Below, one piece after another: positions 1-64,000 of a stretch of 64,000 nt of DNA (position 1 is the first letter of the stretch; every line of letters begins with the position of its first letter). Position numbers and translations under genes: made by a program. The notes below the pieces were generated by a model. That model did not search any database. It saw nothing but the letters and a program-made list of their open reading frames with translations, and was not told where the DNA came from. The stretch spans positions 28,322,547 through 28,386,546 of the forward strand of contig OY987263.1 in NCBI GenBank assembly GCA_963920665.1, written 5' to 3'. Origin of the DNA: Straminergon stramineum. Lineage: Eukaryota > Streptophyta > Bryopsida > Hypnales > Calliergonaceae.

Positions 1-915
1 TTGTCCTTGGAGGGTTAACCCTTAAATGATGCCAAGGACATTTTTTGACCAATGGATGACAAAGAATCTTCCTATGTAGGATAAAAGTGCAATTGTTCAT
101 CTTTGGAATTTCGTGCAAAAAACAGAGATCTTGCACATTTGTTTGACTCCAATGAATATTTTTGTTTTTTTGGAAGTAGATGATGTCACAGGCTCCAAAG
201 GGATGATTTTCATGATCACCAGTCCGGTAATCCTTAATCCATAAACATCAACACAAACATTTAGTGTCCGATGGATGATAGCATCTTTCCGTATGGGATA
301 GAAATGCAACTATTTCTCCTCGGAATTTTATGTGAAAAGGGGAGATCTTCTATAGCAGTTTGACCTCCAATGACTATTTCTGGATTTTCTTATAGTAGAT
401 GATGTCATACAGTTCTGAAAGGGCTGATTTCTACAGCCACTAGCCAATTCTTTAAGTGTTAAACAATGCCATAATTGTTTTTCAGACAATAAATGACAAA
501 ATCTCTCCATGTAGGAGAAAAGTGCAACTATTCGGCCTCTAAATTTTGTGTGAAAAGGGGATGTCTTCTATAGTAGTTTGACTTCTAATGAGTGCTTTTG
601 CATTTTTTTAATCTAGTAGTTCACACAATACTAAAATAGATGATTTCCATGATGACTAGCTCATCCTTCTAGATTTAAGGGTTAACCCTTGAATGCCTAG
701 CTAGTGACCATAGAAATCATCCCTTTTGGCACTATATAATATTAGCTTTTTTAATAAAAACAAAAGTGATCATTGGAGGTGAAAATAGTGTGCATGGTCT
801 CTCCTTTCTGTACTAAATTCCAAGGATGAACAATTGTACTTTTGTCCTATATAGGAAGATTCTTTGTCATTCATTAGACAAGAAATGTCCTTGGTGTTGT
901 TTAAGGATTAATTCT
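1..915. repeat. Degenerate ~220-bp tandem repeat with one inverted unit
   Basis: Three diverged units lie head to tail at about 14-237, 238-460 and 461-682. Each has the same order of landmarks: a 'ccaaggaca/gccataatt' start, 'gacaaa(g)aatct..ccatgtagga', 'aagtgcaa.tatt', a 'gtgaaaagggga..tctt' stretch, 'gtttgac.tccaatga', and 'gatttcatgat..ac(t)ag' at the end. A fourth unit at about 688-912 is the reverse complement of the first; its last 100 bases match positions 14-115 closely. The repeat may continue off the left edge. No coding capacity or recognisable transposon protein is visible. Confidence 0.7.
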
Positions 916-3820
916 ATAAGGATGTTGCAAACTAGAGTGGTTAGATAGATGACTACTACTAACTATAAAAAAAAAGATTGCACCTATTGGTCCAATAATC
1001 AAAGAATTTTGGTGATTACCTTGGTCAAGGTAGGCCACATCTTTACAAGGTTAAATGGTATGGCATCAAATGGCTTGTAAAATATATTATGAAGATATAT
1101 CATATTAACTGATATAAATTGTATATGGTTTGATGCCATTATACCAATCCAACATTGGTGTTGAGCTAACATCATTCTCTTGTTGTAAGATTTTTTTTAT
1201 TTAGTAAATGAAGTTTGATGATTGCTGAAAATAGAAATATTGTGTAAGATCTTGTTTCTTCCATTCAAAGATTGAAAAGTAATTTATCAAACTTTTGGCA
1301 TCTATTATTGGAATATTATTTTGCCAACCTTAGTCAATCTTTACAATATAAGATAACATATGAGAAGGAGGGAATATGGAAAAATAAAGTTTTGATGATA
1401 AAGTTTGTTTTCATTACAAAGTCCTATATATTTTCTCCCTTCAACAAGTGCACTATCCAACCTAAGCCCCATCATCAAATCCTAAACACATTTGGAGTTA
1501 GAAAGTGGCTTATGAATTTTTTAGAGTTAAATTTTTGATGAAAGATTGAGATTTTTCATCCATTTTGATTTTAGGGTTCTTGAATGTGTATATAATGGAT
1601 GGTGGTAGATATTCCTTGATTTAGGTATCAATGAACTGTCTACTTAGAAGGACGCTAAAAAAATGTATGACACAAGATCATGCCGCCTTTTAGTGTATGT
1701 TGGCATTTTGTACATCCTTGCTCTTGATATGAATTTTAAACATTAAAATAATCTTTTTTGAATTTCAGTAGAAATTTTAAGAAATGAATCTTTCTAAGTC
1801 TAGTTTCTACTACATTTTGAAATTTTGTATAATCCATAAAATTGAATATTTTAACGGGGTATGAGTTTAGGGCCACAGTATATGAAATTTCTAATTATAA
1901 AATATCATGGTATTTTAGATTACACCTTGATGCTTTGACTAAAATATATAGCAATGATATTTTTGAAGATTTTTGAAGCCTTTCTTGTAATTTTTATTAA
2001 TTTTTATCCTCAGTAATTTGAAATTTTCATCAATTTTTTTTTGAAATTTAGACATATTGATGATATGCGATTTCTTCTCTGAAAAATAAATTAAAGAACT
2101 TCTTATTGACATTTAGTGAAAAAATAGAGCATGTATAGAAAAAAATATTAAAATTGAAGATTGGTTGAAGAGCATCATGATTGGGTCTAGTAGGGGAAGC
2201 CCAAAAATTAGATGATAAAGATATTGAGACATCACCCACAAAATCAACCAAGCAATTAGTTGAGTGTTCATATTAACTTTTCTAGCCAAGTATAAGATTT
2301 TAAAATGAACTCTATTTTCAAGTTTAATTGCCTACTTGGCCTTAGCTTTTTAGCATGTCATCTACTTTTTAGGTTAGGTGGGGCAAGTTCTTTAGGTTGG
2401 ATGCAATGGGGCATCCAATTTTCAAGACAAGTCAATAGGCATGTGCTTAGGATGCACCATTTAAGGGTTGAGAAATTTGGATGAGTCAAGTCATGATGAA
2501 TTATCAACGATTATACACACAATTTAGTGTGAATTAATGATGGTTTGTCTATAATCTAAATATCTATAGATGTAAATAACTTCATCATTTAGGTTAAGAT
2601 TGCAAATTACTACAATAATTTTTCATATTAGAAAGGATGCAAAACTAGTGCCATTACTTGCAAAATTAGTAGTAGATCCAAAACTCTAGTTGTCAAAAAT
2701 CACACTATATAGGAACATTATTTTTAAGCATGTATGAATTGTAATCATGAAATGTTGGAGAAAAATAAAGTCCTTGATGCATTCTTATAAAAGGTTATTG
2801 TAGCAACAAAAGAATACTATTTAAAGGCAAAAATATGATTCAATACATCCCTAAAAATAGAATTATGAATTTTTCTCCTAAAAGTATTTTTTTGAAAAAG
2901 TAATATCCTTGAATTTTTGGCATCTATTTTAAGAATTTTTTTTTGTTGACCATGACTACCAAGTACAATACACAAAAATGATCATTTAATAAGGGTAAAT
3001 GATTGGATAAAATAGTATGAAAATTAATGGGACTGATCTAACAACACCCATTCACACCACAAATGCTACAATGTCATGATTGCAACCAACCTTGAATAGT
3101 ACCCATGTGATAAATAATTTAGACCATACTAAATAACAATGTGAATGTCATATGTTTTTGATAAATTAGTGTCATACACACTAATATGATATTGAGTTTG
3201 GGTCCCCAACAATTAAAAAATAATATCCCAACCTCAAAATAGTTGGACTACTTATGTATGGTTGTAGAATTAGTATTTTTTTATGCACAATTTTTCACCA
3301 AGTGGCTACAACCAATGATGTTGGTTGTTTTTTGTGAAGGATATTTTTATTTTATTTTTGGTCAAAATAGCCAAATTACTACTTTAAAAATAAATAAATA
3401 GCTGAATCTTACCAAGATATCACCAAGTATCACCCAAGTATCACTTGAATATTGAAGAAATAGTTGTCTACTTCTCCAAAGGTAGAAACACCTAAAGTGT
3501 TCTTGTTTCCACTAATGTATAATAGAGTTCTCTAGAAATGCCCCTAGGCTTTCATTGAAGTGTTCTTGTAAAATGTCATTAAATCGTCCCCTTACAAACT
3601 GCTAATTGGTTGACTATTGAAATTGTCAGGTTTCGATTCTAGGTCCACCTATGTAACATATTTAGTGGTTTAGGGAGCTCCTACTTTGAAAATTGATAGA
3701 AAATATATACCATACCCAAAAATTATGATTTTTTTTTGGAGAATTCATGATTTTCAATTGCTAATATTCAAAAAATATTCTTTCTAGAAATAGGTGCCTA
3801 CAACTATGCTGAATTTCTTA
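916..3820. other. AT-rich intergenic DNA, nothing recognised
   Basis: Only short, compositionally biased open frames occur here, with no conserved motifs. No RNA gene or transposon end was recognised. Confidence 0.6.
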
Positions 3821-4122
3821 TATTGACGGTTTTAGGTGCTTCCACCAAAATTGAAAAAATCACGTGCTATGGTATTACGTTCCCCTATGTCCCCCTCTCA
3901 GCCAATAAGAATTCGGTAGTAGATACCGGCCCCTATCCCGTCCACCAGTTACGGATTCACTCTCCACCGTCCATCTCCCAGCTCCTCCCCTCGTCATCGC
4001 CTTCGCTCTTCTCCTTCCCCTGAACGAATCCCGGCAGTGTTGTACTCAATTTGCAGCTCCCTTCAAGTTTTGCGCTGCAGCTCAACTGCAGTCAAGCAAG
4101 CGTTCTCGTGGAATTGTCAGGA
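3821..4122 (+). promoter_or_regulatory. Promoter and 5' UTR region of the antenna protein gene
   Basis: Base composition changes sharply from AT-rich to C/T-rich before the antenna gene. A perfect G-box CACGTG lies at 3861-3866 and a CCAAT element at 3902-3906. Both are common in promoters of light-regulated photosynthesis genes. The stretch 3950-4020 is a pyrimidine-rich leader. No clear TATA box was seen. The role in light regulation is inferred from the motifs and the gene they precede. Confidence 0.45.
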
Positions 4123-5880
4123 ATGATGTCCATGGCGTCCACGGCGCTTGTCCCAGTTGCTGCAGCAGCCGCACCTGCGGAAGCTGCTTTCATTTCTGCC
4201 CGGCGATCGTCTCTGCGAGTGCAACAGCCTTCATCGTCGTCGTCGTCATGGGCGTGCCGAGCGGTGTCGCAGGACGAGGAGATGTCGGATATGTCCAATG
4301 TGGGCCTGGACGATGTGTTCAACCTCATTCAACAGGTGCGTGGCGTCCCGTTGTGGACGAATTGAATGTAATCTTGTCATCAGGGGTTGAAGGTCGTCTT
4401 TGATGGGTTGGGTGGTTTCTCTTGAATTTCATGGTGTTGTAGCTATGCAAGTCCTGGGGATTTTAGTTACTTTCGCAATGAATTTGCAATTCGCGACCTG
4501 TTCCGGTCTTGTCCTGTGTTTCGCATCGTGATGCATTAGGATGTTCAACTTTCATATAGTTGTTAGGAATTGTCGATTTTTGGATAGAGACTGTCTGGCA
4601 TTGGGGTTACAGCTTGGCTACGATTCTTAGAAGTCTCTCACATGCAGTGATTTTCAGAAAGAGGAGTTTAAGAAGTATATTTGAGGCACGCATTTGTGTA
4701 ATGTCTGTAAACTCTTCAGTGACGGTTGACAGAGCTCGCAGCTCGCTATTCCAAATCCAGTTCGTTCAGTTGGGATTTCAGATTGCCTTTCCAAATTGGA
4801 ACTCTGACATTTCTATCGTAATACAGTTGAAGAGTCGTCTCTCCACTAAAGAGGGAATTAATGTTAGAGGTTTGTAGTGGTGGTGTCAAACCCTGGATCG
4901 GTTCAACACTCAGCCTTCTCTTGACCACAAGGCCAATGCCATATATATGTGTAATAAACTCCTTGAACTTCTCCTGGTTCATGTGACTGAATCTCCTCCA
5001 GGCAGCTTCTGTGATTGAAAATCCTTCACTTGAATCCTAGTTTTCCAAATAGGAAAACAGTCAAAGGATAGTAAGAGGTTCCTATTGCCCAATTGCTCTC
5101 ATGAACTTGAACCCTAATTTTTCTGTTTTCCAGGCCTCTGACGCCGACCCGGAGCCTGAGGACTTAGTTGCGAAATCCTCTTCCACCTCCGCCTCCCCTG
5201 CCTCTCTCACCGGCGCCGCCTCCTGGTACAAAGTCTACGGCCGCTCTGTCGCCCCCACCGAAGACGCCCGCTCATCTCTCTACGGTCCCAAGCGCCCCTT
5301 GTGGAAGGGCCCTTTCACAAAACCCCAAGACGTCCCCTCCCACCTCAAGGGCGAGTATCCCGGCGACTACGGCTGCGACATCTTCAAGCTCTGCCGCCTC
5401 CCAGCAAACTACGCCAAGCTCCGTTCCCAGGAGCTTATGAACGGACGCTGGGCCATGCTTGGCATCACGGGATGCTTGATTCCTGAGCTTATCAACCCCG
5501 TATCCACCGCGGGATTCGAGCCTGTTTGGTTCAAAACTGGTGCACAGATCTTCTCGGAGTCCGGGATTGATTACTTGGGTATGCCGGGGTTTGTGAATGC
5601 GCATAGTGTGGTGGCGGTGGCGGTGGTGCAGGGGCTGTTGATGGGGTTGGCTGAAATGGCGAGAGTGCGGATGGTGCCCGAAGGGGGGGATGCGTTTTAC
5701 CCGGGTGGCAGGGTTTTTGATCCCCTGGGGTTTAGCTCGGATCCGGAAGCATTCGCGGAGCTCAAAGTGAAGGAGATTAAGAATGGGAGACTGGCGATGT
5801 TGGCGATGGCGGGTTTATTTGCGCAGGGAGCTGTGACTGGTGTGAGTCCTCTGCAAAACTTGCATGATTGGTTGCATTAG
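4123..5880 (+). CDS. Chlorophyll a/b-binding antenna protein, Lhcb9-like
   Basis: Two exons, 4123-4335 and 5134-5880, give 319 residues. The 798-bp intron is phase 0 (CAG|GTGCGT donor, TTTTCCAG acceptor). An in-frame ATG at 4051 exists, but 4123 opens a typical Ser/Ala-rich chloroplast transit peptide. The mature protein is a three-helix LHC of thylakoid membranes. First-helix chlorophyll ligands are in ELMNGRWAML (E171, N174, R176). Third-helix ligands are in EIKNGRLAML (E285, N288, R290). Asn174 replaces the usual His at the chlorophyll 603 site, as in red-shifted Lhca3/Lhca4 and, from memory, moss Lhcb9. The LHCII trimer motif WYGPxR reads LYGPKR, so Trp is lost. The C-terminus stops about 15 residues early, at HDWLH. 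LHC membership is certain; the Lhcb9 subclass is inferred, with Lhcb5 or Lhcb7 as alternatives. Confidence 0.9.
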
Positions 5881-8800
5881 GGAGGCAGATTAGGGGAGCA
5901 CTGAGTAGAGAGAGGTTGCACTTACATTGACAGAAGCTACCCGGAGGAAGTTTGAGGAGCTACTTTAGTTGAAATGCAGGAATGCAGCCAGTGCTATAGG
6001 GACAGAGCCTCTGATCTGGTAGTGTATATGCTTATTCTTTTTGTTGGAAGGTGGTGATGGTTACGTGATTTCTGTTAAAAATACTTATTGTATCATGAGG
6101 AGAAGGTGGGAAAGAATGAAGACATTGTTGCACCATTGTTTTTTCTTTCTGTTGAATCCGCACTAGAGTGTGACAATTGAGCAGTGTAGAGTGTTTTCGG
6201 TACAATGAAATGAATTCGAATGGTGGAAATGCTCTCTGTTTTCTGTGGTCTGGAATTCGTGTGGCCTGCATGAGGCTGGGGCTTGTATTGGTGATGGCAG
6301 CACAAACTTTGGGCCGCTGTAGATTTGCACAGGATGAAGCAGCAACAAGCTGAAAATTGGAAGTAATGTCATGTAAATAATGATGGAACTTGTATTTGAG
6401 AATAAGTTTAGTAAATTCCAGTATATCGTAGACATGCTACTGACCGTGCATCACCACTTATTGTGCATGTCATGATACTGCACAAAAAATGTTTGAGAGC
6501 TAAATCTGATCGAAATGTCTCACAGCTATGCGTAGAAAGAAGAGAGCAACATTTGTAAGGTTTTCCATTAGTGAAACCTAACATGCACAGTTAGTGGATG
6601 GCACATTGATCACACATTGATGCATATAGTTGTGAACTTGATTGTAGAAAAGGTCACAACTTTTCAAATACAACTGTCATTTCATTTTACCGCAATACTC
6701 TCATCTCATTTACTAATTGCAATTTTTTTTTAAATATGAAAAAAGTAGTACCCATGTTGTGGAAAACCATATTCAAACCCAAATATGCACAGTTAGTAGC
6801 ATGTGTACAATATTTGTGACCCATTAAGATGTGTGTGCGGCAACTAGTGGCTAATCCTCCTCAAAGGGGGAGCTTGAAACCTTCTTACAATCAATATTTC
6901 TCACATATTTTGAGTTTGTATTTTGTGTCGGAGCCATTTGTTAAATGCTCATAAGTGTTATCCTATGATGAATCCCTTGGCTTGTAAAGGACTAAGTGAT
7001 CGTTCAATGTACCTGAGAAATCTTAAGTAGTTGTCCATGAAGTCAATTTTAGTCGGATGTTTATGAAATTTTGACACAAGGTGTGAACGTGTATCCCCTT
7101 GATGGGTTTTTTTTATTGGGTGTCTAGCTCAAAAATTATACTACCCTTAACTTTTGGTAGCTAGGGCAACATGTGCAATTTTCCCTCTTCTACCTTTGAA
7201 ATTTGGCAAGTATGTGATCAAAGTTTTTGAATTTTTCTATACACATCCCTATAGTAGGCTATTACAAATGCATACAATGGAATTTTAGATAAAAAGTTTT
7301 TTTTTCATTTTTTTTCTCACTGCCCTAAAATGTGGTAGTTTTTGACAATTTCCTCCTAAAATGTGTATTGGTTCTTTAGGGGTTAAAGACCAATCATACA
7401 AATTTCAAACAACAAATGATTCCAAATACATTCCAAACACATATGATTGTGATTTTTCATCCATTTTTCTTTTGGTAGATTCTTGAGTTAGTTCTTTAAC
7501 ATTTTTACAATATAGATTTTGAAGACTTTATTTATGGATATTCTATAATTCATAGGGTACTGAAATGTTTCTCGTGAAAAAAATATCTTTTTCAATTCAA
7601 AAAATGGCTTTTTAAGAAGAACTTCAATAATTAAGGAAAATAAAAACCTTAAAAAATCATCATAACCAAAGTTTAAAATTTTGAACTTAAAGAAAAGAAA
7701 TCATGTGAAAATTAGAAATATGAATCTTGCAATCAAATCATGTACAATCATTGGGAAAACAAAAATTTCACTCAATTATACTCCTTCACTATATACTCCA
7801 CCCAATCAATCTCCTTCCCACTCACTTATAGAGTTTTTTTAATGGGTTGGTTTAGGTTTAGGCCATTAATTGGCTAGGTTTCACTCCCAAGACAATCCAT
7901 ATGTAGAATTTCTTGGACATTAGATGGGATTCAACCACCTTGGAAGACTGTTTCAAGCTAGTTTTCTTGGTTGGGAACCATCCAAGGCTCGCCAAAATTT
8001 TAAACTATTAAAAAACTATTAATTTGAAATATGAAAAAAAATATGAAAAAATTAATTTCTTATTATTATCTGACATGGCCATCGCTTGACTACATCAACA
8101 AATTGTTGTGTTTGAGTTCTCACAATTCGAGAACTTGTGGAAACTTGCAGGCTTCCATAGTAGCTCATTCTCTTTTAATGGTGTTTGACTTTGAAAGGTG
8201 GAGGTCTTGTCCAAATCAAAAGTTTTTTTGGTTATCAAAAGATAACTTGAAGAACTACATGAGAAATATAAGGAAAGTTTCAAAAAAAAAATTTTGGTAT
8301 CTAGGCAGACCTTGAAGTAGGGCAATGATCATAAAATGGTTGATTAGGCATTTAGGGGTTAAATAGAGGAATTTCAAGTAAGAGGAAGTTTTTCTAAGAA
8401 CCATGATTGTGAGCCCTAATTGTGTGTCACTTAGATTTAATTTAGAAAATTGTCTTGTGAATTTATCCTAGATTCAAGTGAAGTTCAAGAATGATATTTG
8501 GAAATTGTATGGAAAACTTATAAGGGATTAACATCCAATTGATAGATTTTCTAAGTGTGTGTATGAAGTTCAATGTTCTTGGTATTGGACATTTTATTTT
8601 ATGAGTGATTGAGTTGAATAATGTTTTTTCATTAGGGTGTTTACTAGCTTGATGCAAGCCCCAAAGTTCCCCATTGCATCACAATAAGTTTTGAAGTTTT
8701 GGGATGTGTATTGATTTAGATTTATTAATATTATTTTGCCTCCAAGTATTTGGTCAAAAATTTATGTGTATTGTAGTTATATTAAATTCTATTATCTTTT

Positions 8801-10849
8801 ATCAATTCAAGAAAACAACTAAGGTGAATAGACAAAAGAGATTGTGATTTTACTCCTTGTAATTTATGGCAAGTTGTCCTCACTTGCCCTTGAATTGTCT
8901 TGTAGATTTACACTTTTGGATTGGACCTACTAAACTTATCTTGCAATTAAAGGTTGGACAACTAAATGGTCTTTAAGAAGTGATTTCAATAACTTCAGCC
9001 TTAGGCTAAAATACAATAAGATAGAATTGTACAAGTTAGTGAAAAATGAATACAATGTAGGTTAGGACAACTTTGAATTCTAATTCTAAAGTCCATAACT
9101 TATCCTAGGAAGAATAGTAGCTACTAATACTAAGACTAATCTAATTTGATGTATTCTAGAGAATTGAAAGATGATGAATTAGATTGTTGACAACAATAGA
9201 GACCTTCCTATACTCAAATTAGATTGAGAGAGACATGTCTTCCCCATGTTTAGTAGAAATAAGACAATGATAATAATAGATCTTGTTGAAGAAGAAAGAC
9301 TAGAAGAAAGATGATGACCAAATTAATTATTCAATGCTACTATATGTGTACCAACAAGCCCTCATAGATTTAGGCATGTCTCACAACCAAAAGTCACGAA
9401 GGCCAACCTTCCAAGTCTAATAGACTTTACATAGCTCTAAATTAGTTTGGTGGCTAACCGTCAATTAGACTTAATTCTCCTAACCTTGACCTAAACTACC
9501 AACCAACCAAATTATTACCAAACAATAGTCACATTCACAATCATCAAACTAAATAGAATGAACTCACTAACACCACATACACATTAACATCAATAGAAAT
9601 AATTCAAATACTTAGAGATGCCTACTTTGATCTTACAAATGACCCACATCATCACATTGTCTTCACAAATTACTTTCATCAATGTAAGCCCTTATCCATT
9701 AGTCCAATGCCAATAATTAAAAAAATAAAATAAGCAACTAATGTCTATCCAAATATATATGAAAAACTTTTGTGCATTTCCTTTTTATGTGATCTTTAAT
9801 ACAATTCTCTATTGGATTTTTATTGATTTAAATATAAAATTCATATGTGACAATCTTAGTAAAATGGGTACCCTTCAAAATCAACACTTTTTGCTATTTT
9901 ACCTATTTATTATTATTAAACTTGTCAAATTTTCATATTTTCTTGTTGGCATGGGAAAGGAGGTTCTAATGCATCAAAGAATAAGACATTTGGATACTAT
10001 TTGTAGGATTTGAAGGGACAAAGATTTTTTTGGTAGATGTTCTAAAATCATTTCTTCAACATAATTATGTACATATTGCTTTTGGAGATGTACGAAGAGT
10101 GTTGATGTCGGTTTTAGACAAAGTGTGCTTTGAGATGTATCCAACTTACTACTTGTGTATTGACAAGTCATAATTCTACTAGACAAAAGAACATTAAATC
10201 TTAAGAATGATGGGCTAGGACATGCTACTACCATATCCTTCTACTGGTTCAACAAAAATTAAATACAAAAACAAATGTTGATTTTTTTGGAAATTACTCC
10301 AACAATGTGCCAAAAAACAAACAAATTAATGCTATTGATGTTGAAATATCAAAAAATGGGCTACTTGCTAACCTCAGAACTAGCCAAATGGATCACATGC
10401 AAATCTCAAAATAATAAATTTTCCACTCTCTAAATGTTCCTACAATCAAGGCTCTAAATTTCTAAAAATAAAAATAAAAATAAGGATTTTTTTTTCATTT
10501 TCTCTAAAAGCAATTGCCCTGAACCAATTTTTTCAACTTTTATTAATTATTTGACATGAAATGTTGACCTTCATAGCTCGGTATATGGTAATACCTTTAA
10601 TCCTTGAAAGGCCCTTGGGGTCCGTCTATATGGCCCATATTTAGCTTTATAACTCTTCAATTGTGGTTTAATAGATGAGTTATGATACATTTTTATTTAC
10701 TTACTATCATGATCATTTATTTACTTTGCACTGAAAAGTATTTGGTCAATGTTTTCCTGATCAAATACCACCAAATACATAATATACTATACAGTTGCAA
10801 AGGGCTTTCAGGCCCTTCTAGGGTTAATACTCAGTACTTCATTTTCATG
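5881..10849. other. 3' UTR of the antenna gene, then AT-rich intergenic DNA
   Basis: The first few hundred bases after the antenna stop codon are plausible 3' UTR. Beyond about 6450 the sequence is AT-rich with no coding or RNA gene recognised. One dispersed repeat copy at about 7000-7385 is listed separately. Confidence 0.6.
7000..7385 (+). repeat. Dispersed repeat copy (family also at 31.5-32.7 kb)
   Basis: This stretch matches about 32130-32693 in the same orientation. Shared landmarks are 'ttttgacacaaggtgtgaac.t.t.cccc', 'cttctac.tttgaaatttgg', 'ttttctcactgccctaaaa' and a terminal 'ggttctttaggggttaaa'. The 31547-32085 copy is inverted. The end motif resembles GGTCCTTTAGGGGTTAAA, which recurs at other repeat ends in this window. 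It has no coding capacity and is probably a non-autonomous element or a relic. Confidence 0.6.
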
Positions 10850-11673
10850 TTGTCTACAGTAAGTTACGTATCTTTTGAACTTCCGAACCATTCTGCATCA
10901 TTGCAAACTCTCTCGCCCATTGGGTAGCGATAATAGTAAAACAGTGAAAGCGAGGGAATAAATGGTTTATCGGCGACGCACGAAGTGAATGGGTTCCGTC
11001 ATTTGAACGTGTCGACGGAAACGCAGTCGGTAGCGGCAAAAATGGAAAACGCGGCTTCAAGATCCAGGACCAAGACTCAACCCCGAAGCCTCTCTACTGT
11101 TCCGAAGACGCCCCCCCCCCTCTGACAGAAAAGTCGCTAACAGCTCCATCTCCATTCCGTGGACAGGAGGGAAGACCCGGGGTCTTGAACTCGTCGGGTC
11201 TTGTACTTCAACCGGTCCTTGTTCAAGCCTGTTCGACGAAGCTCTCTTCCCCCTCCTTGCGCGGCGGACAGGAGTATTTGATTTGACTGCACTCTCTCTC
11301 GGCATTGCTCTACGCTCTCCCACCGTCGCTTCTCTCTCCGGGTGGCCGACATCCGAGCTCTTCATTTGCACTTCAGTCACTCGTTTTGGATCCCTATCGG
11401 TGGAGAACGAGCTCTCTCTGTTCTTGCCAGGTTTTTTGTGAATTCGAGGGCGAGAAGCGTTGTTGTTGCGTCTTCGATCTCGGTGAAACCTTGAAGTTTT
11501 CTTTGGAGGTCGTTTTCAGGTGTTGAAAGCGTTGGTGGATTGAAGTTGCAAGCGTGTGTGCGAGGTTTTAGGCAGCACCGACGATCGAGAGAGCATGAGG
11601 TTTGCGAAGTTGGAATTGATTGTGTGGAGGTGAAGCCGGCAGATGTGGGACAGGGGGATCTAAGGATTTAGCC
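10850..11673 (+). promoter_or_regulatory. Probable promoter and 5' leader of the callose synthase gene
   Basis: Composition switches from AT-rich to GC/CT-rich at about 10860 and stays so to the start codon, as at the antenna gene. A run of about 10 C occurs near 11110. CT-rich stretches around 11280-11340 look like a 5' leader. No TATA box or exact transcription start could be assigned. An in-frame ATG at 11620 precedes the chosen start. Confidence 0.4.
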
Positions 11674-14600
11674 ATGGCGAAGGTGCCGCACCTCGTGCGC
11701 AAGCGCACGGTAGCTAAATGGGAGACGCTGGTTGGCCGTGCGATCGAGGCGGAGGAAGAGCGAACATTACATGGATCGCATTGGAATGAGTACACTGACA
11801 CGCCGTTTGTGCCGCAAATTCTGCACCAGCAGAAAAAGAACATTGACAACATCTTGCAAACGGCACGTAGCGTGCAAGACCAGTATCCCCAAGTTGCACG
11901 TATTTGTACGTCGAATCTTCATCTTTTCTTTCTTGTGAAAGCACGCACGCATTCGTACATGCTTCTTTAAATCTCGTGATGAAAATTTTATATGTTCGTT
12001 GTTTCCGTGTTTTGGAATGTTCAATTGGTTAGGATTTAAATCAATCTTTCTGATTTCAAATTGTCTTGGTTTCTTTGCGTTCGTACACTTTGACATAGAG
12101 GAATTGATTGCTGTCTTTGTTTCACCAAATCATATCTATGAGAACTTGGTTCTGCAAGGATGTGCTCTTAGGGGAAGTGAAGGTTGTCAATGTGATATAC
12201 TTGCGGATGTGCATCACCTCTCTTAAATTAAATGGGACCGCATCCTGTTGGGAATTTATTTTCAAATATATTCCTAGAGTTGCTTCCATTTATGTGATCG
12301 CATTGTGTTGTTAGATTGCTGCTGAGAATAAGGGTAGTATGTTAGGTCGATAGGACGCTTATACGGTGGAATAGACTTCGAGTTTAATCTGGTCACCATA
12401 GTTTCTGATTTATCAGGGGAGTGCTGATTGACGATGTTTTAGCTCGTCTGAAGCAAGTCATATATATTCCCTTGTTGCTTTTCGCTACATATTTCAGTTA
12501 GTGCGATATCGATGTCAATTAAGTGAAGCACAGCTTGGATTGGAGGGATCCTTTGCAGAAATTCTGGATATTGTTTTCACTATATCTTCATTTCTTTGTC
12601 GTGAATGTTTCACTTTTTAAATGACTTCTCATTCACGCAGACTTACGGAACAGTAACTAACCCTTGCTGTGTGACCTGATGCAGTATATGAGTATTCGTA
12701 TGCACTATCACAAGCTTTGGATCCACGGAGTGAATCCAGGGGAGTATTGCAGTTCAAAACGGTTTTGCTATCGGTTATTCAGGTAAGACTTGGAATTTCT
12801 GTTTGCATTGCAAGGAGTTGGCAGCGTAGATTTTAGGAGCGTGTGATTTGGCGTGAGATGTTGGTCTGTGAAATTTAGCAGCTTGAACTCCTTCTGATTG
12901 CTCACGTTTTCGTCCATTCTATCTATTTTTTTGTGGCAGCAAAGACGTGGCGAGAAAACAGATCGTAGTGAAGATGTATATATTATTGAAGGGTTCTACA
13001 AAGACTTAAAGCGTAAGCTCGACCAACTTGAGGATGAAGATTGGTTGCGGCAACAGCCCCAGTACAATCAAATTTCGTATGTCTTACCCTATCCATGTTA
13101 CTACTCTTGGTGTCTAGGATTGCTGTCATCATGTATGCGCCTGGTTGCGTTAGATACAGTTTCATGTGTTATCTAGTTTTGTTCAGTTTTCATATTTTGG
13201 GATATTTTTTGTAATGTAATGTCGACAAAGGCAGAAACCAAAAGATCGATTGAAAGTCTTCATTCACGCTTAGAGGGGTACACATTCTCTCTGATTGGTA
13301 AAGTTGCGCCATGCATGTCCTTTGCATTCCTGTGTCCTGATTATGCTTTATCGCCACCTCTTTTCATTTGTGCATTGGAGCCCTTATTGAATGTCGTGTA
13401 CTCTATTTCTTCTGCATCTGCCTTGGTTTGAATTTAATGCGCAGAAATTGTCATATATCGATTGAGTACATGTCATCAAGGGCATCATATCTCTGCAGGT
13501 GAAAGGTTGGCTGAATTTCATGTTCTCGCATGTCTGACATCGAAGCCTGTTACATGCAGACCGGAAGGATGGGCGGAGTTGAAAAGAAATATTTATATGA
13601 CGGTAGAAATTCTGAATGAGGTGGTTGATTTCCTGATAAAGGAGAATCCAGAGATGAAGAGACACGTCGAGTTTGACTCAGATGTAAGCTGTCCCTTATT
13701 CGCTCTTTTAATGCGTAGTGGAAGAATTGTTCTGCGGAGGAGCTGAAATTTGTATTAATCAGTTACAGGAATGATTTTAGTGTTGTTGGTTGTTGAAGTT
13801 GCTCTTGCCTGTTTCAAAGATCCGTGAAACTGTATTAAATTGATTGTATAGTATTAGTGGTGCATTTGAAGTCTTATATCTGTTGATTCTGTATCTTTTG
13901 CCTGGACAGTGAAACAAAGAATTTTTCTGTCAGTGGAAATAGCAATTGGAAATCGCACCTCTGTATTGAGCATGAGGATCTATTAGTAGCTGATGCGGAA
14001 GTAAGTGTGGTTCTTGCAGTTGAAGGAGGAGATAGAGAAGACTGCAAAAAAGGTTGATGATTATAAGCCTTACAACATCCTACCTTTTGAGGCTCCTGGC
14101 CTAGTCAATCCTTTTCAAAATTCTCCAGAGGTAGGGCTCAGTATTCAACTCATGACACTGATGTAGATAGAGCTATCTCTTGATATTTTCATGTTCTGCT
14201 TCTCTTCGTCGATAAATGTTTGAGGCTATCCGAGCGCCTCGTATGATGCAATGACCATGTGGGTGAGGTTCGTTGACCTGTGACGAATAATTTTTGTGTT
14301 GTGAGTGCAGGTAGTAGCTGCCATCAACTCGATTGAATTGAACACGCTTGACGATTTTGAATTTGATATTGACTTCAAACGACCAAATATGAGGGACCTG
14401 GATGTCTTTGACTTTTTGCAATTTACTTTTGGCTTTCAGGTATTTTCTCTTATTTTTTTGACTTCGAGGTTCACCAAATCATCTACATTCGAAACAGAAA
14501 CTCACTTTGCTTGACAATTCTGCTTATACTGAACATTTCTTAGAAAATAGCATGGTCTCTATGTTTTCACTTTGGGTTTTTTGAGGACACTAACGCTTAT

Positions 14601-17600
14601 TGTTAAGAGCTGGTAGAGTTCTTTGACTTCGTAGTTACTGTCTCTGATCATTAACTGCGATTCTGTAGGTGATAGCAACTTCGGAATGTGCGTGCCCAGG
14701 CTTGTATTTCCATTGTCTACTTTTCTCCTAAACTCTGTTTGGTAATGAGGGACTTGTATGTTGAGTGACAAACAGGCAGACAACGTCTTGAATCAACGAG
14801 AGCATCTAGTCCTACTTTTAGCCAACTCTCAGTCACGATTGGGTTCTCTTCGTAACAGCAACTCTGGTTCTTCGCAATTCAAACCTAAGGTACATCCACT
14901 TAATAATTCCAGTCTTGGAAGCTCCATTTTAGTCAAAGCTGTTATTTTCTACTCCGGGGTATTATTTATAATTCCTTCCTAAGTTACATTTAATGCATCG
15001 TGGACCAGACGACCGAACCTGAATTTTTCAATAGGAATGGAAACGGAATACTTTCTTTATACTATTTAGACTTGCAGCGTTTACTTCTGATGAAATAGAA
15101 TTTGATTGGGTGCTCTCAAATGCGTTTTTACAGCTCGATGAACATGCCATCTTCAACGTACATAACAAGTTGCTGGAAAACTACGAACGATGGTGCGATT
15201 TCTTGAGGAAGGAAAAAATGTCGAATCGGTAAGAGATTGAGATTTTCTTAATATCTATTCTGCCTAAATGCACCGAAGCATTGCATCATGTGGGGCATTA
15301 TTCCGAAGTGTCTGTACGTCATTAAACACGTACAACTTGCAATGGTTGCTGACATTTCGAGCATTACCTTCTGTTTAGTGCTAGAAAAAATGGCCAATCT
15401 GTTTTGTCCTATGCATAATGATTCAGTTTGTGTGGGTTTACCTCCTCCACATATCCGCAGATTCTAAAATTAGTAATTAAATTTCATTTGTGCTGTGCAG
15501 TCGCCTCCAAGGGACCTTCCTCATGCCACAATCGCGACTCGTATATTCAGCCCTATATCTCTTGATCTGGGGAGAAGCCTCTAATGTGCGGTTCTTACCA
15601 GAGTGCATCTGCTACATCTTTCATCAAGTGAGTACAGTTGACTTCCTTATCCATACCCTAATAGGTGAATCAGAAAGTATGTAATTCTATGTTTTTTCCT
15701 AGAATAAAATGTCAATTATTGCTCTCACTGATAGTCACAACAAGTGACACATGTATACCGTTATAACTAAGTTCTACTTGTGACATCGCAGTATGATTCT
15801 ATTAGTCACATTGGTTGGGTATCTTGTATGAGGACTCTTTTGTCATCGAAACTTGATTGTGGATATCTCGATTGAAAACATCCCTGATTGGATATCTTTA
15901 ATTTGTTCTGTACTATATATCCAAAGAGAATTATCTTGTGATGACGCCCGAAAGATTCATAAAAAATATAGGAGATGATGCTGCTACACATGCCATAAAT
16001 TTTACGGATCAGCTTTGGTGAAGATTGTCTAGGTTGCAATGGGCTCAGTTATGTAATATCTTGAAATAATGAATTTTGGGTTGCAGATGGCAGGTGAGAT
16101 TAGTGACCCTGGATCAGTGGTCCTCAATCACCCCTTCCATGAGAGATCAATGATCCTCAAGAATTTTGGCTCATTTCTGGATGCGGTCATAAAACCCGTC
16201 CATGAGGTAATTGCTGCGGTAAGGTTTCGGAACCCTGTTCGAGGTCTTAGATTCATGATGAAGCTCAGTATGTGTCGTCTTATTTTTAACGAACAACCTT
16301 TCGTTGGTTTTGGAACAAGTACATGTGGTTTTTGAGGAACATCATGCTTTAAATACTCGTATATCTACAATGACATGGTCATCTATTGGTTTTCTGGTTT
16401 CGAGAGTCACTGCTACTTTCCGTGCTTTCTGTAAAGATTTACGTTTACTATACAACCTTTTAAGAGGCTCAAATTTTATAAACAAATAATGTAGTGAGTG
16501 TTGTAACTATGATTCTTAAATATTTCTTTTGACTATTTTCTTTTTAATTTTAATGCAGGAGGCGAAGTTTTGTAAAGTTCGAAAGCTTCCACATTCAAAA
16601 TGGCGGAACTACGATGATATTAATGAGTATTTCTGGACTCCGGTTTGCTTTGAGTTGTCATGGCCGTGGAGGCTAAGCTCGGGCTTTTTTGTGAAGCCGA
16701 AGCAAGATTCTGATAAGAAGAGGAACAAGCTTGTAAGTCACTGCCCTTGGCATGGTTTTTATATCACATTGTGATTGAACATCGACTCTGTTGGATTTGA
16801 AATCGAAATTTGTCATCGCTGAAGCAAGTTAGTTTGGCATTCAGAAATTTCGAAATACACGCGATGAAATTCCACTGCTTCAGGAGCAAAATCAACTTTC
16901 GGAACCAGGTCATCGGAGGGAGAAAAAAGTAGGAAAATCTCATTTTGTTGAGCACCGGAGCGGTCTTCACTTGTATCATAGCTTCCATCGACTTTGGATC
17001 TTTCTCGTCTGCATGCTTCAGGTTGATTGACTGTCGATACTGCGTCAAATTGCTCGTTTAGGTGCATCACGACCATGGATTGTTGTGAACATGTTCAGAC
17101 AGCAGTTGCAGATTACAGATTTCAAAGTTTTTTTGATGCTCTTATCTCCCGATTCTTAGCTTCAGGTGTAGCACTAGTTTTCTCCTTTTTCTAGTACTGC
17201 AGTCAAGTTTTTATTAGTATTATTCTGAATGGGTGGAAATTGTGTTAGATTGTTTTGTCTTTGACAATCTTTCAGGTTTTTTTCTCGTTCTAGACTTGCT
17301 ACAGCTTTGACTTCGCACAACTAATTTTTTATTATATGTGTTGTTAGGGACTTGCAGTTTTTGCCTTCTGTGACGGGAAGTTTAATGCTGCCAGCATCAA
17401 GTATATATTGAGCGTTGGCCCTACTTTTGTTATCATGAAGTTTATACAATGTAAGTCAAATATTAGTTTTAAGTGTGATTCATTTTTCTAGAAAATCAAG
17501 ATATTGTTATATAGGTATTGCGTGTCATGCAAGACTGCGGTTGAGATCAATACTTTCTTCTTAAAGTTGTAAATGTTAATGTGCTGTTCTCATGGAGCAT

Positions 17601-20600
17601 TTGAGGTATGCATCTGAGTTCCGTGGTGGGTGATGCTTATTTCTTCAAGAATTGTTGTCTTTCGTTGTTGAAGTAATGTCGAGAGTTAGAGGGTTGTTTT
17701 ACATAAAGAACTGAACTGGTCATTTAGTGCGCTGCGCATTGTCAGTCTAGGCTACATATGAGCCCTTTCTTTTGCTTGCTTAATGTGTATTTGTTGTGCA
17801 TGCTAGAAATATCCGAAAGTTATCTGTTGGATTTAGCTTTTGCTTTGTATTCCATAGTCTATTTCTTTGTCTCTATTCCTTTGAGGTGATTCAACTTATT
17901 TGTTCTTTCTTTTGTGATATCCAGCTGTATTGGATGTCATATTATTAATAGGGGCATACAGAAGCAGTCGGGCCCGTACTCTTTCAAGAATCTGGTTACG
18001 TTTGTTCTGGTTTGCCAGTCTCTCAGCAATTATTGTGCTCCTCTTTGTGTAAGTTCCTACTGATGGCGTTCAAGGTTGTAGGTTTGGCTCTTCAGTGTTT
18101 CTGCTGCTACAAACTTGGGCCGTTCTTTCGAGTCTGGATTATGTTAGCCAGGTCTAATTGTAGTAATACGAATGTAAGACTTCAGTTTTATCCTGGACTA
18201 TTACTCAAATGCCATGTTTTTGTGTTGTTAGGAAGACAATTCAGGAAGAAGAGAGCAGATCAGGACAGAGTAGATGGTTCAGGCTCTATTGCGTTCTTCT
18301 GATATTGTACGGGGGATCGCATCTTTTTGTTGCCCTGCTCATGAGCATGCCTTGGCTCCGGAGGCAAGCGGAGAAATGCTCGAACTTTGGCCCTGTACCG
18401 TTTCTAAGTTGGGTACACCAGGTATTCCAACCTCAGAAATTCGATTTTGTATTTTGGTGTGAAGATGTAAATCCTGTACTGTGCTGGCCAGAGATATTAG
18501 CGAGAACCTAACTTACAGGACATTATTAAATCAGGAACGATATTATGTTGGACGCGGCTTGTACGAGAGCACTGGCGATTACTTCTCGTAAGTATTTCAG
18601 TCCTTCCAATCTTGTAAGTCATTTGGATACTTAATTATTGGAATAACGAGTGAAGCTTTTGATTCTCCGTGCAAGTCCAGTGAATTTAAGCATGCCAAGA
18701 AACTTTATTTATTTCATTATGATGTAGAATTTATTTTTATTTTTTCGATGAAGAACTCCAGAATCTCAGTACAGCATTCATGTTAGAGCTGTTGATAGGG
18801 CTTTCATCGCTGGTTCTTAATTATGACCCCCTCTCGTCTGGTCTTGCTGAAGGACGTGGTAGTACTGTTAGAAAAATATCAGCAAGCTGGTTGTTTTTTC
18901 CCGGATATGAATCTGTTCTCTTCCACACTGCAGGTACATCTTGTTCTGGATTGTCGTCCTGGCTTGCAAATTCTCCTTCAGCTATTTCCTGCAGGTAGTA
19001 TCTTCTGACTTGTCTATGAAAGCTTTGTATTTGGAGGCAACTTTGATCATAGTAATTGAAATCAGAAGTGACTTACACGAGTGGATGGCTGGCACTGCAG
19101 ATTAAAACTATGGTGGGTCCAACGAGGACCATCGTGGACCTCACCGACCTCAATTATCGATGGAGAGACCTTATTTCAAAGAGTATGTCTTTAAAACTGC
19201 TTTATATTGATGTTTTTCCGTCCAGAGTCCCAGCCTCTGTTGAATGACTGTCAATTTTCTTTCTTTTGTTTCCTTGTGTTGAGGTTTTATCACTTGCGGT
19301 TTCGAAATGAAATTGCGTTTAACGATTTTGTATGTTGTTTCAGATCATCATAACGCACTTACTCTTGTTTCGTTGTGGGCTCCCGTGGTTATGGTAATTT
19401 ACCCGGACCGTCGACTAATGTTTAAGTTCTTTTTGGTTTGGTTTAGCAAAGCCTTAGTGTATAAGCAGGTGATTGTTATTTGCGAGTGTTTGAATAGCGC
19501 AATTTAGAAGCGCGTTTCTAGGTGTTGGGTGCCCCGACTGTTATTTCAGGACGAATTGTAGAAGAGGACGTGATTTACACTATTGCCAGACTGTACGAGA
19601 TAAGTTGAGTTTTGTTAAAGTGTCTAGTATAGGTTGTACCGCTTAATTGATGGTACGACCTGAAATGCGTGTTGCCAGATTTATTTCCTGGACTTGCAAG
19701 TTTGGTATACGGTTATTTCTGCACTAGTTGGAGGCCTCGATGGTGCAAGGATGGGGCTCGGAGAGGTGGGCAATGATTTATTACCTACGTGTTTTGTTTT
19801 TCGTAGGATTTTTTTACAAGATTCTGGCTTGGTCGTGCATTGAGTTTAGGAACATTGTGCTCTTATACCGTTGATATGTGAGTCAGTTGGGTGAACGTGT
19901 GCACATCACACCTTTGTTCAGGGGAGAATTCGCATGTTTTCCAATGTACCTATTGTTCGCATCATTAGAAGCGATGAAAGATTTAGACTTGGATACGAAA
20001 TTTTTATTCTCACGCTTACGGTTGTTTTCCCCCTCAATCTGGCAGATCCGGTCCCTCGACATGTTGCGTAACCGCTTCACATATTTGCCGGCAGCATTTA
20101 CAAAGCGTCTGCAAGCTCATCAACATAAGTGAATATACTATACTTGGAAAGGCGTGAAATTCATGCTTGAAATTCGGTCCGAGTGTAGTATATGGTGATA
20201 AGTTGGAAAATATTTGGAGCTTTACTGAATGTTTCTAATCTGAATTTTTTCGTCCTGCAGAGTTTTGAGAGAATCAGTAAATACAAACGAAAAGGTTGAA
20301 GCCATACAATTCGCCCCCATTTGGAATGACGTGATCGCGTCGCTACGTGAAGAAGATCTTATCAACAACAAGTAAGACAGTGATATGGTGTTGTGACTAT
20401 TGCGAACTCTTTGACCCTTGTTAAGAGATTTGCACTCTCTCATGCCATCCTGGTACTCACGCATTATTCACATGTGTTGCGTTCACTCTCTGGAAAGTTC
20501 TCTGTTTTTTTATGCTGTCTGCTTATTCTCGCACACTTCGGATGGAGATCTCATCCTGCCTTATTCCTATGCAGGGAGATGGAGTGGTTAGTCATGCCTG

Positions 20601-23600
20601 GCAATACCTTGACAAATCTGACAGCAAACTCTCAAGATCTCACATTGGTCCAGTGGCCTCTGTTCTTACTAGCGAATAAGGTCTGTGGGGGTGCTGTTGT
20701 CTGTTTAACTAGCTAGATTGTAAGGCTCTTTAATGTGCTCTTGCATACCCTGTTATTCACTGAGGGTTACTGACTTGACGACTTGACGATTCGCAGCCTT
20801 CAGTTGTATAGATCACAAACAAGTCAGATTGTTGTTTTCATGAAGCCTGCTTTTATTGGTGTTGCAGGTGTTCGTTGCTTGTGACCTGGCGGAAGTGCAC
20901 AAGCAAGCTTCCCAGCTGGAGCTTTGGAAAATAATTGGACGGGATCCATATATGAGGTTTGCTTTGCAAGAGGCTTTTGATACTTTACGAATCATCCTCG
21001 AGCATCTTTTGGAGAATGATTATCTGGGGAGACGTTGGTATGTTTGCGCTCTCATGAAACTTACCACGCTAGTTGTTTTTTCACTGTCCTTCAAGCGATA
21101 GTATAAGGTTAGGCTTAGCTTAAGCCTTTTGGACGGCGGGCTGTATATTGGTCTCGAATTCACATGTATACTGCAAATCCTTCATCTTAGGATTGTGAGC
21201 CGTTAGTTGGTCTATAAATAATTTTCTGAGTTCAGGAATTGGGTATTTATCATTATTGAAGGTGTTGATCCAGCACACGACCTTGGTTAATAATTGCTGG
21301 TAATGCATATGACTAGTCTTTTAGGATTACCTGTCTAAACGTCCTTATCACAGCCATTTGTGCTTCCGACTGAGTGACAGGGTGAACTTCGTTTACGGGA
21401 ATATGAGGGAGGCTATGGAACGTGAGCAATTGAAACACAAATATAATTTGAAGAAGGACCAACTCGAAAAAGTGCTGAATAAGGCAGCAAAGCTTACGAC
21501 CGTTCTGGTAAATGATTCGTACACTTTTTTTTATTGCTGACCTTTTTTTTGGTAATTTTATGACCCTGATAAGCTTGGAAACGTTCTTGATCTTTTAGAA
21601 TATTATTGTGTGAACCATCGAGTACGGGAACGCGTTTAGTATATGTTTTGGGGAAGACGTGTGTGTTTTCATTTTTGGGGGGTCTCATGCTCTATTTAAC
21701 AGATCAACGAGGCCAAGAAACTGAAGGATGATCATACTAAAGAAATGAGGGAAGCGTATACAGTAGCGGTCCGAAAAGAATTGCTAGATTTCTACGACGT
21801 TGTGATGAACGACTTTATTGCCGATTCCGAGACGAGGTCTGATACTCAAATTCTTCGTTTCCGCAAAGCAGTTCACATATTTTAAAGTGGTTCATATATT
21901 TTGTATATTTGCAAGCTGACTGTGTAATGTTTGGTTACATAGGGATGATGCTGTTCTTCAAGCTGGAAAAGAAAGTGAGGGACTATGTACTGAGTTGACT
22001 TTGCCCACTGATGAATCAGTACGACTTGAACCTTTCCTTGTGAACTGTATGCTTCGCTTGTTTCAGTTTGGGGCATATGTTGACTACGAATTTTGAAACT
22101 TTATGTTTTTAACCGTACTTCTGTAGTCCGGGCTCACTGCTTACTGGCGAGTTTTGAAGTATCATTGACCTGATGTGCAGTATGCTGATACCTCCCAGAC
22201 GGCAGATTGTTATCTAACCACGGATTTCTTTTGTTACAGAATTCACTAGTTCGTAGACTGAATCAAATTTTGACTATCAAGGAATCGGCCTTGAATGTCC
22301 CAGTGAATCTGGAAGCTTGTCGACGATTGGAATTCTTTAGTAATTCATTGTTTATGAAAATGCCCAATGCACCAACTGTGCGTAAAATGTTTTCTTTCAG
22401 GTTAGTCATCTTGTTGCCTATGTCGTTTGAAGAACTTGATGATAATTTGTAGTGTACTGGAGTGAACAGCAGTTGGATGTTCTCGTGTGTCCGTCTTACT
22501 TAAGTCAAGAGGCTTAACATGTAGTGACGGGTTTAAGGATTCTTCTTCCTACTGGAGGCTACTTTTGTTAGAACTAATGAAGGACTTCTCTGTGCGGATG
22601 GTTGTCTGCAGTGTGTTCACACCGTACTACGAGGAAGATGTTATTTACAGCCCATCCAAGTTGGCTGAAGAAAACAAAGATGGTATTTCTATGATGTATT
22701 ATCTGAGGACCATTGTGCCAGGTTTGTTCCCTCGGATTTTGGCCTTAGACAGGTGAAACCCATCGCAGTTTCTTTCAGGCTTTGTACGAGCGGATTTTGT
22801 AGGAAAAGCGCATCTTGTTGTTTGAGGTTTCTTTAGGGAATTCATTTGGAGTCAATTCGAGGTCTGCTTCATTTATATTGTCACTTAGGTTTAAGAGTAC
22901 CTTGAGACTTGTTTTCTCACTTATACTTTGCATCCTCATCAAAAATTCACTTAAGTCTTATTGGCTTCATTTTTAACGGAATTCAACTACCTGCATGTTT
23001 TACAGATGAGTGGGCAAATTTTCTGGAAAGGATTTATCCAAAGAAAGAGGATCGTGAAGCTCGGAAAGCGCTTCTGAAGACGATCTTTCCGAAGGAATAT
23101 GAGTTCAAGGGCAATGAAAAGCCAAGAAAACCTGACGATCTTAATGAAGCTGTTAAATTACAATTGCGGCTTTGGGCTTCTTATCGAGGACAGACTCTTG
23201 CACGAACAGGTGAGTGGTATATATATATATATGACTTGGAGTTATTGACACGTATATTTCGATCATTAAATTTAGAGTTCGAGACTTTTTTTTGAGTATG
23301 AATTAAAGAATTATGTTGTTTCGTTTTACTGTGTTGTTAAGCTCCGATTATATGCTTGCCCTGATATTCTTGAAACATGTGATTGACACCACCTCACGAT
23401 AACGTTCTTTTCATGTCCTGCAGTTCGTGGAATGATGTATTACAAAAGAGCTCTTATTTTGCAAGCGAAATTAGAAGGAGCATCTCTGTCAGGTATATCT
23501 TTTTCATTTCTTCGTACAAGATTTTCTCAACTTGTATGTCTGTCAGATTTTTTTACTCTTCTTAATTGTGTAAAACATAGTCTCTCCAATTCTTATGTTT

Positions 23601-26600
23601 CTTTTATGGAATGAAGCAGACGATGTGGAACAAGGATCCCAGTATTCGACAACGAGTGCCTCACCAGATTTAGGTACCCTTGATGCTGGTGCTCAGGCAG
23701 AGCTGAAGTTTCTTTATGTAGTCAGTGCTCAAATATACGGAGAACAACAGCAAGGGGGGAAGGGAGATGATGGCCGACAGAAAGCGGCAGATATTTCCTA
23801 CTTGATGAGAACGTGAGTATTCACTTCGATCTTTCTATTTACTTCAGTGGATCTTCCTCAAGGTCTTCTAATTATGTATTTGAATTTGAAGTCGCTACTT
23901 GTGATTGTCCGAGGGGAATCTATTTCATGCCTTTAGATATCCTATTTATTTCATATTTGTAGCTTTTACTGACATGGTTCTCATTTCCGTTCAGAAACTA
24001 TGGTAATTTTAAGCATACTTGGAATCCCATGATGACGTTAGTTCTTAGGTTCAAACAATAATCTCCTCAACTTTTCCAAATTAAACATGCGACACAGACG
24101 AAAGTTGGATTGGCACTCTTAAATGGCAATTGTACCGTATTTAATAGAATTTTCCTGTGTTGCATACGTCTGGCCTCTACAGGAATGATTCTTTGAGGAT
24201 TTCCTACATTCATAAGGGCAAGGTGAAGGTGGGAGCGGAGGAAGTCACTAAATATTATTCGAAACTCATGAAAGCCGATCCTAGTGGGAATGATCAGGTG
24301 ATGATACTTGATTTTGCGGTTTCTCCGTGAACTTAATAATTACCGCAATTGTGGAGTTTTGAGTTGCATTGTAATATCTACGTTTTGTGCTGAAATTCTG
24401 AATTAAGGTAGACAAACCCATTACCAACCCCTGACCCAATACCACCCAAATGTAGGGCCCTCATTGACTCTATGACGAGAATTTATGACAGTAGTGCATG
24501 CCTTAACTTCACAATAAGACATGTATTACAGTTTTACATTCTCACTTTAGAATCAATGAGGGTCCTACACTTGGGTGGTATTGGGTCAAGGGTTGGTATT
24601 GGGTAAAGCTACCTTAACAAAGAACTACAATCTTACAATGATGGGATCTGGATGCAGGAAATTTACTCTATAGAATTGCCTGGAGAAGTTATTTTGGGAG
24701 AGGGCAAGCCTGAAAATCAAAACCATGCGATTGTATTTACTCGTGGAGAGGCCCTTCAAACGATTGATATGAATCAGGTGCGTGTCCATCTTTCCGAGTA
24801 GCTTCCTTTTGTAGAACAATCTTTCTTTGGTCTGGTTCATGTCATGAGGTCGATTATTTTACGATTATCCGGAAGGAACGTTTTTTGTAGCTGACTTGGT
24901 TTACACATCCAGCTGTGCTTGAACGTCGATGAGAAGTATTAATGTTGCTGAGCACCCAAAATTCACGCAGGAGCACTACTTGGAAGAAACTTTCAAAATG
25001 AGGAACCTTCTAGAGGAATTTGATGATACTAAAAATTATGGACTCCGAAAACCTACGATTCTTGGTGTTCGTGAACATGTTTTCACTGGAAGGTGCAGAT
25101 TGATCTTCCCGTCTTTCATAGATGTCCTTGAAGTAGTTGTTCAATGTTTCCAAACTGTGATCGGACAGACCTGTAACGAGGCTATTTTGAAGCAATTTTT
25201 GATCGCCGTAGACAGCTTCTAGTCACAAATATTTTGGGGGCCTTTCTTGACTGTTTTTTTGGTTGCAGTGTGTCTTCTTTGGCCTGGTTCATGTCATTGC
25301 AGGAACGAAGCTTCGTAACACTTGGACAACGCGTTCTTGCAAAGCCACTGAAGTAAGTTCTCTGAATCTCTTTGAGAAGCTGCATGGTCATTCTCTTGAT
25401 ACAGGGTTACATCATGCAAGTTATGGTTATTTAACAAAGAATTGGAATTAGCAGTCGAAAGGGATGCTCATTACTCTCTGCTCTCAGATCTTACGTGTTC
25501 CAGATGAGTTGGGTATTATTATTTGCTTTAATTGACCAAAATTCTACCCTTTTTTTGACAAAGACCTTTTCTTACGCCACCAATTTACACTACGTTCTCC
25601 AGGGTGAGAATGCACTACGGGCATCCAGATGTCTTTGACCGCATATTCCATATCACACGGGGAGGTATCAGCAAGGCATCGAAGCAGATTAACCTTAGTG
25701 AAGATATTTTTGCAGGTCCCATCCGTCGTCTCTTAAATTTCTGATTCCTTTCCTTGCATTTTGTGCTTACGAATGAATAAGCATGACGAAGAAGTTCAGA
25801 GTTGCTGTGGCTGTTCCATATCCTGAGTAATTATGTGCCCCATTTAGTTCTTGTGGTATATCTTCGGTATTAATCGGTCAACGTGGTTGATTACACTCAA
25901 TTTCTGCCACCTTCCTGCAGGATTCAATTCCACTTTACGTCAAGGGAACGTCACTCATCACGAATACATTCAGGTGAGTTGCATCCCTAGACGCCTTTGA
26001 TTTATTACTTATCTGAAGTACGCGCTGTAGTTTGATAGTAGCATTCAAGTTCACAACTGTTTTGGTGGTTCAATTGTGCAGTGTGGTAAGGGGCGAGATG
26101 TCGGGTTGAATCAAATTGCTGCGTTTGAAGGGAAAGTAGCTTCTGGAAATGGGGAACAAACGTTAAGCCGTGACATCTATCGTCTGGGCCAACTCTTTGA
26201 CTTCTTCCGGATGCTATCTTTCTTCTTCACTACTGTTGGTTACTACTTCACGACTATGGTATGTTTCATATATAACCTTTTCTTCAGACGAATATATGAA
26301 GTATAGAATGAATATGTACATGAGATGCTTGTGTTTCTCGCAGTGTATGCATGGGATCCTATACCGTATCTGATTTCATGCAGTATTTTCATTTTCTGCT
26401 CTCCTTTTATCTAGGGCGATAGCAACTGATGTTTTTCTTGATATCTGGCAGTTGACCGTCTTGACTGTCTACGTGTTCCTCTACGGCAAAGTATACTTGG
26501 TATGCGTTCTTTAATACTTCATGTTTGAATTACCAGCAGATTTGCGGTGAAATTGCTGTTTCATTTTGCTTTGGGTGCCGTAAATAGTTATGTTTTCACT

Positions 26601-29600
26601 GCGACATCCTTGTGGTATCTTCATATATAATGGTGCATAGATTGCTGTGTTATATTATCGTGTTTCTGTCTGTCTATTGGCTAAGTTTTTTTGGTTTTAT
26701 ACGTAAGAGAATCGATCGTTGACTGTGTGATTTGTGGTGCAGTTTAGCCCACCTGTTTTTGAAACTTGCTAAGTGTCAGAAACTGGCACATACCAGCATT
26801 AGCCAAATTCTTCAATATAGATTGTTTATCGTGCTGTATTTTTTGCAACAGGCACTATCTGGAGTAGACGCAGATCTCAAAAGTAAAGGCCTTTCCGCTA
26901 ATGTGGCGTTGCAATCAGCCCTCGACACACAATTTCTTCTGCAGATTGGTGTTTTCACTGCAGTGCCGATGATCATGAACTTTCTTCTAGAAGAAGGAAT
27001 ATTGAAAGTAAGAGAGTAATCCATTCTTTGATCTCGAGGATGATTTCCCCCTGACTAATGACAACGTGCGTTTCACGTCACATATATTCCTTGGTGCTGG
27101 ACTGAAATACCATCTGCAAGTTTAGAACGTCCAGCATTCAGCGATGACGACCACTAAGGCTTGGGCTAGCTAAAAACTGGAACCGATTTGGCTTACGAAT
27201 TTGTAGTTTTTGTCATCCTTGCTCCTATGTCATATTTATCAATCGCTTTTGAGTGCTGAATTTTGTATTCATTCCTATTTTTGACGTTTTCTGTTCATTG
27301 GGACTGCAGGCAATCATAAGCTTTTGTACGATGCAGCTTCAATTAAGTTCGGTCTTCTTTACCTTCTCACTTGGAACACGAACACACTACTTTGGCCGCA
27401 CCATTCTCCATGGAGGTGCCAAGGTAAAATGTCTGCCCCTCTGCAATGCAATCGGGATAAATTTTAACCAATAGTGGTTGGGTCACCCATGATTTGCGGC
27501 ATCAAACAAGTTTAATGTAAAAATTCTTACTTACTGGAGATTTTCTTTTTCTCGTGTGTTGTTTGTCCGAAACTACTTGATTTTCTATGTGGGAGTTAGG
27601 ACACATGTACTCAATTTGTTTATATTTAAAAGTTCGACGTGGAGGAACCCGACAGGGCTGCATTCGCTATTGTGCCCATCTTCTACATGAAATTTGCGGG
27701 GATATTACACCTGCAACTTGATATGTTGATGCATCCCCAGTTCGTGTGATTCGGTTGATTTGGTGTTCATGCAGTATGCGAGTACTGGGAGAGGGTTTGT
27801 TGTTGCACATATTCCATTTGCTGAAAATTATCGGATGTACTCCCGGAGCCACTTTGTGAAAGCGTAAGATTTTCTTTAATAAGAGTAACTTCGCGCATCG
27901 ACCTTCATTTCTTTTATATTATTTAGGGTTTGGGATTTTTCGAGTGCAGTGGCGTTGGCTTCAGTGTATAGCTAACTTTGTTGCTCATGCAGTCTGGAGA
28001 TTATGCTGCTGCTCATCGTATATCTTGCATATGGGGCTCCAGAGCGTACAACGTTCACCTACATCCTGCTTACCTTCAGTAGTTGGTTTCTTGCCGTCTC
28101 ATGGTTATGGGCTCCTTTCATATTTAATCCTTCAGGATTTGAGTGGCAAAAGTGAGTAAATCATACATCTGTATCTTTACTGAGTTCTTTATTTCTTTCG
28201 CATTCTGCTTTCTATTACTTATATTGTTCTCCTTTTCGGCTTACAATCTCTCACCTTCATCCAGGACTGTGTCTGACTTTGAAGACTGGACAAACTGGTT
28301 GTTCCACAAAGGAGGCATCGGTGAGAAAGGCGTAAAAAGTTGGGAAGTCTGGTGGGAGGAAGAGCAAGAACACATATGTACTACCAGAGGGCGATTTTGG
28401 GAGATCGTACTGAGCTTACGGTTCTTTCTAGTCCAGTACGGTGTTGTGTATGCGCTTAACGTCGTTGGCCATGACAGAAATTTCCGGGTTGGTAGTTTGT
28501 CCTCTCTTCTGTTATCTTCCTCATTGTTTGAACCTTTTAATATATGATGTCTGGTGTATTCGAACTCCGAGATCATTGCTGTACTACTTGGCATACCTAT
28601 GGTTTCTGCCTCTGCCTTACAGTTTCAGAATCCTTTTGTTGCTGTGTTTTCTGCAGGTCTATGGATTCTCCTGGTGTGTGCTAGCGGGTATTGTCCTCAC
28701 GTTCAAGGTGAATATTATTCAATATTCGCTTCCTTAACCCTTTCATGCCCAAATCCTTTTTTGAGGTTTTGCATATTTTCGCGATGTCTTTGTACAGAAG
28801 TATTGTTTACCTCAATTAATTCAATTGGTCATAAAGGAAGGTTGTCCTTTAAAGATTCATTTATTACTTTGGATGAATGAGAATTTATTTGGACAAACAC
28901 CAACCTGAAAGACTCTATTTATCATCCAGAGTGCTTAGGAGTTTAATACCTTAGCTCTTCATGGATATTGCTTGGCGAAGCAATTAGTACAAAATGATTG
29001 AGATGTAGATAAACACTAGTTTTTTTATGTCATTTAGTTATTAATTTATGCTTTCCTTCTTTTATCTTGTCGTTGGCAGGTGTTTTCTGTCAATCAGAAA
29101 TCGTCAGCCAACTTTCAGCTCATACTACGACTCTTTCAAATGATTGTGTTTTTGGCCTTAATCGGCGGCGTAGTTGTGGCTGTGGCTATTACAAATCTCA
29201 CAATTGGCGATGTATTTGCAAGTGCTTTGTCCCTTATCCCTACGGGCTGGGGACTACTGTCTGTGAGTCTCTCCTCATTCTTACCCACCCTCTTGTTAGT
29301 ACGTCTAGAGTTTTTTTTGTCATGAAGAGTGACTTGTTAAAATCTGAAATTCAAGTGAAGAAATTCAGGGCCATTCAAGCAGAATGTAGAAGTGTTGAGG
29401 CTAAACCAACCTCATATTTTTGTTTGTCTGACTTTGTGACTCAGATCGCCATTGCATTACGGCCAGCGGTGAAGAAAATCCGTATGTGGAAGTCGGTTCG
29501 AGCCATCGCAAGACTGTATGAAGCGTTCATGGGAGCCATCGTGTTCATTCCCATTGCACTGCTCTCCTGGTTTCCTTTCGTCTCCACCTTCCAGACGCGC

Positions 29601-29681
29601 CTCGTCTTCAACCAGGCTTTCAGTCGGGGACTGGAAATCTCTACACTTTTATCTGGCAACAATCCCAACAAGGATATGTAA
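11674..29681 (+). CDS. Callose synthase (1,3-beta-glucan synthase), GSL8/GSL10 type
   Basis: A plasma-membrane enzyme making callose from UDP-glucose. The 48 exons keep phase throughout and encode 1982 residues (family about 1900): 11674-11905,12685-12782,12940-13076,13560-13683,14020-14130,14311-14439,14776-14889,15134-15228,15501-15627,16087-16218,16559-16732,16884-17021,17348-17450,17925-18048,18232-18421,18535-18587,18934-18994,19101-19182,19344-19393,19679-19765,20046-20128,20261-20371,20575-20680,20868-21037,21381-21507,21703-21836,21943-22018,22240-22400,22612-22721,23006-23209,23424-23492,23620-23812,24183-24297,24658-24777,24971-25092,25269-25352,25603-25715,25921-25973,26082-26258,26452-26499,26852-27007,27310-27423,27775-27863,27993-28151,28265-28487,28657-28707,29080-29262,29445-29681. 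The FKS1-type domain spans about residues 315-490 (LIWGEASNVRFLPEC). Membrane segments lie at about 490-790 and 1540-1982. The glucan synthase core starts near 1110 and has RGQTLART (about 1207), HYGHPDVFDR (about 1453) and GKGRDVGLNQ (about 1506). The many-exon structure and sequence resemble Arabidopsis GSL8/GSL10 rather than the few-exon GSLs. It appears intact. Confidence 0.95.
24403..24617. mobile_element. MITE with long TIRs and TTAA target duplication, in callose synthase intron 33
   Basis: Inverted arms of about 70 bp start with GGTAG and contain 'acccaataccacccaa.tgtagg.ccctcattga'. The element occupies 24407-24613 and is flanked by TTAA at 24403-24406 and 24614-24617. It has no coding capacity. 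TTAA duplication is typical of piggyBac-like transposition. The element lies between exons 33 and 34 and does not touch either splice site. Confidence 0.8.
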
Positions 29682-30890
29682 CTTAGCATTTGTATTCTGC
29701 TTGCCCCCTAGATACTGAAACTAGGTACTGGAGAATTAATCTTTCCATCGTGTTATATTGTGAATTGGGGGTGAGGGGTTTTTCCAAACTGTTTAACCCC
29801 TCAATGAATTTGACTATGTTTTCACCAAAAACGCTCCCAAACTGCCATTTCTAATACAAGTACCAAATTTTAGGAAAAAAACATTTTTGGGCACATGTTA
29901 CTGTAGGACCATATAAGGTAAAACAGCTCATTATGGACCAAATGGGAGTTTTGCCCGCTTGTCATTTCTGAAATTTTCTACCTTGTTCTTCTAGGGAAAG
30001 TGAATTGGTAGAAATGGCGATAGCATTTGAAACTATATTCTTTTGACAAAGTGTGAATTTGTTATGAATTTTTGAATTTTTCAGCTCATCACAGCCTAAA
30101 AGAGTCTGTAGACTACCTCCAAACCAACAAAAAACTGATCCATAACACTCATCTTACTCACCTATTGTTGTCACAATATTTTCTAATACAAAAGACCTAA
30201 AAAAGGCACTTCCTACAATGAACTAACACTAAAAAACTGAAAGTTCCTATTGCGGTCACTAATTACTCCATTCTAGTTAGCTAAGACATTGAATGTGGCC
30301 CAAATCTCAATAACTAAAAAAACCTTGTAGTGGGGTCATTCTTAGGAGTCCTCAATGGGTAAAAGGTTTGTAATGGGTTGTTCTACCTTATTACATTGGT
30401 TTGAGAAGATGAGAAGATATGAAAAAAAATTCAGAAATTTCTAGATATGAGTGTTTGAATGGACAAAAATCCTTTGGGGGGCCCTATGAAAAAATGAGCA
30501 GTTGCATTTCACAAGGTTACATTTCTAAGAAAAAATTTCCTAAATGGTGGTGCTTTTTTGGATTCATTTTTCAAGGCAAGTTCTCTACATGCTTAAAAAA
30601 ATTCTAATCATTTTGAATTGTACAACATATGGGAAAAAAATAGTAACTAGAAAGAACTAGAGAATGATTCAAATTACTAAATTGTTAAGAATTTAATTAT
30701 GGAACTGAAAAATGCCAATCTGAATTGTTGTAATGTTGTAATTAACAATCTACATCCTATAATTTTCTTTTTTTCCCAAAATATTGAAAATTGAATTAAA
30801 TAAAGGATTTCAAAGTTTCTTTTACAGTAGAGAATCCATAATTGCCCAGAAACTAATACTCCTTACAACTTTCATCTTGTGAATCAAATA
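29682..30890. other. Callose synthase 3' flank, then AT-rich intergenic DNA
   Basis: The 3' UTR should lie in the first few hundred bases. 'gtttaacccctcaatga' near 29790 resembles the end motif of the local repeat family. It may be the left end of an element whose right end is near 31203. No gene was seen. Confidence 0.4.
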
Positions 30891-31203
30891 GAATGATTCA
30901 AAGCTTTCCACTTATATAAAAATCTAGATAACCAATTTCAAATTTTTATTTCTTAAAAAATTGATTTTTTAAGAATTTTTTTTTGAATTGTCCAAGCTGC
31001 CTGCCTTGCAATGAAAATGACATATCATACTATAACTTTTGAACCATGTAATCACAAGTTATGAAAATTGTTGGGCCTTAAAGCTACTCCTCACGCACAT
31101 ATGTGAAAATTTCAACGAAAAAGAATAAAAACTCCGTTCGTAGTGTGCTACCCAAAATTGCTATGTTGCCAAAAAACACAATTTGGGCATTTAGGAGTTA
31201 ACC
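30891..31203 (+). repeat. Dispersed repeat copy (partner at 61361-61674)
   Basis: This copy aligns over its whole length, in the same orientation, with 61361-61674. Shared blocks include 'gaatgattcaaagctt.cca', 'cttaaaaaattgatttttta', 'taacttttgaaccatgtaatca' and 'ttgctatgttgccaaaaaac', ending in '.ttaggagttaa' or 'ctttaggggttaaa'. Non-coding. Confidence 0.65.
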
Positions 31204-31546
31204 CATTGATTTGAGCATTTTTTTTCTGTTGCTTTTGAGCAAAAATGCCTCAAAAGTCAAAACAACACATATTGAAATCAATGTGGAGTGGGACATATTT
31301 GAAATCTCTTTTGCAACATGCAACTTGTATCATTTCTTTACTTTACTAAAATGCTTTTTTTCTTACCAAATTTTAGAAAACAAGAGAAACTTTTAACTAC
31401 AAGCTTGTTTCTTTTGCATAGTAACTTCATGGAGAGCTAGAACTACCCTCTAGATTAAAGTTTCAAAATATACAGTCAAAAATTGCTCATAGGAACTAGC
31501 TAAAATATGTGAAATAACTCAGTTTCAATGAACAAAATGCTGCAGG

Positions 31547-32693
31547 GGTTTAACCGCTAAAGAATTGAGGCACATTTTGGGTACAAAAGAAAAAAAAGAG
31601 TTTTTTTCAAAATTCAACTGTAAAAATTTGTACTATATTGCTATGGGAATTTTAAAAAAATTTAGAAACTTTGACCACACAAATTGAAAGATTATAATGT
31701 ATGAAGTTAGAAGAAAAAGTTCTTTTTTACCTTATCCAATAGGACCAACAGACTTTAATTCCTCCTAGAGTGAGATTTATACACTACACATGGTTATTTT
31801 TTGGGACATTTGCATCTTCTATCATATAAATTACATACCTACCAAATTTCAAAATTATAGAAGGAGTTTTGCACATTCTATTTGGGCTGCACCAAAAGTT
31901 TAGGGCAACATAACTTTTGATCTCGACACATAATCGGAAAAAAGAATTTATTTCCACTTAGGGGGTATGTGTTCACACCTTGCATCAAAATTTGAAGAAC
32001 ATCCCATAAAAAATGTATTCATATGTACCTACTCAAAATCACCTACATAGGTTCAATGGTTATTTTGGTCCTCTAGGGGTTAAAAAATTTAATTCACATC
32101 TTTATTGACCCCTAAAGGACCGAATGACCATTGAATATTCTCAGCTAATCTCAAGTAGGTGCGTATGAAGTCATTTTATAATGGATGTTCTTCAAACTTT
32201 GATACAAGGTGTGAACATATTCCCCCGTGAGTGAGAATGAAATTTTTTTTCAAATCGGTTGCCCAGATCAAAAGTTATATTGCCCTAAACTTTTCAGGCA
32301 ACTTGAGCAGCTTCGGGCAACATGTGCAAAACACCTCTTCTACTTTTGAAATTTGGTAGGAACTTACATGATACAAGATCCAAACGTCAAAAAAAATAAC
32401 CATGTGTAGTGTAAAAATCTCACTTTAGGAGGAGTTAAAGGTTGTTGGCCCTACCGAGCAAGGCTGAAAAAAAGTTTTTTCTCCTAACTTCAAACATTAT
32501 AATCTTTCAATCCATATGGTCAAAGCTTCTAAAATTTTTTCCACACATTCCGACAATAGTCTAGTACAAATTTGTATGGTTGAATTTGAATAAAACCTAT
32601 TTTTTCTCATTTTTTTCTCACTGCCCTAGAAAGTAGCAGTTTTTCACAATTTCTACCTAAAATATGCCTCGGTCCTTTCGGGGTTAAACATAT
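31547..32693. repeat. Large foldback: two inverted copies of a ~550-bp repeat
   Basis: Arms at about 31547-32085 and 32102-32693 are reverse complements of each other, with a spacer of under 20 bases. Paired landmarks are 'cttgcatcaaaatttgaagaacatccc' with 'ggatgttcttcaaactttgatacaagg', and 'acctaccaaatttcaaaa' with 'cttttgaaatttggtagg'. Inner ends carry 'ggtcctctaggggtta' and 'gacccctaaaggacc'; outer ends carry similar motifs. The right arm also matches 7000-7385. It looks like two copies of one element in head-to-head insertion, or a true foldback element. Confidence 0.65.
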
Positions 32694-32789
32694 GGTAACA
32701 TTCTCCAATTCATTACCAAGTTGGTCCAAATAGATTTGTGGCAAGATATTTTTGATCAATTTTGATTTGAATACCCCTTAAATCTTATT

Positions 32790-33115
32790 TATTGTGAGGA
32801 TGGGATGGATTTTGGATAGGCTCCTACAATCTCAATTTTTGTTTTGATTTTCTAAATTTTTTTATAGGATAGAAAAGTGCATTGGATTTTTGGGAATATA
32901 ATTTTTATTGCAATTGATGCCTAGGAAAAATTATGCCACAATAACCTCAAAACTGCTAACCCTAACAACAAAAAAATCCACAATATTTGAAATAAAAATT
33001 TTCAAAATTTTTTTCTCATAGATTACATTTTTGTCTACTTGGAGAGCTTTGATTCATTCCATTTGGACTAGTGATGTGAAAGTTATGAAGCTTCTTCTTC
33101 TATAGGCAATTATAG
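32790..33115 (-). repeat. Dispersed repeat copy (partner at 62665-62965, opposite strand)
   Basis: The reverse complement matches 62665-62965. Shared blocks are 'ataactttcac', 'ccaaatggaatgaat.aaagct', 'aatctatgagaaa.aaattttt', 'cctaggcat' and 'ttgagattgtaggagcctgcccaaaatcca'. Non-coding, diverged. Confidence 0.6.
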
Positions 33116-34261
33116 TATTTTCTTGAGAAAATGACATATTGAATACATATTTTAATTCAATTTTCACATCTTTTTTGAGAAAGTAACAACTTGAATTCAT
33201 TTCTTAACCCAATTTTCCAATTATCAAATATTGAAGGGTCCACATGGTTTACTATGTGTGCTAGAACAATCTCACTATTGGGATTAGTGGATTTCAATTC
33301 CATCTCAAAGCTTTTAATGATTTATTTTTCCTTCAATCTTATATGAATTCTAGTAAAAAAATTTAAAGAATGAAAATTGAGTATTTAAATTTTTTTTTTT
33401 CTAGAGTGTGAATTCAAATCTTCAATTTACCCTATATATTCTATTTGGTGAATAATGGCTATAGTTACTTGTTAAGGTAAGTATAGACTCTTCACCCAAT
33501 TGCCTCCATATCTTTAGATGTGTCCAACATTTAAGGAGCTTAAATGTTGAATAAATGTAGACAGAGAAGCAATTGGGTTAAGGGTCCATAAGGGATATAC
33601 TATACTTGGTGGTTAGTGTTGACAAAATATAATTCTAATAATGAATGCTAAAATTTTCAGAAAATAATTATGAAATAAAAAAATTATTTTCTATAGACAA
33701 AAATTAAGTATGATATAATATTGACATAATATTCATAATTTTGGGTATAATAAAAGAAATATTCATTAAATGTTGAACTTTCCATCTAGATATGAAATAT
33801 ACCTTAGCATTTATGGCATGTATGGTCACTATCTTGAAATGTTTTGCATTCATTTCATGTGACAATTTTGGGTGCACATATGTTATAGTATGGCATCTTT
33901 TAACTTGAACCCCTTCCAATGAAACGAGTGATATTACAAAAACTTGCACAATTTTTTTTTATGAATTTGAAGTAGGTAGGAAAGTACTACTAGCCCATTG
34001 TCCTACACACCTCTATCTAGAACAATGTATGGTTCACTATTACCAATGCATACTCTCTTGATGTCAAGACATAAGTGTACTTAAAGTAGGACTTGCATAT
34101 TGTTCTTATTGAACTCAAACCTCCTCTTTGTTCATCCATGTAAGCGAGTAGGAAAAAGACAAGAAATGACTTCTTAGACAACTACGTTTGTAGTTGTTTA
34201 GGACAATTTGATGAAAATACAATTGCAACAATGTTTGGGGGTCTAGTCATTGTGGACCTAT
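33116..34261. other. AT-rich intergenic DNA, nothing recognised
   Basis: No coding frame, RNA gene or element end was recognised in this stretch. Confidence 0.5.
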
Positions 34262-34511
34262 CATTTAGGGTTGGGGTGGATTGACCCCTCCCTTGTCTCC
34301 CTTAGTCAATCCAAGGGTGCATGTAAAAAAAAGACCCCCTATTTTGTGCTTCATTAATTTATCTCCTATAACTCACCTAGCTAATTTGGGGCCTCTAATT
34401 GCAAATATGAATTCTAAATTTGCAAGTTTTTCCATGTGTGACAAATAGAAAATTTCAGGTTTTTTCCTTGGGGACAAGCAAGGGGGTCAATCCACCTTGG
34501 CTTCATTTAGG
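34262..34511. mobile_element. MITE with 8-bp target duplication
   Basis: The element 34270-34503 (234 bp) is flanked by identical CATTTAGG at 34262-34269 and 34504-34511. Its imperfect terminal inverted repeats share 'ggtggattgacccc' and 'cttg(t)c(c)cc'. There is no open frame. The 8-bp duplication is typical of hAT-type transposition; the TIR tips do not match the usual hAT start, so the superfamily is uncertain. Confidence 0.7.
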
Positions 34512-35424
34512 ACATTGGAGTTGAAAAGGACATATGAATTGTTTTATCATCACTTTGCTCACTTGGAAGTTCATCAATGTGAGGTGCACATGTGGATGTT
34601 GACCTCTTCATGCCAAATGAGTCAACAAGACTAGTCAATGTTTTAAAAGTGAATTTGCCCTCCAAGGTGGCAAGCAAAATTTTCTTTGTGCTTGAAGTTG
34701 CCAACTACTTTGCATCTATCGTTAGAATAAAAATAAGCCCTCAAAGGAGTTGCTCCCCTTTGGAAAGTTCCCTTCAATGGAACTGACAGCCCCTTTAAGG
34801 AACAATGGCCACTATTCATCATCAATGATAAGTAGTGATACAATAAAAAAAACTATGAAAAAATGATTAAAATATTTAAGAATCGGAAAAATATTATACA
34901 AAAATTGAAAAAAATTGAAAATTTGGAAAACATTAAAAGAATAATTATAAAAATTATATGAAAATAATATTATCAAAAATAGAAGTTTGAGTTGGTCTAA
35001 CTAATGCCACATTGACTCTCAAAATTCTATAATTTTGAATTTATTTTAATAATAATATTGAAATATTTTTCAATATTTTTTAAATCCTTAAATTGATTTT
35101 TTTTGTGCTTTATACTCCTTGTAGTTTGATGGCCAAAAAAACAATAACCATTTTTAAATTTTTTTCGAGCCAAAGTTCCCTACTCATTATTCCTTGGTGT
35201 TCGGGACTCACAATCCCTTTGAGGGCTCATATTTTTCCTAATGTGAATACAATTGTAAGTAGGTTCATTTATAAAATTATGCCATGTATCAATTTAATAT
35301 AGGGTCCTTAGCCAAAAATTCAACCACTATTTTTTTCATTTTAAGGCTATTATTCACATCAATAATCACTTCTTTTTATGTGGTTGCAATGTAGTTATTT
35401 TGAAGTCGTAAGATAGTTATAAAG

Positions 35425-35862
35425 TACTCCCTTCGTCCCAAAATGATCTTCATGTTAGACAAAATGTTCTAGATTAAGCTTGAAAATAATTAATTTTCAA
35501 ATCCATTTTGACTTGCAAATAGAGTTCAATATTCACCTATTGTCATAGAAATTTGAGTTTTGGATCAAATTTCAAAAAGTAATTTTGTGATGCGAAAAAG
35601 TGTGCTTAGGAAGGGAATCAAACTCTAGGTTTTGATTGGAAGTGGGATGGGACCAATTTCGAAGAGAGATGGGGCAAACTTAGACAATGCATAAAATGAA
35701 TTGTCAATATGTAGTAAAGTGTTCTAGCCAAACTATAGTAAAAGACTCTACAATTCCCAAGACTTTATTTTTGGGCCCTTCCTCCCACTCTCCCACTATG
35801 AAGATCTTTTTGGGACAACATATCTATGCCAAGAGGAAGATCATAATGGGACAGAGGGAGTA
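35425..35862. mobile_element. Stowaway-like MITE
   Basis: Terminal inverted repeats CTCCCTTCGTCCCAAAATG at 35427 and its near reverse complement ending at 35860 are flanked by TA (35425-35426, 35861-35862). The tip matches the plant Stowaway consensus CTCCCTCCGT, a Tc1/mariner-derived family with TA duplications. The element is 434 bp without a transposase. A second inner inverted copy of the tip motif occurs near 35800. Confidence 0.75.
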
Positions 35863-37584
35863 GTGGTCTTGAAGTTTCTCAATTGTTGATTTATAAGAAA
35901 TTTAATCTTTATTTTGATGAATACATCCCCAAAATATGTAGTCAAACAAAAGTTGTTCCTCAATTTTATTACACGCTTTGCTAGTTGTAGTTCAGATGTA
36001 GATTGATTCTATAGCAAGTATGTCTATGAGACAAATGATTGGCATACAACTAAACCAAAACTACATTAAAATCATGACTTTTATGGGTAATATACTCCAT
36101 GTAGTTCCAAAATCCAATCTATGAAGTTCGAGTTGGAGGTTCACTTGTAGATAAAGTGACCATCTAACTTCCTATCACACAACAAGTCTAACTATGCTAA
36201 CCATATTGCTTATTGCCTCCTTTTGAACCTTGTCCTATAGAAATTGCATATACCCAATCACCAATAAAAAAAATGAATACTTTTCTAAACAACCAAAGTT
36301 AAAAACTTATTGCAATAAAAATGTAGAAATAGTTTTCAAAATAAGCTAAGTAACTTATAATGTCTTAACTTCAAGTTTGGGCCTCCAAACAAGAGTGGTA
36401 TATCTAATGAAATTGAAGAAGTTGAATGGAAGATATATCTAAAGAAATGAAATTCACAACCTTGTAATAGCAAAGAAAACATCAAGAGAGGAAAATGATT
36501 GACTATAAAAATCACAATAAACAAGGAGGAAAATGACAAAGGTACATAGGAAGAAAAAAAAGTAGGAGGAAACAAGAGGCAGGAGACAAGAAAAGAAGTG
36601 TTGCTCTATCTAGATGCATTTGGAGGTGGTGACCTTAGAAGGGAGGTGGCTAGGATTTATTAGAGTTTTAACCCTAAATTCGAGGTTGCTATGTCACAAA
36701 GTCTTCATTACTACTCTATGATTAATCTACAATTGATAAATAAATAACCTTCAACCACTAAATGATTAATCTTCAACTTCTCATTGACTATCTACAATGA
36801 CATTTACATTTGTCACACTTGGCATCAACAAAACACACTGAAGACCCCAAATGGAGATTCTTCACTCATACTATAAACTTGCAATATGTACCTAATACCT
36901 TCCTATACATTTGACAAAACAAAGACAACTAATTACATACTAGTATAATTGATGGCTCGTGTGCATCACAATCCTTGTTGTATACATCCATTGCAAAAAA
37001 TTTGGACTTTCCAAAAGGCCATTTGACTATCTAGCACTACAAATAAAGAAAATTTAAAAATAAATTTTTTAATACATTTTGTATATATATATATATATAA
37101 TTTTTAAATTTTTTTAAAGAAAAAAAAATAATGAAAATTTAAATATCACAATCTAATGTGGCACTTTCAAGAGGCAAATTCATGGTACATGATTTTAAAA
37201 TATTTCTTACATTAAGATTTTTAATTATTTTTCTCTAATATTTTTTTTCATTTTCAATTTTTGGAGTATTTTCATTGTTGGCCAAAGTCAAACATTTCTT
37301 TGGAGAGTCCATATTTTCTCTAATGCATACATATTTTTAACACTCCAACCAAAACTTAAACCATTTTCCCATATATTTAAACCTACCACACAATATTACA
37401 CTAACCCAAAATATTTACAAACTGCAAACACTTAGACCAAAAATCCTCAATCCCATTCTTTGAGCTGCACTTGATATATTCAAAACGAAATTCATGGAAG
37501 CCGACACACACACTATTTCAACACTCAGTCACTATCTTACTATGATAAAAACACTCTACTAAAAAACAATGGAATGAAATCACA
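35863..37584. other. AT-rich intergenic DNA with a short TA microsatellite
   Basis: No gene was recognised. A (TA)n run of about 9 units lies at 37082-37100. Confidence 0.5.
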
Positions 37585-37611
37585 TATGCCATATTTAACT
37601 ACTTTTGGACT
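37585..37611 (+). repeat. Left terminal inverted repeat of the 22.9-kb element
   Basis: The 27 bp are the exact reverse complement of 60424-60450 and of 60250-60276. Immediately inside is a small hairpin (TTTTGGACT ... AGTCCAAAA). Confidence 0.85.
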
Positions 37612-38738
37612 ATTGAAAGTCCAAAATTAAGAAAACGCAGAAATCTCCTGATGCATGGTGTGAGGCATTACAACGGGAGATTTCCAGATACTGTGAAGTT
37701 AATTTCTGTAAGTGTGTTGCACGGCTCCCAATAGGTCAATTGAATCACATGAATGTGCATCTTAGGAAATACATTAACTGTGAATGATGAAGTAAATAGG
37801 GCTCACATGGATTCATTTTAGGCAATACATCAGGAGATATCCAAATACACAGAAGTTTAGGTTTCCTTGAGGGTGGTGCCAGGCCCCATACGCACACGAA
37901 CATACATGTTAGGGAAGATTGAAACTCTGAATGATGAAGTAATTGCTACCACTTGGAATGGAGTTGGGGAGTAAGTTACCTAGAAATCTCCTGATGGAGT
38001 GCAAGCCTTGTAAGGCTAGCATGATCATTTTGTATACCAGAACATTGTGGTCTTATGCATCTTATGCCCTCCTAAAGTATTCCGGGCATGAACAATGAAT
38101 GTAAAAACTTGGCCTCAATTGATATTAACAAAGTCATTCGAAACATAAACATTTGAAAGCAGAGAGGTAGAAGATTCCAAAGAATGACAAGACCAAGTCA
38201 TATGAAATGTAATAGAACGAATGAAAATGAATATTGGAAATAGTAACTTACAATGCAAGAAAGAAGGAAATTGTCTTGCAACATCTTAATAATCGCTTAA
38301 GAGATCAAGTACAAGAAAATATTGAAAAGCAAAGCCAATGGAGTGCCAGTACCTGCTATGACTAAAAAATGGGATTTGGAGGTTGCACTGAAGGAATAAA
38401 AAGAACACATTCCGGTCTTCATGAATAAAGTGAAAGCATTCACAGCACAGAAGATTTCACAAGAACTAGTGGTCCCTAACTAAACCTTGAAAGACAAGAA
38501 ACCATATGTGGACACGCAGGCTCCTACTTTCGCGCCGGTCAGAAAGAAACATCGGGAGATCTCCTAATGGCCCTGCCAATACAACGTCGAGCAAAATGAA
38601 GCATCGGGAGATCAACTGATAGCTGTGCCACTATGTGGACAAGAAAAACAAAGCATTGGGAGATCTCCCGAAAGGCTTGCCACAGTTACGAATTGGGAGA
38701 TCTCCTAATAGCTGTAAAGATCAGCACACAATAGTCGA
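37612..38738. repeat. Left subterminal region with degenerate palindromes
   Basis: Degenerate forms of the element's palindrome occur near 37641, 37672, 37830 and 37985. Better copies occur near 38552, 38602, 38656 and 38694, just after the leftward gene's stop codon. Such clusters near transposon ends often serve as transposase binding sites; that role is inferred. Confidence 0.6.
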
Positions 38739-40829
38739 TCAAGGGTCCACCTCGTTTGCCCTATTCAAATTCGCAAGGGCAGCTTCTCTACTTTTCCTAG
38801 GAATGGTTCGTGATTTCGGGTTAACTTTCTTGGACCAAGTCGCGTATACTACAGAAGATGCATCCACCCAAGCGGGAGGTGTATTCTCAACAACCCACTT
38901 CCCGTACCAACAATTTTGGTATCTCAATTTCATCGAACTTTCAAAATTATCCGGTCTCCAATATTGGAGCAAGAACTTCTCGTTGTTGACATGGCCTTCC
39001 TCTCTGCAAACCTCGCACAGTGCTCTTCCTTGCTAGACAGCACAAATTGAGGGGTCTTCGGTTTGGAACAGAACCCACGAACTTGGACGAATATCAACCC
39101 AAGGATTGAAGCTTTCCCTTGGCGCCTCATTTGCGGGTCCGCAATAAGGTTCCAATTCCTCTTCCTCTGGAAGGATGTCGACAGGATTAACTGTCAGCTC
39201 CTGGGAAGATGATTTTTGCACCCTCCAATTGTACTTTGGCCAGAAGCCTTCAACCAATTCCGTAGGACAGTCCGGAAGTGGCTCCTTCACCTCGCGCAAC
39301 ACACGCTTCCAATACTCGACATATGGAGAAAAGGCGGTTGCAAATCCCTTGCATTTGGTCATTCCATCTTTCCAGAAGTCAATGTACTTCTCCAGTCCTA
39401 ATAGAATCAAACCCTTGTTCAAGGTCGCTTTCCGTGCCGCTTCCACCGCCTTTTCTTGATTTCCGGATGCTGAGGGAACTTCGCTACCTCACATGGGCTT
39501 GAAAGGAATAGGTTTAGGGCAACCCGGAGGTAGCTTCGGCCGACCGCTTCGGTCTTTCTTCCACAAGCATCGCGAAGGTCCATCAGATGGTAGCCACTGT
39601 GAATCAACTGCTGACTTCTTATATTTCATGATAGGGACTCCATGACAATCCACATAGAATCGGAAGAGGTGCATTTCCTCTAAACCAATCAGTTTAGCAG
39701 TGCCGCTGCACAGGTAACCCTTGACAAACGACTTGAAATCCACCACCTCTTGGATGAATTCTGGCATAAATGATAGTTCTTGGGACTCCATGAAGGCTTT
39801 CATAAGGTCCGCGACGACAAATGTATTCTTGCTCTTCAAAGCCTTGGACAGGTGGCTAAAATATGCATCAATGTCCTCGTGAGTATGTCCTACTAGTAGA
39901 AAACCCACCTGAATTTCCTGGAATACTCCTCTTGCAGTAAGCAAGGACAAGAACGCCATGAGATACTGGTTCTTGTTATCTTTCGCGGAGTTGTCAAGTT
40001 GAAGATAGAGCTTCTTAGGAAGAGGGCAAGCTCCACGTCGAGCATCCTCTGGAATCAATTTCAAGGCGTCCATACACCTAGATTTCCCTCTAAGTAATGC
40101 CTCGAATAATGTATTCGCAGGCGGATAGGGGAATAGGTTGCCAATCTCCCGAATCGGGGGACCTTCAAGTCGACGAAACAGCTTAGCCAACGATGAGATA
40201 GTGAAGTTCGAGTCGCCTGGCTAGCACGCTAGTCCATAATGGGCATATGCACCGTCGGCATGACCATGAGCAACCATACCAGTTACACTCATAGGAAGCT
40301 GACCCAAACCTTGTGTGGCCTTTGTTGTCACCCACATTCTTGGAAGAGCCGTCTTCCTTGTATCCATTTTGTCGTGAATGATGCACAGTATCTCCTCAGG
40401 GTTCCTCTTAGATTCTTCACGCCATGTGGCATACAATCAACGGCAGGATGCTTGATGATTCAGATGCTCACCGCGTTGCTTCATGAACTCCACGAAGTCC
40501 AAGCTTCCTTCTGGTGATTTCAAAATGAATTGCTATAGTTCATCGCACTTCGTACACTTGGCAAAAGAGCTGCCTACAGGCTTAATGGAAACGTTATTGA
40601 AGTGCTCCTTTTTTATTCTACTAATTGTGGACTAGCTGACTATACGAAGGCCACACTCCACATTCAACTGCAAGTAGAAAACCCGGACTACACATCAGAT
40701 TCAGTCAGGGTATGGAATTCTAAAACACCGTAAACAACAATCACAATAGCAATAGTGTCGACAAATGATTTCGCAAAACGACAGTCAGAAGAATTTTGGA
40801 TAGGATAGAAATAAAATCAAGTCCATTGG

Positions 40830-41620
40830 GAGACACGTATCGGGAGATCTCCTGATGAGGTAGCAATGGAAAGAAGTCCATTCGGAGACATGTATCGGGA
40901 GATCTCCCGATGAGGTAGGAATGAAAACAAGTCCATTCTAAGACATTTATCGGGAGATCTCCCGATGAGGTAGCAATGGAAAGAAGTCCATTCTAAGACA
41001 TGTATCGGGAGATCTCCCGATGAGGTAGGAATCAAAAGAAGTCCATCGGGAAACATATATCGGGAGATCTCCCGATGAGGTAGCAATGGAAAGAAGTCCA
41101 TTCGGAGACATGTATCAGGAGATCTCCCAATGAGGTAGCAATGGAAAGAAGTCCATTCGGAGACATGTATTGGGAGATCTCCTGATGAGGTAGGAATGAA
41201 AACAAGTTCATTCTAAGACATTTATCGGGAGATCTCCCGATGAGGTAGGAATCAAAAGAGGTCCATTCTAAGACATTTATCGGGAGATCTCCCGATGAGG
41301 TAGGAATCAAAAGAGGTCCATTCTAAGACATTTATCGGGAGATCTCCCAATGAGGTAGGAATCAAAAGAGGTCCATTCTAAGACATGTATCGGGAGATCT
41401 CCCGATGAGGTAGGAATCAAAAGAGGTCCGTCGGGAAACATTTATCGGGAGATCTCCCGATGAGGTAGCAATGGAAAGAAGTCCATTCGGAGACATGTAT
41501 CGGGAGATCTCCCGATGAGGGAGGAATGAAAAGAAGTGCATAGGGAGACATATATCTAGAGATCTCCCGATGAGGTAGGAATGGAAAGAAGATGTGTATC
41601 AGGAGATCAACCGATAAGGG
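40830..41620. repeat. Tandem array of ~55-bp palindrome units in the transposase-like gene intron
   Basis: About 14 units of roughly 55 bp, each with ATCGGGAGATCTCCCGATGA followed by a conserved spacer (gtaggaatcaaaag.ggtccatt..agacat). The array lies inside the 1068-bp intron 40668-41735. The inter-palindrome sequence is also repeated, so the array grew by tandem duplication. Confidence 0.9.
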
Positions 41621-43149
41621 CGGACTAAACTGAAGTTTGTAAAGAGAAATGTATGGGAAGATGTCCCCAAGCACTGAACTCCGAAAGAAACACATCATAG
41701 TTCTATCCAATCATATAAAAGGTTCACCGGAATACCTCATTAGCATCAGCATGAACGCGCTTCCAGTTGTTTCCCGCAGGCAAGAACTTCAATGTGTCCA
41801 CTCTCCCATTCCCTATGGACCGCATTTGGTGCGGCATTTAGTCAGCAGTGTTGTCGATGATGGCTTTCATTGTACCAGTGACCTGCACTGTTCGAAGTCG
41901 AGGACGCTTGATCCCTTTGTTCCCGTGGGTTGAGGAAACCACACCTTGCTTGTACAAATCCATGTAATTGTGGTAGGTGGACTTCGGTACTCCATGAATA
42001 ATGTACCATGTAGTGGCACAAACTTCTGATCCTTCCAAAGTAATATATTTCCGCTTCCGCGTCCAATCCACACTATGCAATTGCCCGCCAACAGCGATTC
42101 CATAATCTCGACGCTCTTCAAAAGACTTCGAAAAATATCTCTGTTTGACCATCAATGATTTCGCTTGGGGAAAAAACTGGCAGCAATGATTGTCGTAGCA
42201 TTTCTCTGAACTAACCTTCCGAATTTCATCGTTGCTAGTTTTACGAGTGAACTGTGTCTCCGTATGAAAAAGGGAGGGTTGACGAACTATGAATCGATAC
42301 GGCGCCTTTTCTCTTCCACCCAGATAGGCAAGGGGATCATGTACATCAGGAAAGGCATGGAAGTGCTCCATCGTGTCCTTCAAACTTCGACCATTAGGGA
42401 ACCAACACTCTGAAATTGGCCAGCGAGCGTGGGTCATGATTACATCATGATCACCCACGAAAACGTCAAGGATGGTCACACCTACGTGCCCCTCACCAAG
42501 GGTAGTATTCTGAAAACTATCGTCCGGCCTCCAACAATTTATTCGTCCAGATGACAATAACACACCCACTGCATCATTCCGATGAACCTCCAGCCCAGTC
42601 CGTTGCTCTTGTCGAATAAATGGACTCGAATCGAAATGGGGATCTTCAGTACATTTAACAACGTCCGTGGCACTCCACAACACCATCTGGTTCAAGACAT
42701 CTGAGAGCGTTGTAAAACCCCTTTGGCAAGGTGTGACCCTAAAATATTGAGCTTCAACGATAAACGATGACGAGTGTATGAGAACAAATATCCACGGCTC
42801 GAATGGAATAGGAACTCCAAGCCACTCACCCTGAGGTCTTGCCTCCACTACAGACCCTACTCCGACTTCACCAAATCCTCAATGATAAAGCTTAACCACG
42901 TCCCCTACATTCAATGGTGAAGTCCAGGCGCAAGACTCCTGTGACTCGCCCTCGTCAGCACCATCGCCAATAAATGGCGTAATTGCATAATCCATTGCCT
43001 TTGAGACCGAATCCATCGACTCTTCCCCACTGTCCATAGAAACCATATCTCGCATAGGTTTTGAATCTCTATATCTGCAAAATAAAGGACCCGACGTTGA
43101 GGTTAGAAAAAGTCAATTCTAAATGACACTATCCACAACAAGTTAGGGT

Positions 43150-44060
43150 CAGTCACTACAAATTCATTGGGAGATCTCCCGATCGAAGGACTGTGCAGCA
43201 GAAAATATTTGCAGTCGAAGAAAGTAGTAATATAATGAATTACAAATATTCGATCCCACCATTGCAGTAAAGTCATCCAAACCCTAAAACAATCTCACAA
43301 TATAAATGCCCAAGAGAACCCGAGAGTGGTAGATGTCTGGACAGACCTCTCCCGTCTCTGATTAACAGAAGACCATCAAGAGATCTCCCGATGGGGTCGA
43401 CAACCACAGCCCGTAACATTTCATCGAGAGATCTCCCGATGAACAGAACAGCCACAGTGTATAACACTTCATCGGGAGATCTCCTGATGCACACAGCCCG
43501 AAAGTATGAAACAATTCAATGGCAGATCTCAACATTCAAATTGAAAATGAGGTCCCCATTCCTAGGTGGAATGATTCCTGAAAGAAGTCATCGGGAGATC
43601 TCCCGATGATAGCCAATCGGACTGCTTCTACACTCAAATCATAAAGCGATCTCTTCATGATCTTCTCGTATATGGATATCTCCCAATGATATTGGAAAAT
43701 TTCCGTACACTTCTTTCATCGGGATATCTCCCGTTGAGAATGCTGAATTAACATTTCCCGAGATCATCTAGAGATCTCGCGATGGTAATGCAGAAATTTA
43801 GATCATTGAAATCAACGGGAGATCTCCCGTTGATCTTGCCGAATCTCCGTTTTCAGAAGTCATCGGGAGATCTCCCAATGTTCTCCTTGCGGATTGTCCA
43901 AGGATGTCGTCCGATTGACCTAGAAGAACTCCACTGGTCATCCTCGAAATACAGTTCCAAGATTATGGCACTGTAGAGACATCGGGAGATCTCCCGATAA
44001 TAAAGTAATTCACTAAAAGTCCGCCAAGCAATCAACAGGAGATCTCCCGATGGCGCGAAT
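43150..44060. repeat. Palindrome cluster in first intron of the transposase-like gene
   Basis: About 12 copies lie in the intron 43075-44127, near 43170, 43378, 43424, 43472, 43590, 43720, 43770, 43816, 43861, 43981 and 44036, with weaker ones near 43523 and 43655. Unlike the 55-bp array, the sequences between them are unrelated. Variants at positions flanking the core often change on both arms (for example CAACGGGAGATCTCCCGTTG), keeping the inverted symmetry. Confidence 0.85.
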
Positions 44061-44210
44061 CCAAGACATCCGTACAATACCGAATGTGATTCGTAGGGTC
44101 GTTTATACGCGTAATATACGACTATACGAACTGTCTGCTTCGTGAAGACTACAGTACTTCCTCCTTGCTCTCGACGTCGGGTTTGTACTCTGTGCTACAG
44201 ACACTTGCAT

Positions 44211-45150
44211 TGAAGTTTTACTTTTGAACAAAAATCATTCCACTTCAATGATACGGAGTTCGAAATCTATGATCTCGCCATCCTGCATAGGCCACAAACT
44301 AACGACGTGGAATCGGTGTACTTCGTGATTGTTCACAAATGCGCGCATTCACTCTCATCTGTGAAGACTGACTTCTAGGTGAATCAATCACAACTCCATC
44401 GGCACCCCCTAGACATGCATAGGTTCTACAGTCCGACGAAGACGACATTGACATTCATCACATCCTCCTACTCACTCAGTCTGCGATTCCACTGCATTGT
44501 CACTCCAGGCATCATCAGTCCATTAGTGCATTGTCGTCATTTTGGAATTCTGCAACTCAGTGAACCACTACAAAAAAAAGAGAATGATACCTACAGTGAG
44601 GGGCTGCGAAAATCAATCCACTAAACCTCTTGCGCCAACGCACTTGAACTTACAATTTCCTACTCTTCTCACCTTCATTCCACTACTTCGTTCACGTCTG
44701 CGAAAGAGAGAAAGACTGCGGTCGTTGGGGGTCATCACAAACCTCAAATCTGGAATTCGTACTTCCCGCCTAAATTTCATAAGAGCACTATGTTCCTGCA
44801 TTTCGGATTCTCTGAGCACTCTTAATGGTCGTGCGCGCCTGTGTGCAGGCCGAATCTGAAGATGCAGTCTTCTTTGAGATTGTTGACTGTAGTCTTGGAG
44901 GGCATGCCGGCCTGCCAGCTTAAATGTTGCGGATGAGTTCGTCAGACTTCGATAACGGCTCAAATATACAAAGGCGGACAATGTCCGTCTGGGTCTTGAA
45001 GTCGAATCTTCCATTGATTCTTCGAGGGGCCTGCTTTCAATGTGCTGCTTCTGGTTCGTTAGGTCTCCCTCTACGACTGAATACTCTTGGGTTCGGCATG
45101 TACCTATTGTATGTTATTAACTTTCCTCCACTATTACTGCATGCGATCTA
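44211..45150 (-). promoter_or_regulatory. Upstream region of the leftward gene
   Basis: Composition is richer in GC than the AT-rich centre to its right, as at the 5' ends of the host genes. It probably contains the promoter and leader of the leftward transposase-like gene. An Arg-rich open frame here was not accepted as a gene. No specific promoter element was identified. Confidence 0.35.
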
Positions 45151-45307
45151 GCAGAAGAGTTCAAGCCATTTAAAACACATCCACACACGTGTATTTTATT
45201 GTTATGAAAAAGTCATACTATAAATCATTAAGTTGCCCGAAGTACTAGTCCCTTCATGCACGTTTTCAATTATTTCACCCCAATTACTTAAAGTTCCATG
45301 ACTTACT

Positions 45308-45342
45308 TTAGGGTTTAGGGTTTAGGGTTTAGGGTTTAGGGT
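45308..45342 (+). repeat. Interstitial telomere-type repeat (TTTAGGG)5
   Basis: Five perfect TTTAGGG units are followed by a TTCAGGG variant. Shorter runs occur at about 45413-45427 and 47941-47957. TTTAGGG is the standard plant telomere unit. The runs are short and inside the element, so this is not a chromosome end. Confidence 0.9.
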
Positions 45343-46849
45343 TCAGGGAAAAAGACAAAGAAGGAAACAAAAACCAGAATAGAGTCCAGGGTTTCAAGGT
45401 GTAAGATTTCAAGGTTTAGGGTTTAGGCATACATTCATTTTGGAATACCTTCCATAATTATGTGGTTCTAAATTTCGGGTCATGATTTCATTCCTTGGGA
45501 ATCATTTTCTTTAATCTATATTGCTAAAGATCTCTCTTTGCTTGTGACCCTTCTGGTGGATATATTCTTTTGTCTAAGAGTACATTTGGAAGGTTCTAGT
45601 GCGGTTTTATAGATTGGAATGATGGACTTCAGTTTCTGAAATCTTTCTTAGACGGTAGAGTATGTTGAATGTTTTGAAATGCATTTTATATTATAATTTG
45701 ATGTTGTCATTTTTCACATTCTCTTGTTTTTTATTGATTGCATTTTTATAGAGTAAATAATTGTATGTTGAGACCAAATATACCATACCCTATCTATGGG
45801 TGTGCAATCCTTCTTTGGAATTGAGCGAGGGATGTTTGCTTGTTCTTTTTAATCTACAATGGGAGAACTTTGGGAAAGCTCGGTCTAGGTTTTTCCTTCT
45901 AATGCTTATCCCAGTGTGTTTTTTTAAAAATTTGTAGACCCGAAAGTTGAATGTAAATAAATGACCAATCATATAATTAGTATTTCATATGATATATGCT
46001 TAGGTTTAGGGTAAAAAAATGATGACTTCTCCGATTTTGCTTAATTAGACACATGTGCATTCAATGTCTAATACATAATCATTAAAGCCTAATATACTTC
46101 AAGAATTTGTCTATGTGATATTTAAAATCAAAGCATATGAATTGTATATTCCAACAAGAAATTAGGGTTTATGAATGGGATAAGTATTTAGGATGAATTT
46201 GGCATATAACATACCAGAAAACTATATTGAAACTTCTCTAATGTAAACTAAGTAATATACCAAGGCTAGTTCAAAATGTGCCCCCCAAAATATTATAAGT
46301 ACCATAACAATGTTGTTAATCACCACCAGTCCTCTTCTGTTGATTTTGAAGAAATATGTAAGTAACATGTCCTTCAATGAGTTCTACAAGTTCAACCTCC
46401 TTTCAAATAGTTTATTCTTGCAAGTGTATGCAAAATACAAAAGTAAGTCACTCTTCAACAAAGTGTGTTTTGTGTTCTAATTTAACCCTACTACCAACAA
46501 TGCTAGCATGCAAGGTTAGAGCCATGCACTTGTGAGCTTTGAGTGTGGAACTTGTGAGCCTAAAGCCCCCAAAACTTTTTGGGGGAAATTTTTGCACACC
46601 AATTTCCTTTGTTAACTTCTTTTTCTAATAGTAGAAAAGAAGTTTCTAATTATAGTGACTATTGTGAACTATGACCGTATCACCTATAACCATGAATTGT
46701 TCTAGTCCTTTTAATTGTCTTGAGATTTTTTCATTGGTACAGGAAAAGAACTTCAAACTGTGTTGACAAGTTTGAGCACTTAGTTCAATAAGTAGAACAA
46801 GAAAAAAAAGCCAAACGTTGTAAGTACACTAGACAAATGTCATTAAAAT

Positions 46850-47065
46850 GGATGAAGGAAAAAAAATGGGGAATCAAAGGAAAAAAATGGGGGAAAAAAT
46901 GGGGTCCAAAAGAAAAAAAAGTGGGGAAAGAAAAAATATGGGGTCCGAAAGGAAAAAAATGGGGAAAGAAAAAGAAAGTGGGGAAAGAAAAAGAAAGTGG
47001 GGAAAGAAAAAAAAAGGAAATGGAAGAATTGGGGAAAGAAAATAAAGTGGGGAAACTGTGAAAAA
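46850..47065 (+). repeat. Purine-rich low-complexity tract
   Basis: Irregular repeats of GGGGAAAGAAAAAG/TGGGG-type units make an almost pure G/A strand of about 215 bases. Long open frames on both strands here reflect composition only. Confidence 0.85.
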
Positions 47066-48750
47066 AAATGGGAAAGATAAGAAATGATTGGGGATTGAAA
47101 CCCCAAAAACGAGAAAGGAAAACCATATTATTGAAAGTACAATTAAAAGAAAATAATCCTAAGCACATACGAAAATGAAGGAGCACATAATGCAATTATT
47201 TTAAAAGAGTAACTAATATGCAAAAGTTTAGAAAATGGTAAAACATAGGGGTAGAAAATGAGTGGAAAAAGAATAACATATTCATAATTATATGCGTTAC
47301 TCAAATAAAGATTAGGGTGGTAGATTTGAACAAGGTACAATTCATGTAAGTAACTAAATTCTAATTTATTCCCACATTTCATATTTTCTTATTCCACCAG
47401 GCATCTACATTTTTTCCCGATGTTTATTTTTTTTGCCACCCACTACATAATTTTCCACATACTTCTTTATGTTGAATTGTCAATCTATATTTGTTTCCCC
47501 CCCTATTGTTTATCCCTTGACCCATATTAGTTTTACCCCTTGTTCCACCATTTCTTTCAACTATAACTTTATGTAGTTTTAGGGCTACCCTTCTTCATTA
47601 CTTCTCTTCAAATTTAGAATGATTTTGGGTAGTACTTCTTTTGTTATTTTGTTTCTTTAGAGTTTAGGGTCATGTGAAGTTGGTACATCTTGTAAAAGTA
47701 CATTTTCATTGTTCATATGGCTTCCCCATAGAAGAAGTGATTTGGAAATTGATGAAACAATCATATTAGTTATTTAGTGATGTTGTTTTTGTATAAGCGA
47801 TTGTAATGTGTCATTTACAATTAGAATGAATAGTATTAGCTAGGTATGACAATCCTTAATTCATCGCAACAATTTTAATTTTTGTATGTTAGTAAATTTT
47901 TAGTAATAAGTACAATATATTTGGTGATGATGAATTCCAAGGGTTTAGGGTTTAGGGTCATCATTTTGGGCCTTCATCATACAATATGATGTCGAAATCG
48001 CATCACAAAATAATTAATTTCAAATATGTAGTACACATATCTTTTTGATTTAGGATAATTAATATTTGATTTACGGACCTCATGTACTTCGGGAATGATG
48101 TTTTGTATCATTCTTTGAGGTCCTAAAATGTAATAGCATTTCATGTAGAAGTTTAAGGTACATACATGGGTTTATTTTTATAGGTTATTATTTGTCCAAG
48201 AACTCAATCATCTTTAACAAAGTATATGTAGATCACTCTAGTGGTCTTATTTTGAAATTCGTGAGAGTCACTTGATTATTTAATGACTTGTATATAAAGT
48301 CTTTGTGAGGGTTAATTACTAGGAGATGAGCTTTGAAAATGGAAAAAAATGATGTACACAAAAATTATGGGAAAATGAGAGAAAGGCTTTCGAGCATAGA
48401 AATGTAATGCTTGTGTACATTTTTGAATTTCAATGCAAACAATCACTATAATTTGGGCCACAATGGGATAACCTTGCTCCCACTTGTTGCACAAGTGAGT
48501 ACTTCATCTTATGAGTACTGCAATTTTTGTGATCATTTTACGTGGTAGTGTCTAGTAATTTGAAACCCTTAGCCATTATTCCTCCATAACTAAGGAAATG
48601 ATGAAGGAGTTTGAAATTCTAAGTGAATTAATCCCCCCTCCAAGTTGTAAGCAAGGGATAACTCACTAATGCCCCCCTTACTAATTGCAAGGGAGTGGTA
48701 ACAAATTAATCCCCCCCCCACTCATTCTTACCATGGGTGAAGTCATCATG

Positions 48751-50006
48751 ACTCGTCCACTGGGGGTCTATTCGTCCTGACAGACTGTCAGTTTGCCCTC
48801 CTCGTCGGCGGCACCATGAGTGGAGGGGTCCACGTCGGGATCGCACTGGAGTGCAATCCGTTTTTCTCCCGCTGTAGTTGGCAACGTCGGGTCTCCTCTC
48901 CTGTGTGTTGGAGGCAATTTTCCTTGAGCCTCCGTCTTCCTCCCGTTCCTCTCTTCCCTACACTCCCCTGCGCGTGATTCTCTTGTGCATTTCAGCGTTG
49001 GGAGTGAGTTAATTTCTTTGTGCATTTCAGTGTTTCAGTTTCATTGATTTGCGTTTCCGCTTTTGACATACGTCCGCGAGGAGAGTTGATAGTCGCGTCT
49101 TGGATCTATGCACCTTGGATCACCTTGGATCTAGGATACATGGAGGCGCTTCATCAGGAGAAAGTTCCAGAGGAGATGCGCAATTTTTGTAAGTTCAATC
49201 GCTTTTCCTGTCTTTGTTTCTAGCTTAGTTTGCAGCATTCATTACATTTTGTTTGGCTGCATTTATTGTGTTCAGTTCCTTTGGATTTTCTTGGTGTTTG
49301 AATTGGAGGGTATGACCGACCCAATGCTTCGCATTCGTCGTTTGAGAGGAATTGGAGCTCGATTGAAGACGGACCAGTCGTTGTAGTTTTTCGTTTGAAA
49401 CATGACGAGTAGTGCGATACGAGCTTAGTTTGATGACATTGTATTACGGTTATGGCTTCAACCGCATTGTCGTTTTGATTGAAAACAGAACGAGTAAGGC
49501 GATCAGGGTACGGCTTCGATGTTGGGGCCTCGTCGGTGTAGTTTATAGATTAGGAGAGATTGGCTGGTCGCAAGTTGCATTTTAATTTAGCGTTGCGAGT
49601 TCTAGTTTATTTGAGTGGGAAGGTTCTGAAGGTCTCGTTGTGCTCAGTGAATTGTCTTGTTTTTTGTTGTGGAGGATGACACTAATTAGGCTGTTGATTC
49701 TAGAGCTATCTTGGTGTTAGTGGTTTTAAATTTCATCCCGAACGGCCAAGTTAGAATGTAAGCGCCTCTGTTCATTAGTTTTGTTTGGACAGGTCTAATG
49801 CACTTGCTTCATTGTTGTTAGGGAAACATGAAAACCATTGTCTTCAATTGCACTAGTCTAGCTTCCACAGCAACAGTCCTATGACAATGCATTCTTGTTG
49901 ATTGTAAGAGGCGAGGTTATTTCTGTTGCGTGCTTGTATTTCTGGGAGAAGAGGGTGTCGGCCATCCGCACGAAATTTGGAGCGGCAATGGGAAGAGTGC
50001 ACAGTA
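48751..50006 (+). promoter_or_regulatory. Upstream region of the rightward gene, with a candidate small exon
   Basis: The CT- and GC-rich stretch 48760-49135 resembles the leaders of the host genes. ATG at 49140 opens 16 codons (MEALHQEKVPEEMRNF) ending at a good donor, T|GTAAGT, at 49188 (phase 1). It could be a first exon of the rightward gene, an exon captured from the host, or an upstream transcript. I could not connect it in phase to the later exons. Intronic or untranslated sequence fills the rest. Confidence 0.35.
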
Positions 50007-50317
50007 ATGTCAACATCCTCACCAGCACCCAAAAACCCAGATGATTGGACCAACCCGTAAGTTCTTCCCTCCGTCGCTATATTTGCATTTGTAATCTGTA
50101 TTGGCAAGGAAATGGCTCTAGGAATTCCTTCTTAGTATTATCCATCAGTTGGACATACGCATTGAAACGAAGCTCATCGATTAGGTCGGAGTTGGTTTAT
50201 TGAGGATTAGGCACCAAAGTGCACGCCCGCATGCCATTTCCGATGCCCCAGAATACCGAACCATGAGTCCCGAAGTAATGCAGTTTAATTTGAAATAGTC
50301 AAATTTCCCCTATAACC

Positions 50318-51335
50318 GTTCATTGGGAGAACTCCCGATGAAAGTCGACTAAGAAAATGCAGTACATTGACACTGCGAGTTCACTTCTTGGAGAAATAAC
50401 CCTGAACCGTCATAATGAGACTGGTATTCGAACAGCTGCCGACAATTATTTCGCAAGTAGACCATCGGGAGATCTCCCGATAAAAACAAAAGCAAAAGGA
50501 AGTGATGAAACTCAGTGAACATGAATATTATCGGGAGATCTCCCGATAGATTATAGACGATTTTACCTCACGAGATAAAAACTAAGCAGAGAAACAAGTG
50601 AATAAACTTTTTAAAGGAGAAACTGAAGAAACCATCGGGAGATCTCCCGATGGAAAACACTCCAACTAGAGTGACTCCTTCCTCAGCACATAGGCATCCT
50701 AAAATTGCTAAACGAATTTAGGGTCATCATTACTCATCTGGCCAAGACCGGTACATCGGGAGATCTCCCGATGCCAGCTGTAATTAATTAAGAAGGCCGC
50801 TTCATCAGGAGATCTCCTGATGCCAGGATTGATTAATCAAGGATGTGATTGCAACGGGAGATCTCCCGATGCCAGCTTTGAATGTTGAGGGATGTCAATG
50901 TGACGGGAGATCTCCCGATGCTTAGTATGGAAAAACAAGGATGTGATGGCATCGGGAGATCTCCCGATACCAGCTTTGAATTATGACGGATGAGAATGCA
51001 ACGGGAGATCTCCCGATGCCAGCTTTGAATTATGAATGAGGTGAATGCAACGGGAGATCTCCCGATGCGAGCTTTGATTTATGAAGGATATGATTGAAAC
51101 GGGAGATCTCCCGATGTCAGGTTTGAATTATGAAGGATATGAATGCAACGGGAGATCTCCCGATGCCAAATTCGACTTATCTCGGATTTGAATGCAAGGG
51201 CATATCTTCCAGGATCTTCTTTTAATTCGATAGCCTAGAGCGATTTTCTGTAGAATAAATTCCCGAATAGAATTACCACTAGTCAAGTACGAGGAAAATA
51301 TAGAGGATCATCAAGAGATCTCCCGATGTAGAGAA
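50318..51335. repeat. Palindrome array in the first intron of the rightward gene
   Basis: About 14 copies lie in the intron 50057-51402. The copies from about 50853 to 51149 are spaced about 49 bp apart with a shared spacer (gatgccagctttgaatta..aaggat.tgaatgcaa). The earlier ones (50321, 50463, 50530, 50634, 50755, 50804) are irregularly spaced with unrelated flanks. This mirrors the leftward gene, where an intron also holds both kinds. Confidence 0.9.
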
Positions 51336-52782
51336 GGTGTTCAATTTACACTCGATTCGTCGTGATCCAGTCAATCTAACATATTTCTATCTTCTTGCGC
51401 AGATTGAATGTAAAAAAGGAACTCCCTGCGAGTCTTTCACCTATAAAACTGTTCAAGTTTTGCGATAGCTAGGTGCATTCGTATCGGTATCATGGCGAGA
51501 ACTTCCCAGGAGCAGTGTTCCGATGCGACTGGAAAGTCTCAGCTTGGGGCCTTGAGTGGATTGAGGAGGAAGATGGAACAGTCATCATATGCCTGAAGCT
51601 TACCTTCAACGATAAGGGTCACATGACAAAGGGGTTAGCTGTCTTAGAGCTACAGGGTCTAGATAACGCCACAGTCCTCGTCATTGTCGAAGAAATGGTT
51701 CCCAAGACTGATGAGCGAAGGAAATATGGTTTGATCCTAGACTACGCCACTATGGATCTTGACATGTGTGAGAGTATTACACGGAAGGGGTTTTTAGAGA
51801 AACCAGACGGAACCCACTTCTGGACTCCTCAGGAGATGAAGAATGAGTGGGACATTCTGGACGAGACCAGACAACAACCGAAGCCAAGTGCTGCACCCAC
51901 ACCTCCAAAGCCATCTCCTAGCAAGAAGGGAAAGAAGCGGAAAGCAATTGCCGGAGGACCAGGAGATGAAGTGGTGGAGGAGCCAGTGGGCAAGGGCAAG
52001 GGAAAAAAAAAGCCAAAGGCTGTCAAGCTCACATTGCATTGCATCGTGAACATGACAGACGCTAAGGTCGGGAAGCTCGAGCCCGATGAGATTAAAGAAA
52101 TCAACAAGCTATACAACCAGGTATTCAGGCCAATGTACAAATGGGAGAAGAAGCCACTCGCCAATGCAAAAGGTGAACTACTGCGAGTGCACTATAAGAA
52201 CCTTCACAAGGCTCCTCCTGGCGTACTGGTGTACAGAGGTATTGAGCCCCAACGCCTCAAGGGAATCAAGAATCGGATTCTCGTTGATGCCGACTATCAT
52301 TCTGAGAACCGATACATTACTATCCTACCTCTAAAGAGAGGACCATACGGGATAGACAATGTCGTGGAATTCTGGGATTTGTGTCCGAAGAAGGAAAGCC
52401 TGACCGCCAAATCCCATTACTACATTATTGGCGGTCAGCACACAGTGCAAGCGCACCAGGAGTTGGTGGAGTCAAGACATATCTCGGAAGCTGATAAGCA
52501 GTTGGCCTCGACGTTCAACATAATTGTGATCTGGGAACCGTACTCCACCAAGAAGAATGATATTATGCATCTCTCGAAGGCGCTGAACCAGAATATTGCC
52601 GGGGAACAAAAGGAGCAGAGTTTCTCTAAGCAACTTGCGCATGCTCGAATAAAGTGGAAAGATATGGGCAGCCCGATGCTAGCGTATGGAGGTCGAACGC
52701 ACTCCGCCGAGTACAGTGTAAGCGTCCCTGACTAAATGTCGAATCATTGTCCCTTCTTTTTGTGTTGCCTATATGCACAGCT

Positions 52783-53015
52783 ATCGGGAGATCTCCCGAT
52801 GTCTTGCCACCTGAAGATCTTTGGATGCCTCTAGATTTCCAGTCGTCTTTGATGAAGTTGGGATTCCTCAGTTTTGTCGCACTACAGGCTTGCACTGCAC
52901 GATCAACGGGAGATCTCCCGATAGATCTTGGACCATGCCTTACCTCATGCTATCAAGATATGGAGCGCTGGTTCCTCCTGGACCCAAGAAGTGAACCAAC
53001 GGGAGATCTCCCGAT
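52783..53015. repeat. Three palindromes in the second intron of the rightward gene
   Basis: Copies near 52783, 52904 and 52999 lie in the proposed intron 52718-53041. Another single copy at 54852 lies in the intron 54833-54939. The exons between 51403 and 54832 contain none. Confidence 0.85.
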
Positions 53016-55429
53016 GCTGTTCACATTTACGTACTCTGTAGGTTTTCGAAGACGATGATTTTTAATAGTTACATTTCCCATGTGCAAGAGTTCTATCCGG
53101 TGATGTCTACAATATTCACGGGATTCAAGAATCCTGACCCGGACTTGAGAATTCCTCTTCTCTTCATGGAGAATGACGACGATGTGCAACGGTGGATCAA
53201 AATTGATAGGGATTTCCTCATGGGAAAGCTTCTTGATGGGAATGGTCCAAAATCGAAAAGCAGAAGAAAACCACTGAGCTATAGCGACTACAAGCCCTTG
53301 TATGGACTCCGCAACAAGGACATAAACTATTTGGCAGAGCAGGTTGAGAATGCAATGATATGTATGAAGAAGACAACGCTCAATGTGGACGATTTTGGGC
53401 AGCCATTGATGCCTCTCATTGTTGTAGCAAATAGAGAGAAGAAGGTGAGGGCCATGAAGAACGAGCTCATGTGCCATTACAGGCAGCATCCTCTTCCGAG
53501 CAAGAAGCCGGACTACATTCCATACAGTGCCAAAGAATGAGATCAGTTTGCGGCGGAGAAGAAAATAACCCGGGAGCAGGTTGAGTGGTGGGTGGATAAG
53601 AGCATGGCAACGGAACTTGGGAAGGTATAGTTGGAGGAGCGAATGAGGGCACTGAACAAAACATGTGACCCCGACGAGTGCCCAGATTCAGTGAAAAGGA
53701 TGTGGGAGTCCTTCATGAACGACCATGAAGAAGAAACAAACGAGGCCACCGTGTCTCAGGATTTCGTAGATGAGTACCTCTGCAAAGTCATGGACGAGAA
53801 GAGCTAGGTCATTACGAAGATTCTGACGGACGCCTTCGTGAAAGCATGGCGTGGTGAAGGGAAAACCCACATGTATTTCTGGTTTCTCTTTGAGGTCACA
53901 TCTGCTGGAGCACGTGCAAAATACCTCGAGCACCACAAGTTGAAGCGCTTGTTTGATGCCCTCGAGTACAGGGACGCCAGTCGACAAATTGTGAGAGCAC
54001 GATCCCCTACGGTTCTTATTACGGATGTCGCTGGATTTCACGACGTCCTCACACATTTGAAGAAGCGTCGAGACGAGTGTAAGGCTCGTATCTGGGACTG
54101 GCATGTAATAAATTACATTCCGGATGTGGGGGATGGCTTCCCTCGTCCCATTGCCGGTGCGAATTACAATGTGTTTCTTGTCTTCCTCTTCGCCTACGAC
54201 CAAATCCAGGGCTCAACGAGTAGCTTCAACAGCTTCTTCCCGGGCACACAAGAAATTCCAGCCGTGTATTTGTCTCGGGATATGGAGGAAGTCAGTACTT
54301 TGTACAGGCGCCCTATTATGCCGTGGTTCTCTATCTCGGCGGCGCATGAAATTTTTTCTAGCCATATCTCTGAGAGTATGGTTATCGTGAATGTGAACGG
54401 TGGTCCAGAGTTCACGTTTCTTGGACTGGTAAGTCGCCATTCGTATTCTTCTTGCGTGGGAGTGTATTTTTTAGAGTCTTGGTGGCGCACTAACTTGTGC
54501 TTGTTCAAATCTGACAAGCTACTTTGAATAAGGTACTCGAAGTCGTTGATGACTCCGAGACACAGTCCAAAGCACAGTTGGTCGCAACGCAAATTTGGGA
54601 TGAGTTGCATATGGAAGGAGATGAGGAAATGGAAGAGGATGAAGAGGATCCCGCTCCGGAGCAGTCAATAGGTTATGGAGATGCAACAGATGAAGGTCCT
54701 CAAGAACCTCCACCACCACAGAAAAAAGACGAGGTTGTGGATGTTTCAAATGAAGACAACAAAAGTAGCTCTCACAGTTCAGAGGACACAGAGTCTGAAT
54801 GCTCACCCTCGACCACACCTGTCGTCCAAAAGGTCAGTTGCCGGAGGGAACCATCGGGAGATCTCCCAATGTTGGTTCGTCTTTTTCCATTTTTTAGCGC
54901 CCTTACTTATGAAGATCTAATGAATTTTTGTCCTTCCAGGAGAAGTCAGTAGAACCATCGCGACCGAGGCGAGACTTGCAACCGTCGTCTACACCAAGTG
55001 CCTCACAGAAGAGGCCTGGAAAGTGGGCTGCTGAGGAGAAGTTGGGTACGGTGAAGGCGAGAAAGATGTCGGACAAAAATCCGCGTGAGAGGAAGTCAAG
55101 TCACCAGGTGGAGTTCAGGACGAAGCGACGGCTGGATATCCAACTAAGTGACTCCGATAGTGCCGACCATGTACCCTCTTCTCTAGTGCCACGTCGAAAA
55201 AAGCCCAGCCCAGACATCTCATCCCCTCCGTTGACTAGGGCTATAGATGCCGTTGCACTGACTCCGGAATCCAGCAAAGCGACGGCTATTCTTCTTACCT
55301 ATTGAGGGGAATGTGCTATTGTTGCAATTCCGGAGCCTACGAGTGAGCAAGTGGTGCAGGTGCTTACCGCACCGACAGACACCGGCACGCACTATGGATG
55401 TGTTGAACTCTCGCAAGAGGAGACGCGCG

Positions 55430-57230
55430 ACAATGCTACAGGAGATCTCCCGATGCATACTGACCGAGCCGGTACTTCCGGTTGTGAAGGGGGAGAGAAA
55501 ATTCTGATGCAGGGGGATGCATCGGGAGATCTCCCGATGGACCCTCATCGAGAGGTTACTTGTAATCGAGAAGGGAGAGAGGAGGCGCAGATGGGGATGG
55601 GAGCATCGGGAGATCTCCGGATGGCTAATGACCTAGAAGGCATTGGCAATCTTCAGATGACAGAGAAGGCACAGGCGGTGGGGGTTGGAGCTCCAGATTT
55701 CCAAGAGGTTATTGGCGATCGGGAAGAAAGGGTGGAGGCACAGGTGCGAGTCGGTGCATCAGGAGATCTCCAGATGGGTAATGTCCCAGAAGACATTCGC
55801 GATGTGGAGGGGACAGAGAAGGCGCAGGCAGGGGGAGTTGCAGCGGGAGATCTCCCGATGCGTAAGGACCCATACGACATTCACGATCTGGAGGGGTGTC
55901 ACGACCCTCATCACAAGGTGTGCCCGTGCCACCTTGGTGAGCAAGGGGGACATTGGGGGTGACTCCCCAAGCCTTGCAAGAGATGAGGTGAGGGGGACTA
56001 GGAGTCCCGAGCGATCAGAGCGATGTAGCGCTCTGATCTGGACGAATTTGGGGGCGTGTAATACATGCTTGGAAAGGTCTTGAGAAGACGCTTCCAGCCG
56101 TCCAAAGAACGCGTGATTTGGACTTGCGAGTCAAAAGTTATGGGCGTTCAAAGTTGGGGGTGTCCCGGTCGCGCCGAGAGTGTCCCGAATCTTTGGAGGG
56201 CGATAACTTTGCGAGTACTTGTCCGAATGGAGCAAGTGAGCAGTCCATCGGCATTTATACATTGCGTAGATGTCGAAAATGGGGTCGCATGTGCGATTTG
56301 GATCCCGGACCGCAAAGTTATGCCGGGTGGAAGTTTGGGAGTCCCAAACTAGTGCGAATCGGGAGAAACGGGGTGGTCCTCCAAAACCAAAGGGTGTTTG
56401 GGAGTCCCCCTTGACATACAAGGGGGGGGGGGGTTGCCGAATCCCGCAGAGAATACTATGAGGAGGGGTGGTCTCCCTCCTCACTCCCGAATGGTGCCAT
56501 GGTGAGCCTGAGTGGCCCCGGGTGGTGAGGCTAGTATTGGAGCCTCACCACCACTTGTGTGTTACCATGGAGTGCTTGTGCACTCCTTAATACCGGTTGG
56601 GTGGTGTCCCACTCCACACTAGGCCATGGTGTGAGTCCCATTTGGTGAGTCCCAATTAGTGAGTCCTGAAATGAGTTGGGTTAGGCCTAGTGGGGAGTTG
56701 GGTCCCATTCAAGGGCGGTTAGCACCGGTGGGAGTAGTGCCTCACCGAGTGCTTGGACATTAATGGAAGTTCCGCCCCATGTCATCAAATGACATGCCCG
56801 GTGTCTTGTGGGAGTTAAGTATTGCAAGGAAAGGATTGGGAGTCAAAGAGGAATGGGGAACCCCGTGACTTGAGTTGGAACCTAACATTGTGGGTGCGTG
56901 GCATGTGTAGTGTTAGGAGAGCGTGAACCTTAGTGGCACTAAAGTGTTAAGTGTTTGAAAAGTGAGCTTAAGGTGGTAAGTGTCACTAAGGAGCGCGACA
57001 AGGGGACTGAGAAGGCGCAGGCGAGGGGAGTTGCAGCGGGAGATCTCCCCATGCATAAGGACCCATACGACATTCACGATCTGGAGGGGACAGAGAAGGC
57101 GCACGCGGGGGGGGGGGGGAGGTGCAGCGAGAGATCTCCCGATGTGTACAGTCCAGGATTTGAGTCTTCGTCCCTCAGTGACGTCGACAATTCAATTGGA
57201 TGGTGGTGCATCAGGAGATCTCCCGTTGTC
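55430..57230 (+). repeat. 84-bp coding tandem repeat built on the palindrome
   Basis: Palindromes at about 55437, 55521, 55605, 55759 and 55843, then 57037, 57127 and 57211, keep an 84-bp period once the 1109 bp added by the LTR insertion are subtracted. A degenerate unit sits near 55690. Each unit reads about 28 residues, with A/SGDLPM from the palindrome followed by acidic and Gln/Ala-rich sequence (EKAQ..GV). The G run near 57105-57118 breaks the period and frame. Confidence 0.8.
55892..57005. mobile_element. Solo LTR inserted in the coding repeat
   Basis: The 1104-bp sequence 55897-57000 begins TGTCACGACC and ends GCGCGACA, with TG...CA ends as in LTR retrotransposons. Identical AGGGG flanks at 55892-55896 and 57001-57005 are a 5-bp target duplication. 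Removing the insert restores the 84-bp repeat reading across the site. No internal retrotransposon genes or second LTR are present, so this is a solo LTR left by recombination. It is markedly GC-richer than the intergenic DNA. Insertion strand cannot be told from the symmetric ends. Confidence 0.9.
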
Positions 57231-57691
57231 TCAGGTCGAAGGTGGAACATCTGATGCCAATGTCGCTACCAACATTCTAGAGGATGCTCTAGTAGACTTG
57301 AGGCAAATGAGTCCGGAGGCTGGCACAGTGAAGGTGAATCCATTCATAGCTGTTCCGCAAGCTGGACTGACTTACGCAAAGAGACTCTCTGTAAGGAATA
57401 GGTTTAAGGATCTTATTGATTTGCCAACTCACCATGCAAGTGTTACCTGCGATCCCACGAGTAAATCTTCTTGTGATATTCAGGCCGCGTGGGAGGCCAC
57501 CAATTTTTTGTATCAAAGCATTGTTGATATCGCTTGTGACCGTATATCGCAGGCACCAGAGGAGGAGGTCTTTGAATCTGGGGCTACTTCTCCTTCCAAG
57601 GTTTACGAAGCAGAAGTGAATCGGATTGGAGAGGACGACACCAAAGGTGCTTGAGGTGACATCCTACGTATCTTCATGGATTTGATTTCAA

Positions 57692-58401
57692 TTGAATGCC
57701 GATGTGGCTGGACTTATGTCTAACTTCTCTCTGGTATTCTGTATTGCAAATTGTCCTGGTCCTTCGACGGCGGTTCCGGGGATACCCCAAAAAGTAACTC
57801 ACCATAACTATACAGTGATTCTGGACTTGAATGGAGTTATCCTTCACAGGTCGTATTTCCGTAATAAACTTCATGTTGAACGTCGGTCGGGTGTCACGAC
57901 CTCCTTAATTGGTTGCGTGGAAAAGCGCAAGTTGCATTCTGGAGTAGTGTAATTCCCCGAAACATGAACAACTTGTTAGACATTGTCCTTGCAGATGCTT
58001 CCTTCGGTCATGGAGATGTAATTTGTTTAGATCAAGAGGCTTGCACGAAGACCAAGTACAGGGCCCCAACTACACCACATAAGCCAATCTTTTTAAAGGA
58101 TCTTACGATTTTTGCGCGGGTTGCTGGTTTGTCGACACTAGAGAACATTCTGCTAATTGACGACAGTCCAGTAAAGAACGTCATGAATGATCAACACAAT
58201 GGTGTTTTCCCTGAGTCCTTCTGCGGTGATTCCAATGACAACTACCTTCGGATGCAGTTGATCCTTTGGCTTGATGGTCTTTTTAGGTCAAATGAGAAGG
58301 TGCTAGTGTATGTGAAGAATAACCCGCTTTTTGGCGGACAACAGGGAGTCGACCTATTATCCAATGAGGGCTTTGCAATCATTAGCGGGATAGTGCATTG
58401 A
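57692..58401 (+). pseudogene. NIF/FCP1-type HAD phosphatase-like domain, frameshifted
   Basis: The segment reads YTVILDLNGVILH, then VAFWSSVIPRNMNNLL, then ENILLIDDSPVKNVMN and a C-terminal NYLRMQLILWLDGLF. This is the order of motifs in the CTD-phosphatase-like (NIF, FCP1) HAD family. The catalytic DxDG(T/V) motif reads DLNGV: the nucleophile Asp is kept, but the second, acid/base Asp is Asn. The frame changes near 57900-57915, consistent with loss of one base, so the copy is broken as well as possibly catalytically altered. It follows the ParB-like gene by under 100 bp on the same strand and may be its last exon or a separate cargo gene. Stop TGA at 58399-58401. Confidence 0.65.
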
Positions 58402-60101
58402 GCCCCGTTTTTTTGAGGCTTCATCGGGAGATCTCCCATTACTGTAAATTCGGATGTAAAACATTAACACTGTACATAGGCCTCAGTACATATTGATAAT
58501 CAGATTGTAAATAATTGCACTTTTACTCCGACTGTAACAAAGAGATGACTGTTAATGAGATTGTAAATAATTGCATTTTCCGTCCACTGTGAATTGTATA
58601 TTACTTGTTAAGAAATGTAAAGTGATTGCACTTTTATTCTCATTGTGAATTGCATTCTTTTTTTCCTACTCAGTTTTATGTTTTATTTGTATTCCATCTA
58701 GAGATTTTTTTCTGTGCAAGTCACTCCTTAGTTGTTCTTCACTTTTCTTGTTCAAAGATACTTAAATGACAGTTAGTTTCCAGAATGTACTTGTAATTCG
58801 TAGTCTACCTTTACCACATTCCAATTGGAAAATAGTGAGTTCTCTCTATTTTCAGCCACTACTGGAAATGGTTCTCCGGAGTTGTCTATTCTTACTTCAT
58901 CGGGAGATCTCCCGTTGTTAGATGGTGCTGACCAACGCGATTGTCCACTGTCATTTCATCAGGAGATCTCCCGGTGCTAATAGGTTCTTCGTGAACTGAG
59001 TATTCTTCATGAGCTTCATCGAGAGATCTCCCGTTGTTTGGAGGTTTTCTTTATCTGATGAGTTTGGTCGACGTAGAAGGCGGTTCTCGTTGTTCTTATA
59101 GGTGCTTTATGCGTGGAAGGCGGCATTACGGATCTTCCTCAGAGAATTATCGTACCTGCTGGTTTTTGAGGCTTTGTTAAACAATTGGTTGAAGATACTC
59201 ACTATGGGTTGTATTCCTCAATGAATGTTCTTGCCGTGGCTGCGCTTTTGTAGCGTCTTCTCCCATGGAGTACTTTGAAGAGTTTCCTCTATATTGCTGG
59301 TGCGGACAACCCTAAAAAGAATGACCCCTATCCAAACCGTGCTGAATTATTGAAGCTTATCTTAGGTAGCCCTAGAGAGCGCAGCATTCTCTGGAATCAA
59401 ACTATAGTTCTACTTGAGTTAGATCCTCTTAAGTGGCCACATGCTCATGTGGTAGGACCCTCCATACTTGCGAGGGATGATCTTCTTCCTTTGAGATGGG
59501 AGCGTCTGTGCTATGGAGTAAAGGAGCTAATTGCTAGGACTTAAAACAGAGTACAGGTAGAAAGTCCTTCAGTCATGGTGATTATGCAGTGAGTGTAGTT
59601 TATGCATTCAGATAAGCCATAGGGCCACTTGTCATTTCATTTTCAATCATGCACCCACTGTCTTTTCATCTTGAATCAGGGATTCTATAGGTCAGGGCTT
59701 CAGTTCTTTTTAAAGGCAACTTCTGTTATTTTCTATATCAATATGAATAAATTGTGGTGAATCCACCTTACCTTTCAGTTACTTTCTAGTTTCATTCATC
59801 CGCACTAGAAGTTTGTATTTGCATTTGCCTTGTCATTTTCTATGTTCTCTTTTACTGTAGGAGGTTGAGTGCAGGGATCATATTGGGAGATTTCTGGTTC
59901 CTAATTATGCGTGGAAATACTAACAGGGGAAATGAGACCTAATAGTTCCAATTGAATAATAACCGTTTTTATTGGTTTCATGCCACACTTACAGTCCTTG
60001 TATCTTGGATTTGCACTACATCGAGAAATCTCCCGATGATTCGTCTTAATTACTATGTACAATTCAATGTTCTAAGGTTGAATAATTGAATTGTCTTAGT
60101 T
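58402..60101. repeat. Right-hand region with dispersed palindromes
   Basis: Palindromes occur near 58423 (just after the HAD-like stop), 58898, 58958, 59018 and, degenerate, 59880 and 60018. The three at 58898-59018 are 60 bp apart. The rest is AT-rich, with TGTAAAT-type 3' UTR sequence around 58450-58620. Confidence 0.7.
59275..59544 (+). other. Unrecognised open frame, 89 codons
   Basis: The frame lacks an ATG and encodes a mixed, protein-like composition ending at TAA 59542-59544 (motifs PYPNRAELLKLILGSPRER and LPLRWERLCYGVKEL). It may be a terminal exon of the rightward transcription unit or a fragment of a captured gene. I do not recognise the family. Confidence 0.3.
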
Positions 60102-60450
60102 ATAATGTTTTTTGTCCCCTTCTTGTGTGTGAACATGGTCTACTTCACTCTTTTCTTCCCCCTTTCATAGGCATTGGGGTCTCCTAATCCATAACAACGG
60201 GAGGTCTCCTGATGGCTTCTCCCATCACATAGTCCAAAAGTCCTCCTAAAGTCCAAAAGTAGTTAAATATGGCATATAATGTTTTTTGTCCCCTTTTTGT
60301 GTATGAACATGGTCTACTTCATTCTTTTCTTCCCACTTTCATAGGCATTGGGGGCTCCTAAACCATGAGAATGGGAGGTCTCCGGATGACTTCTCCCATG
60401 ATATAGTCCAAAATTTCTCCTAAAGTCCAAAAGTAGTTAAATATGGCATA
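60102..60450. repeat. Tandem duplication (~174 bp) of the element's right end
   Basis: Copies at 60102-60276 and 60276-60450 share sequence from 'tataatgttttttgtcccc' through 'ttcataggcattggggtctcctaa', a degenerate palindrome (gggaggtctcc), and the 27-bp TIR (60250-60276 and 60424-60450). The duplication includes the terminus itself. Confidence 0.85.
60424..60450 (-). repeat. Right terminal inverted repeat of the 22.9-kb element
   Basis: The 27 bp are the exact reverse complement of 37585-37611. An identical copy at 60250-60276 could also serve as an end, giving a shorter alternative element. Confidence 0.85.
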
Positions 60451-61360
60451 CATCAACACACTGATAACAAAAATCTTTAAAACCATCCAAGAGATTTGCC
60501 TAGCTTAATCCACACTCTTAAACAACACTCACTCTACATTACATGGAGAATACCTACTACAAAAGTAATGGATTAACAAATCACAAGAGACATTATTCTT
60601 AGAAATTCCATTTACATCATTAACCCAAACCCTGATGGTACTCAACCCTATTACATTACACACTTAAAAAACTACACAAATACAGTAATACACAAATTCC
60701 ATTCCCACCACCACAATTACTTCACAAACAATGGCTAAAAGAACTAAGAACTTTAGCTAAAACTACCAAAGCAAAGCAAATCATACAAAGACAAATGTCA
60801 TGAATATTAGAAAAGTTATTACCAAATACCACCACATATCCTAGACCCGACCTAAATAAATATACAAATCCATCTTCAAAAAATATGAATCACCACCTCT
60901 TGATTGCCTCTGAGATTGACAAAATAACCTACTCATGAATCCAACATTGCCGACAAAATAAATATACAACAATCCATATATAATTGTGTAATAGTCCCTA
61001 GACATGAACAACACTACTAGATAAAGGAATGTGAATTCATATAGATTTTGCATAGTTTTATTGATAAAGAGGGTTGGTTAGGACACCATGTAGGATGAAT
61101 GTCCTCATGAATATGCCACATTGGTTGAATCAACTTCCATGTTACTAGAGACTAACCGCCACATGAGAATCAATGAAGCTAATGAGGTTTGAACCCAAGA
61201 TCTCATGAAATCAACAATGAGGCTTAACTATCAACCCATTATTATTTCTAATGTATAATTTGTCTTCATAATTGCAAACATAGAGGTTTGGAATTAACCT
61301 CTTCGTGAAGGACTTTGGCAAGAAAGAAAATTTGAACTTTAATTTCATTAATCAGAATGG

Positions 61361-61674
61361 AATGATTCAAAGCTTGCCATGTATATAAAAATCTAGAAAA
61401 CCAATTTATAAAATTTTGTTTCTTAAAAAATTGATTTTTTAAGAATTTTTTTGAGTTGTCGAGGCTACTCGCCAAACAATGAAAATTGCATATGATACAA
61501 TAACTTTTTAACCATGTAGTCAAAAGTTATGAAAAGATTTGGGCTTGAAAGAAAAACCTCATCTACATGTTGCGTGAAAAGTTAAAATAAAAAAAATAAA
61601 AAATTCTATTTATAGTGAGCTATTCAAAATTGCTATGTTGCCAAAAAACATAGTTTGGTCCTTTAGGGGTTAAA
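61361..61674 (+). repeat. Dispersed repeat copy (partner at 30891-31203)
   Basis: Same orientation and length as the partner copy, diverged by scattered substitutions. It ends in GGTCCTTTAGGGGTTAAA, the best-preserved form of the end motif seen at several repeats in this window. Confidence 0.65.
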
Positions 61675-62664
61675 ATCTCCAAATGCCCAAGGCACCACGA
61701 TTTTAGTGTGAACTAAACTTTGAAGTTAACTTAAATCTTGCCAAAGTAATATTTTCAAGTATTTTTTTTAGTGAAGCATTAAAGATTTTGTTTTGGAAAA
61801 ATATGTTTGTAATTTTCTATTGAAGATTTTATGTAATGGTGTTCATTACAAATGTTGATTTTGTAGTGTTAAAAGCTCTTGGAGATAAGCCTCAAAAACT
61901 CTAAATTTTGGGAGAAAGATCACATTGAAATTTATTTTTAAATTTGTAGAGAAATTATTGAGAAGATGTAAATTGATTATAGTTATGTATGCTATAATGT
62001 CCTTTAACCTCATTTTTTTGTGACCTCAATTTTGATTTGACATATAAAACAGGATTGAAAGACTTCAAATTAATTTCTCAATTTTAATTCTCTCTAGATT
62101 AAACATTATAATCTATTAATCCAAAAGTGAAATTATTGTATTTTCTTTTCCTATGTGATCCATGACATGTCTAGTTTAAAAATTGATAAAATTTGACAAA
62201 ACATGGACTTCTCATTAGTTTAATTTTGAACACACTCCAAGAAACTTAGGAAAGGCCTCAAGTGGACATTTTAAGGATTAATGAAATCTTTAGGCTTGCA
62301 ATGTAAGATGACTTTGATCACCATTTATGGAAAAAATTTGCACTGCAAACTTTGAGATTTTTTTTTGTGTTGAAGAATTGAGGTGAAAGTCTAGGAATTT
62401 TTATTAAAAAATGCAGTTGATTATCATTCTTTAAAAAATTGTTAAGTAGAAGTAGGTCTATGATTGAAAGAAAATATAAATTGTTAGTAGCTCAAAGATG
62501 GGATTGAAATAATATAATCCCAATGGTCAAAGTTTTTTAACAAGCAAACTTAACCTTGTTAAACAATTTTTTTTGAAAAATTGTGAAAATTACCTTCAAA
62601 AATGAATCCTATAAGTTATTTTTTTAGAAAGATGCTCTAAATGCCCAAAATAAAAGATTGTCAA

Positions 62665-62965
62665 TAACTTTCACTTAACAAATCCAAATGGAATGAATTA
62701 AAGCTTCTTAGCTTCCCATATAGATAAAATTACAATCTATGAGAAACAAATTTTTTGAAATTTTGAAATTTTTTTGTGTGACGATTTTTGCCTATCACAT
62801 CAAAAAAAGGACTTTTTGTGCCATAACTTTTACTCCTAGGCATTGCATGAAATAAAATTTATATTACTCAAAAGCTATTGTATTTTTCTATCTTCACAAA
62901 AAGTTTCAAAAAATGAGGATGAATATTGAGATTGTAGGAGCCTGCCCAAAATCCATTTTGTCCCT
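62665..62965 (+). repeat. Dispersed repeat copy (partner at 32790-33115)
   Basis: It aligns with the reverse complement of the partner copy over about 300 bp with many substitutions and small indels. Non-coding. Confidence 0.6.
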
Positions 62966-64000
62966 CGAGGAGAGAATGGAACTTTAGGATTTATTTTGTA
63001 GAATTTTCTTGAATTATATGAGATGAATTATTAGCTAGGGATTGGCTATATATGAGTGTTGTAATTAGCAATGTAATTCTTGAGAGTAACTTTAATTGCG
63101 AGATAAGGATTAGAGATTAGAGACAAATAATTTGTCTAGTTATGTTTACCTTGGGTAGAATTTTATTCAATAGCTAGGAATTGACAATTAGACAAGTGAT
63201 TTGTTTATTGTGTGATTCTTTGTCATAGAGGATTTTTATGTATCTTGAGATTGGCAAACTGTCAAGCAATTTGAGTTTCATTGAGAACATACCTTATGTG
63301 GATTATAAATTGGGTCACAAATTTGATTATGAAAGTTGTGAGAAGTTGATAAGCAAATTGACATAGAGTGAGATGTGAAGGAAGTATTTGCATGGACTAT
63401 GTCAAATTAATCTTCTGAATTAATTGTCTTATTAATTGTGAGACTACTTGATGTTTGAGTTGAATATAAGTTAGAACTAGAGTATTGTAGATGTAAGGCA
63501 GCTTCGACACTCTCTAGGAAAAGATTTAATTAATGAAAAGATTTAAAGTTCAGCACCAAAAAAAGGAATTTTTAGGAATTTTACTTTCTGGATAGATGAA
63601 TAATTATAGTTTCACCCTTCATCCAATCTTTATCCTAAATTGTCAACCCTACCTCAACTACTATCTTTGTGCATGTGTCCTTATTGTAGCTTCGATAGTT
63701 ATAGAATGTCTAGAGACAAATGAAAAGACAAGCTCTTTATACAAATGAGGTGGTCAGAGGTGAAACAATCTATGTGGGATATGTAAATTAGGATTAGTAA
63801 GTGTTCAACCACTTATAGTCAAGTCAAATTATCCCATAGCCTTTGAGGATTCATGATGGACAATGGATTTCTTTATGAAATGACCTCTCCACACTTTACT
63901 TACAATGTACATCAATAAAGTGATTCATATGCTTGGACACCAAAATTCTTCTTGATGGTAGATGGCACATGAACCTTGTATCTACCTTGAAGCCCTAATT

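What the first reader, a model, noticed from the sequence alone, without database searches (positions are those of the whole stretch)
37585..60450. A 22.9-kb TIR element with two divergent multi-exon genes, apparently undescribed
Exact 27-bp inverted termini enclose a DUF7869-type gene, a ParB-like/HAD-like transcription unit and a confined palindrome family. I know of no named plant DNA transposon with this gene set. The gene order (divergent genes around an AT-rich centre) and the size are unusual for plant DNA transposons.
Basis: partly seen in the sequence, partly recalled or inferred. Interest (0 to 1): 0.95.

Follow-up and report, generated by a model that had tools for sequence, protein, structure and literature searches.

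The report
Giant moss transposon with self-tagging palindromes
A 21-kb jumping gene of a moss-like plant carries its cutting enzyme, a second fast-changing gene, and dozens of copies of a short palindrome whose spelling switches symmetrically between two related families, which suggests the element marks its own DNA for one of its own proteins.

Summary
The window lies in an unnamed 326-Mb assembly (moss-like by inference) where this is a repeated transposon. All 28 left ends read (of 40 scored) start at the same base after different flanks; four of five copies with both ends have an exact 4-bp target duplication (window: ACAT). The element proper is 37586-60449 with 26-bp TIRs. A 1,104-bp solo-LTR-like insert and a 174-bp terminal duplication inflate it; four other complete copies are 21.1-23.1 kb. 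The left gene (DUF7869) models as an RNase H-like transposase. The right gene is fast-evolving and nearly undescribed; its 'ParB-like' label could not be confirmed. A second family keeps the divergent pair (transposase ~75%, right gene ~49% identical) and has its own dyad: CATCtGGAGATCTCCaGATG instead of CATCgGGAGATCTCCcGATG, changed in both halves at 31 of 31 sites. Half-sites vary nearly independently, so duplex DNA is probably what is read. 'Undescribed gene set' is only partly right: a 21.5-kb Sola1 element of Ectocarpus has a ParB-like/methyltransferase gene opposite its transposase. Best reading: a giant Sola1-like element whose accessory protein binds these dyads, probably for expression or anti-silencing. 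Binding is not shown.

The parts
37582..37585 (.). left target-site duplication ACAT
   Evidence: identical 4 bp outside both ends
37586..37611 (+). left terminal inverted repeat, 26 bp (ATGCCATATTTAACTACTTTTGGACT)
   Evidence: 28 of 28 left ends read begin here (27 ATGCC, 1 ATACC)
37586..60449 (.). whole element (22,864 bp here, with a 1,104-bp insert and a 174-bp duplicated end; 21,112-23,128 bp in the four other complete copies)
38742..40688 (-). gene A, large 3' exon: DUF7869 transposase; six in-frame stops in this copy
   Evidence: RNase H-like model
40689..41716 (-). gene A intron holding the 55-bp tandem array, one dyad per unit
   Evidence: family D1 (14 registers), (15 sites); splice sites read by eye
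41717..43112 (-). gene A upstream exon(s), N-terminal part; aligns to Physcomitrium DUF7869 protein P0024
   Evidence: 5' limit approximate
43168..44050 (.). dyad cluster upstream of gene A (12 sites)
45100..48700 (.). AT-rich centre between the divergent genes, no dyads; also in the other fetched copies
50324..51325 (.). dyad cluster upstream of gene B (14 sites incl. 49-bp array)
52719..53084 (+). gene B intron with three dyads
   Evidence: donor by eye, near the end of homology
53085..54416 (+). gene B second long exon, unknown domain, three in-frame stops here
   Evidence: limits by eye
54940..57651 (+). gene B repeat exon: 84-bp coding repeats with in-frame dyads (SGDLPM peptide), interrupted by the insert
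55897..57000 (.). solo-LTR-like insert with 5-bp duplication AGGGG; not part of the element
   Evidence: by eye; absent here from copies 1, 2, 3, 5, 7
57780..58401 (+). NIF/HAD-like (FCP1-type) coding segment; the window copy has one base fewer than five other copies
59254..59541 (+). further open segment, unknown
   Evidence: no stop in 4 of 5 copies aligned (window included)
60424..60449 (-). right terminal inverted repeat, 26 bp; extra copy at 60250-60275 from the 174-bp duplication
60450..60453 (.). right target-site duplication ACAT

Best explanation
A giant cut-and-paste TIR transposon, probably of the Sola1 group. Gene A encodes an RNase H-like (DDE/D) transposase that cuts at the 26-bp TIRs and inserts with 4-bp duplications. 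Gene B encodes a fast-evolving accessory protein that, as a dimer or clamp, binds the element's own 20-bp dyads (CATCGGGAGATCTCCCGATG). These are spread over introns, upstream regions, subterminal DNA and one coding repeat, so one protein can cover the element. Binding most likely keeps the element expressed, against DNA-methylation silencing, and limits the effect to its own family, because a related family uses a dyad altered symmetrically at one position per half-site. Shown: mobility (many copies, common ends, 4-bp duplications), conserved divergent gene pair, confinement of dyads, near-independent half-sites, symmetric switch between families. Inferred: which protein binds, that binding happens, and its effect on silencing.
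Against: No binding, expression or methylation data. No DNA-binding domain identified in gene B: fold model poor (pLDDT 45), no Pfam match for the window protein, DUF6551 in 2 of 18 relatives at best E 0.029, no methyltransferase found. Dyads are not better conserved than their flanks between copies (6.1% against 4.6% mismatches at 35 non-array sites). One of ten dyad base pairs, at the CpG, does show excess complementarity (58 against 46.3), not explained. Of eight upstream stretches of other gene-B relatives, two had no dyad (L061, L068) and one had mixed bases (L064). Nine of the 50 family-2 dyads listed lie away from loci with both genes.
Confidence: 0.5

Rival explanations
1. The dyads are binding sites of the transposase (gene A), as the subterminal repeats of En/Spm are for TnpA (recalled), and serve to pair the ends for excision.
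For: 15 of 68 dyads lie near the ends (8 left of the DUF7869 exon, 7 right of the HAD segment); the read-through exon begins with a helix-turn-helix-like stretch (by eye).
Against: Most dyads are internal (introns, upstream regions, coding repeat) and the 26-bp TIR has none. Gene A is ~75% identical between families whose dyads differ, while gene B is ~49%.
Confidence: 0.2
2. The dyads act as hairpins in RNA or single-stranded DNA (small-RNA source, splicing or replication signal).
For: The sites are perfect or near-perfect palindromes; the pair at the CpG shows more complementary cases than independence predicts (58 against 46.3).
Against: The other nine of ten dyad pairs lie within 3.2 of the independent expectation among 77 loosely defined sites, for instance 52 against 52.0 and 47 against 47.6. 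A hairpin role predicts compensatory change.
Confidence: 0.08
3. The dyads are a passive satellite-like repeat spread by slippage and gene conversion, without function.
For: Tandem arrays of 55 and 49 bp; no excess conservation between copies.
Against: Many sites are dispersed with unrelated flanks and keep only the 20-bp dyad; coding segments other than the repeat exon have none of 68; the family switch is symmetric in both halves at 31 of 31 sites.
Confidence: 0.17
4. Gene B is a self-modifying system: a ParB-like protein that loads at dyads and marks the element through a methyltransferase-like domain, as suggested for Ectocarpus Sola1-1.
For: Similar size and an accessory gene opposite the transposase.
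Against: No methyltransferase domain recognised; ParB not confirmed.
Confidence: 0.15

Closest known systems
Sola1-1_Ec32, Ectocarpus (PMC12477816, passages read)
   Same: 21.5-kb DNA transposon; accessory gene on the strand opposite to the transposase; large accessory protein described as ParB-like
   Different: No methyltransferase domain found here; NIF/HAD-like segment instead; no dyad family mentioned in the passages read. No sequence comparison was possible.
Sola1 superfamily (Bao et al. 2009, not held, recalled; Physcomitrella Sola1 in Table 1 of PMC9033089, passage read)
   Same: TIR transposon in a moss-like host, 4-bp target duplications (a Sola feature by recall), DDE/D-type transposase
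   Different: About four times the 5,445-bp mean of bivalve Sola1 (PMC10294476, passage); extra gene and dyads
VANDAL21/VANC anti-silencing system of Arabidopsis (PMC5735166, passages read)
   Same: Element-specific short motif mainly in non-coding parts, partly in tandem arrays in introns and upstream; motif differs between related families; accessory protein with variable tandem peptide motifs
   Different: Motif here is a 20-bp dyad, not a nine-base oriented word; genes not shown to be related; no binding or methylation data
En/Spm TnpA subterminal repeats (recalled)
   Same: Many copies of a short motif bound by an element-encoded protein
   Different: There the motifs are subterminal; here they run through the element except most coding segments and the centre
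bacterial ParB-parS (recalled)
   Same: Palindromic sites, possible ParB-like protein
   Different: Homology not confirmed here; eukaryotic transposon; dozens of sites

Membership tests
TIR (class II) DNA transposon | inverted termini at the boundaries of many copies with unrelated flanks | tested here: met
   28 of 28 left ends read; inverted right end in all 5 copies where one was found, of 8 examined
TIR (class II) DNA transposon | target-site duplications | tested here: met
   exact 4 bp in 4 of 5 two-ended copies; 3 of 4 bp in the fifth
TIR (class II) DNA transposon | RNase H-like DDE/D transposase | tested here: met
Sola1 superfamily | 4-bp target duplication (recalled) | tested here: met
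Sola1 superfamily | sequence homology to described Sola1 transposases | not testable with these tools
   no reference Sola1 sequence held; the Bao 2009 paper is not held
Sola1-type element with ParB-like/methyltransferase accessory gene | accessory gene on the strand opposite to the transposase | tested here: met
   60 of 70 gene-A rows paired divergently with gene B
Sola1-type element with ParB-like/methyltransferase accessory gene | ParB-like domain | tested here: inconclusive
Sola1-type element with ParB-like/methyltransferase accessory gene | DNA methyltransferase domain | tested here: inconclusive
   no Pfam match in the segments scanned; gene model incomplete
VANDAL (MULE) | 9-bp target duplications (recalled) | tested here: not met
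   4 bp
VANDAL (MULE) | MULE transposase and VANC protein (recalled) | tested here: inconclusive
   no such Pfam match in the segments scanned

The most novel reading that the evidence does not exclude
A plant transposon encodes a parS/ParB-like partition-style clamp: the gene-B protein loads at dozens of self-specific dyads, spreads over the 21-kb element and excludes silencing machinery. Families diverge by symmetric one-base switches of the dyad matched by changes in the protein, giving each family its own address.
Probability: 0.2. Interest if true: 0.92.

Novelty: new variant of a known kind. Interest (0 to 1): 0.72.

Why it matters
Accessory genes of giant algal transposons are described, with binding to their own element only suggested (PMC12477816 passage). 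Here a putative cis-partner is visible, abundant, confined to the element and switched symmetrically between two families in one genome. The question 'what does the accessory protein recognise, and does recognition define the family?' can be tested with two proteins and two 20-bp oligonucleotides. If binding protects the element from silencing, it would be a second, independent invention of VANC-like self-recognition in a different transposon group.

Tried and rejected
Rejected: chance inverted repeat; the AT-rich centre as a foreign insert (present in the other fetched copies); selection on a hairpin (with one pair unexplained); excess conservation of dyads between copies (tested, not found); an alternative genetic code for the in-frame stops (numbers of stops differ from copy to copy, and one copy has none in this exon). 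Sub-threshold matches taken as chance: PF12255 on the second long exon of gene B (14.1 and 12.3 bits, cut-off 25), PF12355, a calcium-binding protein at E 0.036, a phage hub protein at E 0.15.

Led nowhere: fold of the gene-B exon; PDB sequence searches; viral contigs (57 and 179 stretches matched a pattern, none confirmed); long annotated relatives of gene B (7,986 candidates scored, none at E 0.001); paper search for DUF7869 (0 papers). Bao 2009 and the Bostrychia genome paper are not held and are known here only by recall or citation.

Not answered ('busy'): the right-end search, the TIR pattern search and the genome-wide count of the family-1 dyad. Busy at first and answered later: left end (5, 7, 15, 19; answered 31), gene B (66, 72, 75; answered 79), family-2 dyad (89, 94; answered 99), gene A (100, 103, 106, 110, 113, 114, 118; answered 123). 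Ends and duplications of family 2 were not determined, so that family 2 is itself a TIR element rests on its gene pair and dyads only.
Full report
1. Is it there? The inverted termini are exact: 37585-37611 against 60424-60450, with a second right copy at 60250-60276. The dyad CGGGAGATCTCCCG (up to two mismatches) occurs 59 times, all between 37674 and 60211, against 0.09 expected in shuffles. With a 20-bp score there are 68 sites inside the element and none in the other 41,136 bases of the window.

2. Is it mobile? The window lies at G000:C1:28322547-28386546 of an unnamed 326-Mb assembly in 59 contigs. A moss-like host is my inference from the nearest named gene-A relatives, Physcomitrium and Ceratodon, and a chlorophyll a/b-binding gene. 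A 401-base probe of the left end scored 40 places (of 222 first-look candidates): besides the window itself, 36 matches start at query positions 82-88 (the terminus is 87) and three at 66-78. In all 28 left ends that I read (L001-L028), the sequence starts ATGCCATATTTAAC (27) or ATACCATATTTAAC (1), after different flanks. I fetched 20-30 kb from seven copies. Copies 1, 2, 3 and 5 match the window element from end to end, copy 7 to the end of its 20-kb stretch, and copies 4 and 6 only from the left end to about window 53.7 and 52.5 kb within 30 kb. Long matching pieces are mostly 92-97% identical and include the AT-rich centre. Five of the eight copies (window included) had both ends in hand: four have exact 4-bp duplications (ACAT in the window, TTCT, ATGC, AATG), and the fifth has CTAT/CTGT. 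Lengths of the four other complete copies are 23,128, 21,436, 21,275 and 21,112 bp.

3. What inflates the window copy. Bases 55897-57000 begin TGTCACGACC, end GCGACA and are flanked by AGGGG on both sides (sequence). They are absent at this place from the five fetched copies that cover it (1, 2, 3, 5, 7); the same sequence lies elsewhere inside copies 1 and 6. I read it as a solo LTR. The 174-bp duplication of the right end is not seen in the other four copies with a right end.

5. Gene B (plus strand). The exon 51473-52718 has 17 relatives in a 5.8-billion-protein database, none with a source's name. A search restricted to long proteins found none (986 candidates scored). Its ParB label could not be confirmed: model pLDDT 45, no informative fold match, no Pfam hit, and DUF6551 in 2 of 18 relatives at best E 0.029. 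The next exon (53085-54416) has no informative match. A repeat exon encodes 28-residue units whose dyads are in frame (peptide SGDLPM). In six aligned copies its frame has 0-2 stops in the first part and 0-1 in the second, against 2-10 and 9-14 in the other two frames; in the first part one other frame is nearly as open in two copies, so coding is probable, not proven. A NIF/HAD-like segment follows (6.4e-10); the window has one base fewer there than the five other copies compared. Average dN/dS between copies is 0.41-0.61 over five coding segments in 6-8 copies, as expected when source copies were under selection and inserted copies decay.

6. Two families in one genome. Gene B gave 103 matches (100 of 247 candidates scored) and gene A 70 (68 of 837 candidates scored); both are lower bounds. 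Of the 70 gene-A rows, 60 have a divergently oriented gene-B match within 45 kb, 57 of them at 9.4-19.6 kb. Three gene-A loci appear as two rows each, so this is 57 of 67 loci. Ten gene-A rows and 24 of the 81 gene-B rows used had no partner. Among pairs with gene A at 84% or more (38 rows, one of them a piece of a family-2 copy) median identities are 93% (A) and 92% (B). In the other 22 they are 75% (A) and 49% (B). Gene B thus changes much faster than the transposase.

7. The dyad switch. In two family-2 loci (L059, L060; 9 kb together) I found 31 dyads with T at 31 of 31 and A at 31 of 31 of the position where the window has G at 52 of 68 and C at 53 of 68. The dyad is CATCTGGAGATCTCCAGATG. 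The change G to T is a transversion, so it is not the CpG decay seen within the window family. The exact family-2 dyad occurs 170 times in the genome and its reversed control 0 times. Of the 50 sites listed there, 41 lie at four loci with both genes (C2:12.18-12.21 Mb, C3:35.60-35.61, C4:2.64-2.66, C4:10.34-10.36; gene positions) and 9 elsewhere. In 1,050-base stretches upstream of eight other gene-B relatives, four (L062, L063, L066, L067) have the T/A form, with one G among their 46 half-sites; L065 (74% identical) has mainly G/C (12 of 18 half-sites); L064 is mixed; L061 and L068 have none. No exact family-2 dyad occurs in the seven family-1 stretches. The genome-wide count of the family-1 dyad did not complete.

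8. What reads the dyad? Among 77 loosely defined sites the two halves vary as independence predicts at nine of the ten base pairs of the dyad; the pair at the CpG shows an excess of complementary cases (58 against 46.3). Uneven age of sites and degenerate matches in the set may cause it, but I did not test that. On balance this argues against selection on a hairpin and for duplex recognition of two half-sites. Sixty of 68 sites are in introns, upstream or downstream DNA, eight in the repeat exon, none in about 7.1 kb of other coding segments and none in the AT-rich centre (exon limits partly by eye). Copies do not conserve the dyads more than their flanks (6.1% against 4.6% mismatches, 35 non-array sites), as expected for silenced, decaying copies but no support for current function. 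Gene B is the better candidate reader, because it diverges with the dyad whereas the transposase changes less. That is inference.

9. Known relatives. [quoted passage not shown] Table 1 of PMC9033089 lists Sola with Physcomitrella. Size, strand arrangement and 4-bp duplication (the last a Sola feature by recall) fit; sequence membership could not be tested. Passages of PMC5735166 give the closest functional analogue: VANC21 binds a nine-base motif that lies mainly in non-coding parts of VANDAL21, partly in tandem arrays in introns and upstream regions; motifs differ between families, and VANC proteins carry variable tandem peptide motifs. In the listings of my searches for this gene set and dyad (open-access library, top rows only) the Ectocarpus paper was the only one that I judged relevant.

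10. Verdict. A real, repeated giant transposon; its gene arrangement has a published relative in brown algae, so it is a variant of a known kind. The dyad family with a symmetric switch between families appears new within the searches above and makes a specific mechanism testable.

Noticed in passing
window 55897-57000: Solo-LTR-like insert with 5-bp duplication AGGGG inside the repeat exon of gene B; the same sequence also lies inside two other copies of the element at other places.
   Followed up: partly
window 60101-60448: 174-bp tandem duplication that includes the right terminus, giving two right TIRs 174 bp apart; not seen in the other four copies with a right end.
   Followed up: yes
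window 5101-5880 (+): 259-codon ORF of a chlorophyll a/b-binding protein (PF00504, E 2.6e-42): a photosynthetic host.
   Followed up: no
window 11000-30000: Long stretch of about 40% GC with T excess on the + strand and only one ORF of 170 codons or more (29067-29681, no Pfam match), unlike the 30% GC around it.
   Followed up: no
window 30887-31201 and 61356-61673; 33045-33174 and 62576-62705: Two repeat pairs (about 73-78% alike, one direct, one inverted) on either side of the element.
   Followed up: no
window 45310-45354 and 46845-47080: Telomere-like AGGGTTT units and a GGGG/AAAA-rich tract in the AT-rich centre.
   Followed up: no
family-1 copies against the window: The AT-rich centre differs least between copies (1.9% against 4.2% overall); CpG positions differ most (9.6%), as expected from methylation decay.
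   Followed up: partly
L044-L046 (copy 6): Copy 6 stops matching in gene B; the rest of that exon is found about 14 kb further on (C9:18774659-18774934), so a large insert probably interrupts it.
   Followed up: no
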